A stretch of 64,000 bases of DNA from Tsukamurella ocularis (GTDB lineage: Bacteria; Actinomycetota; Actinomycetes; Mycobacteriales; Mycobacteriaceae). Of the stretch, positions 1-64,000 are shown in pieces. Location of the stretch: contig NZ_JANUCJ010000001.1 in the NCBI RefSeq assembly GCF_024807615.1, forward strand, positions 872,361-936,360, written 5' to 3'. Below the pieces are notes generated by a model, which did not search any database, was not told where the DNA came from, and saw nothing but the letters and a program-made list of their open reading frames with translations. A program made the translations under genes and the position numbers. Within the stretch, counting starts at the first letter, position 1; the number at the start of each line of letters is the position of its first letter.

Positions 1-89
1 CGTACGACCCTCTACGTCCCGCACGAGGGTGGGCTGACCATGCACCTCCACGCACAATCCTCTACGTCCCGCACGAGAGTCGGCTGACC
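1..89 (+). repeat. 50-bp imperfect tandem duplication before yrbEB
   Basis: Positions 9-39 and 59-89 match at 29 of 31 bases, and the match continues more weakly to the left edge (1-39 against 51-89, about 34 of 39). The unit length of 50 bp is not a multiple of three, so it shifts the reading frame between copies. Each copy carries a stop codon and a purine-rich stretch ahead of a possible start. Confidence 0.8.
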
Positions 90-95
90 GGATGA
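1..95 (+). CDS. 3' end of upstream yrbEA-type permease gene (frame uncertain)
   Basis: The window opens just upstream of yrbEB, where mce operons carry yrbEA, so the end of that MlaE-type permease gene is expected here. All three forward frames are open at the left edge and end at 37, 87 or 95. The frame ending at 95 overlaps the next start as ATGA, like other junctions in this operon. A 50-bp duplication (separate entry) makes the true stop impossible to fix from this window alone. No conserved permease motif is visible in so short a piece; the assignment rests on operon order. Confidence 0.45.
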   Translation, partial: YDPLRPARGWADHAPPRTILYVPHESRLTG

Positions 96-949
96 CCATC
101 GCCCCCTACCGCCCGAAGGGCCTTCGCACCGTCGGACGGCTGACCGATTCGCTGCGTGGAGCCCTGGCCCGCCTCGGCCAGATGGTCTCGTTCGTCGTCT
201 CCTCGGTCGCGCTCATCCCCCACGCGCTCCGGAACTACCCCAAGCAGACAGTCCGCACCATCACCGACCTCACGTGGGGCCGCGGCGCCGTGATCGTCGG
301 CGGAGGCACGTCGCTGATGATGGTCGTCCTGGGTCTCGCCGTCGGCGGCACCGTGGCGATCCAGGCCTTCGCCTCCCTCGACCTACTCGGGATGGGCCCG
401 CTCACGGGCGTCATCGCCGCGCTCGCCAACACCCGCGAGTTCGCGCCGATCCTCGCCGCCGCCGGCTTCGCCGTCCAGGCCGGCTGTCGCATGACCGCCG
501 AGATCGGCGCCATGCGGATCACCGAAGAAATCGACGCGCTGGAGGCGCTCGGCCTCCGCTCGATCTCCTTTGTGGTCAGCACGCGCATGATCGCCGGCAT
601 CGTCGCGATCGTGCCGATCTTCCTCATCGCGATCATCGTGAGCTTCTTCGCCAGCAGCACGATCGTCACGCTGGCGCAGGGCGACGCGGCCGGCACCTAC
701 GAGCACTACTTCCAGCAGTTCCTCTCCCCCGCCGACCTCATCGCCTCCATCGCCAAGGTGATCGTCTTCATCTGTGCTGTGATCCTCATCCACTGCTATC
801 AGGGCTTCTTCGCCGGGGGCGGCCCCGAGGGCGTGGGCGTGGCGTCGGGCCGCGCCGTCCGGGCCTCGATGGTCGCCATCGTGGTGCTCGACATGCTGAT
901 GACCCTCAGCATCTGGGGCGCCAGCAGCGAACTGGTCTTCCGGGGGTGA
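92..949 (+). CDS. yrbEB: YrbEB, MlaE-family permease of the mce transporter
   Basis: This 285-residue polytopic membrane protein belongs to the MlaE/YrbE permease family. With YrbEA it forms the membrane channel of an Mce lipid importer driven by a separately encoded ATPase (MceG). Around residues 110-150 it shows the family core: an N-T-R-E-F-A-P-I-L segment followed by the T-A-E-I-G-A-M-R-I-T-E-E-I-D-A-L coupling helix that contacts the ATPase. About five hydrophobic segments follow a short basic amino terminus. The ATG at 92 fits the family's usual length. It is followed four bases later by mceA, as the second permease of a standard mce operon. The substrate cannot be read from the sequence; steroid or fatty acid is likely given the neighbours. 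Confidence 0.93.
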   Translation: MTIAPYRPKGLRTVGRLTDSLRGALARLGQMVSFVVSSVALIPHALRNYPKQTVRTITDLTWGRGAVIVGGGTSLMMVVLGLAVGGTVAIQAFASLDLLGMGPLTGVIAALANTREFAPILAAAGFAVQAGCRMTAEIGAMRITEEIDALEALGLRSISFVVSTRMIAGIVAIVPIFLIAIIVSFFASSTIVTLAQGDAAGTYEHYFQQFLSPADLIASIAKVIVFICAVILIHCYQGFFAGGGPEGVGVASGRAVRASMVAIVVLDMLMTLSIWGASSELVFRG

Positions 950-953
950 CGGC

Positions 954-2102
954 ATGACGACGCGATGGCCTTCACCGGTGACGGGCATGATGACGCCCGG
1001 CCCCGTCCTCCTGCGGCGCGGCGTGGCCGCGGTCCTTGCGGCGCTCCTCACCATCACCGCGATCTGGGCGGTGCGTGCGGTCGTGACCGCGCCCCCGAAG
1101 ACCCTCACCCTCGTCGTGCGCAGCGTCGCGCCCGGCGTCGGGCCGGGTACCGCCGTCGAGATGGACGGCCTCCGCGTCGGCGCGGTCACCGACGTCGTCG
1201 ACCGCGGAGCCGGCAGACTCGGCGTGGGGATGCAATTCAACGGCGCCGCCGACGATCTGATCACCGATGCCGTCAAGGTGGCCTTCGCCCCGGGCAACAC
1301 CTTCGGCATCACCGTCGTCGCGCTCACCCCGGGACGCGGCGGCCGGACCCTCGCCTCGGGCGCCTCCTGGGAGCCGCTCTCGGCCCCCGACGACGGCACG
1401 ATGGCGTCCCTGCTCCGGTCACTGAGCACGATGGAGCGCGAGAGCTTCCGTCCGCACATGGCGCAGCTCATCGCGCAGATGGACACGGCCACCCGGCAGT
1501 TCCTGCCCTTCCTCGGGGCGGTCGGCGCCATCGCGGAGGCGAACGCCGACACCCAACGGATCCCGACCGCTGAGACGCTGCCGACGATCGCCGCGACACT
1601 CGGCGCACTGGACACGTCCGTCAAGCGGATGCTGCCCGGGCTCCGCGCGCTCTGGTCCTGGACCGGCCCGGACGCCCCGGGCTACCCGGAACGCCAGAAA
1701 GCCACCATCGACGCCTTCGCCTACGACTTCTCCCCGGCGCTGGCGGCCCTGCTCAGTGCGCCCAACGTCGCCGCACTCACGGAGGTGCTGGTACCCATCC
1801 GCGAACTCTCGACCCGGGCCGTGACGAGCTTCCCCGAGGCCGCCCGCAACGGACGCCAGCTCGAGGAACTCATCGAACGGATCCGACGGTCGATGCCGGA
1901 CAACGGTTCCGGCCCCGTGCTGAACCTCGACGTCACGTTCCAACAGTTCCCCGCCATCGCCTCGATGTTGCCGCCCGCGCCCCAGCTCTCCGTGACGCCC
2001 CCGGGCAAGCCCACGCCGCCCAGGCGGACGACCGGCGCGACAACGCCGACCACCACCACGCCGGCCTCCGCCACCACGCGGACCACGACGAAGGGCCGCT
2101 GA
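954..2102 (+). CDS. mceA: MceA, Mce-family lipid-shuttle protein
   Basis: A 382-residue protein with an amino-terminal membrane anchor (about residues 20-38), an MlaD/MCE domain (about 45-125) and a long helical MCE-fold region. In M. tuberculosis Mce1 and related systems six such proteins (A-F) form a hexameric periplasmic tube that carries lipids to the YrbE permeases. It is the first of six consecutive mce genes. The last 35 residues are a proline- and threonine-rich, probably disordered tail. ATG at 954 follows the yrbEB stop by four bases, which implies translational coupling. Confidence 0.92.
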   Translation: MTTRWPSPVTGMMTPGPVLLRRGVAAVLAALLTITAIWAVRAVVTAPPKTLTLVVRSVAPGVGPGTAVEMDGLRVGAVTDVVDRGAGRLGVGMQFNGAADDLITDAVKVAFAPGNTFGITVVALTPGRGGRTLASGASWEPLSAPDDGTMASLLRSLSTMERESFRPHMAQLIAQMDTATRQFLPFLGAVGAIAEANADTQRIPTAETLPTIAATLGALDTSVKRMLPGLRALWSWTGPDAPGYPERQKATIDAFAYDFSPALAALLSAPNVAALTEVLVPIRELSTRAVTSFPEAARNGRQLEELIERIRRSMPDNGSGPVLNLDVTFQQFPAIASMLPPAPQLSVTPPGKPTPPRRTTGATTPTTTTPASATTRTTTKGR

Positions 2103-2103
2103 C

Positions 2104-3123
2104 GTGCGCACCGCCCGCAATCCCGGAACCCTGCTCCTGATCTTCGTCGTCCTCATCGCCGTCGGCGGGGCGTTCACCGTGCGTGCGCTCACGCGTCCGG
2201 CCCAGGCGGCGCAGACGGCGTACGCGGCCATGTTCACCAATGCCTCCGGCCTCCGCTCCGGCGACGACGTGCGACTACTCGGCGTCCAGGTCGGGAAGGT
2301 CCGCGACGTCGCCCTCGACCAGGACGATGCCGCGCGCGGCACGCTCGCCCGGGTCGACTTCACCGTCAACCGCGACCAGCGGATCACCACCGCCACCACC
2401 CTGTCGATCCGGTTCCAGAACCTGACCGGCCTGCGGTACCTGGACCTCTCGCCGAGCGCAGCGCAGGCGGCAGCGGTCGCGCCGGGGTCCACGATCGACA
2501 CCGGCCGGACGGTGCCGTCCTTCGACGTGACAACGATCTTCAACGGCCTGCAGCCGGTTCTCGCCGCGATGCAGCCGGATCAGATCAACCACCTCGCACA
2601 GTCGATCGCGGCCGTCGTCGAAGGCGACGGTTCCGGGCTCGGTCCGCTGCTCGACGCCCTCCAGACGCTCGGCAGGTTCACCAACGACCGCTCGGCCCTC
2701 CTCCAGACCCTGGTCGGCAACCTCAAGGCGATCAACGACAGCCTCGGTGGGAAGTCCGGTTCCCTGCCCACCGTGATCGGCTACCTGAAGGGCATCGGCG
2801 AGGTCCTGCGGAACGCGGCGCCATCGACGAAAGTCCTGTCCGACCAAGGCGCCGAGCTCATGGCCGCGGCCGACTCGCTGCTGCGGGGAGCGGGACTGCA
2901 ACCCGCCGGCAGCTCGCTCCTCGAACTCGCCCGTCCGGAAATACCGCGCCTGCAGAGCCTCGTCGACCTCGCCGCACTGCTCCCGGGCCTGTTCGCGAAT
3001 CTGACCCAGCAGCAGGTCCCCTCCGCCGGTGGGGACACCGGCTGCAGCCGCGGCGAGGCGCAGCTGCCCGCCGGTGTCCTCGTCTTCCTCCGCGGATCGA
3101 AGGTGACGCTGTGCAAGCGCTGA
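2104..3123 (+). CDS. mceB: MceB, Mce-family protein
   Basis: A 339-residue Mce protein: signal-anchor helix (about residues 8-28), MCE domain with the typical S-G-L-R-S-G-D-D-V-R-L-L-G motif near residue 50, then a helical barrel-forming region. The GTG start lies one base after the mceA stop. A pair of cysteines sits close to the carboxyl terminus (G-C-S-R-G and L-C-K-R), a feature shared with MceC and MceD here and possibly forming disulphides in the cell envelope (inference). The 3' end overlaps mceC by 13 bases. Confidence 0.92.
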   Translation: MRTARNPGTLLLIFVVLIAVGGAFTVRALTRPAQAAQTAYAAMFTNASGLRSGDDVRLLGVQVGKVRDVALDQDDAARGTLARVDFTVNRDQRITTATTLSIRFQNLTGLRYLDLSPSAAQAAAVAPGSTIDTGRTVPSFDVTTIFNGLQPVLAAMQPDQINHLAQSIAAVVEGDGSGLGPLLDALQTLGRFTNDRSALLQTLVGNLKAINDSLGGKSGSLPTVIGYLKGIGEVLRNAAPSTKVLSDQGAELMAAADSLLRGAGLQPAGSSLLELARPEIPRLQSLVDLAALLPGLFANLTQQQVPSAGGDTGCSRGEAQLPAGVLVFLRGSKVTLCKR

Positions 3124-4175
3124 ACCTGCTCGTGCCCCTGCTCCGCGACGGCTGCGGGCTCGCGACGAAGTTGGCCTCCGGCCTCGAAGAGGCTTGGGCG
3201 CAGCCGAGTTCGAAGAACCGTCAGCTCACCTTCGGCGTCCTCGGTGTGGCGCTCGCTCTGGTGCTGATGATCGCCAGCTCGGTCCTCGCGGTCCGGCCCC
3301 TCGGTACCACCACCTACACCGCGAACTTCCCCGAGGCCGGTATGGTCCGCCCGGGCGACGACGTCCGCGTGGCCGGTGTCTCGGTCGGCTCCGTCGAACG
3401 GGTGGCACTGGAGGGCGGCCACGTGAACGTCGGTCTCCGCGTCACGAAGAAAGTGCACATCGGCGATCAGTCCCGGGTCGCGGTGAAGATGCTGACCGGC
3501 GTCGGTGGCTACTTCGTCGACATCGACTCGATCGGCACCACGCCGCTGGGTGCGACCGCGATCCCCCCGGCGCGCGTGCGGATCCCCTACAGCCTGGTGG
3601 AGACCTTCCAGCAGGCCGATCCGAAGATCCGCGCGATCGACCCGACGCCGCTGCGGGAGTCGCTGGCCCAGATCCAGCGGGCGACCAGTGGCAAGCCCGG
3701 GCAGATGAAGGAACTCCTGTCCACCCTGCAGGGCGTGGTGCAGAGCATCTCGACGCAGAAGGACGAGGTCGGTGGCTTCGTGCAGACCCTCTCGGAGTAC
3801 TCGGCCGCCATCGACCGCAACGGCGACGTGCTCACGCAGGCGATGCGCGACATGAACATCTACTTCTCCACCGCGCGGCTGAACGTCGCCGGCTACCAGC
3901 GCTTCATGCGCTCGCTCGACCTGGTGCTCAAGCGGATCATCCCGCCGGCGAACTTCTACCAGGAGAATCTCGCCTCCATGGAGGCCCAGTTCAACCTCAT
4001 GTCCGGCCAGATCAGCGGGCTTCTCGTCAAGTACCAGAAGATGATCGACGACGCGATGGCCCTCCTTGGGCGGATCCAGTCCTCGGTGAAGCCGGACGGC
4101 ACCATCGTCCTCGACGGCTCCGTTCCCACGATCTCGTCCCAGTACTGCATCCCGCTGGAAGGGGCTCCGTGCTGA
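3111..4175 (+). CDS. mceC: MceC, Mce-family protein
   Basis: A 354-residue Mce protein starting at a GTG that lies inside the end of mceB. A hydrophobic anchor (about residues 45-65) is preceded by a 40-residue cytosolic stretch, then comes the MCE domain (E-A-G-M-V-R-P-G-D-D-V-R-V-A-G) and a long helical section. Two cysteines flank the last ten residues (Q-Y-C and A-P-C at the very end). It overlaps mceD through TGATG at 4173-4177, so translation is coupled. It is part of the same envelope lipid-import tube. Confidence 0.92.
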   Translation: MQALNLLVPLLRDGCGLATKLASGLEEAWAQPSSKNRQLTFGVLGVALALVLMIASSVLAVRPLGTTTYTANFPEAGMVRPGDDVRVAGVSVGSVERVALEGGHVNVGLRVTKKVHIGDQSRVAVKMLTGVGGYFVDIDSIGTTPLGATAIPPARVRIPYSLVETFQQADPKIRAIDPTPLRESLAQIQRATSGKPGQMKELLSTLQGVVQSISTQKDEVGGFVQTLSEYSAAIDRNGDVLTQAMRDMNIYFSTARLNVAGYQRFMRSLDLVLKRIIPPANFYQENLASMEAQFNLMSGQISGLLVKYQKMIDDAMALLGRIQSSVKPDGTIVLDGSVPTISSQYCIPLEGAPC

Positions 4176-5284
4176 TGATCTCCAAGATCCTGGGCTCGAA
4201 ATGGCTGGTCACTGCGATCGCGATCACGGTGGTCGGGTCGATCATCGCGGCGGCCCTCTACGTCGCGCGCACCCCCGACAAGGCGCAGGCGCGGTACTGC
4301 GCGCTCATGCCCGACGCGATCGGCCTCTACGTCGGCAACCCCGTGACCCGGCTCGGCGTGCCGATCGGCAAGGTCACGGCCGTCAGTCCCGACAGCACCG
4401 CGGCGCGGGTCGAGTTCGACGTCGACGGCGACCAGTCCGTGAGTGCGAGCACCGGGGCGGTCACCGTCGCCGCGTCGCTGATCGCCTCCCGCCAACTCGC
4501 CCTCGTCGACGGTGCCACGAAGGGGCCTGCGCTGCAGGCCGGGAAATGCTTGACCGACACCAAGACCCCGCAGTCGCTGAGCCGCAGCCTCAGTTCCATC
4601 GGCGACGCAGCGGCGAAACTCACCACGGGCGGCGGCCCCGAACAGGCCAAGCAGGTGCAGGATTCGTTGACCTCCCTCGCGGCGGCGGTCGACGGCACCG
4701 GGCCCGACGTCAACGGCGTCATCGAGAGCCTCGCCACGCTGCTCGACGACCCCGGCCCCGGCATCGGCGACGTGGGCCGCAGCCTCGATTCGATCTCCTC
4801 TCTCACCGGCGGCATGACCTCGAACTGGAACCCGCTCAAGCAGCTCCTCGTCACCGCCCCCGACGGTCTCGCCGACATCATCGTCCCCACCGCGAAGACC
4901 ACCGAGACCCTCGCCGAGGCCCTGATCCCGCTCGGAAAGCTCCTGCGCGACCTGATCTCCCACTACGGCCACAACCTGTGGCCCATCCTCGACACCGTGA
5001 TCCCGGCGTCGCGACTGGTCAGCGCCGGTGTCAAGAACTGGGGCGACCTCCTCGGCTTCCTTCCGCCGCTGATCGACGCCTTCAACGTCTCCTTCGATCA
5101 GCGCACCCTGGGACTCAAAGTCGTCTTCACTCCGCCGTCGACGAAGATGGTCGCGCGGAACCCGGAACTGACCTGCGCGAACGTCAACCGGATCGCGCCG
5201 GGCCAGTGCAAGGTCGTCGACCCCGGCCACATCGACGTCGACCTGATCTCGGCCATCCTCCGCGGGACGGGAGCCGCCCGATGA
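4175..5284 (+). CDS. mceD: MceD, Mce-family protein
   Basis: A 369-residue Mce protein beginning M-I-S-K-I-L-G-S-K-W-L-V with an anchor helix at about residues 8-28 and an MCE domain with D-A-I-G-L-Y-V-G-N-P-V near residue 50. I chose ATG at 4175 because it overlaps the mceC stop (TGATG); a GTG at 4169 in the same frame would add two residues. Two cysteines lie in the terminal 35 residues. The stop overlaps the mceE start as ATGA at 5281-5284. Confidence 0.92.
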   Translation: MISKILGSKWLVTAIAITVVGSIIAAALYVARTPDKAQARYCALMPDAIGLYVGNPVTRLGVPIGKVTAVSPDSTAARVEFDVDGDQSVSASTGAVTVAASLIASRQLALVDGATKGPALQAGKCLTDTKTPQSLSRSLSSIGDAAAKLTTGGGPEQAKQVQDSLTSLAAAVDGTGPDVNGVIESLATLLDDPGPGIGDVGRSLDSISSLTGGMTSNWNPLKQLLVTAPDGLADIIVPTAKTTETLAEALIPLGKLLRDLISHYGHNLWPILDTVIPASRLVSAGVKNWGDLLGFLPPLIDAFNVSFDQRTLGLKVVFTPPSTKMVARNPELTCANVNRIAPGQCKVVDPGHIDVDLISAILRGTGAAR

Positions 5285-6324
5285 ACCGCCCGACTCTACG
5301 TGGCCGCATCTCCCGCGGCCTGCTCCTGCTGGTCGTCCTCGCGCTCGGCGTCGTCGGCGTCCTCCGGGCGAGCCCCTCGACGCTGCCCGACCCGACCACC
5401 TGGTCCACCTCGGGATGGCCACTGCGCGTGGAGTTCTCCAACGCCCTGAACCTGCCCGACCAGGCGCAGGTCCGGTTCAACGGCCGGTCCGTCGGACGGA
5501 TGGAGTCGGTGCGGCTCGACGGGGACCGCGCGGTCGCGACCCTCACCATCAGCGAGCCGGCCAGCATCCCCGCGGACACCAACGCCGAACTGCGGCAGGA
5601 CACCCTGCTCGGCGACGTCTACATCGCCCTCGTCTCGGCGCCCACCTCGACCGCGCAGCCGCTGCGGGCCGGCGGGCTCATCCCGCTCGCGCAGAGCCGC
5701 CCGCCGGACCACGTCGAGGACCTCATGACCAGCCTCTCGGGCTTCCTCGGCAGCGGCGGCGTCTCCCAGCTCGGCAACACGGTGCAGCGGATCGACGGTG
5801 CCTTCCCCGACGATCCCGCGCGCACCCGCAAGATCACCGACAACCTGGCATCCACGATCATGGCCTGGGCCAACGACACGAGCTCGCTGGACACTGCGCT
5901 CCGCTCCGTCGTCGGGGTCACCGGCACGATCGCCGCCGAACACGGGATGCTCAGCGAGTACCTCGCTCCGGAGGGCCTCCGGCGCTGGGGCGTCATCTCC
6001 GAGACCGCCCGGGTCACGGAGGTCTTCGCCTCGCTGGCCCCGCTGCTCACGAATGCGGCGCCCCTGACGCCCGGCATCCGTGATCTCGCCGCACTCTTCA
6101 CACAGGTGATCAGCCCGCTCCTGCTCCTCGACCGGCCCGTGGGCGCCACCCGCCCGGACAACCTCATCAACCTGCGCAACCTGTTCCGGGACAAGATCAT
6201 CCCGTGGGTGGAGCACGGCCCCAAGGTGAACGTCGTCAAGGTGTCCGACGGCCCCGCGGTGCCGACGGCCGAGAAGGCGGAGCAGGCGCTCCGCGCGATG
6301 CGCATGATCGGGGCAGTCCGATGA
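5281..6324 (+). CDS. mceE: MceE, Mce-family protein without a lipobox
   Basis: A 347-residue protein in the position of MceE, with an amino-terminal hydrophobic segment (residues 12-29), an MCE domain around 45-120 and the usual helical remainder. MceE of M. tuberculosis (LprK and relatives) is normally a lipoprotein anchored through a lipobox cysteine. Here the segment runs V-L-A-L-G-V-V-G-V-L-R-A-S and I find no cysteine anywhere in the protein, so it must be held by its uncleaved helix. It overlaps mceD and mceF by ATGA at both ends. Confidence 0.9.
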   Translation: MNRPTLRGRISRGLLLLVVLALGVVGVLRASPSTLPDPTTWSTSGWPLRVEFSNALNLPDQAQVRFNGRSVGRMESVRLDGDRAVATLTISEPASIPADTNAELRQDTLLGDVYIALVSAPTSTAQPLRAGGLIPLAQSRPPDHVEDLMTSLSGFLGSGGVSQLGNTVQRIDGAFPDDPARTRKITDNLASTIMAWANDTSSLDTALRSVVGVTGTIAAEHGMLSEYLAPEGLRRWGVISETARVTEVFASLAPLLTNAAPLTPGIRDLAALFTQVISPLLLLDRPVGATRPDNLINLRNLFRDKIIPWVEHGPKVNVVKVSDGPAVPTAEKAEQALRAMRMIGAVR

Positions 6325-7280
6325 AGAAGGAAGTCCTTGCGAACGCGATCACGTTCACCGTCGTCCTCCTGGTCGGACTCTTCATCCTCCTCGTCGGCTA
6401 CATGGGACTGCGGCCGGGCGTAACGTACACGACGCTCTCGCTCAAGCTCGCGCACACCGGACAGCTGTCAGCCGGCACGCCCATCCTCCTGCGCGGCGTC
6501 CGGATCGGTGATGTGACCGGCGTGGAGCCGTCGACCGACGGCGTGCGGATCGCCCTCAGGTACCCGGCGGAGTACCGGATCCCCGTCGACTCCGCCCTGT
6601 CAGTCGAGCAGCTCAGCGCGCTCAGCGAGCCGTACGTGGAGTTCGCACCCCGCTCGTCCGGCGGCGCCGTCTTCACCTCCGGCAGCGAGATTCCGGCGAC
6701 CGCGGTCTCCCAGTCCCGGTCCGTCAGCGACGTCTTCGAAGCGCTCGCCGCGCTCAACCGCACGGCCGACACCGGGGCGCTCGGCGGGATCGTGAAGACA
6801 GCCTGGCAGGCAACGTCGGGCCGCGATGACGACCTGACCACACTGAGCCGGGCCGGTCAGCTACTCAGTTCGACGGTGCTCAGCCGGATGCCCGCGATCC
6901 GCAGCATGTTCGCCAACACCCAGGTCTACTCGGCGGATCTGGACTGGACCGCGAACGCCGTGCAGCGGCTCGGCGCCGAGTTCCAGAACACCGCGAACGT
7001 GGTGCTCAGCGCGGTGCAGGCCGTGCAGCGGATGGTGCTGACGCTCAACGCACCCGACCCGTTCGTGAACACCATCGACCCGTTCCTCAAGCGGCTCAAG
7101 CCCTACCTCGACGAGCTGCTCCCCGCACTCGCCACCACCGGCGGCCCGTTCATCTCGATCTTCTCGGCGCTCAATCGCACGGTGCCGCAGATCGATCTCA
7201 GCACGCTCCTGTCGAACGCCCTGCAGGTCGCCGGCACCGACGGTGCCGCCCGCGTCACCCTGACCCTTCCCCGCCCCTGA
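6321..7280 (+). CDS. mceF: MceF, Mce-family protein
   Basis: A 319-residue Mce protein, last of the six, with a signal-anchor helix at residues 8-28, an MCE domain (S-A-G-T-P-I-L-L-R-G-V-R-I-G-D-V-T-G) and a helical tail. It starts at ATG 6321, overlapping mceE. It is shorter than many MceF proteins, which often carry a long proline-rich tail; here the protein stops soon after the helical domain. Fourteen bases separate it from the mas gene, so it belongs to the same transcript. Confidence 0.9.
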   Translation: MKKEVLANAITFTVVLLVGLFILLVGYMGLRPGVTYTTLSLKLAHTGQLSAGTPILLRGVRIGDVTGVEPSTDGVRIALRYPAEYRIPVDSALSVEQLSALSEPYVEFAPRSSGGAVFTSGSEIPATAVSQSRSVSDVFEALAALNRTADTGALGGIVKTAWQATSGRDDDLTTLSRAGQLLSSTVLSRMPAIRSMFANTQVYSADLDWTANAVQRLGAEFQNTANVVLSAVQAVQRMVLTLNAPDPFVNTIDPFLKRLKPYLDELLPALATTGGPFISIFSALNRTVPQIDLSTLLSNALQVAGTDGAARVTLTLPRP

Positions 7281-7294
7281 CTCGAGAGGACCAC

Positions 7295-8029
7295 ATGGCG
7301 CAGGAGCACGATCCCGACGAAGCCGCCGCCGGCACACCGGAGACCGACCCCCGCGGCACCGCCGGCGCCCGGAAGAAGGTGCGCCCGGAGAGCGCGGAGC
7401 CGACGCGGCGGTCACCGTCGGGCACGGTGCGCACCGTCCTCGCGACGGTCGTGGTCGTGGCCCTCATCGTCGCCTCGGTACTGCTCTACCTGCAGACCCG
7501 CACGCTGGGCACCGAGCGCCAGGAGGCCGCCGACCGGGCGCGCGCGGAGCAGATAGCCTCCGATTACGCCGTGAAGGCGGCGACGATGGACTACCGCGAC
7601 CTGACCCCGTGGCTCAACGGCGTGAAGGCCGGGGTGACACCGGAACTGGCGAAGAAATTCGACTCCATCCTCGACCTGATGCGGGAGGTGGTCACGCCGC
7701 TGCGGCTGACCTCCACGGGGCGAGCGTCTTTCGCCAAGACCACCTCCGAGGTGAACGGCATCTACCAGGTGAAGGTCGCCGTCGACGTCTCCTCGCAGAA
7801 CGTCCAGGCCCCGCAGGGCACTGTCAGCACGAGCACCTACTCGGTGAGCCTGGACCGGAACCGCGACTGGATCATCACGGAGGCCGGCGATCCCGCGAAC
7901 CCCAACGCCGTACTCAGCGGCGTCGGCGGGGGCTCTGCCCCGACCGCGAACCCGTCGGCCTCGGCCACCCCGCAGCCACCCACCCCCACCATGCCCGCGC
8001 TGCCCGCACCGTCGGGCACCCCCAACTGA
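7295..8029 (+). CDS. Mce-associated membrane protein (Mas)
   Basis: A 244-residue protein with a charged, disordered cytosolic amino terminus (residues 1-45), one transmembrane helix (about 47-68) and an extracytoplasmic domain, ending in a proline/serine tail. Mas (Mce-associated) proteins are encoded directly after mceF in many mce operons, and Mas-type proteins such as OmamA are needed for Mce complex stability. A good purine-rich site (gagagga) precedes ATG 7295. The carboxyl tail contains one copy of the GCACCGTCG word, encoding A-P-S. Confidence 0.8.
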   Translation: MAQEHDPDEAAAGTPETDPRGTAGARKKVRPESAEPTRRSPSGTVRTVLATVVVVALIVASVLLYLQTRTLGTERQEAADRARAEQIASDYAVKAATMDYRDLTPWLNGVKAGVTPELAKKFDSILDLMREVVTPLRLTSTGRASFAKTTSEVNGIYQVKVAVDVSSQNVQAPQGTVSTSTYSVSLDRNRDWIITEAGDPANPNAVLSGVGGGSAPTANPSASATPQPPTPTMPALPAPSGTPN

Positions 8030-8045
8030 CTCCGAAGGACGAACG

Positions 8046-8261
8046 ATGCTGCAGCGCTTCCTGGACTACGAGATGAAGGTCTCGGAGTTCATCGGCTTCC
8101 TGATCCTCGTCGGCATCCCCTACGGGATCATCGGCCTCATCTGGTCGCTCACCCACATGGACCACCTCGGGGATCTCACCGGGATCGACCGCATCATCTC
8201 GTTTCTCGGCGCCATCGTCTGCTGGCCCGTGCTCCTCTTCTCGAACGTGACGATGCAGTGA
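8046..8261 (+). CDS. Small two-helix membrane protein in mce operon
   Basis: A 71-residue protein that is almost all membrane: helix one about residues 14-33 (I-G-F-L-I-L-V-G-I-P-Y-G), a short charged loop with H-M-D-H-L, and helix two about 50-66. ATG at 8046 is preceded by gaaggacga as a ribosome site. I do not recognise a named family. Its place between mas and the oxygenase, in the same direction with short gaps, suggests an accessory subunit of the Mce transporter. Confidence 0.75.
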   Translation: MLQRFLDYEMKVSEFIGFLILVGIPYGIIGLIWSLTHMDHLGDLTGIDRIISFLGAIVCWPVLLFSNVTMQ

Positions 8262-8455
8262 TGGCCCTGGTGCGGATCATCGACGTGGTGGTCCAGTACG
8301 TGAAGATCCTCGGCGGCCGGCAGAAGGCGCCCGCCGTGGTCCGCTTCGCGGCGTGGCTCCTTCTCCTCGCCGCCGTTCTCGCGGCCGTCGCCGTCGTGGT
8401 CGTGGGGCTGATCCGCCTCAACGACTACCTCGCCACCCTGCCGCCGACCCGATAG
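8261..8455 (+). CDS. Small one-helix membrane protein in mce operon
   Basis: A 64-residue protein with a basic amino half (V-K-I-L-G-G-R-Q-K) and one strong hydrophobic segment at about residues 30-52. ATG at 8261 overlaps the TGA of the preceding gene at 8259-8261, so the two are coupled. No known domain is recognised. Its size, coupling and position suggest it works with the preceding small membrane protein, perhaps linking the transporter to the downstream oxygenase (inference). Confidence 0.65.
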   Translation: MALVRIIDVVVQYVKILGGRQKAPAVVRFAAWLLLLAAVLAAVAVVVVGLIRLNDYLATLPPTR

Positions 8456-8465
8456 GAGCACCCCC

Positions 8466-9383
8466 ATGTCAGGCTCGTCCAGCCCCGTCGGCGACGTCGG
8501 CTCGTCCGACGGTGCGCCGCTCACCCTCGAGTGCACCCGGATCACCATCCCCGCCACCCACCGTCGGTACACCAGTCGGGATCTCGCGGTCACCGACGCC
8601 CTCGACCTCTGGGGGTTCGCCGGCGCCGCCGCGAACGTCGCGATGCAGATGATGAGCCCGGGTGTCGGGCACGGCGTCGTGGAATCGACGGTGGACAGCG
8701 GCGCGCTGATGAAGCGCCCCTGGAAGCGGGCACGCACCACGACCCAGTACCTCGCGGTCGCGATCCTCGGCACCGAACAGGAGAAGGAGGCGTACCGCGA
8801 GGCGGTCAACGTCGCGCATCGCCAGGTGAAGTCCCGGCCCGGAGCCGCGGTGAAGTACAACGCCTTCGACCGGAACCTGCAGCTCTGGGTCGCCTCCTGC
8901 CTCTTCGTCGGCTTCGAGGACACGTACCAGATGCTCAACGGGAGGCTCCCCGACAACCAGGCCGAGAGCTTCTATCAGTCCTGCGCGACGCTCGGCACCA
9001 CCCTGCAGGTGCCGCGCGACATGTGGCCGGCCACACGCGCCGAGTTCGACGAGTACTGGGTCCGGGCTTGCGCCGAGGCGCGGCTCGACGAGCCCGTGGC
9101 GGCGTACGTCGACGACCTGCTGAATCTGCGGATGATCAACCTGCCCATGCGCATCGTCTTCGGCGGCCTGCTGAAGTTCCTGACGGCCGGATTCCTCGCC
9201 CCGTATTTCCGCGAGCAGATGCAGGTCGAGTGGAGCGCGGCCGATCAGCGCCGGTTCGACAACCTCTTCGCGTTCGTCGCCCTCGTCAACCGGTTCATCC
9301 CACGGTTCCTGCGGTTCGGGCCGACCCGCTCGCTCATGGTCGACCTGCGGCTGCGGATGAGCGCGGGCAAGCCCCTCGTCTGA
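8466..9383 (+). CDS. MpaB-family (DUF2236) oxygenase, mce-operon copy
   Basis: A 305-residue protein of the DUF2236/MpaB oxygenase family, which includes latex-clearing and mycophenolic-acid-pathway enzymes and binds haem or iron in characterised members. Family features visible are N-V-A-M-Q-M-M near residue 58, R-A-R-T-T-x-Q-Y-L near 90, the histidine in V-A-H-R-Q-V and the L-F-V-G-F-E-D-T segment near 150. It is the last gene of the mce operon (11 bases after the small membrane gene) and ends in a terminator. A paralogue lies at 10745, beyond the TetR gene. Likely role: oxidising imported lipid; the substrate is unknown. Confidence 0.8.
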   Translation: MSGSSSPVGDVGSSDGAPLTLECTRITIPATHRRYTSRDLAVTDALDLWGFAGAAANVAMQMMSPGVGHGVVESTVDSGALMKRPWKRARTTTQYLAVAILGTEQEKEAYREAVNVAHRQVKSRPGAAVKYNAFDRNLQLWVASCLFVGFEDTYQMLNGRLPDNQAESFYQSCATLGTTLQVPRDMWPATRAEFDEYWVRACAEARLDEPVAAYVDDLLNLRMINLPMRIVFGGLLKFLTAGFLAPYFREQMQVEWSAADQRRFDNLFAFVALVNRFIPRFLRFGPTRSLMVDLRLRMSAGKPLV

Positions 9384-9407
9384 CCCGGACCGGGACCCCG
9401 GTCTGGG
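9384..9407 (+). terminator. Terminator between mce operon and tetR
   Basis: A 10-bp stem, CCCGGACCGG with CCGGTCTGGG (one G-T pair), and a 4-base loop directly after the oxygenase stop. It lies between two convergent genes and could act in both directions. No T-tract follows, as is usual at this GC content. Confidence 0.65.
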
Positions 9408-9431
9408 ACCCGGGCCCCGCAACGGCTCCGC

Positions 9432-10616
9432 TCAGCCGGGGAAGAGCACCGCGCAGACCAGGGCGTACACCTCGGCCTGGAACTCCGGGTCGGTATCGAA
9501 GCGACGCGTGCGGCCCACGTCGAAGACCACGGCGAAGGCCGCGTGCACGAGGAAGACCGCCTCGGCGGCGCTGAGCTCGGGCCGGACCGCCACGACCGCA
9601 TCGGCGAATGCTGCGATGTTGGCCCGCTGGATCCCCGCAAGCCGGCTGCGGTCGGCGTCCGGGACGTTGCCGATCTCGCGGAAATAGACGGTCATCAGCT
9701 TCGATCGCAGGAAGGACAGCTGCACGTAGGCCTGCGCGAGCGCGGCGAGCCGGTCCGCGGGATCCTGCACCGAGGTGGAGACCTCGGCGATCGCCCCCGC
9801 GACGCCGTCTGCTGCTTGATCGAGGGCGCTCACCAGGATGCCGGCCTTGCTCGGGAAGTAGCGGTACATGCCCGACGGGACGATGCCCGCGGCGCGCCCG
9901 ATCTGTCCCATGCTCACGTTGTGGAAGCCGTGCTGGAAGATCTGCTCGATCGCCTCGACCAGCACCTGCTCCTGGCGACCCGCCTCCGGCGCGGGCTCGA
10001 CCGGCGGTGCGACCGTGTAGGGCACCCGCGGCGCGGGCAGCGCCAGCACCTGCCGCGCGGCCGCGGTGAGCACGACCTCGGCTCGCTTCTGCGCCAACAC
10101 CGTCCGGTGCGCGGTGACGCTGCCGGTCACGCTGATCAGGGCCACGCTGCGCAGGTCGACCTCGCTCCGGTCCACGCCCGGGAGCGCGGGCTGCGCGGCA
10201 TCGGCGACGGTGCCGATCATCTCGGTGAGCTGCTCCCGGATCCGTGCCCTGTCTTCGCCCTCGAGGAGACGCTGCTCCCACCGGAACAGTCCTCCGGTGT
10301 TGCGGCGCTCGAAAGAGACGCCCAGGGCGGCCTCGATGATCGCGTCGACGCGCTCCCCCGGCGCCTTTCCCGCCGTGGCCTCGGCCGCATCGTCGACGGC
10401 GTGGCACAGCGCATCGGAGGCGGAGGTGATGGCGTGCTCGAGTAGCGCGTACTTGTTGGGGAAGTGCCGGTAGACGGCGGGCCCACTGATGTCGAGCGAC
10501 GCGGCGATCTCCTCGATCCCGACGCCGTGATAGCCGCGCCGGGAGAAGTCCTCAGCAGCGACCCGCGCGATCTGCTCGCGCCGGTCCTTGGGCCGCTTCC
10601 GCCGCGCCTGTGTCAC
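9432..10616 (-). CDS. Tandem double-TetR-domain regulator, Mce3R-like
   Basis: A 394-residue protein with two complete TetR units in one chain. The first recognition helix region is at residues 34-55 (ending V-Y-R-H-F-P-N-K) and the second at 236-257 (ending M-Y-R-Y-F-P-S-K). Most TetR proteins have one unit of about 200 residues; Mce3R of M. tuberculosis is the known example of a fused pair and controls an mce operon. The gene lies between two MpaB-type oxygenase genes and beside the mce operon, so regulation of both is likely (inference). The start at 10616 has a GAGGAG site upstream. It diverges from the second oxygenase across 128 bp that contain an inverted repeat. Confidence 0.88.
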   Translation of the reverse strand: MTQARRKRPKDRREQIARVAAEDFSRRGYHGVGIEEIAASLDISGPAVYRHFPNKYALLEHAITSASDALCHAVDDAAEATAGKAPGERVDAIIEAALGVSFERRNTGGLFRWEQRLLEGEDRARIREQLTEMIGTVADAAQPALPGVDRSEVDLRSVALISVTGSVTAHRTVLAQKRAEVVLTAAARQVLALPAPRVPYTVAPPVEPAPEAGRQEQVLVEAIEQIFQHGFHNVSMGQIGRAAGIVPSGMYRYFPSKAGILVSALDQAADGVAGAIAEVSTSVQDPADRLAALAQAYVQLSFLRSKLMTVYFREIGNVPDADRSRLAGIQRANIAAFADAVVAVRPELSAAEAVFLVHAAFAVVFDVGRTRRFDTDPEFQAEVYALVCAVLFPG

Positions 10617-10697
10617 GTCTACTCCTCTTCACCGTCCGCATCGAGAGTACTCACTGTCTGGAACCCTTCCGCGGTGTACCGTCAACCCTATAAGTAA

Positions 10698-10709
10698 GTG
10701 AACATTCAC
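10698..10709. promoter_or_regulatory. Inverted repeat GTGAA-CA-TTCAC, candidate TetR operator
   Basis: A 5-2-5 inverted repeat in the AT-rich divergent region between the double TetR gene and the second oxygenase. It fits autoregulation plus control of the oxygenase. A related 9-base palindrome (GTGATTCAC) occurs at 13424-13432 upstream of fadA. Confidence 0.45.
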
Positions 10710-10744
10710 ACACCGATTCGGTGCAAGATCTGAGAGGACCGCTC

Positions 10745-11677
10745 ATGACCACGAGCGCCGAGCCGAACATCGCGAGCGTGCCGGCGGCGAACGCCGCACT
10801 GTCGCGCCCCGTCGATCCGGTGGCCGAGGGCTACCGCATCACGATATCCGCGCCCGCGCGGCCTGCTCACGTCCTCACCGTGCTGTCGGACGCCATGGAC
10901 GTCACCTCGCTCGCGGCGGGGGCCGCCAACGTGGTCATGCAGCTCGTGAACAAGCCCGTCGCCTACGGCGTGATGGAGTCGCCGGTCGACTCCGGCTCGC
11001 TGTACAAGCATCCCGTCAAGCGCACCCGCACCACGATCAGCTACCTCGCCGTCGCGGTACTGGGCACCCCGCAGGACAAGGCCCGGTATCGCGAGGCGGT
11101 CAACTCCGCACACCGTCAGGTCCGCAGCACCGCAGCGAGCCCGGTCAAGTACAACGCGATGGACCGGGGCCTGCAGCTGTGGGTCGCGATGTGCCTCTAC
11201 ATCGGCTACGAGGACACGCACCAACTGCTCCGCGGCCGCATGAACCGCGAGCAGCGCGCTCTGTTCTACCGCGACGCCGCGCCGCTGGGCACCACGCTGC
11301 AGGTGCCCGCCGACCTGTGGCCCACGACGCCGGAGGAGTTCGACGCGAAGTGGGTCGAGCTGTGCGCCACGCGGATCAACCCCGACGAGACGGCGCGCAC
11401 CTACCTGCGCCAGCTGGTGGACTTCACCTTCGTCGGCAACCTGCCCACACCGGTCAAGGCCTTCAACCGGTTCCAGAACGCGGGCTTCCTCGCGCCGAAG
11501 TTCCGGGAGGCCATGGAGATCGAGTGGACCGCGCGCGATCAGCGCCGGTTCGACGCCTTCTGGCGGCTGGTCGCGTTCAGCAACCGCTTCACGCCGCTCG
11601 CGCTCCGGCGCCTGCCGTACCACCTGCTGCTGGCCGACCTGCGCCTGCGCGCGCGGCTCGGCCGCACGCTGGTCTAA
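10745..11677 (+). CDS. MpaB-family (DUF2236) oxygenase, second copy
   Basis: A 310-residue paralogue of the mce-operon oxygenase, sharing the same ordered blocks (N-V-V-M-Q-L-V, K-R-T-R-T-T-I-S-Y-L, A-H-R-Q-V, L-G-T-T-L-Q-V-P, F-L-A-P-x-F-R-E). It has a divergent amino terminus. The ATG at 10745 with gagagga upstream is preferred over a GTG at 10721. It is transcribed away from the double TetR gene, whose putative operator lies 36 bp upstream. Two DUF2236 enzymes flanking one fused regulator suggest a dedicated lipid-oxidation module. Confidence 0.82.
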   Translation: MTTSAEPNIASVPAANAALSRPVDPVAEGYRITISAPARPAHVLTVLSDAMDVTSLAAGAANVVMQLVNKPVAYGVMESPVDSGSLYKHPVKRTRTTISYLAVAVLGTPQDKARYREAVNSAHRQVRSTAASPVKYNAMDRGLQLWVAMCLYIGYEDTHQLLRGRMNREQRALFYRDAAPLGTTLQVPADLWPTTPEEFDAKWVELCATRINPDETARTYLRQLVDFTFVGNLPTPVKAFNRFQNAGFLAPKFREAMEIEWTARDQRRFDAFWRLVAFSNRFTPLALRRLPYHLLLADLRLRARLGRTLV

Positions 11678-11692
11678 TCCTGCACGCACGAC

Positions 11693-11725
11693 GAAGCCGG
11701 GCCCTCGCTCGGAGGGCCCGGCTTC
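11693..11725. terminator. Bidirectional terminator, 14-bp perfect stem
   Basis: Arms 11693-11706 and 11712-11725 pair perfectly over 14 bp (GAAGCCGGGCCCTC) around a 5-base loop, between the convergent oxygenase and fadD genes. Confidence 0.85.
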
Positions 11726-11778
11726 CTCGTCCCCGGCACCCGCCCGACGGGGCCGGCACCGTCGGGCGGGAAGAACCG

Positions 11779-13362
11779 TCAGCCGAACTGCTGGCGAAGA
11801 ACCGGCTTGGTGACCTTGCCCGTGGGGTTGCGCGGCAGGGCCTCGATCACGACCAGGTGGCGCGGGTGCTTGTAGCGGGCGATGTGGTCGTTGAGGAACT
11901 CCGACAGCGCGTCGACGGTGAGCTCAGCGCCGTCACGCAACTGCACCACCGCGACGACCGCTTCGCCGAAGCGCTCGTCCGGCTTGCCGATCACGGCCAC
12001 TTCGGTGACGTCGGGGTGCGCCGCGACGGCGTTCTCCACCTCGACCGAGTAGATGTTCTCGCCGCCCGAGATGACCATGTCCTTGGCACGGTCGACGACG
12101 TAGACGAATCCCTCCTCGTCCATGCGGACGAGGTCACCCGAGTGGAACCAGCCGCCGTGGAAGGCCTCCTTCGTGGCCTCGAGGTTGTTCCAGTAGCCCG
12201 ACATCATGTTCGGGCCGCGGTAGACGATCTCGCCCACCCCGCCGCGCGGCACATCATTGCCCTCGGAGTCGATGACCCGGGCCGCGACGGTGCGCACCAC
12301 CTTGCCGACGGAACCGAACTTGCGCAAGGCATCGGCGCCCGAGAGCGCGCAGGTGACGGGCGACATCTCGGTCTGGCCGAAGACGGCGCAGATCTCGGCG
12401 TCGGGGAACGTGGCGGCGAGCTCGCGGAGCAGGGTCTCACTGGCGGGCGCGGCGCCCCACCACACGAACTTGAGCTTGAGATTGCGCGGGCGCGCCTTCT
12501 GTTCGTTCACCGCGAGCTGCCACTGCATCGGCACCATGAACATGCTGGTGATGCCCTCGCGCTCCAGCGCGTCCAGGGTCTGCGCCGGGTCGAACGCGCC
12601 GAGCGGGAAGATCACCGAGGTCAGGCCCTGCAGGAAGGCCGTCGCGAGCACGCCGAAGCCGGCGATGTGGAACAGGGGGACGGCGACGGCGCCCACGGCG
12701 TCGGCGTCGACGACGCCCGGCGCGACGAGGTTCGTCCACCCCTGCGCGGTCATGTTGACATGGGTGAGCACCGCTCCCTTGGGGCGGCCGGTGGTGCCCG
12801 ATGTGTACATGATCAGCGCCGGCGAATCCTCGGGGACGTCGACGTGGGGATCGGGCCGCCCCTCCGCGACCAGGTCCTCGAAGCCCAGGGCACCCGCAGC
12901 CTCATCAGCACCGTCGAACCGGATGCGCAGGCCGAACTCGGCGCCGGTCCCGGCGACACCCGCGATGAGCGGGTCGAAAAGCGCCTCGTAAACGACGGCG
13001 CTGCACATCGTGTCCTGGACCAGGAAGGCCACCTCGGGCGGCGCCATTCGGAAGTTGACCGGGACCGCTATCGCGCCGAGCGCCGTGACGCCCAGCGCCG
13101 CCTCGACGTACTCGATGCGATTGAGGCCGAGGATCAGCACGCGATCGCCCGCACCGATGCCGCGCTCGCGCAGTGCGCCGGCGAAGGCCCCGACCCGCTC
13201 CGCGAGGCCCGCCCAGGTGACCTCGTTGTCGAGGTACCGCAGGGCCACCTGATCGCCGCGCATGACGGCGTGGTTGCGGACACTGTTGTTCCAGGTGTTG
13301 CGCTGCGAACTGCGGGGTTCCTCCGTACGCGGGAACCAGGCGATGTTCTCAAGAGACGTCAT
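11779..13362 (-). CDS. fadD5: Fatty-acyl-CoA ligase, FadD5-like
   Basis: A 527-residue adenylate-forming enzyme that activates a fatty acid or sterol side-chain acid as its CoA thioester. The ATP-binding loop is Y-T-S-G-T-T-G-R-P-K-G at residues 186-196, followed by F-G-Q-T-E-M-S-P, W-F-H-S-G-D-L and the catalytic lysine in N-P-T-G-K near the end. The overall pattern resembles FadD5 of the M. tuberculosis mce1 locus, which fits its place near an mce operon; the symbol is a similarity call. It diverges from fadA with a KstR-type palindrome between them. No clear ribosome site precedes the ATG at 13362. Confidence 0.85.
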   Translation of the reverse strand: MTSLENIAWFPRTEEPRSSQRNTWNNSVRNHAVMRGDQVALRYLDNEVTWAGLAERVGAFAGALRERGIGAGDRVLILGLNRIEYVEAALGVTALGAIAVPVNFRMAPPEVAFLVQDTMCSAVVYEALFDPLIAGVAGTGAEFGLRIRFDGADEAAGALGFEDLVAEGRPDPHVDVPEDSPALIMYTSGTTGRPKGAVLTHVNMTAQGWTNLVAPGVVDADAVGAVAVPLFHIAGFGVLATAFLQGLTSVIFPLGAFDPAQTLDALEREGITSMFMVPMQWQLAVNEQKARPRNLKLKFVWWGAAPASETLLRELAATFPDAEICAVFGQTEMSPVTCALSGADALRKFGSVGKVVRTVAARVIDSEGNDVPRGGVGEIVYRGPNMMSGYWNNLEATKEAFHGGWFHSGDLVRMDEEGFVYVVDRAKDMVISGGENIYSVEVENAVAAHPDVTEVAVIGKPDERFGEAVVAVVQLRDGAELTVDALSEFLNDHIARYKHPRHLVVIEALPRNPTGKVTKPVLRQQFG

Positions 13363-13373
13363 GTATGCGATTG

Positions 13374-13392
13374 TGTTCTAGAACATGTTCGA
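13374..13392. promoter_or_regulatory. KstR-like palindrome between fadD and fadA
   Basis: Positions 13379-13392 read TAGAACATGTTCGA and match the published KstR pattern TNNAACNNGTTNNA at every fixed base. They overlap two perfect palindromes, TGTTCTAGAACA (13374-13385) and GAACATGTTC (13381-13390). The site is 12-18 bp upstream of the fadD start and about 80 bp upstream of fadA, suitable for repression of both. KstR controls cholesterol catabolism in mycobacteria and rhodococci; which TetR protein binds here is inference. Confidence 0.55.
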
Positions 13393-13472
13393 CGGGAGCC
13401 GAATCGCGCAAAGTTAAAGAATAGTGATTCACTTGTGACATTCCCCGAGACAGTACCCATGGAAGGAACATC

Positions 13473-14684
13473 GTGCCCGAAGCATTCATCTACGAGGCGA
13501 TCCGCACGCCGCGCGGCAAGCAGCGAGGCGGCGCCCTGCACGCCACCAAGCCCCTGGACCTGGTGGTCGGCCTGATCGACGAGCTCAAGAACCGCTACCC
13601 CACCATGGACCCGTCGGCGATCGACGACATCGTGCTCGGCGTGGTTTCCCCCGTGGGCGAGCAGGGTGGCGATATCGCCCGCACCGCTGCCACCGTCGCC
13701 GGCCTGCCCGAGACCGTCGCCGGCGTGCAGATCAACCGCTTCTGCGCCTCGGGGCTCGAGGCCACCAACATGGCGGCCCAGAAGGTCGCCGCGGGCCTGG
13801 GCGACGACCTGGTCCTCGCCGGCGGCGTGGAGTCCATGTCGCGCGTGCCGCTCGGCTCCGACGGCGGTGCCATGCACCAGGACGTCACCACCAACTACGA
13901 CACCTACTTCGTGCCGCAGGGCATCGGCGCCGACCTGATCGCGTCGATCGACGGCTACACCCGCGAGGACGTCGACCAGTACGCCGTGCAGTCGCAGGCC
14001 AACGCCGCGGCCGCGTGGGAGAACGGCTGGTTCGCCAAGTCCGTCGTGCCCGTCAAGGACATCAACGGCCTGACGGTGCTCGACAACGACGAGCACCGCC
14101 GCCCCGGCACCACCATCGACGGCCTCGGCAAGCTGCGTCCGGCCTTCGACGGCATCGGCGAGATGGGCGGTTTCGACGCCGTCGCGCTGCAGAAGTACTA
14201 CACCGTGCCGAAGATCAACCACGTCCACACGGGCGGCAACAGCTCGGGCATCGTCGACGGTGCCGCCCTGCTGCTGATCGGCAACGAGGCCGGCGGGAAG
14301 AAGGCCGGCCTGACCCCGCGCGGTCGCATCGTCGCCACCGCGGTCACGGGCTCGGAGCCCACCATCATGCTCACCGGCCCGACGCCGGCCACCGAGAAGG
14401 TCCTCGCCAAGGCGGGCCTGTCGAAGGAGCAGATCGACCACTGGGAGCTCAACGAAGCCTTCGCGTCCGTCGTGCTGCGGTGGATGAAGGACATGAAGCT
14501 CGAGCGCGAGCAGGTGAACCCGCTGGGCGGCGCCATCGCGCTCGGCCACCCCCTCGGCGCGACCGGCGCGATGCTGGTCTCGACGGTGCTCGACAACCTC
14601 GAGCGCACCGGCGGCCGCTACGGCCTGATGACCCTGTGCGTCGGTGGCGGCATGGGCATCGCCACCATCATCGAGCGCCTCTGA
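13473..14684 (+). CDS. fadA: Acetyl-CoA acyltransferase (thiolase)
   Basis: A 403-residue thiolase that releases acetyl-CoA in the last step of beta-oxidation. The acylated cysteine is C91 in [19 protein letters not shown] with H359 and the second catalytic cysteine C389 in C-V-G-G-G are all present. The GTG start at 13473 follows ggaaggaac. It forms an operon with fadB 33 bases downstream, as Rv0859-Rv0860 do in M. tuberculosis, where the pair forms a trifunctional beta-oxidation complex. Confidence 0.93.
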
Positions 14685-14717
14685 CCGGCCGGAAAGACTA
14701 CGGAGACAACAATAGAC

Positions 14718-16889
14718 ATGGCTGAGAACATGATCCGCTGGGAACAGGACGCCGACGGCATCGTCGTGCTGACGATGGACGACCCCACCAGCTCCGCGAA
14801 CACCATGAACGACCTGTACCGCGAGTCGATGGGCGCCACCATCGACCGCCTGGAGGCCGAGAAGGACTCCCTCACCGGCGTCGTGCTCACCTCGGCGAAG
14901 AAGACCTTCTTCGCCGGCGGCAACCTGGGCCTGATCCGCCAGGCCCGCCCCGAGGACGCCGCGACGCTGCGGGACAACGTCGAGTCGATGAAGGCCGCGC
15001 TGCGCCGCCTCGAGACCCTCGGCAAGCCCGTGGTCTCCGCGATCAACGGCGCCGCCCTGGGCGGCGGACTCGAGATCGCACTGGCCACGCACCACCGCAT
15101 CGCTGCAGATGCGCGCGGCTCGCAGATCGGCCTCCCCGAGGTCACCCTGGGCCTGCTCCCCGGCGGCGGCGGCGTGACCCGCACCGTGCGGCTGCTCGGG
15201 CTGCAGGGCGCGCTCATGGGCGTCCTGCTGCAGGGCCCGCGCATGAAGCCCGCGAAGGCCAAGGAGGTGGGCCTGGTCCACGAGGTCGTCGGCACCGTCG
15301 AGGAGCTGGTCCCGGCCGCGAAGGCATGGATCAAGGCCAATCCCGAGGGCGGCGTGCAGCCCTGGGACGTCAAGGGCTACAAGATCCCCGGCGGCGCGCC
15401 GAGCTCCCCCGCGATCGCCGCGAACCTGCCCGCCTTCCCCGCGAACCTGCGCAAGCAGCTCAAGGGAGCCCCGATGCCGGCGCCCCGCGCCATCATGGCC
15501 GCCGCGGTCGAGGGCGCGATGGTGGACTTCGACACCGCCAGCGTGATCGAGGGCCGCTACTTCGTCTCGCTCGCCACCGGCCAGGTCTCGAAGAACATGA
15601 TCGAGGCGTTCTTCTTCGACCTGCAGCACATCAACGGCGGCGGCTCGCGCCCCGACGGCTACGACAAGTACACCGCCAAGAAGGTCGGCGTCATCGGCGC
15701 CGGCATGATGGGCGCGGCCATCGCGTACGTCTCCGCCAAGGCCGGCATCGAGGTCGTCCTCAAGGACATCGACCTCGACGCCGCCAAGCGCGGCAAGGCC
15801 TACTCCGAGAAGCTCGAGGAGAAGGCGCTGGCCAAGGGCCGCACCACCGCCGAGAAGTCGGCGGAGCTACTCGCCCGCATCACGCCCACCGTCGACCCTG
15901 CCGACTTCGCGGGCGTCGACCTCGTGATCGAGGCCGCGTTCGAATCCGTCGAGGTCAAGCACAAGGTCTTCCAGGAGATCGAGGACATCGTCGAGCCCGA
16001 CGCCATCCTCGGCTCCAACACCTCCACCCTGCCGATCACCATCCTCGCCGAGGGCGTCAAGCGCTCCGAGGACTTCATCGGCATCCACTTCTTCTCCCCC
16101 GTGGACAAGATGCCACTGGTCGAGATCATCCGCGGCGCCAAGACCTCGGATGCGGTGCTGGCCAAGGTCATCGACTACACGCTGCAGATCAAGAAGACGC
16201 CGATCGTGGTCAACGACTCGCGCGGCTTCTTCACCTCCCGCGTGATCGGCACCTTCGTTAACGAGGCGATCGCGGCCGTGGGCGAGGGCGTGAACCCGGT
16301 GCTCATCGAGCAGGCGGGCCAGCAGGCCGGCTACCCGGCCGCACCACTGCAGCTCATGGACGAGCTGACGCTCACCCTGCCGCAGAAGATCCGCAAGGAG
16401 AGCCGCGCCGCCGCCGAGGCCGCTGGCACGCCGCTGCCCGCGCACGGCAGCGACGCCGTGGTCGACGCGATGGTGGACGCGGGCCGCACCGGCCGCAAGG
16501 ACGGCGCTGGCTTCTACGACTACGTGGACGGCAAGCGCACCGGCCTGTGGCCGGGCCTGAAGGACCTGTTCCCGGGTGGCAAGGACATCCCACTGCAGGA
16601 CATGATCGACCGGATGCTCTTCGCCGAGTCGCTGGAGACGGTGCGCTGCTTCGACGAGGGAGTCATGGACTCCGTCGCCGACGCGAACATCGGCTCGATC
16701 TTCGGCATCGGCTTCCCCGCGTGGACCGGCGGCGTGCTGCAGTTCATCAACGGCTACACCGCTCCCGACGGCACCATCGGCCCGAAGGCCTTCGTCGCCC
16801 GTGCGCAGGAGCTGACCAAGTACGGCGCGCAGTTCACCCCGCCCGCCTCCCTGGTCGCCAAGGCCGAGGCCGGCGAGACCTACGAGTAG
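14718..16889 (+). CDS. fadB: Enoyl-CoA hydratase / 3-hydroxyacyl-CoA dehydrogenase
   Basis: A 723-residue bifunctional alpha subunit. The crotonase domain occupies about residues 1-190 (F-F-A-G-G-N-L oxyanion region, G-A-A-L-G-G-G-L-E). The NAD-binding dehydrogenase domain starts near residue 325 with G-A-G-M-M-G-A-A-I-A and contains H-F-F-S-P-V, with carboxyl-terminal dehydrogenase domains to the end. It performs the second and third beta-oxidation steps on the acyl-CoA that FadA then cleaves. ATG 14718 follows the fadA stop by 33 bases. A very strong terminator follows. Confidence 0.94.
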   Translation: MAENMIRWEQDADGIVVLTMDDPTSSANTMNDLYRESMGATIDRLEAEKDSLTGVVLTSAKKTFFAGGNLGLIRQARPEDAATLRDNVESMKAALRRLETLGKPVVSAINGAALGGGLEIALATHHRIAADARGSQIGLPEVTLGLLPGGGGVTRTVRLLGLQGALMGVLLQGPRMKPAKAKEVGLVHEVVGTVEELVPAAKAWIKANPEGGVQPWDVKGYKIPGGAPSSPAIAANLPAFPANLRKQLKGAPMPAPRAIMAAAVEGAMVDFDTASVIEGRYFVSLATGQVSKNMIEAFFFDLQHINGGGSRPDGYDKYTAKKVGVIGAGMMGAAIAYVSAKAGIEVVLKDIDLDAAKRGKAYSEKLEEKALAKGRTTAEKSAELLARITPTVDPADFAGVDLVIEAAFESVEVKHKVFQEIEDIVEPDAILGSNTSTLPITILAEGVKRSEDFIGIHFFSPVDKMPLVEIIRGAKTSDAVLAKVIDYTLQIKKTPIVVNDSRGFFTSRVIGTFVNEAIAAVGEGVNPVLIEQAGQQAGYPAAPLQLMDELTLTLPQKIRKESRAAAEAAGTPLPAHGSDAVVDAMVDAGRTGRKDGAGFYDYVDGKRTGLWPGLKDLFPGGKDIPLQDMIDRMLFAESLETVRCFDEGVMDSVADANIGSIFGIGFPAWTGGVLQFINGYTAPDGTIGPKAFVARAQELTKYGAQFTPPASLVAKAEAGETYE

Positions 16890-16910
16890 GACGCGCCGCT
16901 AGGCCGTAGC

Positions 16911-16954
16911 GCGAAGGGCCCGGCACCGTCGTTCGACGGTGCCGGGCCCTTCGC
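16911..16954. terminator. Bidirectional terminator, 20-bp perfect stem built from GCACCGTCG words
   Basis: Arms 16911-16930 and 16935-16954 pair over 20 bp around the loop GTTC. The loop-proximal half of each arm is one copy of the over-represented 9-mer (16923-16931 and 16934-16942) in opposite orientation. It lies between fadB and the convergent DUF805 gene. Confidence 0.9.
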
Positions 16955-16977
16955 CATGTCCGCGTTTCGGCGGACCG

Positions 16978-17493
16978 CTAGACCTGCGCCGACTGCACCG
17001 AAGGATCCCGCTGGTCGAACCGGATTCCGGCAGGATTGCTCGCCAGCACGCCGATCACGATCGGACCCACTGCGCCGATCATCGGGACGATTCCCACAAC
17101 GCAGACCAGTAGGTACCACCAACCCGAGGCGTTCGCGTCGTGCAGACGGCGGACGCTGAGCGCGATGTTCGCCACCCCCATCGCGAGGCCGAGAAGCAAC
17201 CCGGCGATCGCGAGGCAGAGGAAGATCCACGAGAGCACCGGAGCGGTGTTCTCGAGGGCACCGCCGATCAGGCTGCAGGCGAAGACGGCGACGAAGAGGA
17301 TCACGTACAGCAGCCAGGTCCACCAGTACTCGCTCTGCGAGGCCCGGCCTCGGTAGCGGAACGCCGACTTGAAGAGGCGTTTGGTCGCTTCGCCGAAACT
17401 CGCGCCGTAGAGCGGCCGTGTCAGATCGTCGGGATTGCGCATCCCAATCACTGGTGCTTGGTACTGGTGCTGGTGTTGGTAATGGTCCGTCAT
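16978..17493 (-). CDS. DUF805 family membrane protein
   Basis: A 171-residue membrane protein with the DUF805 signatures Y-R-G-R-A-S-Q-S-E-Y-W-W (about residue 50) and R-R-L-H-D-A-N-A-S-G-W-W (about 118). About four hydrophobic segments lie between and after these, with a histidine/glutamine-rich amino end. I chose ATG 17493 because AGGGGGA lies seven bases before it; an upstream in-frame start at 17511 lacks a site. The family's function is unknown. The upstream 17512-17600 stretch is AT-rich and probably holds its promoter. Confidence 0.85.
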   Translation of the reverse strand: MTDHYQHQHQYQAPVIGMRNPDDLTRPLYGASFGEATKRLFKSAFRYRGRASQSEYWWTWLLYVILFVAVFACSLIGGALENTAPVLSWIFLCLAIAGLLLGLAMGVANIALSVRRLHDANASGWWYLLVCVVGIVPMIGAVGPIVIGVLASNPAGIRFDQRDPSVQSAQV

Positions 17494-17603
17494 GTGATTC
17501 CCCCTGGTCACTCGGCCGCTGTACGACCGTCGGGGAAAAACTTAGAGTGCCATAAGATGAACGTGCAATATGCTTTACATCACCTGGGGTTGATCAGAAG
17601 CCG

Positions 17604-21858
<4,255 letters not shown>

Positions 21859-21893
21859 CGGCACCGTCGACCTGGGCCGTCCGCGCAGACAGA

Positions 21894-21899
21894 TAGGGT
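21894..21899 (+). promoter_or_regulatory. -10 box (TAGGGT) of leaderless GT87 gene
   Basis: TANNNT hexamer seven bases before ATG 21907. Confidence 0.4.
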
Positions 21900-21906
21900 G
21901 GGGCGC

Positions 21907-23343
21907 ATGTCCCGGCCCAGCTTCCGCCCAGATCGGGTGGCGTGGACCGTGCTCGGTCTCACCGTTGCAGCGCTCGTCATCGGCTACCAGATCAAGGCCC
22001 AGTGCACCGGCACGCCCTTCGACGAGCTCGGCCGCTCCGAGGGCTTCGCGTCGACGCCCGGCCGGATCTGCTACTCCGACATCCAGTTCCTGTGGACCGG
22101 CCGGGAGGTCAACAACCACATCTTCCCGTACCTGACCGGCTGGATCGACGGCGACGGCAAGCTACAGGGCGGCGCCATCGAGTACCCCGTGCTCAGCGGA
22201 CTGCTGTTCTGGATCGGCGCGATCGGCGCGCACAACGATGCCGAGTTCCTGCTGCACATGGCGTTACTGCTGGCCCCGTTCGGGATGCTCACCGGTTGGG
22301 TGCTCGCCAAGGTCTCGGGCCGCACCGCCGCGCTGTGGGCCGTGGGGCCGCCGCTCGCGCTCTATGCCTTCCACAACATGGAGCTACCGGTGGTCGCCGC
22401 GGCGACCGTCGGTTTCGGCATCATGGCCTGGGCCGACAGAACCGGCGGGTCGATCCGGATCCCCGCCATCGCCACGGCCGCGGTACTCGCCGTGGGCTTC
22501 GACCTCAAGATCTATCCGGGCCTGTTCGTCGCGCCGCTGGTGCTGTACGTGCTCACGCACGGCAGGTCGGGCACGGTCGCCCTGCCCGACGGCCCCGGGC
22601 GGCGCGCCCGCGTCGACTGGCGCCTGCTCGATTGGACGGGCGCCGTCGCCACGGCGGCGACGGCCCTGGTGGTCGCCGTCGCGATCAACGTGCCCTTCAT
22701 GGTCTTCGGCTTCGAGGGCTGGCGGGCCTCGCTGAAGTTCCAGGAGCTGCGCACAGCAGACCTGTCGACCAACTCGATCTGGTACTGGGGCGTGCTCAAG
22801 GCCTTCGACGACCCGAAGGACTACGACGCCTTCGTCTCCTCCGTCTCACCGCTGCTCATCGCGATCTCCATCGCGGCGCTGCTGGTGTACGGCTGGGTGC
22901 GCTTCCGGCGCACCGGCGTGTACCCCTGGCTCGGCGTGAGCGGCGCGATCCTGGCCGCGTTCATGCTCTTCCACAAGGTGCACTCGCCGCAGTACGTGCT
23001 GTGGCTGCTGCCCTTCTTCATCCTGCTCAAGGTCGACTGGCGGCTCATCGCGGCGTACCTGCTGTTCGACCTGAGCCTCGAGCTCACGGTGTGGAACTAC
23101 TTCTCCGAGCACGCAGCGCACCTGCCCATCACCTGGTGGGTTCAGTGGGGCGTCTGGATCGGAGTCTGGGGCAGGGCCGCGCTGCTCGTCGTCTTCATCT
23201 GGTACCTGCCGCGCTGCGCGCTGCGGCTGCGCAGCGAGGGGGAGTCGGGCGCACCGTCGAGCACGCCGCCCGCGGGATCGTCGAGCGGAGGCGAGTACGG
23301 GCCCGGGAACGTCGACCGGACGAGGTCCTCGTCGGGCCGGTAG
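21907..23343 (+). CDS. GT87/DUF2029-type membrane glycosyltransferase
   Basis: A 478-residue protein with about ten hydrophobic segments of the GT87/DUF2029 type, which in mycolata includes polyprenyl-phosphate-mannose-dependent mannosyltransferases of lipomannan and arabinan synthesis. C-Y-S-D-I near residue 58 and I-E-Y-P-V-L-S-G near 98 supply the acidic loop residues, and H-K-V-H-S-P-Q-Y-V-L-W lies near 360. The last 50 residues are a low-complexity serine/glycine tail. The 3' end overlaps the convergent paralogue by about 200 bp. Its TANNNT box seven bases before the ATG suggests a leaderless message. Confidence 0.8.
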   Translation: MSRPSFRPDRVAWTVLGLTVAALVIGYQIKAQCTGTPFDELGRSEGFASTPGRICYSDIQFLWTGREVNNHIFPYLTGWIDGDGKLQGGAIEYPVLSGLLFWIGAIGAHNDAEFLLHMALLLAPFGMLTGWVLAKVSGRTAALWAVGPPLALYAFHNMELPVVAAATVGFGIMAWADRTGGSIRIPAIATAAVLAVGFDLKIYPGLFVAPLVLYVLTHGRSGTVALPDGPGRRARVDWRLLDWTGAVATAATALVVAVAINVPFMVFGFEGWRASLKFQELRTADLSTNSIWYWGVLKAFDDPKDYDAFVSSVSPLLIAISIAALLVYGWVRFRRTGVYPWLGVSGAILAAFMLFHKVHSPQYVLWLLPFFILLKVDWRLIAAYLLFDLSLELTVWNYFSEHAAHLPITWWVQWGVWIGVWGRAALLVVFIWYLPRCALRLRSEGESGAPSSTPPAGSSSGGEYGPGNVDRTRSSSGR

Positions 23344-24824
23344 ATCTGCCGGATCACCAGCGCGCACAGCCCGATCACGGCGAGGTCGCGCAGCAGGACG
23401 GTGGCCGTGAAGGCCTGCTCCGGCAGGCCCTTGTTCTGCATGCCGAGGAAGTACATCATCCGCGGCACCCAGACGAGGGCGTCGATGGTCATCCAGGCGA
23501 GCAGGATCCGAGCGTGCGGGATCGCAAGCACCGCCAGCGGCACCAGCCACAGCGAGTACTGCGGGCTCCACACCTTGTTCACCAGCAGGAAGCCGGCCAC
23601 CAGCAGGAAGGCGAGCTGCGCGACACGCGGTCGCCGCGGGGCCTTGAGCGCGAGGTAGCCGACGCCGGCGATCACCGCGAGGAAGAGCACCAGCGTGATC
23701 GCGTTCGCCAGCGACGAGGCACCGCCGCGCGGGCCCTGGCCACCGAACACCCAGCCGCCGGTGAAGGAGCTCATCACGGCGTAGATGGAGTCCATGTCGA
23801 CCGCGCGAGTCGAGTTGCGGTGGAAGAACTCCCACCAGCCGCGCGGGGCGGCGACCAGGATCGGGAGGTTCACCGCGATCCACGTCGCGAGCGCCACCGC
23901 GGTCGCCGTGATCCAGGGGCGCAGCCGGCCCGCGCGCAGGCACAGGAAGAACAGCACGATCAGCAGGAAGGCGGGGTAGAGCTTCGCTGCGGTGCCCAGC
24001 CCCAGGACCAGGCCGGCCCAGGCATGCCTCTCGCGTGACCACAGCAGCATCCCGACGGCCATCGCGGCCACGGCGATCGCGTCGAAGTTGGTGAAGGCGT
24101 GCACGATCACCAGCGGCGACGCCGCCATCAGCATCGCGTCCCACGGACGTCGCGCGGCGGGGCGCGACGGGGACGCCACGCCGCCCGCTAAGCGCGTGGT
24201 GGCCCACACCGCGATCAGCCAGAACATCGCCAACCCGACGGCCGCGACGGTGAAGAACAGCACCACCTCGATCGCCGCGGGCACGCCCCACTTCTCATGC
24301 AGAGTCACCCACACCTTGGCGACCTTCATCGACACGTACTGGTACATGCCCGTGAGCACCGGGTACTCCATGTAGCGCTCCTGCCGGGCGCCCGTGGGAT
24401 CGGTATCGAAGAACTGCGTCACGTAGGGCATCAGGCCCTCGTTGAGGCGCTCGGCGCCGTACAGCGGCACCGTGTCCGAATAGCACATCGCGGCGTACGG
24501 CCGGTTGCCCGACCAGTCCAGCACCAGCTGCCCACCGTCGGACTTCTGCTGCAGGCAGCCGGCCTTGGTGGTCCAGCCCAGGGCGAGGAAGAGGACCGCC
24601 ACCAGCAGGATCAGGCGCAGCGGCGTGAAGAATCGCTGGAAGCCGACGAGCGCGTGCGCGCCCACCGGGCCGCCGAGCACCGTCGAGAAATCCCGCGCGA
24701 CGGCGTCCGTGCGACTGGGCACGTCGCGGTCGGGCTCGATGACCGTGGCCGGGTCGAACGGGCCCGGGCTGACGTGGAGACGGTCGTCGTCCGCCTCGGG
24801 AGCCGCTGCGCGGGGTTCCGTCAC
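23142..24824 (-). CDS. GT87/DUF2029-type membrane protein, Rv0051-like
   Basis: A 560-residue membrane protein with an 80-residue polar amino terminus, then about ten hydrophobic segments. It shares blocks with the gene opposite (C-Y-S-D-T-V-P, M-E-Y-P-V-L-T-G, N-K-V-W-S-P-Q-Y-S-L-W), so the two are paralogues. In position and strand it corresponds to Rv0051, downstream of ponA1 in M. tuberculosis. Its GTG start overlaps the ponA stop as GTGA (24821-24824). The last 65 codons lie antisense to the end of the other paralogue and look low-complexity. Confidence 0.8.
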   Translation of the reverse strand: MTEPRAAAPEADDDRLHVSPGPFDPATVIEPDRDVPSRTDAVARDFSTVLGGPVGAHALVGFQRFFTPLRLILLVAVLFLALGWTTKAGCLQQKSDGGQLVLDWSGNRPYAAMCYSDTVPLYGAERLNEGLMPYVTQFFDTDPTGARQERYMEYPVLTGMYQYVSMKVAKVWVTLHEKWGVPAAIEVVLFFTVAAVGLAMFWLIAVWATTRLAGGVASPSRPAARRPWDAMLMAASPLVIVHAFTNFDAIAVAAMAVGMLLWSRERHAWAGLVLGLGTAAKLYPAFLLIVLFFLCLRAGRLRPWITATAVALATWIAVNLPILVAAPRGWWEFFHRNSTRAVDMDSIYAVMSSFTGGWVFGGQGPRGGASSLANAITLVLFLAVIAGVGYLALKAPRRPRVAQLAFLLVAGFLLVNKVWSPQYSLWLVPLAVLAIPHARILLAWMTIDALVWVPRMMYFLGMQNKGLPEQAFTATVLLRDLAVIGLCALVIRQIYRPDEDLVRSTFPGPYSPPLDDPAGGVLDGAPDSPSLRSRSAQRGRYQMKTTSSAALPQTPIQTPH

Positions 24825-27550
24825 GGCACCGGGTTCGTCACCCGCGGTGCCACCGTGCGGCCGCCGTTGCCGGGGACCGTCCCGTTACCGTTCCCGGCGC
24901 CCGGCCGGGGCCGCGTGGTCTGCCCACCGGGGTTCGTCGGGTTGCCGCCGGGCTGCGTCGTCGGGGGGTCCCACGGGAAGGTCGGCAGCGGCACGCCGGG
25001 CAGGCCCGGCACCGTGCGGGTCGCCGACCCGGTCTCGTCCGCCGACGCCGATGCCGACGCCGATCCCGTCGACGAGGTCCGCACCCGGGTCTCCACCGGG
25101 ACGCCCGCCTGGCCGCCGATCATGCCGGGGGTCGGGAAGGACTCGTAGTCGGTGTCCGAGAGGGCGCCGTCCATCGTCTGCTTCCAGATGGTCGACGGGA
25201 CTCCGGAGCCGTAGATGGGACCGCCCCAGCCGTTGGTGATCGGGCCGCCCTTGTCGTTGCCGACCCACACAGCGGTGGAGATCGACGGGGTGTATCCCAC
25301 CATCCAGGCGTCCTTGTTCTGGCCCGTGTCCTGGTACTGGGCGGTGCCGGTCTTGGCAGCCGAGGCGCGGCCGCCCGCCAACCCGTTGCCGTTGGAGTAC
25401 GAGGCGATGGGCTGGAGCGCGGCGGTCACGTTGTTGGCGACGTCCTTGCTGAAACGACGCTCACCCGGATCGTTCTGGCGGTCCAGCAGCGTGCGGCCGT
25501 CGGCGGTGGTGACCTTGGTGATCAGGTGCGGCGCACGGTAGATCCCCTCGGCGGCGAAGGTCGCGTACGCGGACGCCATGTCGATGGGGCGGCTCTGGTA
25601 CTGGCCGAGGACGACGCCACCCTCGACGCCGCTGCCGTCGGTCTGCTGCAGCGTCTTCTTGATGTCGCCGAAACTCTCGGCGACGCCCGCCTTGTGCGCC
25701 GCGTCGGCGACGTCCTGGGCCTGGTTGTTCAGGTCCATCATGAGGCGGTAGTAGACCGTGTTCAGCGACATCTTCATGGCGGTCGCCAGGTTGCAGCTGC
25801 CGCAGGACTCGCCGTCGGAGTTGTTGACGGTGACGCCCTGGGCCTTGAACGGCGAGGAGGAGTAGACGCGGGAGAGGCCGATCCCCTGCTCCAGTCCCGC
25901 GACCAACGCGAAGACCTTGAACGACGAGCCCGTCTGGAGGCCGGCCTGGACGCGGTCGTAGCCGTTACCGTCGCTACCGCCGTAGTAGGCGAGGACGCCG
26001 CCCGTCTTCGGGTCGACGGAGACGATCGCCGTACGCAGGTCCTTCGGCTGGTTCTCCGTCATGTTCGCTGCGGCCTTCACGGCTGCGGCCTGCGCCTGCG
26101 CGTCGATCGTCGTGGTGATCTTCAGGCCCTGCGTGCTGAGCGTGGACTCGTCGATGCCGGCGTCCTTGAGCTCTCGCAGCACCTGCGTCTTGATGAGACC
26201 GTTCGGGCCCGCGGACAGGTCGTCGCCGGCACCGCGCCCCGGGGCGATGGTCTTCGGGAACTGCAGCTGGGCGCGCTGCGCGGGGTCGAGCGTCTTCATG
26301 TCGACCATGCCGTCGAGTACGTAGTTCCAGCGGCCGGTGGCATCGGCCAAGTGGGTCGTGGGCTCGTACAGCGACGGCCCGCGGACAAGACCGGCGAGGA
26401 GCGCGGCCTGCTCGGCCTTGAGGTCCTTGGCATTGACGTTGAAATAGGCCTTCGACGCCGCCTGGATGCCGTACGCCCCGCGCCCGAAGTAGATGGTGTT
26501 CAGGTACGCCGACATGATGTCGTCCTTGGACCAGGAGTTCGACATCTTCGTGGAGATGATGAGCTCCTTCCACTTGCGCGTCAGTGACGATTCGTCGCCC
26601 ACCAGCGCGTTCTTCACGTACTGCTGCGTGATCGTGGAGCCGCCGCCCGCGTCCTCACCGTCGCCGGCGACGCCCGGAATGCGCTTCCACACGGCCCGTG
26701 CGAAGCCCTTGAGGGAGAAGCCCGGGTTGGTCGCGAAATCGCGGTCCTCCGCGGCCATGATCGCGTTCTTCATGACCTCGGGGATGTCCTGCGCGGGCAG
26801 GATCTCGCGGTTGCCCTCGGGCGGCACGACGCGCGCGATGGGGGTGGTGCCGTCCTTCATGACGATGGTCGCGACCTGATTGGTCTGGATCTCGCCCGGC
26901 TGCGGCACATCGGTGCGCCAGTAGCCGACGAGGAAGGCCAGCAGCGCGACCACCAGGATCAGCGCGACCGCGGCCACGCCGCCGGTCAGGACGCGTCGGA
27001 ACAGTGAACCGCTCACGAGCGCTCGCAGTCCCTTCTTGTCGGAGTCGTCATGGTCGCCGTCATCCGGCTCGTCGGGGCCGTCGCCGTCACCGCCGCCCGG
27101 GCCGTCACCACCGGGGCCGTCACCACCCGGTCCGTCGCCACCCGGTCCCTCGCCACCAGTAGTGGCGGCGGCCGGGGCCGACTTGCGGATCACGACGGGC
27201 TGTTCGGCCGGAGCGGCGGGGCGCGACGGAGCGCCGCGGTCGGCCTCCGCCGCGAGCTCGGCGCCGTCGACGGGACGGCCGGAGAGCGGCTGGTAGGCGG
27301 TACGCGGCTCGCTCGGGCCCGACGGGGCCGGGCTCGACGGTGTGCGGCCCGCGCCGGGCGCGGAACCCGCTCCCGGGGCGGCGGGCGGCGTCGGGGCGTC
27401 CTTGCCGCTCGGCGGGACCACCGGGAACTGCGTGGTGGGCGCCGCCTGCGGCGGAGCGGGTCGCGGCGGAACCGGCGGGGTGGGGCCTCCGGGCCGCGGC
27501 GGCCCTCCGGCCGCCCCGTTCCGCTCGTCCTTGCCACCCGGGTTCGTCAC
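24821..27550 (-). CDS. ponA1: Bifunctional penicillin-binding protein, class A (PonA1 type)
   Basis: A 909-residue enzyme that polymerises and cross-links peptidoglycan. About 180 residues of proline- and glycine-rich cytosolic tail precede one membrane helix (about 196-218). The glycosyltransferase domain shows A-A-E-D-R-D-F and G-G-S-T-I-T-Q-Q-Y-V-K-N-A. The transpeptidase shows G-S-S-F-K (serine nucleophile), S-L-N and K-T-G-T-A. A disordered proline/threonine tail ends the chain. I chose GTG 27550 because GGAG lies nine bases upstream. It is flanked by DUF5318 and the Rv0051-like gene, as in M. tuberculosis Rv0049-Rv0051. Confidence 0.93.
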   Translation of the reverse strand: MTNPGGKDERNGAAGGPPRPGGPTPPVPPRPAPPQAAPTTQFPVVPPSGKDAPTPPAAPGAGSAPGAGRTPSSPAPSGPSEPRTAYQPLSGRPVDGAELAAEADRGAPSRPAAPAEQPVVIRKSAPAAATTGGEGPGGDGPGGDGPGGDGPGGGDGDGPDEPDDGDHDDSDKKGLRALVSGSLFRRVLTGGVAAVALILVVALLAFLVGYWRTDVPQPGEIQTNQVATIVMKDGTTPIARVVPPEGNREILPAQDIPEVMKNAIMAAEDRDFATNPGFSLKGFARAVWKRIPGVAGDGEDAGGGSTITQQYVKNALVGDESSLTRKWKELIISTKMSNSWSKDDIMSAYLNTIYFGRGAYGIQAASKAYFNVNAKDLKAEQAALLAGLVRGPSLYEPTTHLADATGRWNYVLDGMVDMKTLDPAQRAQLQFPKTIAPGRGAGDDLSAGPNGLIKTQVLRELKDAGIDESTLSTQGLKITTTIDAQAQAAAVKAAANMTENQPKDLRTAIVSVDPKTGGVLAYYGGSDGNGYDRVQAGLQTGSSFKVFALVAGLEQGIGLSRVYSSSPFKAQGVTVNNSDGESCGSCNLATAMKMSLNTVYYRLMMDLNNQAQDVADAAHKAGVAESFGDIKKTLQQTDGSGVEGGVVLGQYQSRPIDMASAYATFAAEGIYRAPHLITKVTTADGRTLLDRQNDPGERRFSKDVANNVTAALQPIASYSNGNGLAGGRASAAKTGTAQYQDTGQNKDAWMVGYTPSISTAVWVGNDKGGPITNGWGGPIYGSGVPSTIWKQTMDGALSDTDYESFPTPGMIGGQAGVPVETRVRTSSTGSASASASADETGSATRTVPGLPGVPLPTFPWDPPTTQPGGNPTNPGGQTTRPRPGAGNGNGTVPGNGGRTVAPRVTNPVP
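27098..27157 (-). repeat. Four 15-bp tandem repeats in ponA1 5' region
   Basis: Four units of 15 bp with few substitutions (27098, 27113, 27128, 27143) encode repeated G-P-G-G-D in the cytosolic tail, followed by an acidic run. Such in-frame repeats can change copy number without breaking the protein. Confidence 0.75.
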
Positions 27551-27614
27551 CGCTGGTTCTCCGCTCGTCTCATCGTCGTCTCGTACGTTTCGTGCCGGTC
27601 CGGCCGTCGCTCGC

Positions 27615-28013
27615 TCAGCCGGGGGCCGCGCGGCGCTTGCGTCGCGGTCGCGGCGGGAGGCCCGCCACGTACGACTGCACCAGATGATTCCAGTTGCACG
27701 ACCTGCACACTTCCACGACATGCACGGAGAATTCCACCCGTGTGGATTCCATCTCGCTGAGCTCGGCGTCCGTGCGGGCCGAGCCAGAGGCGTCGCCGAG
27801 GGATTCGCCGAACACCCAGGACACCAGGGTCAGCTGCTCCTTGCGGCAGATCGGGCAGCGCACCTCGGACGGCCGGCCGTGGAACTTGGCCGCACGCAAG
27901 AGGTACGGATCGGCGTCGCACACCGCCTTGACGGCGGTGCGCCCGGCGTTGACCGACGCGAGCAGCGATCGCCGCTGCAGCGCGTAGTCCACCGTTTGCC
28001 TCTGCGTCCGCAC
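27615..28013 (-). CDS. DUF5318 zinc-ribbon-like protein (Rv0049-type)
   Basis: A 132-residue protein with two cysteine pairs, C-P-I-C (about residue 53) and C-R-S-C (about 104), likely to bind one zinc ion. The carboxyl terminus is strongly basic (P-R-P-R-R-K-R-R). Its place directly upstream of ponA1 and downstream of a divergent padR-ino1 pair matches Rv0049, a conserved actinobacterial gene of unknown function. A TACATT box sits six bases before the GTG, so the message is probably leaderless. Confidence 0.83.
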   Translation of the reverse strand: MRTQRQTVDYALQRRSLLASVNAGRTAVKAVCDADPYLLRAAKFHGRPSEVRCPICRKEQLTLVSWVFGESLGDASGSARTDAELSEMESTRVEFSVHVVEVCRSCNWNHLVQSYVAGLPPRPRRKRRAAPG

Positions 28014-28019
28014 GGATCC

Positions 28020-28025
28020 AATGTA
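28020..28025 (-). promoter_or_regulatory. -10 box (TACATT) of leaderless DUF5318-ponA1 transcript
   Basis: TANNNT hexamer with the 6-base gap GGATCC to the GTG start at 28013 on the minus strand. Confidence 0.5.
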
Positions 28026-28143
28026 CGTGTCCGGGCCGGGAGACGCCGCGACAAGGGCATACCGCCCGGGACCGTCCGCCCCGGTCGCGAGCCCCGGACG
28101 TCGCTGCGCGCCGCCTGTCGTTCATCGCCGGTTCACCTCTGAG

Positions 28144-28170
28144 GTATCGTTCTATATATCGGCGCGATAC
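28144..28170. promoter_or_regulatory. TATCG/CGATA repeats, candidate PadR operator
   Basis: GTATCG (28144-28149) and CGATAC (28165-28170) form an outer dyad, and TATCG-GCG-CGATA (28157-28169) an inner palindrome; the right half-site is shared. The cluster lies about 75 bp upstream of padR in an AT-rich stretch (ttctatatatc), a good place for autoregulation and control of ino1. Confidence 0.5.
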
Positions 28171-28242
28171 AACTGCCGATCGATTGATGAGATAGATCCA
28201 CTCGCGTCAGCCGCTCGACACCGCGCACGGAAGGAGGCAGTA

Positions 28243-28779
28243 GTGCTCGAACTCGCAGTTCTGGGACTCCTGCACGACTCCCCCATGCACGGCTACGAGA
28301 TCCGCAAGCGGCTGACGGAACTGCTGGGCCCGTTCCGCGCGTTCTCCTACGGATCGCTGTACCCCGCCCTGCGCCGCGCGCAGGATGCCGGGTACATCGC
28401 CGAGGAGGACGGACCGGGCCCGTCGAAGCGCCGCGCGCGCCGTGTCTACGGACTGACCCCGGCCGGCAAGGAGCGGTTCTCCGCCCTGGTCGCCGACACC
28501 GGTCCGCAGAACTACACGGACGACGGGTTCGGCGTGCATCTCGCCTTCTTCACCGCCACTCCGGCCCAGGCTCGGCTGCGCATCCTCGAGGGTCGCCGCC
28601 GGCAGGTCGAGGAGCGGCGTGAGGAACTCCGTCGGGCCCTTGCGGCCGGCGGGACCAGCGAGACGTACACGCGGCAGTTGCACGAGCTGGGACTGGAAAC
28701 GACGGAGCGCGAGGTGCGGTGGCTCAACGAGTTGATCGCCGCCGAATCCCGCTCCGACGCGAAGACCGACACCGACTGA
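28243..28779 (+). CDS. PadR-family regulator (Rv0047c-type)
   Basis: A 178-residue PadR protein. The winged helix starts at once (L-E-L-A-V-L-G-L-L) with [10 protein letters not shown] and the wing sequence [10 protein letters not shown] carboxyl-terminal coiled-coil dimerisation region ([14 protein letters not shown]) follows. The GTG at 28243 has aaggagg upstream. It is co-transcribed with ino1 (11-base gap), as the neighbours Rv0047c and Rv0046c are in M. tuberculosis, so control of inositol synthesis is the probable role. Confidence 0.88.
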
Positions 28780-28790
28780 AGGGAACAACG

Positions 28791-29888
28791 GTGACTGACA
28801 ACTCCACCAAGGTGCGCGTCGCGATTGTCGGCGTGGGCAACTGCGCCTCGTCGCTCGTGCAGGGCGTGCACTACTACAAGGACGTGGCCGACGACGCCAC
28901 CGTGCCGGGACTCATGCACGTGAAGTTCGGCCAGTACCACGTGCGCGACGTCGAGTTCGTCGCCGCGTTCGACGTGGACGGCAAGAAGGTCGGCTTCGAC
29001 CTCGCGGAGGCCATCAACGCCTCCGAGAACAACACCATCAAGATCGCCGACGTGCCGCCCACCGGCGTCACCGTGCAGCGCGGCCACACCCTCGACGGCC
29101 TGGGCAAGTACTACCGCCTGACCATCGAGGAGGCGCCGGGCGAGGGTGTCGACGTCGTGCAGGCGCTCAAGGACAACGAGGTCGACGTCCTCGTCTCCTA
29201 CCTGCCCGTGGGCTCCGAGGAGGCCGACAAGTTCTACGCGCAGTGCGCCATCGACGCGGGCGTGGCCTTCGTGAACGCGCTGCCCGTGTTCATCGCCTCC
29301 GACCCGGAGTGGGCAGCGAAGTTCCGGGACGCGGGCGTCCCGATCGTCGGCGACGACATCAAGAGCCAGGTCGGCGCCACCATCACCCACCGCGTGATGG
29401 CGAAGCTGTTCGAGGACCGCGGCGTCACGCTGGACCGCACGTACCAGCTCAACGTCGGCGGCAACATGGACTTCAAGAACATGCTCGAGCGCGACCGCCT
29501 CGAGTCGAAGAAGGTCTCCAAGACCCAGGCCGTGACGTCGAACCTCACCGGCCCGCTCTCGGGCAAGGTGCACGACAAGAACGTGCACATCGGCCCGTCG
29601 GACTACGTCGAGTGGCTCGACGACCGCAAGTGGGCGTACGTGCGCCTCGAGGGCCGCGCCTTCGGCGACGTGCCGCTGAATCTGGAGTACAAGCTCGAGG
29701 TCTGGGACTCCCCCAACTCGGCCGGCATCATCATCGATGCCGTGCGCGCCGCGAAGATCGCCAAGGACCGCGGCATCGGCGGCCCCGTGATCCCCGCCTC
29801 GGCGTACCTGATGAAGTCCCCGCCCGAGCAGATCGCCGACGACATCGCGCGTAAGCAGCTCGAGGAGTTCATCATCGGCGCGGACTAG
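28791..29888 (+). CDS. ino1: Inositol-3-phosphate synthase
   Basis: A 365-residue enzyme that converts glucose 6-phosphate to inositol 3-phosphate with bound NAD, the first step toward phosphatidylinositol, mannosides and mycothiol. The NAD loop is G-V-G-N-C-A-S-S (residues 12-19), with V-G-D-D-I-K-S-Q, the conserved N-V-G-G-N-M-D-F and K-V-S-K-T in the active site. The GTG start follows aaggga. A terminator follows. The order padR-ino1 and the length match the actinobacterial enzyme closely. Confidence 0.96.
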
Positions 29889-29922
29889 TCCCCGTCCGGC
29901 CGGCACGTCCGGCCTCCGTCGT

Positions 29923-29953
29923 AGGGCCCGTCACCCGTGGGGTGGCGGGCCCT
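29923..29953 (+). terminator. Terminator after ino1
   Basis: Stem AGGGCCCGTCACC with GGTGGCGGGCCCT (one G-T pair, 13 bp) around a short GTGG-centred loop, 35 bases after the stop. Confidence 0.8.
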
Positions 29954-30041
29954 TGTCGTACCCCCGGGAGGACACATTCCACCCTGGGCGAAAAGTCCGA
30001 ATCGCTCAGCTTCTCGTCAGCCTCGCGGCGGTCGATCTCGG

Positions 30042-30047
30042 TACCGT
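30042..30047 (+). promoter_or_regulatory. -10 box (TACCGT) of leaderless gene at 30054
   Basis: TANNNT hexamer with a 6-base gap to the ATG. Confidence 0.4.
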
Positions 30048-30053
30048 CGGGTC

Positions 30054-30803
30054 ATGGACCCCGTGCTGATCCTCATCGCCGTCGCCGTCGTCGCGCTCAT
30101 CGTGGTGCTCGTGATCCGCGGCAACCGGAATCGCACGACCGCGCTCTCCGACGCGCAGGCCGACGCCCGCGCCGCCATCGACCGGCTGGCCGGCCAGGTG
30201 AACAACCTCGTCGGCGCGAACGACGCCGCCCGGCAGGCCCTCGCCGACGCGGGCGAGCGATACACCGCGGCAGGCGCCCAGGTCGGGGGCGCGAACACGC
30301 CCGCGCAGGCCCGGCTCGCCAAGCAGACCGCGCTCGAGGGCCTCTACTACGCGCGGGCCGCCCGGGTGGCGATGGACCTGGACCCGGGCCCGCCGATCCC
30401 CGAGCTCGACGGCCAGCGCACCGCCGGCTCCGTCACCGAGGACCGGACGGTCGACGTCGACGGTCGCGCGCTCGCGGCCTCGCCGTCGCCGTCCGACCGC
30501 ACCCCGAACTACTACCCGGGCGGCACGGTGGCCGGACGCCCGGTGCCCGCCGGCTGGTACAGCGAGCCGTGGTGGAAGCCGGCGCTCGTCGCCGGCGCCT
30601 GGGGCGTGGGCAGCTACCTGCTGTTCAGCTCGATGTTCGTCGGGATGGCCGGGGTCGGGCCGGCCGTCCTCGCCGATCCGGGGGTCGACGGTGCCTCCGA
30701 CGTCGGCGGGGACTTCGGGTCCGACGCGGGCGGATACGACGGCGGCGGCTTCGGGGACTTCGGCGGAGGTGACTTCGGCGGGGGCGACTTCGGCGGTTTC
30801 TAG
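30054..30803 (+). CDS. DUF1542-like membrane protein with glycine-rich tail
   Basis: A 249-residue protein: amino-terminal membrane helix (residues 4-22), a helical alanine-rich section (30-110) with coiled-coil character, a linker, P-A-G-W-Y-S-E-P-W-W-K-P followed by a second hydrophobic stretch (about 175-205), then a tail of repeated G-G-D-F-G. Similar small proteins in Gordonia and Nocardia are labelled DUF1542; that name is from memory of the architecture. Glycine/phenylalanine tails of this kind often sit at the cell surface. The function is unknown. Confidence 0.72.
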   Translation: MDPVLILIAVAVVALIVVLVIRGNRNRTTALSDAQADARAAIDRLAGQVNNLVGANDAARQALADAGERYTAAGAQVGGANTPAQARLAKQTALEGLYYARAARVAMDLDPGPPIPELDGQRTAGSVTEDRTVDVDGRALAASPSPSDRTPNYYPGGTVAGRPVPAGWYSEPWWKPALVAGAWGVGSYLLFSSMFVGMAGVGPAVLADPGVDGASDVGGDFGSDAGGYDGGGFGDFGGGDFGGGDFGGF

Positions 30804-30869
30804 GCCGCTGACCGCGAGGCCGTCATCCGAGGCATTGCCGTCGTCCTGAACGGTTGACTGAGTTGCCGG

Positions 30870-30875
30870 TATAGT
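30870..30875 (+). promoter_or_regulatory. -10 box (TATAGT) for DUF475 gene
   Basis: TATAGT eight bases before the GTG at 30884. No ribosome site lies between, so the message is leaderless or nearly so. Confidence 0.45.
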
Positions 30876-30883
30876 TCGCCGAC

Positions 30884-31993
30884 GTGTTCCGCATCTTCGG
30901 ACTGTCCTTCGCGATCACGATCGCCGCGCTCGTGGCAGCGTTCCTCTACGGCGGTCCGGAGGCGCTGGTCCTGACGTTGATCCTCGGCGTCCTCGAGATC
31001 AGCCTGTCCTTCGACAACGCCGTCATCAACGCGACCGTGCTGCAACGGATGAGCCGCTTCTGGGTGCGCATGTTCCTCACCGTTGGCATCCTCATCGCGG
31101 TCGTGGGCATGCGACTGGTGTTCCCGCTCGCGATCGTGTGGATCACCGCCGGCCTCAACCCAAAGGATGCACTCGATCTGGCGCTGAACCCGCCGGCCGA
31201 CGGTGCGGCCTCCTTCCCGGACGGTCGCGCGAGCTACGAGACTCTGATCACCGCCGCGCACCCGCAGATCGCGGCGTTCGGCGGCATGTTCCTCCTGATG
31301 CTGTTCCTGGACTTCATTTTCGATCCCGAGCGCGAGATCACCTGGCTCACCTGGATCGAGAAACCTCTCCAGCGCATCGGCCAGCTCAATCGCCTCTCGA
31401 TCATCGTGGCGTTGGCCGCACTACTCGCGACAGGTGTGTGGGCGGCCCACACCATCGAAGAATCGCGGACCGTCTTCCTCGCGGGCCTCCTCGGCCTCGT
31501 CGCCTACATGGTGGTGAACGGCCTCGGCGAGTTCTTCCACGTCGAGGAGCTCGAGGAGGAGGCTGAGCTTTCGCGATCCGGCCCGTCGGAGCTGGCGAAG
31601 GCCACCGGTAAGGCTGGCTTCTTCCTGTTCCTCTACCTCGAGGTGCTCGACGCGTCGTTCTCCTTCGACGGCGTGATCGGCGCGTTCGCCATCACCGCGG
31701 ACCCGATCATCATCGCCCTCGGCCTCGGCTTCATCGGCGCGATGTTCGTCCGCTCACTCACCGTGTACCTCGTGGAAAAGGGCACGCTCTCCGAATACGT
31801 GTACCTCGAACACGGCGCGCACTGGGCCATCGGCGCGCTGGCCGCCATTCTGCTGTACTCGATTCACACTCCGGTCCCCGAGCTGGTCACAGGGCTCATC
31901 GGCGTCGTCCTCATCGCGGCCGCACTCGTCTCCAGCGTCATCCGTAACCGTCGGCGGGCAGGGCTTCCCGACGGAGTTGCTTCACCGGGGTGA
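30884..31993 (+). CDS. DUF475 / TerC-like integral membrane protein
   Basis: A 369-residue membrane protein with nine or so helices. The two hallmark motifs of TerC-like families are present in both halves: E-I-S-L-S-F-D-N-A-V near residue 40 and E-V-L-D-A-S-F-S-F-D-G-V-I near 255. The acidic residues lie within helices and are proposed to bind metal ions. Relatives act in manganese export, tellurite resistance or acid response; which applies here cannot be told. It is a single gene with its own promoter. Confidence 0.85.
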   Translation: MFRIFGLSFAITIAALVAAFLYGGPEALVLTLILGVLEISLSFDNAVINATVLQRMSRFWVRMFLTVGILIAVVGMRLVFPLAIVWITAGLNPKDALDLALNPPADGAASFPDGRASYETLITAAHPQIAAFGGMFLLMLFLDFIFDPEREITWLTWIEKPLQRIGQLNRLSIIVALAALLATGVWAAHTIEESRTVFLAGLLGLVAYMVVNGLGEFFHVEELEEEAELSRSGPSELAKATGKAGFFLFLYLEVLDASFSFDGVIGAFAITADPIIIALGLGFIGAMFVRSLTVYLVEKGTLSEYVYLEHGAHWAIGALAAILLYSIHTPVPELVTGLIGVVLIAAALVSSVIRNRRRAGLPDGVASPG

Positions 31994-32119
31994 ATCCACC
32001 ACCAGCGACGACCCGATGATCATCGTCGCGAGAACGACCAGCACCGCTATTCCGGCGGCTGTCCACAGGCCCCGCCCCCGCCGCCGTCCCGTCCTGATCG
32101 CGAAGAATGGCGCGAGCAC
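31982..32119 (-). CDS. Possible 45-residue membrane peptide
   Basis: The 214-bp gap between the DUF475 and OPT genes holds one protein-like reading frame on the minus strand: GTG at 32119, a basic segment R-T-G-R-R-R-G-R-G, one clean helix (A-G-I-A-V-L-V-V-L-A-T-M-I-I) and a stop at 31982. There is no clear ribosome site and I recognise no family, so it could be a small membrane peptide, a gene remnant or chance. Nothing else is visible in this gap. Confidence 0.25.
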   Translation of the reverse strand: MLAPFFAIRTGRRRGRGLWTAAGIAVLVVLATMIIGSSLVVDSPR

Positions 32120-32207
32120 GAGAGCGACGGGGCGAACTCGCCGTCCGCTGCGCTCTCCGCCGATTTCTTCGCGCGCTTCTCCTCGACCATGTAGCTAGCC
32201 GTGCGGA

Positions 32208-34187
32208 TCAGGTCGCCGCAGCGACCTTCTTGGTGCGGGCGTACAGCGCGACACAGATCGCCGCGAACAGCACGACGCCCAGCGCCTCGCCCCAGTGCAG
32301 CCAGCTCTCACCGATGAACGGCAGCGCCAGTGGCTCGTCCTTGTCGGTGGCGACGACGATGCCTGCGTAGATCACGCCGAACAGTGACTCACCCACGATG
32401 AGGCCGGTGGCGAGCAGCGTGCCGAGGCGCTTGCGCCCCTCGGCCACTTCGCCGGTGGCGGAGCCGTCCGCCCAGCGGTTGTAGAAGTAACCGAGCACGG
32501 CGCCGACCGGGATCATCAGGGTGACGCTCATCGGCAGGTACATGCCCATGCCCACGGCCAGCGGCGGCAGCCGGAACTTCGAACTGCGGGAGAGCACCTC
32601 GTCGATCAGGATGACGACGGCACCGATGATCGCGCCAAGGCCGATGAGGCCCCAGTCGAGGTCACCGCCGAAGACGCCCTTCGACAGGCTCGCCAGCAGC
32701 GAGGCCTGCGGCGCGGCAAGGGCGTTCTCGCCCGCGCCGGGGGCGCCGACGAAGCCGAAGCCGCTCTGCAGCAGGTCGAGTACCGGCGGGATGATGGCGG
32801 AGCCGAAGGCCACACCGATCACGAGCGCCACCTGCTGCTTCCACGGCGTCGCCCCGACGAGTTGACCCGTCTTGAGGTCCTGCAGGTTGTCGTTGGAGAT
32901 GGTGGCGATGCTGAAGATGATCGCCGCGGTGAAAAGCGTGTATGCGATGAGCGCAGTGGCGGTATCGCCCTCCGACGGTCCCCAGACCGCGCGGATCAGC
33001 AGCGCCGCGGACAGCACGACGAGGATGCCGACGCCGGAGACGGGGCTGTTGGACGCGCCGATGAGGCCGGCCATGTAGCCGCAGACGGACGCGACCACGA
33101 GGCCGAGGACCAGGATGTAGACGATGCTCAGCGTGATGATGCCGCCGGCCTGGCCCTCGAGTCCGGTGCCGGTGGTGAACGTCCACAGGAGCACGCCGAT
33201 CGGCACCAGGGAGGCGATCACGATGCCCGCCACGTACGGGAAGGGCATGTCGCGCTCGGTGATATCGACGAGCTCGCCGTCGCGGCGCTTGCGGGACGAG
33301 GCGATCGAGTCGGCGATGCCGCGCAGCACCGGGCCGAGGATCTTGATCAGAGTCCACACGGCGGCGATGGCGATCGCGCCGGCGCCGATGAGCCGGACCT
33401 CGGTGCTGAACGCGGTCGAGATGACCTTGGTGATGCTGCCGGTATCCGGCAGGTCGCCCGCGGTCCACATCGGGAGCAGCACGAAGTAGGAGATGACGAG
33501 GCCGACGATCATCGCGAAGCCGACGGTGACGCCCACCAGGTGGCCGACGCCGATGAGGGCGAAGGACAGGCCCGGCACGAACAGGGTGCCGCCGTTACCG
33601 ATCCGCAGGGTCGTCGACAGGCCCTCGGCGACGAGCTTCATCTTGGCGAGCAGCGCGTAGCCCGCGGAGGCCAGCGAGCCGAGCACGATGAGACCCAGGC
33701 CGCGCTTGCTCTCGCTGGCGCCTTCGGCGGTGTCGCCCACCTTGAGTACCTCGGCCGCCGCGACTCCCTCGGGGAAGGGCAGGTCGGAGCCCGTGACCAG
33801 GGCGCGGCGCAGCGGGATGGAGTACATGACGCCGAGCACGCCGCCGATCAGGCAGACCAGGGTGGTGGTCCAGTACGGGAAGTTCGCCCACCAACCGATC
33901 ATCACGAGGCCCGGCAGGATGAAGACAATGGCCGAGAGGGTGCCCGCGGCCGACGCGATCGTCTGCACGATGTTGTTCTCGATGATGGAGTGGTTCGCGA
34001 AGTAGCGCAGCAACGCCATCGAGATCACGGCCGCCGGGATCGACGTGGCGAAGGTCAGGCCGACCTTCAGGCCCAGGTACGCATTGGCGGCGGTGAAGAC
34101 GAGCGTGATCAGGCCGCCGAGGAGGACGGCGCGGGTCGTGAACTCGCGGACGCCGGATTTCGGCGCGGCGGGTACCGGTGTGGACAT
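32208..34187 (-). CDS. OPT-family oligopeptide transporter
   Basis: A 659-residue OPT-family transporter with about 15 membrane segments. Near residue 30 it shows the A-N-A-Y-L-G-L-K-V-G-L-T region and near 110 the D-L-P-F-P-E-G-V-A-A-A-E block typical of the family, plus T-I-S-N-D-N-L-Q-D-L-K-T-G-Q-L-V-G-A-T-P later. Members import small peptides or metal chelates by proton symport. ATG 34187 has GAGAAGGG upstream. A perfect 12-bp palindrome lies about 30 bp upstream of the start. The gene stands alone, diverging from the F420-type oxidoreductase. Confidence 0.9.
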   Translation of the reverse strand: MSTPVPAAPKSGVREFTTRAVLLGGLITLVFTAANAYLGLKVGLTFATSIPAAVISMALLRYFANHSIIENNIVQTIASAAGTLSAIVFILPGLVMIGWWANFPYWTTTLVCLIGGVLGVMYSIPLRRALVTGSDLPFPEGVAAAEVLKVGDTAEGASESKRGLGLIVLGSLASAGYALLAKMKLVAEGLSTTLRIGNGGTLFVPGLSFALIGVGHLVGVTVGFAMIVGLVISYFVLLPMWTAGDLPDTGSITKVISTAFSTEVRLIGAGAIAIAAVWTLIKILGPVLRGIADSIASSRKRRDGELVDITERDMPFPYVAGIVIASLVPIGVLLWTFTTGTGLEGQAGGIITLSIVYILVLGLVVASVCGYMAGLIGASNSPVSGVGILVVLSAALLIRAVWGPSEGDTATALIAYTLFTAAIIFSIATISNDNLQDLKTGQLVGATPWKQQVALVIGVAFGSAIIPPVLDLLQSGFGFVGAPGAGENALAAPQASLLASLSKGVFGGDLDWGLIGLGAIIGAVVILIDEVLSRSSKFRLPPLAVGMGMYLPMSVTLMIPVGAVLGYFYNRWADGSATGEVAEGRKRLGTLLATGLIVGESLFGVIYAGIVVATDKDEPLALPFIGESWLHWGEALGVVLFAAICVALYARTKKVAAAT

Positions 34188-34216
34188 GGATGTATCCCTT
34201 CTCAAGGACGTGGCCG

Positions 34217-34228
34217 GTTCGGCCGAAC
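34217..34228. promoter_or_regulatory. Perfect palindrome GTTCGGCCGAAC, candidate operator of OPT gene
   Basis: A 12-bp perfect palindrome between the probable OPT promoter (TAGGGT at about 34239-34244 on the minus strand) and its ribosome site, where a bound repressor would block transcription. Confidence 0.4.
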
Positions 34229-34301
34229 GTGAAAACCCTAGGTCCAAGCACGCGATCGTACGACTCGAACGCGCGAGGTCGTGCGTCGCGGTCACGAGTC
34301 G

Positions 34302-34307
34302 TAGGGT
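34302..34307 (+). promoter_or_regulatory. -10 box (TAGGGT) of leaderless oxidoreductase gene
   Basis: TANNNT hexamer with a 6-base gap to the GTG at 34314. An 8-bp inverted repeat (ACGACTCG at 34260-34267, CGAGTCGT at 34295-34302) ends on the box and may be an operator. Confidence 0.5.
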
Positions 34308-34313
34308 GGACGA

Positions 34314-35189
34314 GTGCGATTCGGAGTGGTGATCCTGCCCCAGTACCCGTGGCCCGAGGCGCGCCGGCGCTGGCGCAAGGCGGAGGAGCTCGGGTTCGAT
34401 CACGCCTGGACCTACGACCACCTGTCCTGGCGCACCCTCGCCGATCAGCCCTGGGGAGCGACGGTCCCGCTCCTCACCGCTGCGGCCACCGCGACCGAGC
34501 GGATCCGGCTGGGCACCTTCGTCACCTCGCCCAACTTCCGGCATCCCGTCCCGTTCGCGAAGGACCTGGCCGGCGTCGACGAGATCGCCGGCGGCCGCTT
34601 CCTCCTGGGGATCGGCTCCGGCGGCACCGGTTTCGATGCCTTCGTCCTCGGGCAGCCCGAGCTCTCCCCACGCGAGCGGCACGAGCGCTTCGTGGAGTTC
34701 ACCCGCGATCTCGACGTCCTGCTCCGGTTCGAGCAGGACGGGCCCCTCTCCTTCGACGGTCCGCGGTACCGTGCCGTCGACGCGCGCATGGTCGGTGAGC
34801 CCGCGCAGAACCCGCGCATGCCCTTCGTGCTCGCGGCCAACGGCCCCAAGGGGCTGCGGCTCGTCGCGGAGCTCGGGCAGGGCTGGGTCACCACCGGTCC
34901 CGACGGTGACGGCGGCGACGCCTGGTGGTCCCGCGTCGCCGGGCTGTCCCAGCGACTCGACGACGCGCTGGACGCGGCGGGACGCGACCGGGGCACCGTC
35001 GACCGCTACCTGTCGATCGACTCGGGCGGCACCTACTCCCTGAGCTCATCCGGCGCCGCCGACGACGCCGTGGGCCGCGCCGCCGAGCTCGGCTTCACCG
35101 ACGTGATCCTGCACTGGCCCCGCGACGGCGAGCCCTACGAGGGCACCGAGGCAGCCCTGGACGCCTTCGCAGAGCGCCATCTGAGCTGA
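34314..35189 (+). CDS. LLM-class F420- or flavin-dependent oxidoreductase
   Basis: A 291-residue luciferase-like monooxygenase-fold protein. Signs are the opening beta strand (R-F-G-V-V-I-L-P-Q), A-W-T-Y-D-H-L-S-W near residue 31, R-I-R-L-G-T-F-V-T-S-P-N-F-R-H-P near 63, and G-I-G-S-G-G-T near 99. The family uses F420 in mycolata more often than FMN. GTG at 34314 with a TANNNT box six bases upstream. A very stable hairpin follows. The substrate is unknown. Confidence 0.85.
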   Translation: MRFGVVILPQYPWPEARRRWRKAEELGFDHAWTYDHLSWRTLADQPWGATVPLLTAAATATERIRLGTFVTSPNFRHPVPFAKDLAGVDEIAGGRFLLGIGSGGTGFDAFVLGQPELSPRERHERFVEFTRDLDVLLRFEQDGPLSFDGPRYRAVDARMVGEPAQNPRMPFVLAANGPKGLRLVAELGQGWVTTGPDGDGGDAWWSRVAGLSQRLDDALDAAGRDRGTVDRYLSIDSGGTYSLSSSGAADDAVGRAAELGFTDVILHWPRDGEPYEGTEAALDAFAERHLS

Positions 35190-35204
35190 CCTCCCCAGCC
35201 CTCC

Positions 35205-35261
35205 GCGCACCCGGCGCGGCCGAGCGCACGCACCGCGTGCGCGTGGCCGCCCGGTGTGCGC
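35205..35261 (+). terminator. Nested hairpin terminator after LLM gene
   Basis: A perfect 8-bp inner stem GCGCACGC-ACC-GCGTGCGC (35224-35242) sits inside a 17-base imperfect outer stem (35205-35221 with 35245-35261). The rest of the 35190-35401 gap is a more AT-rich stretch leading to the PhoX gene, with imperfect repeats of CAGCCCAGC at about 35355-35395. Confidence 0.75.
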
Positions 35262-35401
35262 ACGAGTACGCCCGAGCGCGGCGCCGCCTCACTTGTCCTC
35301 CGTTTACCCGAGCTTTCCCTACTGATCACGTTGCCCTCCTACTGTGGCGGGGATTCAGCCCAGCCAGCCCGATCAGCCCAGCTCAGCCACAGGGAGACCC
35401 C

Positions 35402-37468
35402 ATGCGCCTGCCCAACCTGCGCCTGCTCACCGATCACGACGGTAAGTCGGCCCGCTCGCACACGACCTGCAAGTACAAGTGCGGCAACCAGTGCTTCCGC
35501 GAGCACGACAACCAGTCCGACAACGAGTACTTCGGCGACATCACCCGGCGCACCGTGCTCCGCGGCGCCGGCGTGGCGGCGCTGGGTGCGGGCGCGGTCA
35601 CCGTCCTCGCGGCCTGCGGCGACAACGGTTCCAGTGGCGCGGGCGCCTCCTCGAGCGCGGCGGCGGGGAACGGCGCACCGGCGGAGAACGTGAACGCCCC
35701 CGGCCTGAACTTCAACGCCATCACCCCGAACAAGGCCGACGCCGTGACAGTTCCCGAGGGATACGAGCAGGCCGTGGTGATCCGCTGGGGCGATCCGGTG
35801 ATCCCCGGCGCGCCGCAGTTCGACTTCGACAAGCAGACCCCCGAGGCGCAGGCGCAGCAGTTCGGCTTCAACAACGACTTCACGGATCTGATCCCCGTGG
35901 ATGGCAAGCCGGACACCTTTCTCATGGTGTGCAACCAGGAGTACACGACCGGCACCGCGATGTTCAAGGGCTACAAGGAGGGCGATCCCACCGAGAACCA
36001 GGTGCGGGTCGAGATGGCCGCGCACGGCATCTCCGTGGTCGAGGTCAAGGGCGAGCCGGGCTCGGGCAAGCTGACTCCCGTTCTGGGCGAGTACAACCGG
36101 CGCATCACCGCGTCGACGGAGTTCGAGCTGCGCGGCCCCGCTGCCGGCACCTTCTTCACCCGCACCGCCGCGGACCCCACCGGCACCCGCGTGCTGGGCA
36201 CCATCGCCAACTGCTCGGGCGGCATCACGCCATGGGGCACCATGATCTCCGGCGAGGAGAACTACACCAACTACTTCTCCGGCACCGACAAGCCGCCGCT
36301 GCCCGGCCTCGCCGAGGGCTGGAAGCGTTACGGCGTGGGCAAGGACGAGGACGCCCACCACTGGATGAAGTACGAGACCCGGTTCGACCTGTCCAAGGAG
36401 CCCAACGAGATCAACCGCTTCGGCTATCTCGTCGAGGTCAACCCGCACGACCCGAAGTCGACGCCGATCAAGCACTCGGCCCTGGGGCGGATGAAGCGCG
36501 AGGGCGGCAACATCTACGTCACGCCCACGGGCGAGGTCGTCACCTATTGCGGCGACGACTCGAAGTTCGAGTACATCTACAAGTTCGTCAGCTCGCGGAA
36601 GATCCAGCCGGGCAAGGGCGCCGCAGCCATGGAGTCGAACATGCGGATCCTGGACGAGGGCACGCTCTACGTCGCCAAGTTCGAGGGCCAGCAGGTCGAG
36701 AACGGCAAGGTCCCCGAGGGCGGCTACAAGGGCACCGGCAAGTGGATCCCGCTGCTCACCACCAAGGCCGACGGCAGCGCCGAGTCGCACGTCGACGGCA
36801 TGCCGGCCGAGAACGTTGCACTGTGGACCCGCGTCGCGGGCGACAAGGTGGGCGCCACAAAGATGGACCGCCCCGAGGACATCGAGCCGAATCCCAAGAC
36901 CGGCAAGATCTACTGCGCGCTGACCAACAACAGCGATCGCGGTACCGAGGGCAAGGCCGGCATCGACACGCCGAACCCGCGCGTGAAGAACAAGAGCGGC
37001 CAGCTGCTTGAGATCACCGATAACCACACGGGCACCGATTTCTCCTGGGACCTGCTGCTGGTGTGCGGTGACCCTGCCGCCGCCGACACCTACTACGGCG
37101 GCTTCGACAAGACCAAGGTCTCGCGGATCAGCTGCCCCGACAACGTCACCTTCGACTCCCACGGCAATCTGTGGATCTCGACGGACGGCACCAACGCCAC
37201 CTTCGACAGCAACGACGGCCTGTTCGGCGTCGTCCTGGAGGGCAAGGACCGTGGCCTGACCAAGCAGTTCCTCACGGTGCCCTTCGGAGCCGAGACCTGC
37301 GGCCCCGTCGTGCGCGACAACCGCGTGCTGGTCGCCGTGCAGCACCCGGGCGAGACGGACGACGCCACCGCCGACAAGCCCACCTCGCACTGGCCTGACG
37401 GCGGCTCCAGCCAGCCCCGCCCGTCGGTGGTCGCGGTGTGGAAGAAGTCGGGGAACATCGGGTCGTAA
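35402..37468 (+). CDS. phoX: PhoX-type alkaline phosphatase (DUF839), Tat lipoprotein
   Basis: A 688-residue protein of the PhoX/DUF839 family, calcium- and iron-dependent phosphatases that act outside the membrane. The amino terminus has three cysteines in C-x3-C-x3-C spacing (C23, C27, C31), then a twin-arginine motif (R49-R50-T-V-L) and a lipobox L-A-A-C with C72, so it should leave by Tat and become lipid-anchored. W-G-T-M-I-S-G-E-E-N-Y, N-P-H-D-P and D-N-V-T-F-D-S-H-G-N-L-W are typical six-blade propeller and metal-site segments. ATG 35402 follows cagggaga. It probably scavenges phosphate; no clear pho box was found. Confidence 0.87.
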   Translation: MRLPNLRLLTDHDGKSARSHTTCKYKCGNQCFREHDNQSDNEYFGDITRRTVLRGAGVAALGAGAVTVLAACGDNGSSGAGASSSAAAGNGAPAENVNAPGLNFNAITPNKADAVTVPEGYEQAVVIRWGDPVIPGAPQFDFDKQTPEAQAQQFGFNNDFTDLIPVDGKPDTFLMVCNQEYTTGTAMFKGYKEGDPTENQVRVEMAAHGISVVEVKGEPGSGKLTPVLGEYNRRITASTEFELRGPAAGTFFTRTAADPTGTRVLGTIANCSGGITPWGTMISGEENYTNYFSGTDKPPLPGLAEGWKRYGVGKDEDAHHWMKYETRFDLSKEPNEINRFGYLVEVNPHDPKSTPIKHSALGRMKREGGNIYVTPTGEVVTYCGDDSKFEYIYKFVSSRKIQPGKGAAAMESNMRILDEGTLYVAKFEGQQVENGKVPEGGYKGTGKWIPLLTTKADGSAESHVDGMPAENVALWTRVAGDKVGATKMDRPEDIEPNPKTGKIYCALTNNSDRGTEGKAGIDTPNPRVKNKSGQLLEITDNHTGTDFSWDLLLVCGDPAAADTYYGGFDKTKVSRISCPDNVTFDSHGNLWISTDGTNATFDSNDGLFGVVLEGKDRGLTKQFLTVPFGAETCGPVVRDNRVLVAVQHPGETDDATADKPTSHWPDGGSSQPRPSVVAVWKKSGNIGS

Positions 37469-37486
37469 TCCCCTGCTCCTCCGGTC

Positions 37487-37526
37487 CGACGGTGCCGGGC
37501 TCGCCTCAGGGCGGCCGGCACCGTCG
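37487..37526 (+). terminator. Terminator after phoX formed by inverted GCACCGTCG words
   Basis: Arms CGACGGTGCCGG (37487-37498) and CCGGCACCGTCG (37515-37526) pair over 12 bp around a 16-base loop. Each arm contains one full 9-mer word in opposite orientation. Confidence 0.8.
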
Positions 37527-37536
37527 CATTTGTGCC

Positions 37537-37542
37537 TAGTAT
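37537..37542 (+). promoter_or_regulatory. -10 box (TAGTAT) of leaderless marR
   Basis: TANNNT hexamer six bases before the ATG at 37549. Confidence 0.5.
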
Positions 37543-37548
37543 CGGGGC

Positions 37549-38034
37549 ATGAATTCCGTGTCCGATGCGCCCGGCGCACCGTCGACCCCGCCCTCCGACG
37601 CCGAGGTCGACGACCTCGCCGCGCGGCTGCGATCCCCACTCCTGCAGCTCCACTTCCTGATGCGGCGCAACACACCGGGCCCGGATCTCACGCCCGCGCA
37701 GCAGTCGGCGCTGCAGAGCCTGTTGCGCCTCGGCCCCGTGCGGATGGGCGAGCTGGCGCGGTTCCTGCGGATCCGGCTGCCCTCCGCGACGAGTGCCGTC
37801 GACGGGCTCGAGCGTTTGGGGCTGGCGCAGCGCACCCCCGACCCGGACGATGGGCGCGCGGTCGTGGTGCAGCTCTCCGAGCACGGCGAGCAGCTCACCT
37901 CCGAGCTCATCGCAGCCCGCAACGCGGTCCTCGCCGAGCATCTCCACGAGCTGACGGACGAGGACCGGCGGAACCTGGACCTGGCGGTTCCCGCGCTCAA
38001 CAAGCTCATCGACCGCTACCGCGACGACGACTGA
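37549..38034 (+). CDS. MarR-family regulator
   Basis: A 161-residue MarR protein. The winged helix spans about residues 45-115, with R-M-G-E-L-A-R-F-L as the first DNA-binding helix, S-A-T-S-A-V-D-G-L-E as the recognition helix, and the wing D-P-D-D-G-R-A. A disordered amino terminus holds a GCACCGTCG word (A-P-S). The next gene, an MFS exporter 74 bp downstream in the same direction, is the likely target, in the usual MarR-exporter pairing. Confidence 0.88.
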   Translation: MNSVSDAPGAPSTPPSDAEVDDLAARLRSPLLQLHFLMRRNTPGPDLTPAQQSALQSLLRLGPVRMGELARFLRIRLPSATSAVDGLERLGLAQRTPDPDDGRAVVVQLSEHGEQLTSELIAARNAVLAEHLHELTDEDRRNLDLAVPALNKLIDRYRDDD

Positions 38035-38108
38035 GGAATCGATCACACCGACTTGTTCTTTACACGAGGTAATAGTTAGAATTTCGTAGTACCCCGAGAG
38101 GAGCTGCG

Positions 38109-39380
38109 ATGACGACCACCGCCGAACACGACCAGACAGAGCACGCGCACCCCAGCCTGCGCGACACGCTGTCCCATCAGCCCAAGGCGGTGTGGGTCAC
38201 GGCCTTCGCCGCGGTGATCGCCTTCATGGGCATCGGCCTCGTCGACCCGATCCTGGTGTCCATCGCCGACTCCCTGCACGCGACGCCCAGCCAGACCACC
38301 CTGCTGTTCTCGTCCTACCTCGGCGTCCAGGTGGTCGCCATGCTGTTCATCGGCTGGTTCACCTCGATGTTCGGCGCGAAGCGCACCGTCATCGCGGGCC
38401 TGCTGCTTATCGTGATCGCCGCCGGGGCCTGCGCCCTGGCCAATTCGATCGGCGCCCTCGTCGCGTGGCGCGCCATCTGGGGCCTCGGCAACGCGCTGTT
38501 CATCGCCACGGCGCTGGCCGTGATCGTCGCCGCCGCCACCGGCGGCCAGCAGGGCGCGATCCTGCTCTACGAGGCCGCGCTCGGCGTGGGCCTGGCTGTC
38601 GGGCCGCTACTCGGCGCCGTCCTCGGCGGCGTCTCCTGGCGCGGACCGTTCGCCGGCACCGCCGTCCTCATGCTGATCGGCGCCGTGCTGTGCGCCACGA
38701 TGCTGAAGCCCGATGCGGCCGAGGCGAAGGAGAAGCGGCAGCGCGAGGGCACCGTCTCTCCCCTGGCCCCGCTCAAGGCGCTGCGCCAGCGCGGCCTGTT
38801 CCTCACCGGGCTCGGCTCCGCCTTCTACACCGCCGCCTTCTTCACCATCCTCGCCTGGTCGCCGTTCGTGCTGCACCAGAGCGCGTACTTCGTCGGCGCC
38901 GTGTTCGTCGGCTGGGGCCTGCTGGTCGCCGTGAGCGGGGTGTGGCTCGCGCCGAAGGTCGCCGCCGCCCTCGGCGAGCGCACCGGCTCCATCGTGGCCG
39001 TGCTGGTCTACGGCGTGCTGCTGGTGGTCGCCGCCATCGGGCACGAGAACGTGGCGGTGGTCGTCACCGTCGTCGTGCTCTCCGGCATCCCGTCGGGCGT
39101 GCTGAACACGCTGTTCACCGGCACCGCGATGTCGATCGCCGACGCGCCGCGCCCCGTCGCCAGCGCCGGTTACAACTTCCTGCGCTGGGCCGGCGGCGCA
39201 CTCGCCGCGACCTTCGTGGCGCACTTCGCGAACTGGTTCGGCAGCCCCGCGGCCCCGTTCTACATCGGCGCGATCGCCTGCGTCGTGGCCGCCGTGGTCC
39301 TGACCCAGGTGCGCGGCAAGAACGCCGACTCCCGCGAGGTCCCGGCCGAGGCCGCCCTCGTCGGCGACGCGGAGTTCTGA
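38109..39380 (+). CDS. MFS transporter, probable drug exporter
   Basis: A 423-residue protein with 12 hydrophobic segments of the DHA1 class. G-I-G-L-V-D-P-I-L lies in the first helix, F-T-S-M-F-G-A-K-R-T is the loop 2-3 motif A, and G-L-A-V-G-P-L-L-G-A lies in helix 5. ATG 38109 follows gagaggagc. The 74-bp upstream gap is AT-rich (ttctttacacgaggtaatag) and should hold a promoter and the MarR site, though no clean palindrome is visible. The substrate is unknown. Confidence 0.88.
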   Translation: MTTTAEHDQTEHAHPSLRDTLSHQPKAVWVTAFAAVIAFMGIGLVDPILVSIADSLHATPSQTTLLFSSYLGVQVVAMLFIGWFTSMFGAKRTVIAGLLLIVIAAGACALANSIGALVAWRAIWGLGNALFIATALAVIVAAATGGQQGAILLYEAALGVGLAVGPLLGAVLGGVSWRGPFAGTAVLMLIGAVLCATMLKPDAAEAKEKRQREGTVSPLAPLKALRQRGLFLTGLGSAFYTAAFFTILAWSPFVLHQSAYFVGAVFVGWGLLVAVSGVWLAPKVAAALGERTGSIVAVLVYGVLLVVAAIGHENVAVVVTVVVLSGIPSGVLNTLFTGTAMSIADAPRPVASAGYNFLRWAGGALAATFVAHFANWFGSPAAPFYIGAIACVVAAVVLTQVRGKNADSREVPAEAALVGDAEF

Positions 39381-39397
39381 GCGCTCGTTCGACACCC

Positions 39398-39437
39398 GAG
39401 AACCCCGGCGGATCCCCAGGATTCGACCGGGGTTCTC
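39398..39437 (+). terminator. Terminator after MFS gene
   Basis: Perfect 11-bp stem GAGAACCCCGG / CCGGGGTTCTC with an 18-base loop, 17 bases after the stop. Confidence 0.75.
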
Positions 39438-39456
39438 CCGCCCCCGGGGCCTTCGG

Positions 39457-39462
39457 TAGCGT
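39457..39462 (+). promoter_or_regulatory. -10 box (TAGCGT) of leaderless SDR gene
   Basis: TANNNT hexamer six bases before the ATG at 39469. Confidence 0.45.
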
Positions 39463-39468
39463 GACCCC

Positions 39469-40152
39469 ATGACCGACGACGCCCGCCCCCTCGCCCTCGT
39501 CACCGGCGCCTCCCGCGGGCTCGGCGCGCACATCGCGCGCGGGCTCGGCGGCACGCACCGGCTCCTGCTCGGCGGCCGCCCCTCCCCCGCGCTCGACGGC
39601 CTCGTCGCCGAGTTCGACGGTGCCGCAGCATTTCCGGCCGACCTCACCGATCACTCCGCAGTCCGGGAACTCGTCGCACCGATCGACCGGCTCGACGTGC
39701 TCGTGCACAACGCCGGCGTCGGCCGCATCGGGCGGATCGAGGACACCTCCGCCGCCGACTGGCGGGAGATGTTCGAGGTCAACCTTCTCGCGGTCGTCGA
39801 GCTCACCCGCGCCCTGCTGCCGGCGCTCCGCGCCGCGGGCGGTCACGTCGTGCTGATCAACTCGGGCGCCGGCAAGCGCGCCAACCCCGGCTGGTCCGCC
39901 TACGCGGCCAGCAAGTTCGGGCTGACCTCCTTCGCCGAGGCGCTCCGCGCGGAGGAGCCCGCGCTGCGCGTCACCAGTATCTTCCCGGGGCGGATCGACA
40001 CGGAGATGCAGCAGGACATCTTCGCCGCCGAGGGGCGCGAGTACGCGACCGAGGGCCTGCTCCGGCCCGAGAGCGTCGCCCGCGCCGTGGTCCAGGCGAT
40101 CGAGACTCCCGGCGACGCGCACGCCACGGAGATCGTGCTCCGGCCCCGCTGA
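39469..40152 (+). CDS. Short-chain dehydrogenase/reductase
   Basis: A 227-residue classical SDR. The cofactor loop is T-G-A-S-R-G-L-G (residues 12-19), N-A-G-V-G lies near 82, the catalytic serine in I-N-S-G-A-G, and Y-A-A-S-K (about residue 145) supplies tyrosine and lysine. The basic residue after the second glycine favours NADPH. It is a probable leaderless message. The substrate cannot be told; the downstream methyltransferase has its own promoter. Confidence 0.9.
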   Translation: MTDDARPLALVTGASRGLGAHIARGLGGTHRLLLGGRPSPALDGLVAEFDGAAAFPADLTDHSAVRELVAPIDRLDVLVHNAGVGRIGRIEDTSAADWREMFEVNLLAVVELTRALLPALRAAGGHVVLINSGAGKRANPGWSAYAASKFGLTSFAEALRAEEPALRVTSIFPGRIDTEMQQDIFAAEGREYATEGLLRPESVARAVVQAIETPGDAHATEIVLRPR

Positions 40153-40181
40153 ACCCCGTGGCCGGGGTTCGTCGATCGGCG

Positions 40182-40187
40182 TAGGGT
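40182..40187 (+). promoter_or_regulatory. -10 box (TAGGGT) of leaderless methyltransferase gene
   Basis: TANNNT hexamer seven bases before the GTG at 40195. Confidence 0.45.
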
Positions 40188-40194
40188 CGGGACC

Positions 40195-40833
40195 GTGAGC
40201 AGCGAGTCCTGGGCCGAGACGGACGACTACCTCGAGCGGACGGTGGCCGTCGACGCCGCCGCGTTCGAGCCGATCCGCGCCGCGCAGGCCGCGGGCGGCC
40301 TGCCGGACATCGCCGTCTCCGCGACGCAGGGCAAGTTCCTCTACCTGCTCGCGACCATCGCGCGTGCCGACCGCGTCCTCGAGATCGGCACCCTCGGCGG
40401 CTACAGCACCGCCTGGCTGGCGCGGGCGGTCGGGCCGTCGGGGTCGGTCGTCACCCTGGAGTTCGCGCCCGAGCACGCCGCGGTCGCGCGGGCCAGCCTC
40501 GACGAGGCCGGACTGGGCGACCGCGTCGACCTCAAGGTCGGCGCGGCGCTCGACACCCTGCCCTTCCTCGACGGTCCCTTCGGCCTCGTCTTCATCGACG
40601 CCGACAAGGCGAACAACCGCGCCTACCTGGATTGGGCTCTGCGGCTGAGCGTTCCGGGCACCGTCATCGTGCTCGACAACGTAGTGCGTCGCCTGCAGGA
40701 CGAGGGGCCGGACGCCGACGGTATCCGCGGCGCCCTCGAGCGCCTCGGCTCCGACCCGCGGCTGGACGCCACCGCGCTGCAGACCGTCGGGATCAAGGGC
40801 TGGGACGGCCTGGCGATCGCCGTCGTGCGCTGA
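40195..40833 (+). CDS. Class I O-methyltransferase (caffeoyl-CoA type)
   Basis: A 212-residue SAM-dependent methyltransferase of the O-methyltransferase-3 family. The SAM loop E-I-G-T-L-G-G-Y-S-T (residues 63-72), the acidic ribose-binding E in L-E-F-A-P-E, and the metal-binding F-I-D-A-D-K-A-N-N are all present, matching Mg-dependent catechol methyltransferases. Length is normal. Its stop codon lies inside a hairpin shared with the convergent gene. Confidence 0.9.
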   Translation: MSSESWAETDDYLERTVAVDAAAFEPIRAAQAAGGLPDIAVSATQGKFLYLLATIARADRVLEIGTLGGYSTAWLARAVGPSGSVVTLEFAPEHAAVARASLDEAGLGDRVDLKVGAALDTLPFLDGPFGLVFIDADKANNRAYLDWALRLSVPGTVIVLDNVVRRLQDEGPDADGIRGALERLGSDPRLDATALQTVGIKGWDGLAIAVVR

Positions 40834-40855
40834 TCCGGCGCCGTCCGCCGATCAG
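40830..40855. terminator. Bidirectional hairpin containing both stop codons
   Basis: CTGATCCGGCG pairs with CGCCGATCAG (one bulge) around CCGTC. The TGA of the methyltransferase lies in the left arm and the TGA of the convergent winged-helix gene in the right arm. Confidence 0.6.
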
Positions 40856-42033
40856 AACCGGTACGCGGGGAGGGTGATCGGGGACTTGTAGAGCGAGTTC
40901 ACCCGCTCCCCGGCCAGCCAGTCCTGCAGCCGAGCGGCCTCCGCGTCGAGGGCCTTCCGCGCCGCACGGGGCGTGCCAGGGGCGAGGACCAGCCCGACGG
41001 CGCCCTCGTCGTCCTGGACGTAGGCCCCGACGACGCGGCCGTCCCACCACGCCGTTGTGCCCGCGTTGCCGGCGCTGTCGTAGATCGCAGCGGCGAACCC
41101 GGGATCGAGGTAGAAGGCGCGCTCCTTCCAGCCCATCGGCGTGGGATCGAGCGCGGGCAGGAGCGCGGCCCACGGCTCCATCGGCGCCACGGGATCCACG
41201 TCCTCCGGCAGCACCCAGCCGGTGCCATCGCGCTCCAATCGCACGTGGACCGCACCGATCTCGGCGAGCGCGGCGCGGATCGCCGTCTTGGTGGCGCCGA
41301 ACCACCACACCACGTCCGTCTCCGTGACCGGGCCGAAGGCGCGCAGGTACTCCCGCACCAGAACCGCATACGCCTCCGCCGGATCGGTGCGCTCGGCCGG
41401 CCCGCCGAGCCACTCGTCGGCGCGGGACCACTGGTTCCGGTTCACCCGCCAGTGGCTCTCGTTGTGCCCACGCACCAGCTCTCCCGCCGCGCCGAGCCAG
41501 GTGAGAACCCTGGGCGCCAAGTGCATCTCGCCGCCGTACTTCTTGCCTTCCGACATCATCACCTTGCCGTCGAGCTCGGGCACCTGCTCGCGAAGCCGCA
41601 CGGCGCTGAGCTCGCTGCCGCGGAGAGCGTCGAGGACCGCGGCGCGCGCCTGTGCGAGCCAGGCCTCGCCGTCGTCGGCGATACCGCCGCGGACCGCGTC
41701 CTTAGCGATCTTCGCGTGCTCCTGGGCCGCGACGCGGTCCGACGGGCCGCTGAGCGCCGGGCCGTACAGCTCGCGCGGGAAAACGAACATGGTGCGGCGC
41801 ATGGCGAGCTGCTTGACGAGCGAGCGTTCCGCCCAGAGTTCGCGCTCGTACTCGTCACGGGCGAAGTCGTGCATCCGCGCGTGCACCGACAGGTACGGCG
41901 TCGCCGGCTCCGTGGCGTGCAGGACGCCGACGGCGCGCACCGCATCCAGCACTGAATCGGTGCGATGCTGCGGCGCGAGGGCGTGGCGGCGGGCCATGCG
42001 AGCGCGGCGCTCCGCATCGTCGATCAGGCGCAT
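40852..42033 (-). CDS. Winged-helix DNA-binding protein (PF06224, AlkZ/YcaQ-like)
   Basis: A 393-residue protein of the HTH_42 (PF06224) superfamily, which contains the DNA glycosylases AlkZ and YcaQ that repair interstrand cross-links and bulky adducts. Visible family parts are H-A-T-E-P-A-T-P-Y-L-S near residue 40, R-R-T-M-F-V-F-P, D-V-V-W-W-F-G-A-T-K, and the carboxyl block W-W-D-G-R-V-V-G near 335. I cannot point with certainty to the catalytic Q-x-Q motif, so repair activity is only probable. The start at 42033 has AAAGGAG upstream. Confidence 0.78.
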   Translation of the reverse strand: MRLIDDAERRARMARRHALAPQHRTDSVLDAVRAVGVLHATEPATPYLSVHARMHDFARDEYERELWAERSLVKQLAMRRTMFVFPRELYGPALSGPSDRVAAQEHAKIAKDAVRGGIADDGEAWLAQARAAVLDALRGSELSAVRLREQVPELDGKVMMSEGKKYGGEMHLAPRVLTWLGAAGELVRGHNESHWRVNRNQWSRADEWLGGPAERTDPAEAYAVLVREYLRAFGPVTETDVVWWFGATKTAIRAALAEIGAVHVRLERDGTGWVLPEDVDPVAPMEPWAALLPALDPTPMGWKERAFYLDPGFAAAIYDSAGNAGTTAWWDGRVVGAYVQDDEGAVGLVLAPGTPRAARKALDAEAARLQDWLAGERVNSLYKSPITLPAYRF

Positions 42034-42157
42034 CCGGCGCTCCTTTCATCCCAGGACTCCAGGCTAAGGCATCGTCGTCTCGTAGGAAACATGTTCGGCT
42101 CTATTGCTCTCTCTCGCACACGCTCGTAGGATTGCAGTAACGAAAGGGGGGCGGCTC

Positions 42158-44578
42158 ATGACCGATTCCGCCACTGCGGCTGAGTATCTCGGTGCGCTCA
42201 CCTCCTTCGAACAGGCCGCCGACCGCTTGGCCGCGATGAACCCCGTCATGCTGTCCTCGCAGGAGGTCCTCGGGAGCCTCCGGCGCCTCGAGCGCGCCGC
42301 GCGCACAGTCCCCAGCAGCCAGCACTGGCTCACCGAGGTGGCCATCGAGCAGGACCTGCCGGCCCAGCTCGGCTACACGGGCGCCAAGGAGCTCCTGGTC
42401 GATCAGCTGTGCCTGGCGGGCGTCGAGGCGCGGGACCGGATCCGCGGCGCCCGTTCGCGCGCGCCGCGGCAGGAACGCGGGCACGCTCCCGAGCCGCGCC
42501 TGCCCCTCGTCGCCGCCGCCCAGCGCGCGGGCACGCTGTCCGAACGGCACGCCCTGGCGATCGAGAAGGCCTTCGACACCTGCTCCCCCAAGCTCTCCCA
42601 TCCCGACCTGCACGATCTTGAGGACATGCTGGTCACCGCCGCCGTCGGCGGGTGTACGCCGGAGGACGTCGTACTCCTCGGCCGGCGTGCGTACGAGCTC
42701 CTCGACCCCGACGGTGCCGAACCCTCCGCGGAGGACGTCGCCCGCAAGCGCGAGTTGACCGTCGGCAAGCAAGGCGACGACCTCATGTCCGCGCTCGGCG
42801 GGGTGCTCTCACCGGAGGCCCGCGCGCTGATGGACACGATGCTGGAGAAGCTCGCCCGGCCCGGCGTGAACAACCCGGCGGACGCGGCGCACCCCGTCGA
42901 CATCGACGATGCAGAGGCCGTCGCCGAAGCGGCGAAGCAGGATCGACGAAGCGCCGTGCAACGCAACCACGACGCGTTCGTCGCGGCACTCCGGATCGTG
43001 ATCGGCTCGGGTGCGCTCGGGCAGCACCGCGGGATGCCGTGCGTCCCGATCATCACCCTGGGGATCGATCAGCTCGAGTCCGAGACCGGCATCGCCACCA
43101 CCGCCACCGGTGGTCGACTACCCGTCGAGGACGCGCTTCGGATGATGGGCGCCAACCCCAAGTACGTTCTGCTGCTGGATGTCGCGTCGCGCCCGCTGTA
43201 CCTCGGCCGCGAGAAGCGCCTGGCGTCCGCGGACCAGCGCATCGCCCTCTACGGGTCCGAGCAGGGCTGCAGCGCGCCCCGGTGCGATGCGCCGGCCACC
43301 CGCTGCCAGGTGCACCACAAGACGGAGTGGCGCGACGGGGGCGCCACCGACATCACGGTGCTGACCCTGGCCTGCGATGCCCACCATGGCAAGGTGGTCC
43401 CCAGTGACGACGAGGTGCGCCGCGGATTCGAGACCGTCACGCTGCCCGAGGGCGACGAGTACGCCGGCCGCACCGGGTGGCGCCGCACCGGCGATCCCAC
43501 CGGCGAGTACCGCGTGAACCACTCGCACCACGCGGAGGAGCTCTACCGGCTGGCGCAGGAGCACCACCGCCAACGGCACCAGCAGTACGCCGACGAGTGG
43601 CGCGCGCAGGACGAACGCGCCCTCTACGGCGACTTCGTGGGCACCTTCCACGACGACATCGCCGCGATGCTGGACGGGCCGCACGGCCCGCCGCTGCTGG
43701 AGGACCTGCTCTCCGACCACGACGCCGACAACCATTGGCGCGAGGATCTGCCGTGGCAGCTCGCTGTCGTGGCATGCCCCGAGGTGGCATTCGGCGACTG
43801 CTCAGGCGCGCCGGCGGAGCGCACGGCGGGTCAGCACATCGGGGCCGTCGGCTCCGTGCACGGGGCACGTCCGCACGGGGCGGGCTCAGCGCGTACCGGG
43901 GGCTCCCAGGTTCCGGGTGAATCGACCCAGGCCCGGCCCGGTCAACTCGTCCAGGACGACGGTGCGGCCGCCCATCGCGAGCAGCAGCACCTCGGCCGTG
44001 CCGCGGACCTCGGGCCCGCGGCCGAAAGACCAGTCGAGGTCGTCGGCGACGAGGCGCACTCCCCTGCCCCGGACCGCGCCCCGCACCGGCGGCGCCCAGA
44101 GTGCGAAGTTCAGCGCCGGCCGGATGCGCTCCCCGGGGATCGTCCGCGGCAGGTTCAGCGGTCGGCGGACGTCCTGCTGGTGGATCATGCCGTCCAGCAA
44201 GGAGATACGGCACCCGAAGCCGGAGGTCAGTCCCGTGGGCCGCTGGTGTACGCGGAGGGCGGACACGACGTCGCCGGTGGTGAGCCCGGCGAGCTCCGCG
44301 AGGCGTGCATCGTTCGAGGAACTGCCAGGATGCGCGCGGCCGGTGACCATTCGCTGCAGCGTCTCCCGCCCAGCGAGCAGGTCGTAGCTGATGTGGTGCA
44401 ACACCACGTCCCGGACGCTCCACCCCTGACACAGGCTGGGCGCACTCCACTGCGCTTCCGTGAAGCCCTCCACGAGTTCGAGCAGACTGCGCCGCTCCTC
44501 GGTCGCGAGGTGCCCAACGGATCCGATCACGGGTTCAGTCCTCCTCCGGGTGCCACAGGTCGTCGTCCCGATCCTTGA
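42158..44578 (+). CDS. DUF222/HNH endonuclease with run-on 3' extension
   Basis: The first 540 residues form a DUF222 domain (about 1-330) followed by an HNH nuclease domain (about 371-405: paired cysteines, C-Q-V-H-H-K-T-E-W, D-I-T-V-L-T-L-A-C-D-A-H-H). This is the 13E12-repeat family common in mycolata. ATG 42158 follows aaagggggg. After about 43,770 the frame stays open for some 270 codons, running antisense over the convergent gene at 43886-44530 and into the next, with composition unlike protein. The real stop has probably been lost or shifted, so the natural end is likely near 43,800. Function of the family in cells is unclear. Confidence 0.75.
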   Translation: MTDSATAAEYLGALTSFEQAADRLAAMNPVMLSSQEVLGSLRRLERAARTVPSSQHWLTEVAIEQDLPAQLGYTGAKELLVDQLCLAGVEARDRIRGARSRAPRQERGHAPEPRLPLVAAAQRAGTLSERHALAIEKAFDTCSPKLSHPDLHDLEDMLVTAAVGGCTPEDVVLLGRRAYELLDPDGAEPSAEDVARKRELTVGKQGDDLMSALGGVLSPEARALMDTMLEKLARPGVNNPADAAHPVDIDDAEAVAEAAKQDRRSAVQRNHDAFVAALRIVIGSGALGQHRGMPCVPIITLGIDQLESETGIATTATGGRLPVEDALRMMGANPKYVLLLDVASRPLYLGREKRLASADQRIALYGSEQGCSAPRCDAPATRCQVHHKTEWRDGGATDITVLTLACDAHHGKVVPSDDEVRRGFETVTLPEGDEYAGRTGWRRTGDPTGEYRVNHSHHAEELYRLAQEHHRQRHQQYADEWRAQDERALYGDFVGTFHDDIAAMLDGPHGPPLLEDLLSDHDADNHWREDLPWQLAVVACPEVAFGDCSGAPAERTAGQHIGAVGSVHGARPHGAGSARTGGSQVPGESTQARPGQLVQDDGAAAHREQQHLGRAADLGPAAERPVEVVGDEAHSPAPDRAPHRRRPECEVQRRPDALPGDRPRQVQRSADVLLVDHAVQQGDTAPEAGGQSRGPLVYAEGGHDVAGGEPGELREACIVRGTARMRAAGDHSLQRLPPSEQVVADVVQHHVPDAPPLTQAGRTPLRFREALHEFEQTAPLLGREVPNGSDHGFSPPPGATGRRPDP
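43886..44530 (-). CDS. Maleylpyruvate isomerase/DinB-like family protein
   Basis: A 214-residue protein resembling the actinobacterial TIGR03083 (mycothiol-dependent maleylpyruvate isomerase/DinB-like) family. An amino-terminal four-helix-bundle region holds the typical W-S-A-P-S-L-C-Q-G-W-S-V-R-D-V-V-L-H-H signature near residue 28. One histidine of the metal site is seen in V-L-H-H and another in M-I-H-Q-Q-D near 115. Its GTG start is four bases after the stop of the preceding gene, so it is the third gene of the leuS-led operon. Mycothiol-linked chemistry is likely but the substrate is unknown. Confidence 0.75.
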   Translation of the reverse strand: MIGSVGHLATEERRSLLELVEGFTEAQWSAPSLCQGWSVRDVVLHHISYDLLAGRETLQRMVTGRAHPGSSSNDARLAELAGLTTGDVVSALRVHQRPTGLTSGFGCRISLLDGMIHQQDVRRPLNLPRTIPGERIRPALNFALWAPPVRGAVRGRGVRLVADDLDWSFGRGPEVRGTAEVLLLAMGGRTVVLDELTGPGLGRFTRNLGAPGTR

Positions 44579-45563
44579 CGAAGATCCGGCCGCGAGGTTC
44601 CACTTCGACGACGTCCGTGAGCCAGAAGGTGTCGCCCGGCGCCCACCCCGCGATCACCGAGTGCACTCCCGGTTCCACCTCGATCGCGGTACCGCTCGCC
44701 GCGAGGTACGCGCCGACCTGCAGGTGCACCGCGTCGTACTCCTCTGCCACGGATCGCCAATCGGGCATCACCCACCGGGTGTCCGCGAGTCCAGTAGTGG
44801 TGAGCCAGTCTCGCGATCGGTCGTTCGTGACATCGAGTGGGTGATGTCGACACAGCTCCGCCCACGACTCGCCGGAGTCGATCTCCAGGACTCGTGGTCT
44901 TGAGGACGTCACGGAATGCACGGATGCCCGTTGCTGCCCGAACCCGTCTTCGACGAGAAACAGGCCACTCGGCTCCCCTCCGGGTACCGGGCAGGTCCTG
45001 ACCAGACCGAACGGTGGCGCCGACCACCACCCGCTCATGTATCCGGGAGGTTCCCTAAGGTCACGTGACCTGAAAGCCTCCGCGAGGATCTCCGCGGCCG
45101 GAGAGTCGAGAGCTGCCACCTCGTCGAACGGCAGATAGCGCACCCGGTGCTGGTCAGCAGAGAACGGTGCCGTCCACCAACCGACTTCGGGCAACGCCTC
45201 GATTCCCTGCGCGATCCTTTGCAGCGGCGACGCGAGTTGCGGCATCGACCCCACGAGCTCCTCGTCCCGCGGATCCTGCCAGTACACGGCATTGCCGACA
45301 GTGTGTTCCAGGGCGCCACGAACCGCGGCGGCATCAAGAACCTCCGGCTCGGTCAGTGCGAGCTGGAGCGACTGAACGGACCGATACTGGGAATCCGTCA
45401 GCAATCGATCCTCTGCAGCCCGATACCACGGCACGGAGCCACCCATATCCGGCTCGAGCTCGAGATCCCATAGGCTGCGCCATGCTGCGGAGGGCAGACC
45501 GGCGAAGACGCACAACGCCCGCCCGCGGGGGCCGGCCATGAGCTGCTCGGCGAGAGGACTCAT
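44535..45563 (-). CDS. Uncharacterised protein, leuS operon
   Basis: A 342-residue soluble protein without signal peptide or helix anchors, rich in tryptophan. The carboxyl half has a clear pattern: L-C-R-H-H-P-L-D-V-T, then S-R-D-W-L-T-T-T-G, W-V-M-P-D-W, Y-D-A-V-H-L-Q-V-G-A-Y-L and G-W-A-P-G-D-T-F-W-L. I recall similar blocks in hypothetical actinobacterial proteins but no known function. GGGGA lies before the ATG at 45563. It starts 16 bases after leuS ends and is tightly linked to the DinB-like gene. Confidence 0.75.
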   Translation of the reverse strand: MSPLAEQLMAGPRGRALCVFAGLPSAAWRSLWDLELEPDMGGSVPWYRAAEDRLLTDSQYRSVQSLQLALTEPEVLDAAAVRGALEHTVGNAVYWQDPRDEELVGSMPQLASPLQRIAQGIEALPEVGWWTAPFSADQHRVRYLPFDEVAALDSPAAEILAEAFRSRDLREPPGYMSGWWSAPPFGLVRTCPVPGGEPSGLFLVEDGFGQQRASVHSVTSSRPRVLEIDSGESWAELCRHHPLDVTNDRSRDWLTTTGLADTRWVMPDWRSVAEEYDAVHLQVGAYLAASGTAIEVEPGVHSVIAGWAPGDTFWLTDVVEVEPRGRIFVKDRDDDLWHPEED

Positions 45564-45578
45564 GACCGGACTCCCCTG

Positions 45579-48431
<2,853 letters not shown>

Positions 48432-48437
48432 CCCACC

Positions 48438-48443
48438 AGCTTA
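48438..48443 (-). promoter_or_regulatory. -10 box (TAAGCT) of leaderless leuS
   Basis: TANNNT hexamer six bases before the GTG at 48431 on the minus strand. Confidence 0.5.
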
Positions 48444-48496
48444 GTGACGGTCCTGGTCGGCCCCGCAAACACCTGCTTGAGCGCGATTTGCACGGG

Positions 48497-48511
48497 TCTC
48501 TAAACTAGAGA
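48497..48511. promoter_or_regulatory. Perfect 6-3-6 inverted repeat overlapping the SdpI-gene promoter
   Basis: TCTCTA-AAC-TAGAGA covers the -10 box TAAACT (48501-48506, seven bases before the GTG) and the probable transcription start of the gene at 48514. A repressor bound here would block transcription. It is also within 70 bp of the divergent leuS start. Confidence 0.5.
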
Positions 48512-48513
48512 TC

Positions 48514-48984
48514 GTGTTCGTGCTGGTTGTGATCCTCGCCCTGGCCGCCGTGGCGGCCGTTGTCGTGGGCGGCGCCGGGCTCGTCGGCCGCCTGCCGGAG
48601 AACGGTGCCGTGGGGGTCCGCACGGAGCAGACCCTCTCCGATCCGCTGCTCTGGCGCACCGCGAACCGCGTCGCGGGCCCCGGTCTGGTCGCGGCGGGCG
48701 TCATCTTCGGCGGCGGCGCGCTCACCGGCCTCGCGATGGACGTCCCGTGGTCCTACGTCTCCGTCGGCGTCGCCGTGGTCGCGGGCCTGTTCCTCGCCGG
48801 CTTCGGCGCGCTCCAGGGCGCCCGTGCGGCCTCGATCCAGGCCCACCTGCAGATGCCCGAGGCCACCTGCTGCAGCGCCGACGAGGCACCGTCGGACGAC
48901 CCGGCGGACGACTGCGGCGTGACCGGCGGCTGCGGTGCGTGTGCCCTCAAGGGCATGTGCGACCACGAGGCGCGCCCGGCGTAG
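48514..48984 (+). CDS. SdpI-like membrane protein with cysteine-rich tail
   Basis: A 156-residue protein. Residues 1-110 hold three membrane helices and the SdpI-family signature G-V-R-T-E-Q-T-L-S-D-P-L-L-W-R-T-A-N (34-51). SdpI proteins are immunity or sensor proteins in Bacillus, but actinobacterial ones are uncharacterised. The tail carries six cysteines (119, 120, 134, 140, 143, 149) and none occur before it, suggesting a metal- or redox-sensing cytosolic appendage. The GTG start is leaderless by its TAAACT box. Three bases separate it from the BASS transporter gene. Confidence 0.78.
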   Translation: MFVLVVILALAAVAAVVVGGAGLVGRLPENGAVGVRTEQTLSDPLLWRTANRVAGPGLVAAGVIFGGGALTGLAMDVPWSYVSVGVAVVAGLFLAGFGALQGARAASIQAHLQMPEATCCSADEAPSDDPADDCGVTGGCGACALKGMCDHEARPA

Positions 48985-48987
48985 ACG

Positions 48988-49977
48988 ATGCGCAAGCTCC
49001 TCGGCAAGCTCTCGATCGACGGCTTCATCCTGGCGATCTTCGCCGCAGTCGCCCTCGCGGCCCTGTTCCCGGCGGAGGGGCGCGCGGTCCCCGTGGTCGA
49101 CGGTGCCGTCACCGTCGCGATCGCGGTCCTGTTCTTCCTGTACGGGGCGCGGATCCACCCGATGGAGGCGCTGGCCGGCCTGAAGCACTGGCGCCTGCAC
49201 GTGGTGATCCTGGGCTTCACCTTCGTGGTCTTCCCGATCATCGGCGTGCTGCTGCGCTTCGCGCCGGAAGTCCTGCTGCGGCCCGAGCTGTACGCCGGCG
49301 TGCTGTTCCTGACGCTGCTGCCGTCCACCGTGCAGTCGTCGATCGCCTTCACCTCGATCGCGGGCGGCAACGTACCTGGCGCGATCGTCAGCGCCTCGGT
49401 GTCCAACCTGCTCGGCGTCTTCATCACCCCGCTGCTGGTGCTCGCGCTGATGGCGACCACCGGCGAGGTGCAGTTCCACAGCAGCTCGATCATCGACCTG
49501 TGCCTGCAGCTCCTACTGCCCTTCCTGCTCGGCCAACTGCTGCGGCCGTGGGTGGGCGGGTTCGTGAAGAAGTACGCCGCGGCGCTCAAGTACGTAGACC
49601 GCGGCTCGATCGTGCTGGTGGTCTACTCCGCCTTCTCCGCGGGCATGCGCGAGCACATCTGGAGCCAGGTCTCCTGGGTGGGCGTCGTGCAGCTGATCGT
49701 GCTGTCCGCCGTGCTCGTGGTGGTGATGCTGTGGCTCACCCGGAGCACCGCCGAGAAGCTCGGTTTCGACCGCGCCGACATGATCGCCATCCAGTTCTGC
49801 GGAACGAAGAAGTCGATGGCCACCGGCCTGCCGATGGCTGCCGTCCTGTTCGCCGGGCAGCCCGTCGGCCTGCTGGTGCTGCCGCTGATGATCTTCCATC
49901 AGTTGCAGCTCATGATGTGCGCGTGGCTGGCCGCGCGGTACGGGCGCGAGCTCGAGCGGGAGACCGTCCCGGCCTGA
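48988..49977 (+). CDS. Bile acid:sodium symporter (BASS) family transporter
   Basis: A 329-residue membrane protein with nine or ten helices. P-S-T-V-Q-S-S-I-A-F-T-S-I-A-G-G-N near residue 112 and F-C-G-T-K-K-S-M-A-T-G-L-P near 270 are the crossed-helix motifs of the SBF-like/YfeH branch of BASS transporters. Members move organic anions with sodium or protons. It is co-transcribed with the SdpI-like gene. Its 3' end lies five bases from the convergent binding-protein gene. The substrate is unknown. Confidence 0.87.
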   Translation: MRKLLGKLSIDGFILAIFAAVALAALFPAEGRAVPVVDGAVTVAIAVLFFLYGARIHPMEALAGLKHWRLHVVILGFTFVVFPIIGVLLRFAPEVLLRPELYAGVLFLTLLPSTVQSSIAFTSIAGGNVPGAIVSASVSNLLGVFITPLLVLALMATTGEVQFHSSSIIDLCLQLLLPFLLGQLLRPWVGGFVKKYAAALKYVDRGSIVLVVYSAFSAGMREHIWSQVSWVGVVQLIVLSAVLVVVMLWLTRSTAEKLGFDRADMIAIQFCGTKKSMATGLPMAAVLFAGQPVGLLVLPLMIFHQLQLMMCAWLAARYGRELERETVPA

Positions 49978-49981
49978 GCCG

Positions 49982-50956
49982 TCACTCCACGACGGGTTGC
50001 TCCGCGACCTTCGCCAGCGTCGGCTCCATCGTCCGCAGGAACCAGGCCCGGCTCAGCGACGTGGGCTGGTAGACCGAGTACGTGAGATCGAGGTCGGCGA
50101 CGACCGCGGTGCCGCGCTGCACCTGGGGTAGGGCCGAGTAGCCGGGCAGCCGCAGGAGATCCTCGCCCGTCGCGCCGTTGGGGTAGATCGCCATGAAATT
50201 GGCGGCCACCTTGGGGAGGAGCTCCAGCGAGACCATGCCCCGGGTCGCGGGGTTGACGAACCGAGGCTCCTCGCGGATGGCGCGCGGCACCGTCAGGCCC
50301 AGTTCCGCGAGAAACAGGTTCGTCGGGTCCTGCGGGCTCGCGATCACGTTGAAGCTCGACGCCGCGGCCGCGTACTGGGCCACGAACCCCGTCTTCCCCC
50401 GCAGGCCCGGGTACCGCTTCGCGAAGCCCGACACCAGGTCGTGGTCGGCCGCGATCACCCGCCGCGCCTCGTCCTCCTTGCCGAGGATCCGGCCGAGGGC
50501 GAGGAGCTGGGCGTTCCAGCCGGAGTCGGGACCCGACGCGGCGATGCCACCGAGCACCTTGGTCACCCCGCTCACCGCGACGAAGTTCTCGCCCTTGACC
50601 ACGCGGTGGTCGCCGACGAAGAGATCCGGCTGGTACTTGGCGATCTCCTCGGCCGGCAGGCTGGTGGCGCTGGGCGCCTTGATCACCGGCACATCCTTGA
50701 GCAGCTCGCGCTGCCACGCCGCGGGCAGCGGCTGGGTCAGCTGCACGATGGCGACCGGCTTGATCCCGAGCGCCAGCACGTTGTCGATCGAATAGCCCTG
50801 CGCGACGATCCGCTTCGTGCCGACGGGGTAGTCGATGGTGCCGTTGGCCTGGGGGATGGACACCGTCGAGGACGACGGTGCCGCCTGCTCCGTCGCGCCC
50901 GAGCCGCAGCCCGCGAGCAGGGCGAGCGCCGCGACGGCCGCCGCGAGGCGCCGCAT
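49982..50956 (-). CDS. Iron-siderophore-type ABC substrate-binding lipoprotein (second of pair)
   Basis: A 324-residue periplasmic-binding protein of the FecB/BtuF class (PF01497). A lipoprotein signal ends L-L-A-G-C (C19). Family blocks include R-I-V-A-Q-G-Y-S-I-D-N-V-L-A-L-G-I-K-P, E-I-A-K-Y-Q-P-D-L and a carboxyl lobe with L-E-L-L-P-K-V-A-A-N. The start overlaps the upstream paralogue's stop as TGATG. No permease or ATPase gene is adjacent, so it must dock on a transporter encoded elsewhere. It is likely controlled by the iron-box-like site upstream of the first gene. Confidence 0.85.
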   Translation of the reverse strand: MRRLAAAVAALALLAGCGSGATEQAAPSSSTVSIPQANGTIDYPVGTKRIVAQGYSIDNVLALGIKPVAIVQLTQPLPAAWQRELLKDVPVIKAPSATSLPAEEIAKYQPDLFVGDHRVVKGENFVAVSGVTKVLGGIAASGPDSGWNAQLLALGRILGKEDEARRVIAADHDLVSGFAKRYPGLRGKTGFVAQYAAAASSFNVIASPQDPTNLFLAELGLTVPRAIREEPRFVNPATRGMVSLELLPKVAANFMAIYPNGATGEDLLRLPGYSALPQVQRGTAVVADLDLTYSVYQPTSLSRAWFLRTMEPTLAKVAEQPVVE

Positions 50957-51957
50957 CAGGCCACCGCCTGCTGCTGCGCGGCGTTGACGAAGAGCGGCTC
51001 GAGCTGGGGCAGGATCCACTCCCGGCTCAGCGGGGTGGGCTGGTTCAGCGCGATCACCGTCTGCAGGTCGACGACCTGCGTCGCGCCCGAGGTCACCTGC
51101 GGCAGGCCGGCGTAGCCGGGCAGCCGCTGAAGGTCTGCGGCGGTGGCGCCGTTCGGGTAGATCACCATGAGGTTCGAAGCGATCTGGGGGAGCAGCTCCA
51201 GCGACACCGGGGTGCGTCCGCCCTGCTGGCCGGCTCCCGTGGCGAAGCGCGGGTTGTCCTTGATCGCCTTCGGGAGGGTCATCCCCAGTTCGGCGAACAT
51301 GGTGTTGGTCGGGTCGGCAGCAGAGGAGACGAAGTTGAATGTGCTCGACGCGGCGATGTATTGCGCGAGGACCGCCGACTTGCCCTGCAGCCCCGGGTGC
51401 CGCTCGCGGACGGCGGCGAACCGCGCCTTGTCGTCCGCGAGAACACGGTTCACGACATCCGTCTTCCCGAGGATCTTCCCCAGGGCCTTGAGCTGGACGT
51501 CCCACGCGGCGCTGGAACCGTTCTCCTCGATGCCGCCCAGCACTGTGGTGACGGCGGACAACCGCTCGAAGGTGGGCTTATCGACGACGTAATTGTCGCC
51601 GGCGAACAGCTCGGGGCGGTACTTCGCGATCTCCTCGACCGGCATGGACTTCTTGTCCGGCGACTTGATGATCGGGATGCCGTCGAGCTGCTTGCCGTGC
51701 CAGGGCGCGGGCAGCGGCAGCCCGCCCTCCACCACGGCGACGGGCTTGATGCCGAGGGCGAGGAGATTGTCGATCGAGTAGCCGGTGGCGACGATGCGGG
51801 TCGGACCGACGGGGAACACGGTGACCCCGTTGACCTGCGTGATCGTGACGGTGCTCGCCGCGGGGGCGGCACCGTCGGAACCCGAACCACCGCACGCCGT
51901 CGTGACCAGCCCGACCACCGATACCGCGGCAATGAACACCGTGCTGACCCGCCTCAT
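50956..51957 (-). CDS. Iron-siderophore-type ABC substrate-binding lipoprotein (first of pair)
   Basis: A 333-residue paralogue of the next gene with the same blocks (R-I-V-A-T-G-Y-S-I-D-N-L-L-A-L-G-I-K-P, E-I-A-K-Y-R-P-E-L, L-E-L-L-P-Q-I-A-S-N). The lipobox cysteine is C22 in V-T-T-A-C. GGGAGGG precedes the ATG at 51957. It leads a two-gene operon born by tandem duplication; the copies have since diverged, so they may bind different ferric chelates. Confidence 0.86.
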   Translation of the reverse strand: MRRVSTVFIAAVSVVGLVTTACGGSGSDGAAPAASTVTITQVNGVTVFPVGPTRIVATGYSIDNLLALGIKPVAVVEGGLPLPAPWHGKQLDGIPIIKSPDKKSMPVEEIAKYRPELFAGDNYVVDKPTFERLSAVTTVLGGIEENGSSAAWDVQLKALGKILGKTDVVNRVLADDKARFAAVRERHPGLQGKSAVLAQYIAASSTFNFVSSAADPTNTMFAELGMTLPKAIKDNPRFATGAGQQGGRTPVSLELLPQIASNLMVIYPNGATAADLQRLPGYAGLPQVTSGATQVVDLQTVIALNQPTPLSREWILPQLEPLFVNAAQQQAVA

Positions 51958-51982
51958 GAAACCCTCCCGATCGACAGGAAGG

Positions 51983-52001
51983 TAAGACTAGCCTAACTAG
52001 C
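51983..52001 (-). promoter_or_regulatory. DtxR/IdeR-like iron box
   Basis: The core TAGCCTAAC (51989-51997) matches the centre of the IdeR consensus TTAGGTTAGSCTAACCTAA exactly; about 12 of 19 bases match overall. It lies 26 bp upstream of the first binding-protein start, so iron would repress the pair. Confidence 0.6.
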
Positions 52002-52040
52002 GACGGGGTGGAACGCCTGCCTGAGTAGTCGCGGCCGAAG

Positions 52041-52670
52041 TCAGTTGACGGAGACGTCCACGGGGTGGGTCGCGAGCAGCGCGGTCGGCAGTCCCTGACG
52101 GCGGAGCACCCTGCCCCACAAGTCCACCCGCGAGGGCACCAGGACGTCGGTGTGCAGGGAGCCGCAGGGGATCCAGTCGTCGCGCTCGAACTCGTCGTCG
52201 AGCTGCCCCATGCCCCAGCCGCTGTACCCGGCGAAGACGCGCACGCCGTCGAGTAGCTCGTCCATCATCTCCACGTCGGAGTCGAGGTCCACGAGCACCA
52301 CCCGGCCGGCAACGGGCTGCAGACCGCGGATGCCGTTCACGTCCACGCCGGCCTTCACCACGCCCAGGCACAGCGCCGCCGACTGATTGACCGGGCCGCC
52401 GACGAACACCGCCTTCGGCTTGGCCGCCAGGTCATGCCACCGGGGGAGCACCCCGTGCACCGCGGACTCGCTGGGCCGGTTCAGGACCACACCCAGGCTG
52501 CCCGACTCGTTGTGCTCGATCAGGTAAACGACGGTGCGGGAGAACGTCGGCTCGACCAGCTCCGGGGAGGCGACCAGCAACGTGCCCGAAGACACCTCGA
52601 AGCCCGCATCGGCGGGCTCGCCGGAGGACGCGCCGCCCTGCGTCGGCTCATTCGAACGATCTGGACCCAC
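52041..52670 (-). CDS. YqgE/AlgH family protein (UPF0301, Rv0038-type)
   Basis: A 209-residue protein of the conserved YqgE/AlgH family. G-T-L-L-V-A-S-P-E near residue 30, L-G-V-V-L-N-R-P-S near 58, V-F-V-G-G-P-V near 88 and the hallmark F-A-G-Y-S-G-W-G-M-G-Q-L near 145 are all seen. Function is not established. GTG 52670 is the only start giving the whole domain, with GGGGG upstream. Its order next to a divergent MFS gene is that of Rv0038-Rv0037c. Confidence 0.9.
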   Translation of the reverse strand: MGPDRSNEPTQGGASSGEPADAGFEVSSGTLLVASPELVEPTFSRTVVYLIEHNESGSLGVVLNRPSESAVHGVLPRWHDLAAKPKAVFVGGPVNQSAALCLGVVKAGVDVNGIRGLQPVAGRVVLVDLDSDVEMMDELLDGVRVFAGYSGWGMGQLDDEFERDDWIPCGSLHTDVLVPSRVDLWGRVLRRQGLPTALLATHPVDVSVN

Positions 52671-52731
52671 ACCCCCATCATCGCACGTCGAGAACCATCG
52701 GGGTCCGCCGACGCGGATGCCCTCTCGCCGA

Positions 52732-52737
52732 TACGCT
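52732..52737 (+). promoter_or_regulatory. -10 box (TACGCT) of leaderless MFS gene
   Basis: TANNNT hexamer seven bases before the GTG at 52745. Confidence 0.45.
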
Positions 52738-52744
52738 GTAGCAC

Positions 52745-54073
52745 GTGACGACCAGCGGAACGGACGCTCCCGCCGCCGCTGCGAAACCCGCGTGGCGGAC
52801 CTTCCGCGACCTGCCCGACCTGCTGCGTCTGCTCGGCGTCCGCCTCCTGAGCCAATACGCCGAGGGCCTGTTCCAGGCCGGGCTCGGCACCGCCATCGTC
52901 TTCAACCCCGAACGGAACGCCACCCCGGCAGCCATCGCCACCGGCCTCGCCGTCCTGCTACTGCCGTACTCGGTGATCGGGCCCTTCGCCGGCGCCCTGC
53001 TGGACCGCTGGGACCGGCGCCGCGTCTTCATCGTGGCCAACCTCGTGCGCGCGCTGCTCATCGCCGCATGCGCGGGGGTGCTCGCTTCGGGGGCGGGAGA
53101 GACGGCGATCTTCGTCGTCGCGCTGGCCGTCGGCGGCGCCGGCCGCTTCGTGGCGTCCGGCCTCTCCGCCGCGCTCCCGCACGTGGTCGACCGGCCGCAG
53201 CTCGTCGCGATCAACTCCCTGACCACGACCATGGGGGCCGGCGCGACCGCGGTTGGCGCCAGCACGGCCGTCGGGCTGCGGGCGATCTTCGGCTCCGACG
53301 ACGGGGGCGGCGCCTGCGTCCTCGCCGTCGCCGTGCTCGTCGCGGTCCTCGGCGCGGTGCTCTCCACCCGCTTCCCCGCGGGCGTCCTCGGCCCCGACCA
53401 CGACGTCTCCGGCAAGCACGAGAAGCCCCCGACCGCGCTCAGCGATGTCGCCGCCGGCCTCGCGCACGGGGCCCTCGCCGCGTGGCGCGCACCGTCGGTC
53501 ACGGCGGCACTGACCGGCATGGGGGCGCACCGAACGGTGTTCGGGTTCAACACCCTGATGCTGCTCCTGCTCACCCGGCACCACTTCACCGACGGAACCC
53601 TGGGCCTCGCAGGATTCGGCTCGATGGCCGGTGCGACCGCGCTCGGCATGTTCGTGGCCGCCGTGTTCACGCCCTTCGCGGTGGCCCGGTGGGGACGCCG
53701 TAACACCGTGGTCGGGGCGCTCGCGGTCGCGTGCCTCACCCAGCTCACGGTGCTGTCCCTGAACTTCGTGATGCTGGTCGTCGCCGCCGCGGTGCTCGGC
53801 CTCGCGGGTCAGGTGGTGAAGTTGTCGGGCGACGCGGCCATGCAGCTCGACGTCCCCGACGAGCGCCGCGGCCAGGTCTTCGCCTTCCAGGACGCCCTGT
53901 TCAACGTGACCTTCGTGGGCGCGGTCGCCTTCGCTGCCGCGGTGGTCCCGTTCGACGGCGTCTGTCGCCCGCTCGCCGGCTTCGGCGCGCTGCTGTACGC
54001 GGTCGCCGTCGGGCTCGTCGTGCTCCTCTACCGCCGCACGGGAACCCCGGAGGCCGCCGGCGCGTCCAATTGA
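52745..54073 (+). CDS. MFS transporter (Rv0037c-type)
   Basis: A 442-residue membrane protein with 12 hydrophobic segments of the enterobactin-exporter-like MFS branch. It has a D-R-W-D-R-R-R motif after helix 2 (about residue 82), R-F-V-A-S-G-L near 138 and D-V-P-D-E-R-R-G-Q-V-F-A-F-Q-D-A near 375, typical of that group. Its position beside YqgE matches Rv0037c. The substrate is unknown. One base separates it from the next gene, so they are co-transcribed. Confidence 0.86.
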   Translation: MTTSGTDAPAAAAKPAWRTFRDLPDLLRLLGVRLLSQYAEGLFQAGLGTAIVFNPERNATPAAIATGLAVLLLPYSVIGPFAGALLDRWDRRRVFIVANLVRALLIAACAGVLASGAGETAIFVVALAVGGAGRFVASGLSAALPHVVDRPQLVAINSLTTTMGAGATAVGASTAVGLRAIFGSDDGGGACVLAVAVLVAVLGAVLSTRFPAGVLGPDHDVSGKHEKPPTALSDVAAGLAHGALAAWRAPSVTAALTGMGAHRTVFGFNTLMLLLLTRHHFTDGTLGLAGFGSMAGATALGMFVAAVFTPFAVARWGRRNTVVGALAVACLTQLTVLSLNFVMLVVAAAVLGLAGQVVKLSGDAAMQLDVPDERRGQVFAFQDALFNVTFVGAVAFAAAVVPFDGVCRPLAGFGALLYAVAVGLVVLLYRRTGTPEAAGASN

Positions 54074-54074
54074 C

Positions 54075-54632
54075 ATGGGGGACGAACTGATCGAGTACTG
54101 GTTCGGCGACGGCGAGGGCCATCTCACCCGCTGGACCTCGCCCGGTGCGCTGGGTTCGGTGCTGCTCGACTTCGACGGTGACGGCCGGATCGACGACGCG
54201 ATGGTCGATCTCGACGGGGATGGCCGGGCGGATGTGGCCGCACTCGATCTCGACGACGACGGGACCCGTGAGGCCACCTTCCGCGACGACGGCTCGGGCC
54301 GCTGGGCGGAATCCACGCAGGCGCCCGGCGCGGGCCCGGTGGGGCGGGGGGTCGGGGCTGACGCCCGGCCCGATCATGTCCACAACGGGCTGCCCGGAGC
54401 CGCAGGCACACCGGCGCGAGCGGCACCGTCGGCGTGCCCCATCCCCGGCGTCACGGGCGTGCAGGCCCCCGGGCCGGACAAGCCGGTGCGGGTCGTGCCC
54501 GTGTCTGCGGAACCGGGGCAGCCGGCCCGGCAGGCCGTCGCCGATACGGACGCCGACGGTGCGCCCGACGTCCTGCTCTTCGACACCGACGGCGACGGTA
54601 CGGCGGACGGCGCGACCGATCTGCAGCAGTAG
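54075..54632 (+). CDS. DUF6802-like protein with calcium-binding-type aspartate repeats
   Basis: A 185-residue acidic protein containing five D-x-D-x-D-G-type loops: D-F-D-G-D-G-R-I-D-D and D-L-D-G-D-G-R-A-D near residues 32 and 44, D-L-D-D-D-G near 58, then D-T-D-A-D-G and D-T-D-G-D-G-T-A-D in the last 35 residues. Such loops bind calcium in dockerin and thrombospondin-type repeats. There is no signal peptide. A proline/alanine linker of about 90 residues separates the two groups. It resembles actinobacterial DUF6802 proteins (name from memory). ATG lies one base after the MFS stop. Confidence 0.72.
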   Translation: MGDELIEYWFGDGEGHLTRWTSPGALGSVLLDFDGDGRIDDAMVDLDGDGRADVAALDLDDDGTREATFRDDGSGRWAESTQAPGAGPVGRGVGADARPDHVHNGLPGAAGTPARAAPSACPIPGVTGVQAPGPDKPVRVVPVSAEPGQPARQAVADTDADGAPDVLLFDTDGDGTADGATDLQQ

Positions 54633-54665
54633 TAATCAGATCTTTCGCGTGGTGTGCGCGGCGGA

Positions 54666-54671
54666 TACGCT
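54666..54671 (+). promoter_or_regulatory. -10 box (TACGCT) of leaderless secreted-protein gene
   Basis: TANNNT hexamer six bases before the ATG at 54678. Confidence 0.5.
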
Positions 54672-54677
54672 GGCCGC

Positions 54678-55181
54678 ATGCGGAAGACCCTCCGGACCGC
54701 CACGGCGGCCGCCCTGCTCACCACGTCGCTGATCGCAGCAACGGGCCCCGCGGCTGCGGCGCCCACGCCCGCACCGATGCCGGGGAACACTGTGGTCGTC
54801 GACGTGCGGACCACGGTCTTCCTCGTCAGCGAGGCCCCACCGCGGACCACCGTCTACGCGGACGGGCGCATCGTCACCAAGGCCGTCGCGCCCGGGTCGA
54901 AGCTCGTCGAACTCCGCGGCAAGCCCGCCGACGTTGCGGACCTGCGCGCGATCACCGAGCGCGTGCTGCGCAATCAGCCGCAGTACGACCGGAAGGCGCA
55001 GATCTTCGACGGCTGGATCGTCTCCGCCACCGTGCGCACCACCGACGGCGCCGTGCTCAAGGCCACCGTCGACAACCCGGAGCCGCGCGGATGGCCGGCG
55101 TTGTCCACGCTGCCGAGCGAGTTGGACAAGCGGATCGCCGCGATTCCCGGCCCGCGCACCCCGTACACCGAGCCCCGCTAG
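54678..55181 (+). CDS. Small secreted protein of unknown function
   Basis: A 167-residue protein with a Sec signal peptide (K-T-L-R-T, hydrophobic core, cleavage after A-A-A-A near residue 28) and no lipobox. The mature part begins with a proline-rich stretch and shows no domain I recognise; it is rich in beta-type pattern (V-V-V-D-V-R-T-T-V-F-L-V). The upstream in-frame start at 54654 is rejected because ATG 54678 has a leaderless box and a correct signal peptide. Its TAG overlaps the TAG of the convergent gene within CTAG at 55178-55181. Confidence 0.72.
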   Translation: MRKTLRTATAAALLTTSLIAATGPAAAAPTPAPMPGNTVVVDVRTTVFLVSEAPPRTTVYADGRIVTKAVAPGSKLVELRGKPADVADLRAITERVLRNQPQYDRKAQIFDGWIVSATVRTTDGAVLKATVDNPEPRGWPALSTLPSELDKRIAAIPGPRTPYTEPR

Positions 55182-56650
55182 GAACCCTGGCGCTCCGCCC
55201 ACCACCTCGTCAGCTCGGCCTCGGCCTCGTCACGATCAAGGGGGCCGCGGTCCAGGCGCAGCTCCTTGAGGAACTTCCACGCCGCGCCGACATCCGGGCC
55301 CGGCTGCAGCCCCAGCAGCTCCATGATCGCGTTGCCGTCGAGGTCGGGACGGACCCGCGCGAGGTCCTCCTTCGCCGCGATGGCGTCGATCCGGCGCTCC
55401 AGCCCGTCGTAGGTGGCCTGCAGCCGCGCCGCGCGCCGCTTGTTGCGGGTCGTGCAGTCGGCGCGGACCAGCTTGTGCAGCCGGGAGAGCAACGGCCCCG
55501 CGTCGGTGACGTAGCGGCGGACCGCGGAATCCGTCCACTGGCCGTCGCCGTAGCCGTGGAAGCGCAGGTGCAGGAACACCAGCTGCGCGACGTCCTCGGT
55601 CACGGCCTTCGGGTAGGCCAGGGCCCGCATGCGCCGGCGGACCATCTTCGCGCCGACCACCTCGTGGTGGTGGAAGGAGACGCCGCCGTTCGGCTCGTGC
55701 CGGCGGGTGTCGGGCTTCCCGATGTCGTGCAGCAGCGCGGCCCACCGCAGGATGAGATCGGGATCGGAGTCCTCGAGGTCGATGGCCTGCTGCAGCACGG
55801 TCATCGAGTGCCAGAAGACGTCCTTGTGCTGGTGGTGCTCATCGATCGCGAGCTTCATGCCCGGAATCTCCGGGATCACGCGCTCGGCCAGCCCCGTGTC
55901 AACGAGCAGCACGATCCCGTCGACGGGGTGCGCGCCCAGGATCAGCTTGTCCAACTCGGCCCGTACCCGCTCTGCGGTGATCCGGTCGAGCTCGGGCGCC
56001 ATGTCGGTCATGGCGCGCTGCACCCGTTCGGCGACGGAGAAGCCCAGTTGGGAGACGAAGCGGGCGGCGCGGAGCATGCGCAGCGGATCGTCGGAGAAGG
56101 ACTCCTCGGGCGTCGCGGGCGTGTCGATCTCGCCCGCGAGCAGAGCGTCGAGGCCGTTCAGCGGGTCCTGGAAGTCCTCGGCGCCGTCGCGCCCGATCCG
56201 CACGGCCATCGCGTTGATGGTGAAGTCGCGGCGCACCAGGTCGTCGCGCGGGTTCTCGCCGAACTTCACAACGGGGTTGCGGGTGACCCGGTCGTAGGCC
56301 TCGGCGCGGTATGTGGTGATCTCGATCAGCTGGTCGGCGAAGGCGGCGCTGACGGTGCCGAACTCGATGCCGGTGTCCCACATCGCGTCGGCCCAGCCGC
56401 GGAGCAGCGCCTGGACCTGTTCGGGCCGGGCGTCCGTGGTGAAGTCCAGATCGGTCGTCAGGCGGCCGAGCAGCGCGTCGCGCACGGAACCGCCCACGAG
56501 GTACAGCTCGTGGCCCGCGTCGGCGAACCGTGCGCCCAGCGGGGCGAGGACGTCGGACAATTCGCGCAGCGAGATGTGCGCCGCCGCCAGCAGTCGGGTA
56601 CGGCGTTCGGCACGCACGTCCGCCGGGCCGGCGGGGGAGCTTTCGGTCAC
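55178..56650 (-). CDS. pcnA: CCA-adding tRNA nucleotidyltransferase/poly(A) polymerase family (Rv3907c-type)
   Basis: A 490-residue class II nucleotidyltransferase that adds or repairs the CCA end of tRNA. The head has L-V-G-G-S-V-R-D-A-L-L-G-R (residues 51-63) and the metal-binding D-L-D-F-T-T-D. R-R-D-F-T-I-N-A-M-A and R-M-L-R-A-A-R-F follow, and a carboxyl HD phosphohydrolase domain holds W-H-S-M and L-L-H-D-I-G-K-P. GTG 56650 gives the normal length; longer in-frame extension upstream runs into the divergent NUDIX gene and is rejected. Divergence from a NUDIX gene matches Rv3907c-Rv3908. Confidence 0.93.
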   Translation of the reverse strand: MTESSPAGPADVRAERRTRLLAAAHISLRELSDVLAPLGARFADAGHELYLVGGSVRDALLGRLTTDLDFTTDARPEQVQALLRGWADAMWDTGIEFGTVSAAFADQLIEITTYRAEAYDRVTRNPVVKFGENPRDDLVRRDFTINAMAVRIGRDGAEDFQDPLNGLDALLAGEIDTPATPEESFSDDPLRMLRAARFVSQLGFSVAERVQRAMTDMAPELDRITAERVRAELDKLILGAHPVDGIVLLVDTGLAERVIPEIPGMKLAIDEHHQHKDVFWHSMTVLQQAIDLEDSDPDLILRWAALLHDIGKPDTRRHEPNGGVSFHHHEVVGAKMVRRRMRALAYPKAVTEDVAQLVFLHLRFHGYGDGQWTDSAVRRYVTDAGPLLSRLHKLVRADCTTRNKRRAARLQATYDGLERRIDAIAAKEDLARVRPDLDGNAIMELLGLQPGPDVGAAWKFLKELRLDRGPLDRDEAEAELTRWWAERQGS

Positions 56651-56658
56651 GACCGACC

Positions 56659-56664
56659 AGTCTA
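56659..56664 (-). promoter_or_regulatory. -10 box (TAGACT) upstream of pcnA
   Basis: TANNNT hexamer eight bases before the GTG on the minus strand; no ribosome site in between. Confidence 0.3.
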
Positions 56665-56713
56665 CTGCCGGGGGGAAAACGCGACGGTGGCGTATGGGAG
56701 CGCAACCGGCCAG

Positions 56714-56719
56714 TAGCAT
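56714..56719 (+). promoter_or_regulatory. -10 box (TAGCAT) of leaderless NUDIX gene
   Basis: TANNNT hexamer six bases before the GTG at 56726. Confidence 0.5.
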
Positions 56720-56725
56720 CGGGGG

Positions 56726-57631
56726 GTGACCTCCGCCGAATCCGCCGACTCCTCGGGCCGCCCGCAGCGCCCGGGGCCCGTCGGCGACTCCGCTGGCGGA
56801 ACTCCATCCCGGCCGCGGCGCCGGCGACGGCGCGGAGGCCGTGGGCGCGGCCGCGGCCAACTCTCGGCCGTCACTGATCAGCAAGCGACACCGGAGGCCG
56901 CCGGCGCACCGTCGGAGCCCGCCCCGGCCGCGAAGCCCGCCCGTAAGCAGGGCACACCGACCACCAAGGCCAAGCGTCCCGTGCCCGGGCGGGCCCGCCC
57001 CGACCCGCGCATCCGGACGGTTCGCGAGACCTCGGCGGGCGGCCTTGTCGTCGCCGGGCTCGACGGTGCCGCCGAGCTGCGGGCCGCGCTCATCGGGCGC
57101 GTCGACCGCCGGGGCCGCACTCTGTGGTCGCTCCCGAAGGGACACATCGAGACGGGCGAGACCGCCGAGCTCACCGCGATCCGCGAGGTCGCCGAGGAGA
57201 CGGGCCTCACCGGCTCCGTGCTGGCTCCGATCGGCAAGATCGACTACTGGTTCGCCGTCGAGGGCCGCCGCGTGCACAAGACGGTGCACCACTTCCTGCT
57301 GTCCTGGCAGAGCGGCGACCTCTCGACCGAGGACTACGAGGTCTCCGAGGTGGCGTGGGTGCCGCTGGCCGAGCTTCAGACCCGGCTCACCTACTCCGAC
57401 GAGCGCAAACTCGTTGCCACCGCGCGCACCGTCATCGACGACCTGACCGCTGACCCGGACGAGCTGGCCACCCGGTTGGCCGCCGCCCCGCGCAGCGAGC
57501 CCACGGCGTACGAGCGCGCCGCGGCCGAGCGCAACGCCGTCCGCAACGATCCGCCGAAGCCGCGCCGCCGGCGCGGTGGCAGGCGCTCCCGCGGGCGCCG
57601 CGGCGGTGGTGGCGGGAGCGGTCAGACGTGA
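56726..57631 (+). CDS. mutT4: NUDIX hydrolase (MutT4-type) with basic RG-rich tails
   Basis: A 301-residue protein. The Nudix box lies at 139-161 with all key residues (G139, E145, R153, E154, E157, E158), so it should hydrolyse a nucleoside diphosphate linked to another group. The folded domain is framed by arginine/glycine-rich tails at residues 30-44 and at the last 30 residues, which could bind RNA or DNA. Position matches Rv3908. The stop overlaps the next start as GTGA, so it heads a coupled operon with the DUF6049 and murJ genes. Confidence 0.9.
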
Positions 57632-60099
57632 CCCGGTCGGCCCGCCTGCTGTGCGTGCTGACGCTCCTGATCGCGATCACCGGCCTGCCCGCGCCGAGCG
57701 GGGCCGGCCTTCCGGACGCGCAGTTCGTACGGATCACCGTCGACGAGGTCACCTCGCGGATCACGGACACCTCTCCGAACGAGGTGGTAGTGCGCGGCAG
57801 TGTCGAGAACTTCGGCGACCGCGACGTGAGTGACTTGGACCTGCGGATCCAGCGGGCGCCGGCGGTGTCGACGTCCGCCCAGTTGCGCTCCGACCTGGTG
57901 GCCGACAACAACGTCTACGACACCCTGGGCCGGTTCGAGCCGGTCTCGAAGGTGCTCAAACCGGGGGAGAAGACCTCCTTCAACGTCGCCATCCCCGTGC
58001 GGCCCTCGCCCACGACGCGCGGCGCCACCCTCGGCATCGACCGGCCGGGCGTCTACCCGCTGCTGCTCAATCTCAACGGCAAGCCCGCGTACGGCGGCGC
58101 CGCGCGGCTCGACGATTCGCGGACCCTGCTGCCCGTCCTCGGCCTGCCCGACGGTGGCGCCGACACCCCGGGCGGCGTCGACAAGGCCGTCACGACCTCA
58201 CCCGCGCAGGTCACGCTCCTGTGGCCACTGGCCGACAATCCGAAGCTCGCGGGCGGCGTGCCCGGCGGCGGCGACACTCCGGTCCGGCTGGTGGACGACG
58301 CGCTCGCCGGGTCGCTGGGCGAGGGCGGCCGGCTCGACGGCCTGCTGTCGGCCTACGAGGACGCGACCCGCGGCCCCGATCCGCGGCGCACCGCCCTACG
58401 AACGGCCGCCTGCCTCGCGATCGACCCCGACCTGCTGGTCACTGTCCAGGCGATGACCGCGCCGTACCGCGTCTCCCGCAATCCCTCCGACCCGCGCGGC
58501 CCCAGTGCTCCCGGCACCGGCAGCGACGAGGCGAGCGCCTGGTTGGAGAAGCTGCGGCGCGTCGCCGCCGACTCCTGCGTGGTCGCGCTGCCCTTCGGCC
58601 AGGTCGACCTCGAGGCCCTCGGTCGCTCCGCCGAGCCCTCGCTGCAGCGCGCCGCGCTCGACACCCCGTCCGACGTCATCGACTCGATCCTCGGCGTGCA
58701 GTCCGTGCGGGGCGTCGCGATCCCGACCTCCGGGGTCCTCCTGTCCGACGGTGCCCGGCAACTCCGGGCCTCCGACGTCGCTGCCACCGTCGTTGCCGCG
58801 ACCGCGGTGCGGGCCCCCGACCGCGGCGCCGGCACCCCGTCGGGCATCGTCCCGGTGGGGCAGGGCATCGGCGCCGCCGTCTTCGACCCGAGCGTCTCCG
58901 CTGCGCTCGCCGCGATGGGGAAGACCTCCGACGGCGCCGAGGACGGCGTCGCCCCCGGCCCGACGGGCACGGTGCCCAGCTCGTCGACGTTCTCCATGTC
59001 CGAGGAGTCGGCGGCCATGCGGCGACAGGCGGCGGTCGGCGCCGTGACCGCGGCCGCGCTCGACCCGACCCAGCGCTACGCCCCGCCCGACGGGTGGGCG
59101 GCGAGCACCGCCAACGACCCCGTCGCGCGGGTGACCGGCCGATCCACGCTGATCGTGCCGCCCCAGGTGTGGGCCGCGGGCCCCGACGATGCGCGCGCGG
59201 TCCTCGACGCCGTCTCCGCCCAGTTCGGGGCCGGCCTCGCCGGTCCCCGCACGTTCCGCGACGTCGTCGCCTCCGCCCAGTCGACGGGGCGCGACCCGGT
59301 GCGCAACGCGGCGCCCTGGACGTTGCGGCAGCCGCCCGAGTCGACGGCCTCGCGGGTGCCTGACCGGATCGTCACGGCTGCCGCCGCGCACGTACGACAG
59401 GTCGACCAGCTGGGCGCTGCCCTCCTCCCGCTGCCGAAGACCTCGCTCACGCCCCGCATGTACACCTCACCGCTGCGGGAGGACGCTGTGCGCGCGCTGC
59501 GCTGGGCACCGTCGCGGCAGGCGGTCGACGGTGACGCCTCCATCCGGCTCACGGCCGCGCGGGCGTCAATGACGGCCCAGCTCGCCTCGGTGCGCTTCGT
59601 CAGCCCCGGCGGCGCGTACACCCTGGCCTCGGACAAGTCGCCGCTGCTCATCGTCGCGCGCAACGACCTGCCGCTGCCGATCCGCACCGTCATCGACTGG
59701 TCCGCCCCCCAGGGCGTGACCATCGACGCCTCCGAGGTGCAGGAGCTGCCCGCGCGCGGCACGCGGCAGATCGAACTACCGACCACCGTCGACTACTCGC
59801 GGCAGATCTCCGTGCAGCTGACCCTGCGATCGAGCAGCAACATGCCGCTGGGCGATCCGATCTCCGTCTCCGTGCACTCCAATGCGTACGGCAAATCACT
59901 GTTCTGGATCACATGCGGGGTGGGGATACTGCTGGTCGTCCTTGCCGGGCGGCGCCTGTGGCGCCGGTTCCGCGGCCGTCCCGACCCCGCAGACGCCGAC
60001 CGTCCCCCCGCGGACGACCACGAGAAGCGGATCGCGAACAGTTACGCTGCACATCGACCACCTGCTACACACGAGAACCCGGAACCGAAGGACACATGA
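57628..60099 (+). CDS. DUF6049 family secreted/membrane protein (Rv3909-type)
   Basis: An 823-residue envelope protein: Sec signal peptide (residues 1-26), a large extracytoplasmic part with an amino-terminal immunoglobulin-like stretch and a carboxyl one near 640-740, then one membrane helix (about 760-780) and a basic cytosolic tail. Family DUF6049, matching Rv3909 in place and length. Its function is unknown. Translational coupling to the NUDIX gene (GTGA) and to murJ (ATGA at 60096) links it to peptidoglycan precursor export. Confidence 0.88.
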
Positions 60100-63000
60100 G
60101 CCGCGCCGAGCCCCGGCACATCCCGCCGAGCAGCACTCCCGCCGCCGGCGGGAAGGACGGCGGCGGTACCGCTTCCCTCCTGCGCTCCACCGGCTCGGTC
60201 GCCGTCGCCACGCTCACTTCCCGCGTCACCGGATTCCTGCGTACCGTGCTACTCGCGGCCATCCTCGGGCCGGCCGTCGCCTCCGCGTTCAGCATCGCCA
60301 ACGCAATGCCGCAGCAGGTCTCCGAGCTCGTCCTCGGGCAGGTCCTCACCGCTCTGGTCATTCCCGTGCTGGTCCGGGCGGAGATGGAAGACAGGGACCG
60401 CGGGCAGGCCTTCTTCGAGCGTCTCTTCACGCTCTCACTCACGATCCTCGGCGTCGCTCTGGTCGTCTCGCTCGCTCTGTCGCCGGTCCTCGTGGGCCTG
60501 CTGGTCGGGGGCTCCAAGGTCGACGAGGGCCTGACCCAGGCGCTGGTCATCATGTTCCTGCCGCAGTTGATGTTCTACGGCCTCTCCGCGCTGTTCACGG
60601 CGATGCTCAACACTCGCGATGAGTTCAAACCCGGTGCGTGGGCGCCAGTCGCCTGCAACAGCGTGCAGATCGCGACCCTGGTGACCTTCTACCTCATGCC
60701 CGGAGAGCTGACCCTGAACCCGACCGCGATGGGGCAGCCCAAGCTCCTGGTCCTGGGCATCGGCAGCACGCTGGGTGTGGTGTTGCAGGCACTGATCCAG
60801 ATCCCTGCCATGCGCCGCTCCGGAATCAAGCTCCGCCTGCGCTGGGGCGTCGACAGCCGGCTCAAGCACTTCGGCACCATGGGCATCGCGATCGTCACCT
60901 ACGTCTTCATCTCGCAGGCCGGCTGGTACGCCGTGACGCCGATCCTCTCGCACGCCTCCGACGGCGGCCCCGCGATCTACCAGTACGCGTGGATGGTGCT
61001 CCAGCTGCCCTACGGCGTCATCGGCGTAGCCCTGCTGACCGCGGTGATGCCGCGGCTGTCGCGCAATGCGGCAGACGGCAACCGCAATGCGGTCCTCGAT
61101 GACCTCTCCGTGGCGACGCGCCTGACGATGGTGGCGTTGATCCCGATCGTGGCCTTCATGACGGTCTTCGGGCCCTCCATCGGCCGCGCGCTGTTCAACT
61201 TCGGCCAATTCTCCCAGGATGACGCCAACTTCCTGGGCACCGCGATCTCGTTCTCCGCGTTCGTGCTGGTCCCCTACGCGATGGTGCTCATCCACCTCAG
61301 GGTCTTCTACGCCCAGGAGCGCGCCTGGATCCCGACGGGGATCGTGGTCGCGATCGTCGCCGTGCAGATCGTGCTGTCGTACCTGGTACCGGTGTTCGTG
61401 GAGGACGACCACCGGATCGTCGAGTTCGTCGGCACCGCCCGCGGCCTGGCGTACACCGCCGGCGCGATCATGGGTTGGTACCTACTGCGCCGCACGCTCG
61501 GCCCGCTGCACCTGACGAACGTCGCCCGCACTCTGGTCCAGACCACGACCGTATCCGTGCTGGTCACCGTGACGATCTATCTCGTCATGCGGCTCGACGT
61601 GCTCAAGGCGATCGATCGCAGCGGGCCCGCCGGCGCACTGCTGTACCTTGCAATCGCAGGCATCCTCTGCATGACGTTGATCTACGCGCTGCTCGCCCTG
61701 TGGCGAGTACCGGACGTGCTGGCGATCCTGGCACCTCTACGGCGCATCGCGGCCCGGTTCGTCCCGGGCCTACGGCCAAGCGCACCGTCGGAACCGGAGC
61801 GCGCGGACTCCCGTGCCCCGGACACCCGGGAGATGCGGCTCGACGAACTGGAGGCCTACGCGAGCCTCCGGCGCGAGGAGATCACCGCCCAGCTGCCGCG
61901 GATCGCCGACGACATCGGCCTCCCGTATGCTGGTCAAAGCCATGTTCCCCGGCGCCCGCGGGCGAGCGCAGAACTACCGACCACGGGCCTTCGATACCGC
62001 AGAAGAGGAGCATTCGCAGTGACCGAGGACGACTCCGCACGCATGCCCGGCCACGAGGCACCCAGCACCGGTCAGATGCGACTGCCGTCCCAGCCCCCGG
62101 CGCAGCAGGCGGGCCTCCCGGCAGTGCCCGAGCCCGCCGATCCTGGGGCGTGGGACGACGCCCCGCGCGGTCCCGAGCTGATTCCCGGCGCGGTCGTCGC
62201 GGGCGGCCGGTACCGCCTCATCGAGCACTTCGGCGGCATCCGCGGGCTCCAGTTCTGGCAGGCGCGCGATATCAACCTCGACCGCGACGTGGCCCTGACC
62301 TTCGTCGATTCGGAGCAGACCGCGCCCGTTCCCGAGCGCGGAGCGCAGATCAGCCTGCGCGGCGAGGGCCCGCAGTCCATCCTCTCCCGCACCCTGCGCC
62401 TGGGTCGCGTGCACTCGAACGGATTGGCCCGCGTACTCGACGTGGTGCGCGGCAGCTCCGGCGGCATCGTGGTGGCCGAGTGGATTCCCAGTAGCTCGCT
62501 CGCCGACGTGGCCGGTACGCATCCGTCGGCGATCGGCGCGGCGAAGGCCGTCCGCGCCCTCGCGGGCGCCGCGGAAGGCGCGCACCGCGCCGGTGCCGCC
62601 CTGTCGATCGACCACCCTGACCGCGTGCGCATCTCGCAGGACGGCCACGCCTTCCTCGCCTTCCCCGGCACCCTCGCGGATGCCTCGAAGGAGTCGGACG
62701 TCCGCGGCCTCGGTGCCGTGCTCTACGCACTACTGCTGGAGCGGTGGCCGCTCGACGACGCGACGGGCCGCATCGTGACCACCGGGACGGGCACCGTCGC
62801 CGGGATCCAGCAAGCGGACGCTGACGCGAACGGAAACCCGGTGGAACCGCGGGACGCCAAGCGCGACATCCCGTTCGAGATCTCCGCGGTCGCGACCCGC
62901 ACGCTCGAGGGTGGGCAGGGCATCCGCACCGCGGCCACCGTACAGCAGCTGCTGGACCAGGCCTCCGTGGTGGACGTGAAGACGGACCTGCTCGCACCCG

Positions 63001-63782
63001 TGCGAGAGGAGGCCCCCCGGGAGGCGCCGCGCCAGTCCCCGGCAGCCGCCGCGCGTCCCGCCCAGCCTGCCGTACCGCTGGATCAGCAGCCGACGCCGGT
63101 CAAGCGCATCCAGTCGAAGCAGCCTCTGCTGCAGCGTATCTCGGGCGGCAAGAAGAACGTGCCGCTGCTGGTGATCGCGGCCTGCGCGGTGGCGCTGCTC
63201 GTGATCATCGGGCTCACGCTGTTGATCAGCAGCCTCACCGGCGGCAAGGACACCCAATCGGGCGTCGGCTCGCTGTACACCTCCAGCGCGACCGCGGGCG
63301 GGAGCGCTGCTCCCGCACCGGCTCCCGGCGTCGGGTCACCGGTGAAGGCAACCGATGTCGCGCTCGTGGACTTCTCCTCCTCGAAGGACCCGGCGACCAA
63401 TCTGGCGAACGTGCTCACCGGCAAGAACCCGCCGTGGAAGACCGATACCTACAAGGCCGGCCCGGTCTTCGGCAATCTCAAGAAGGGCGTCGGCTTCCTG
63501 GTGACGCTGGACAAGGCCGTCTCGCTGACCCGCGGCACCATCGTCTCGCCCAGCGCCGGCACCACCGTGGAGGTGCGCACCTCCACGAAGGACACCGTCA
63601 CGTCACTGGACGACACCTCGCTGGTGTGGTCCGGCTCGCTGCGCGCGGGCTCCAACGACTTCCACGTGAGCACCGTGGCGCCGCGCGCCCGCTACGTGCT
63701 GGTCTGGATCACCGGGCTGACCAAGCAGTCCGGCAACGACTGGTACTCCACGATCAACCAGGTGTCGTTCCAGGGCTCCTGA
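60096..63782 (+). CDS. murJ: MurJ lipid II flippase fused to a pseudokinase domain (MviN, Rv3910-type)
   Basis: A 1228-residue protein. About residues 30-560 form the 14-helix MurJ flippase that moves lipid II across the membrane (S-R-V-T-G-F-L-R-T near residue 43; N-T-R-D near 171). A kinase-like domain follows from about 700 (V-V-A-G-G-R-Y-R-L-I), but the lysine strand reads V-A-L-T-F-V, no HRD loop is seen and the DFG position reads A-F-P-G, so it is a pseudokinase. A membrane helix lies at about 1021-1048 and an extracellular domain ends the chain. In mycobacteria the phosphorylated pseudokinase binds FhaA to regulate wall growth. ATG overlaps the DUF6049 stop. Confidence 0.94.
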   Translation: MSRAEPRHIPPSSTPAAGGKDGGGTASLLRSTGSVAVATLTSRVTGFLRTVLLAAILGPAVASAFSIANAMPQQVSELVLGQVLTALVIPVLVRAEMEDRDRGQAFFERLFTLSLTILGVALVVSLALSPVLVGLLVGGSKVDEGLTQALVIMFLPQLMFYGLSALFTAMLNTRDEFKPGAWAPVACNSVQIATLVTFYLMPGELTLNPTAMGQPKLLVLGIGSTLGVVLQALIQIPAMRRSGIKLRLRWGVDSRLKHFGTMGIAIVTYVFISQAGWYAVTPILSHASDGGPAIYQYAWMVLQLPYGVIGVALLTAVMPRLSRNAADGNRNAVLDDLSVATRLTMVALIPIVAFMTVFGPSIGRALFNFGQFSQDDANFLGTAISFSAFVLVPYAMVLIHLRVFYAQERAWIPTGIVVAIVAVQIVLSYLVPVFVEDDHRIVEFVGTARGLAYTAGAIMGWYLLRRTLGPLHLTNVARTLVQTTTVSVLVTVTIYLVMRLDVLKAIDRSGPAGALLYLAIAGILCMTLIYALLALWRVPDVLAILAPLRRIAARFVPGLRPSAPSEPERADSRAPDTREMRLDELEAYASLRREEITAQLPRIADDIGLPYAGQSHVPRRPRASAELPTTGLRYRRRGAFAVTEDDSARMPGHEAPSTGQMRLPSQPPAQQAGLPAVPEPADPGAWDDAPRGPELIPGAVVAGGRYRLIEHFGGIRGLQFWQARDINLDRDVALTFVDSEQTAPVPERGAQISLRGEGPQSILSRTLRLGRVHSNGLARVLDVVRGSSGGIVVAEWIPSSSLADVAGTHPSAIGAAKAVRALAGAAEGAHRAGAALSIDHPDRVRISQDGHAFLAFPGTLADASKESDVRGLGAVLYALLLERWPLDDATGRIVTTGTGTVAGIQQADADANGNPVEPRDAKRDIPFEISAVATRTLEGGQGIRTAATVQQLLDQASVVDVKTDLLAPVREEAPREAPRQSPAAAARPAQPAVPLDQQPTPVKRIQSKQPLLQRISGGKKNVPLLVIAACAVALLVIIGLTLLISSLTGGKDTQSGVGSLYTSSATAGGSAAPAPAPGVGSPVKATDVALVDFSSSKDPATNLANVLTGKNPPWKTDTYKAGPVFGNLKKGVGFLVTLDKAVSLTRGTIVSPSAGTTVEVRTSTKDTVTSLDDTSLVWSGSLRAGSNDFHVSTVAPRARYVLVWITGLTKQSGNDWYSTINQVSFQGS

Positions 63783-64000
63783 CGTACGCGGCATCGGCCG
63801 TCGCGGCCCCGACGCTCGCCGGCCCCTCGTCCGGTACCGAGATCACCAGCGGCCGAGCAGTTCCCACGTCCCGATAGTCGAGAAACCGCACGACCCACCC
63901 AGTGCGCGTGCGGAGCGCCGCTTCCACCCGCACTTCCTCCGGGATCTGCAGCCCGCGGGAGCGGGCGTGGTCCGCGGCGGCGACCAGCGCCTGCTCAGGG
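63754..64000 (-). CDS. Carboxyl end of unknown gene entering from the right edge
   Basis: An open frame of 82 codons on the minus strand runs from the window edge to a TGA at 63754-63756, overlapping the murJ 3' end by 29 bp. Its sequence is protein-like (A-D-H-A-R-S-R-G-L-Q-I-P-E-E-V, W-V-V-R-F-L-D-Y-R-D-V-G) but I recognise no family. In M. tuberculosis the gene after Rv3910 is sigM on the same strand as murJ, so the order differs here. Confidence 0.5.
   Translation of the reverse strand, partial: PEQALVAAADHARSRGLQIPEEVRVEAALRTRTGWVVRFLDYRDVGTARPLVISVPDEGPASVGAATADAAYVRSPGTTPG

Follow-up and report, generated by a model that had tools for sequence, protein, structure and literature searches.

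A genus-specific nine-base word in Tsukamurella genomes as a possible DNA uptake sequence

Results

Copies of the word in the window

The window analysed here, a single stretch of 64 kb, contains 48 exact matches to the non-palindromic word GCACCGTCG, whose reverse complement is CGACGGTGC, with 25 copies on the forward and 23 on the reverse strand, the first starting at position 126 and the last ending at 62799. This exact count agrees with the original prediction of about 48 copies in the same strand proportions, and the word ranks first among the 29,923 distinct strand-merged 9-mers of the window. Copies were found in leuS, in a MurJ-family gene and close to the beginning of a MarR-family gene, and two inverted pairs form terminator-like hairpins between genes. 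Every word listed below is an exact match, with alignment or folding named where these were also used.

126..134, +, word GCACCGTCG
4507..4515, -, word
5793..5801, -, word
6871..6879, -, word
7238..7246, -, word
8006..8014, +, word
8507..8515, -, word
10205..10213, -, word
11756..11764, +, word in a convergent intergenic gap, no unusual fold (folding)
12285..12293, -, word
12908..12916, +, word
14255..14263, -, word
14581..14589, -, word
15292..15300, +, word
16915..16950, no strand, terminator-like inverted pair between convergent predicted genes (16889, 16978), perfect 16-bp stem, 4-base loop
16923..16931, +, word, left arm of hairpin 16915..16950 (folding)
16934..16942, -, word, right arm of hairpin 16915..16950 (folding)
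17812..17820, +, word
18733..18741, -, word
19436..19444, +, word
21235..21243, +, word
21861..21869, +, word outside predicted genes
23251..23259, +, word
24677..24685, +, word
30686..30694, -, word
31198..31206, -, word
34993..35001, +, word
37484..37530, no strand, inverted pair between PhoX-family and MarR-family genes, terminator-like hairpin, MFE -34.6 kcal/mol, z -5.14
37487..37495, -, word, left arm of hairpin 37484..37530 (alignment, folding)
37518..37526, +, word, right arm of hairpin 37484..37530 (alignment, folding)
37576..37584, +, word near start of MarR-family gene
39615..39623, -, word
42709..42717, -, word
43957..43965, -, word
46849..46857, +, word in leuS, kept in 11/11 aligned genus genomes (alignment)
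48271..48279, +, word in leuS, kept in 7/11 aligned genus genomes (alignment)
48886..48894, +, word kept in 11/11 aligned genus genomes (alignment)
49098..49106, -, word
50873..50881, -, word
51869..51877, +, word kept in 7/7 aligned genus genomes (alignment)
52529..52537, -, word
53489..53497, +, word
54423..54431, +, word
54554..54562, -, word
56906..56914, +, word in a divergent gap
57061..57069, -, word
58746..58754, -, word
59506..59514, +, word
61782..61790, +, word in MurJ-family gene
62791..62799, +, word in MurJ-family gene

The hairpin at 16915..16950 has an MFE of -37.8 kcal/mol (z -8.65), and none of 200 shuffles was as good. For the hairpin at 37484..37530, the left word is present in 10 and the right word in 5 of the 11 aligned genus genomes.

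Excess over null models and spread across genera

Independent base frequencies give an expectation of 1.86 copies in the window, so that the predicted 25-fold excess is correct against this null, but it falls to about six-fold under stricter ones. A third-order Markov model expects 53.8 copies in a 464 kb genome sample in which 295 were observed (5.5-fold), and synonymous-codon shuffling of 438 genes, predicted with a simple in-house gene finder, expects 43.9 against 276 observed (6.3-fold); in two genus genomes the codon-shuffle excess was 6.3- and 8.3-fold. The whole genome (4.31 Mb) carries 2,598 copies, 1,317 and 1,281 by strand (0.60 per kb), whereas the reversed word, used as control, has only 68 (34 + 34). 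This density, together with the 5.5- to 6.3-fold excess, fits the uptake-sequence trait of a short asymmetric word in large excess, DUS and USS being present at approximately 0.5-1 per kb. A base-composition artefact was ruled out, since the excess survives both the Markov-3 and the codon-shuffle nulls.

Two results had been named as counting against the original prediction, namely a Markov or codon-matched model giving a similar count and the absence of excess in relatives. Both tests were run: neither model predicts the count, and the excess is strong in 14 of the 16 genus genomes, which carry about 425-820 copies per Mb (genome sizes rounded), while the maximum among 515 other genomes is about 177. 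The remaining two, G153 (265 copies per Mb, above the range of other genera) and G154 (165, within it), form the sister clade to 13 other genus genomes in a LeuRS tree that leaves out G152, whose leuS match is interrupted in its assembly. The word does occur in this sister clade: the fetched contigs of G154 hold 26 copies in 66 kb (4.2-fold over Markov-3) and those of G153 hold 61 in 193 kb (2.9-fold). Elsewhere in the family the word is in mild excess of its reversed form, and five small samples gave 0.9- to 2.8-fold the count expected from codon shuffles. The word is genus-specific, with thousands of copies per genome; a single form of it was seen in the genus samples, and we found no earlier description of it in the literature. 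The top 9-mers of five other genera of the family, obtained from samples of 37-80 kb each, reach 8-21 copies each, the top score of G016 (z 12.7) being based on 8 copies only.

A force acting on DNA and not on protein

The excess is present in all six reading frames and in intergenic DNA and is accompanied by a marked synonymous codon choice, and we therefore conclude, as predicted, that the force, whether selection or drive, acts on DNA and not on protein. An origin as a protein motif was discarded for the excess in all frames and between genes. The 276 coding copies of the sample are read as T-V (114), D-G-A (109), A-P-S (45) or otherwise (8); the prediction that A-P-S and D-G-A are the main readings is thus correct only in part. 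The rare codons proposed to be forced by the word are indeed rare (GCA accounts for 5.2% of the Ala codons and GGT for 9.8% of the Gly codons). Of 97 Ala-Pro-Ser tripeptides, 45 are encoded GCA-CCG-TCG and GGT is used in 115 of 210 D-G-A, compared with 13% in D-G-other.

Of 172 site-by-genome comparisons of words in genes, where most copies lie, 121 showed no change, against an expectation of 64.0 derived from matched 9-mers. In each of the 10 genus genomes compared, conservation of the bases 4-60 bp around the words was lower than at the remaining coding positions, which bears out the claim that copies favour tolerant places. Conserved copies within permissive stretches are an uptake-sequence trait, and one account (PMC2397512) reports the same pattern of conserved DUS and USS copies in faster-changing stretches. 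Along genes the distribution is flat in G000 and G125, with no bias toward gene ends; PMC2346458 describes a bias to gene termini for the uptake sequences of all Pasteurellaceae.

One-base variants of the word are most enriched, relative to codon shuffles, at the first position and are raised at the last. In G000, 18 of 27 variants, including 7 of the 9 transitions, are at least 1.5-fold over the shuffle and 4 are below 1; the picture in G125 is weaker, with three transitions below 1 (A3G 0.93, G6A 0.63 and C8T 0.43, the last on one copy). Vsr-like repair conversion was rejected on the grounds that near-matches are mostly not depleted. The preference in the flanks is mild, with G or C before and A or G after the word, and the purine after it (230/328 in G000 against 48/82 in other genera) differs only modestly. 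Spacing along the genome is near random, not even.

Gene gaps, inverted pairs and strand

Counting gaps of 12-600 bp in several genomes that share orthologous stretches, so that counts are not independent, convergent gaps hold 25 copies in 12.8 kb and divergent gaps 4 copies in 37.0 kb. The excess over Markov-3 is about 18-fold in convergent gaps and, on 4 copies only, about 3-fold in divergent ones. For all DNA outside predicted genes in one genome the density is 0.38 per kb. In codirectional gaps 31 copies lie nearer the downstream gene against 12, but predicted starts are rough and no inference is drawn.

Inverted pairs occur 10 times in 899 gaps, and the whole genome has 46 with 0-30 bases between the words, an excess of only about two-fold (about 24 expected); summed over 16 genomes, close pairs are 648 inverted and 394 direct. 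The predicted pairing of copies is borne out by the two terminator-like pairs of the window, but involves only a few percent of copies. With 46 inverted pairs among 2,598 copies, an origin of the word as terminators was rejected. Terminator-like inverted-pair hairpins near gene ends, a trait of uptake sequences, are seen for the word, and an account of DUS (PMC3630211) reports inverted pairs at terminators and gene ends.

Twelve stretches sampled to the left of the origin hold 100 forward and 96 reverse copies, so an origin-to-terminus strand skew of the KOPS/AIMS type is absent on the sampled left replichore; the origin was set by dnaA/dnaN in G053 and by the corresponding gene order in L105, on the assumption that contig 1 is collinear. 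Gene-sense and antisense copies number 433:502. A word of the Chi or KOPS type was rejected for the absence of strand bias on the sampled replichore.

Mobile elements, competence genes and methylases

Depletion in plasmids, phages and islands would be expected of an uptake sequence. Two plasmid-like contigs carry 0.44 copies per kb each, compared with 0.49 and 0.57 in chromosome samples, the one of G053 having 44 copies in 99.8 kb. An unalignable low-GC region of 100 kb is poorer (0.24 per kb) yet still 3.8-fold over Markov-3. Phage TPA2 has 17 copies (0.27-0.28 per kb), where 4.0 are expected by codon shuffle (4.2-fold) and 5.5 by Markov-3, with a purine after the word in only 5 of the 17, and TIN phages have 0.05-0.07 per kb; the control phages GTE5, Godines and CRB2 were sampled over the first 45 kb each. 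Two scans of viral contigs for close word pairs gave at least 176 stretches no shorter than 4 kb, in which the copies were counted. Of the seven dense stretches inspected, three (L353, L355 and L357) consist of tandem arrays, L335 has its copies at intervals divisible by three, and the others are L261, L320 and L356; no new word-bearing phage is claimed from these scans.

Among competence genes, comEA-comEC, with a delta-subunit-like gene behind, and a tad/flp cluster are present. ComEC was found in 16/16 genus and 10/14 control genomes and the T2SSE/TadA family in 15/16 and 14/14, respectively, and these families do not track the word because they are common in the controls too. A study on the actinobacterium Micrococcus luteus (PMC4322843) states that tad genes are needed there for transformation; we found no report of competence or natural transformation in Tsukamurella in the literature. 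C5 methylase is present in 14/16 genus genomes, missing from the high-word G148 and G070, and N6/N4 methylase in 4/16.

Discussion

Because its layout closely resembles the anatomy of DNA uptake sequences, we propose that GCACCGTCG may be a genus-specific uptake or self-recognition word kept by drive or weak selection at the DNA level, a reading to which we give slightly less than an even chance. A DNA receptor that cooperates with the Flp/Tad pilus and the ComEA-ComEC channel would bind the word on free DNA; the cell would then preferentially take up and recombine DNA from its own genus, and copies would arise by point mutation, spread and be kept. Three points of this model are inferred: the existence of a protein reading the word, its role as a DNA receptor, and uptake as the cause of the accumulation. 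More tentative is the full proposal of a functional uptake sequence in a mycolic-acid actinobacterium, with a receptor belonging to the Flp/Tad pilus and not a type IVa minor pilin, with an independent origin outside Pasteurellaceae and Neisseriaceae, and with the word far less built up in the sister clade.

The earlier claim that the word behaves like uptake sequences stands for most anatomical points, but several observations speak against the uptake reading: plasmid-like contigs are not depleted but near chromosomal density and phage TPA2 is partly enriched, both of which fit poorly; the low-GC region retains its excess; com and tad genes also occur outside the genus; the preference in the flanks exceeds that of other genera only modestly; the gene-end bias of Pasteurellaceae is absent; spacing is near random, not even; and the literature searched holds no competence report for Tsukamurella, the receptor being only hypothetical.

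In a HIP1-like explanation, which we consider unlikely but a serious competitor, the word would be read in the cytoplasm by a system of the genus for DNA binding, chromosome maintenance or methylation, and all long-resident replicons would accumulate it without any DNA uptake. The plasmid-like contigs and the 4.2-fold excess of TPA2 suggest that residence in the cell matters and not chromosomal recombination, copies are mostly genic and randomly spaced, and the enrichment of one-base variants peaks at the first position and is raised at the last; for HIP1, variants are reported to be skewed toward the first and last nucleotides (PMC4390886). Against it, the word is not a palindrome, neither of the methyltransferase families searched (C5; N6/N4) accompanies it, TPA2 has no flank preference, and inverted pairs at gene ends are described as a DUS trait in PMC3630211. 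A genus-specific mutation or mismatch-repair bias, converting near-matches into a word without function, would likewise affect all replicons, including plasmid-like contigs and phage; it is improbable, as near-matches are mostly not depleted in G000 (less clearly so in G125) and the contrast between convergent (~18-fold) and divergent gaps (~3-fold, 4 copies only) is unexpected from a site-blind process.

Still less probable is that the word acts in the manner of Chi, as a signal for recombination or protection at which AdnAB, RecBCD or a similar nuclease stops. Broken-fork repair favours one orientation of Chi, while the word has no orientation bias on the sampled replichore or relative to gene sense; it is, however, asymmetric, over-represented and mostly genic, and a phage could benefit from carrying it. 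Finally, the view that the word merely follows from codon context or from the composition of amino acids or bases could draw on the mild excess in other genera, but is hardly credible and is already contradicted by the 6- to 8-fold excess in the genes of the genus under the same nulls, in all frames, by the intergenic excess and by the extreme synonymous choice.

Compared with known systems, the word shares with the USS of Pasteurellaceae the nine-base asymmetric core, the presence on both strands and the conserved copies in permissive stretches, as well as the density, which for USS is roughly one copy per 1-2 kb. It differs in phylum and sequence, in lacking the gene-terminus bias and the depletion in plasmid-like contigs, and in that the long flanking tracts of USS, which are AT-rich, are not seen around it. 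With the DUS of Neisseriaceae and its dialects it has in common the limitation to related species, the conservation, the terminator-like inverted pairs and an abundance that varies between species; in contrast, the pilus machinery found here is Flp/Tad, no ComP-type receptor was identified and a single word form was seen in the genus samples. Chi is also a short, asymmetric, over-represented word in genes, but orientation bias relative to replication is not seen for our word. HIP1 of cyanobacteria is similar in its extreme genome-wide excess, its mostly genic location and its variants raised at the end positions, but PMC4390886 describes it as a palindrome tied to methyltransferases, while our word is not a palindrome and neither of the two methyltransferase families searched goes with it.

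We found no sequence-specific DNA uptake described for Actinomycetota in the literature. If the uptake reading is true, such uptake would have arisen once more, in a new phylum and in bacteria with an outer membrane of their own kind, and the low-word sister clade beside the high-word crown clade would offer a chance to study how the system is built up. If it is not, a genus of the mycolata would have a novel DNA-reading system that sets the codons of roughly half its Asp-Gly-Ala and Ala-Pro-Ser tripeptides. Either way, the word may serve as a handle for fishing out the putative protein that reads it.

Abundance of the word and its distribution among genomes

The signature word GCACCGTCG occurs 25 times on the forward and 23 times on the reverse strand of the window, where it ranks first in frequency among the 29,923 distinct strand-merged 9-mers, and 1,317 + 1,281 times in the whole Tsukamurella ocularis genome (G000; 4,306,542 bases in 9 contigs), against 34 + 34 copies of the reversed word. 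The original prediction of an about 25-fold excess is right against independent base frequencies, which give 1.86 copies in the window, but generous against codon usage, since shuffling synonymous codons over 438 G000 genes, predicted by a purpose-made simple gene finder, gave 43.9 copies where 276 are observed (6.3-fold, z 36). A third-order Markov model expected 53.8 copies in a 464 kb G000 sample that holds 295, so neither the Markov nor the codon-matched model predicts the count. In the genes of a second genome, G125, 205 copies compare with 24.8 under the codon shuffle (8.3-fold). The Markov ratio was 4.3-6.8 in the seven high-word genus genomes sampled versus 0.4-1.4 in five other family genera, for which codon shuffling, again on small samples, gave 0.9- to 2.8-fold.

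The excess recurs in related genomes, 14 of the 16 in the genus carrying between 1,911 and 4,002 copies each, or about 425-817 per Mb when genome sizes are rounded. The other two, G153 (1,247 copies, 265 per Mb) and G154 (827 copies, 165 per Mb; a fragmented metagenome bin of 890 contigs), still bear the word, at 2.9- and 4.2-fold over the Markov expectation in their fetched contigs. Outside the genus, the maximum among 515 distinct genomes (141 of the family and 392 of the class, 18 in common) was about 177 per Mb, in G195, whose 6.3 Mb carry 1,112 copies. In a tree built from the leucyl-tRNA synthetases of 15 genus genomes, without G152, and of Gordonia, Williamsia, Rhodococcus, Prescottella and Mycobacterium, G153 grouped with G154 (100/97) beside the other 13 (100/100). 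The word probably became abundant mainly on the stem branch of the crown clade. In G152 the match to this synthetase (G152:C1:4355106-4357928) is split in three pieces, which together with 83% completeness suggests an error-prone assembly. In 193 kb of G153 (L128-L137), CCCCCCCCC was counted 46 times, overlaps included, versus 0.8 expected.

Selection or drive at the DNA level

The word is selected or driven as DNA. Across 77 stretches (1.58 Mb) of eleven genus genomes, the coding excess was present in all six frames and greatest where codon usage is worst, with 183 copies versus 3.6 expected in the A-P-S frame and 5 versus 0.3 in the R-R-C frame; intergenic gaps held 71 copies versus 5.9 expected. 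In G000, A-P-S is written GCA-CCG-TCG in 45 of 97 cases, though GCA makes up only 5.2% of alanine codons, and 109 of the 210 D-G-A tripeptides are encoded by the word, glycine being GGT in 115 of these 210 versus 13% in D-G-other. Frames, gaps and synonymous codon choice thus bear out the proposal that the word forces locally rare codons through selection on DNA and not protein.

Copies are also retained. When ten genus genomes were aligned to parts of the window, 121 of 172 site-by-genome comparisons, which share history and are not independent, found the genic word intact, versus 64.0 expected from 9-mers of equal codon phase, GC and CpG content. A longer alignment of G000 with G030 kept 31 of 34 words (21.3 expected), and that with G086 kept 20 of 32 (11.9 expected). 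Word interiors were more conserved in nine of the ten genomes and equal in G053; in all ten, conservation 4-60 bp around words fell below that of the remaining coding positions, as anticipated if copies favour tolerant places. Where just one of the close pair G000/G030 has the word, the other departs from it at one base in 11 cases and at two bases in 6, and polarisation by G086 gave 8 gains and 8 losses. A stationary six-fold excess would imply that each copy has a scaled advantage near ln 6, or roughly 1.8.

Flanking bases and near-matches

Among 295 G000 and 211 G125 copies, the word is preceded by G or C in 87-90% of cases and by T in 2%, and followed by A or G in 70-74%. This preference is real yet modest, because in other genera 64 of 82 copies have G or C before them and 48 of 82 a purine after them, compared with 284 and 230 of the 328 copies in G000. 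Eighteen of the 27 one-base variants reached at least 1.5-fold over the codon shuffle in G000 genes and four lay below 1, the first position being the most tolerant; more variants were near or below 1 in G125 than in G000. A second rare repeat, CGCTAGGGA, occurs 10 times in the 464 kb of G000 versus 0.2 expected by the third-order Markov model, and it adjoins the word in two convergent gaps (e.g. flanks of L009:18303 and L021:12702), where it is contained in a short hairpin-like sequence, TCCCTAGCGGGA.

Placement, strand and hairpins

Gene-sense and antisense copies number 433 and 502, and there is no replication-strand bias, with 100 forward and 96 reverse copies in twelve stretches left of the replication origin. 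In G053 the dnaA and dnaN genes mark the origin at the chromosome's start, and in G000 it was located by matching gene order in L105, a stretch just right of the window, contig 1 being assumed collinear. The words are spaced almost at random (CV 1.12 versus 1.02 +/- 0.06) and their distribution inside genes is flat. Between genes, the word was counted 25 times over 12.8 kb of convergent gaps, 43 times over 63.3 kb of codirectional ones and 4 times over 37.0 kb of divergent ones; the corresponding figures for G000 by itself are 8 (4.8 kb), 9 (24.2 kb) and 1 (11.5 kb). Enrichment over the Markov model is about 18-fold in convergent and about 3-fold in divergent gaps.

The suggestion that copies pair to make terminators is matched by two inverted pairs of the window that fold, listed here with a single word:

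16923/16934, inverted word pair between convergent genes, part of a perfect 16-bp stem, fold z -8.65
37487/37518, inverted word pair, fold z -5.14
11756, single word, no unusual fold, z -0.30

Among the 18 intergenic words in the G000 stretches, 6 are matched by an exact inverted partner no more than 50 bp away and 5 lack one even at two mismatches; ten inverted pairs within 48 bp were found among 899 gaps. Genome-wide in the 16 genomes, close inverted pairs number 279 + 369 versus 394 close direct pairs, some of which are tandem repeats. For G000 these are 46 inverted and 18 direct, with about 24 of each expected from density.

Plasmid-like contigs, a probable island and phages

The word is also found in the second contig of G053 (99.8 kb; 44 copies, or 0.44 per kb, versus 0.49 in its chromosome sample) and in a 61 kb contig of G137 (27 copies, 0.44 versus 0.57 in its chromosome sample), whose lengths suggest that they are plasmids. 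Low-GC G000 stretches that fail to align to G030 or G086 stretches, 100 kb in all, carry 24 copies (0.24 per kb, 3.8-fold over the Markov model). Near 1.016 and 1.082 Mb of G000 contig 1 lie two IstA-like transposase genes with equal Pfam scores (L106:15949-18533, followed by an IstB-like gene, and L109:2218-4802), in a low-GC region (0.60-0.69) that lacks an alignment to the G030 or G086 stretches and is probably a genomic island near the origin.

Phage TPA2 holds 17 copies in 61.4 kb versus 4.0 under the codon shuffle (P about 1e-6) and 5.5 under the Markov model; the word is absent from its 12 highest-scoring 9-mers, and a purine follows in 5 of 17 copies versus 32 of 44 and 18 of 27 in the plasmid-like contigs of G053 and G137. 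The first 45 kb of its Mycobacterium phage relatives Godines (1 copy) and CRB2 (0) and of Gordonia phage GTE5 (3) showed no excess, and TIN2 (3 copies in 45 kb) and TIN3 (2 in 40 kb) were not significantly above expectation. Viral contig L335 has eight copies on one strand within 3.1 kb (L335:3374-6469), at spacings that are multiples of three, suggesting that a single gene encodes a repeated peptide.

Candidate machinery and possible function

In G000, ComEC is immediately preceded by a ComEA-like protein with SLBB and HHH_3 domains and followed by a DNA polymerase III delta-like gene. We read a further cluster as TadZ/CpaE-TadA-TadB-TadC-Flp-TadE-like, TadA by Pfam and the remaining names from the sequences; transformation of the actinobacterium Micrococcus luteus requires tad genes (PMC4322843). 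ComEC is present in 16/16 genus genomes and 10/14 unrelated controls, and the T2SSE family in 15/16 (not found in fragmented G154) and 14/14; because controls carry them, neither accounts for the restriction to the genus. The two methylase families searched do not track the word, the C5 type occurring in 14/16 genus genomes and lacking in the high-word G148 and G070, and the N6/N4 type in 4/16.

We found no description of the word in open-licence literature on Tsukamurella, Actinobacteria uptake sequences, abundant oligonucleotides or mycolata competence, and no report there of Tsukamurella competence or transformation. Among the matches listed, neither open-licence papers bearing the 9-mer on both strands nor motif-related ones name the genus, and a survey of abundant oligonucleotides (PMC2843746) does not name Tsukamurella.

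The likeness to DNA-uptake sequences in the original prediction is borne out for most anatomical traits compared but not for every one. Length, density and strand balance resemble DUS/USS, as does conservation within permissive stretches (PMC2397512), and the terminator-like inverted pairs resemble DUS (PMC3630211). The word departs from DUS/USS in the plasmid-like contigs and in TPA2, and unlike the Pasteurellaceae uptake sequences of PMC2346458 it has no bias to gene ends; atypical DUS content revealed Neisseria mobile elements (PMC7371117). Because of these likenesses and departures together, a DNA uptake sequence is the leading though tentative reading, a HIP1-like cytoplasmic system that reads the word comes second with lower probability, and mutation bias and Chi receive smaller weight. 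The anatomy of the word supports the reading that in Tsukamurella it may work like an uptake sequence.
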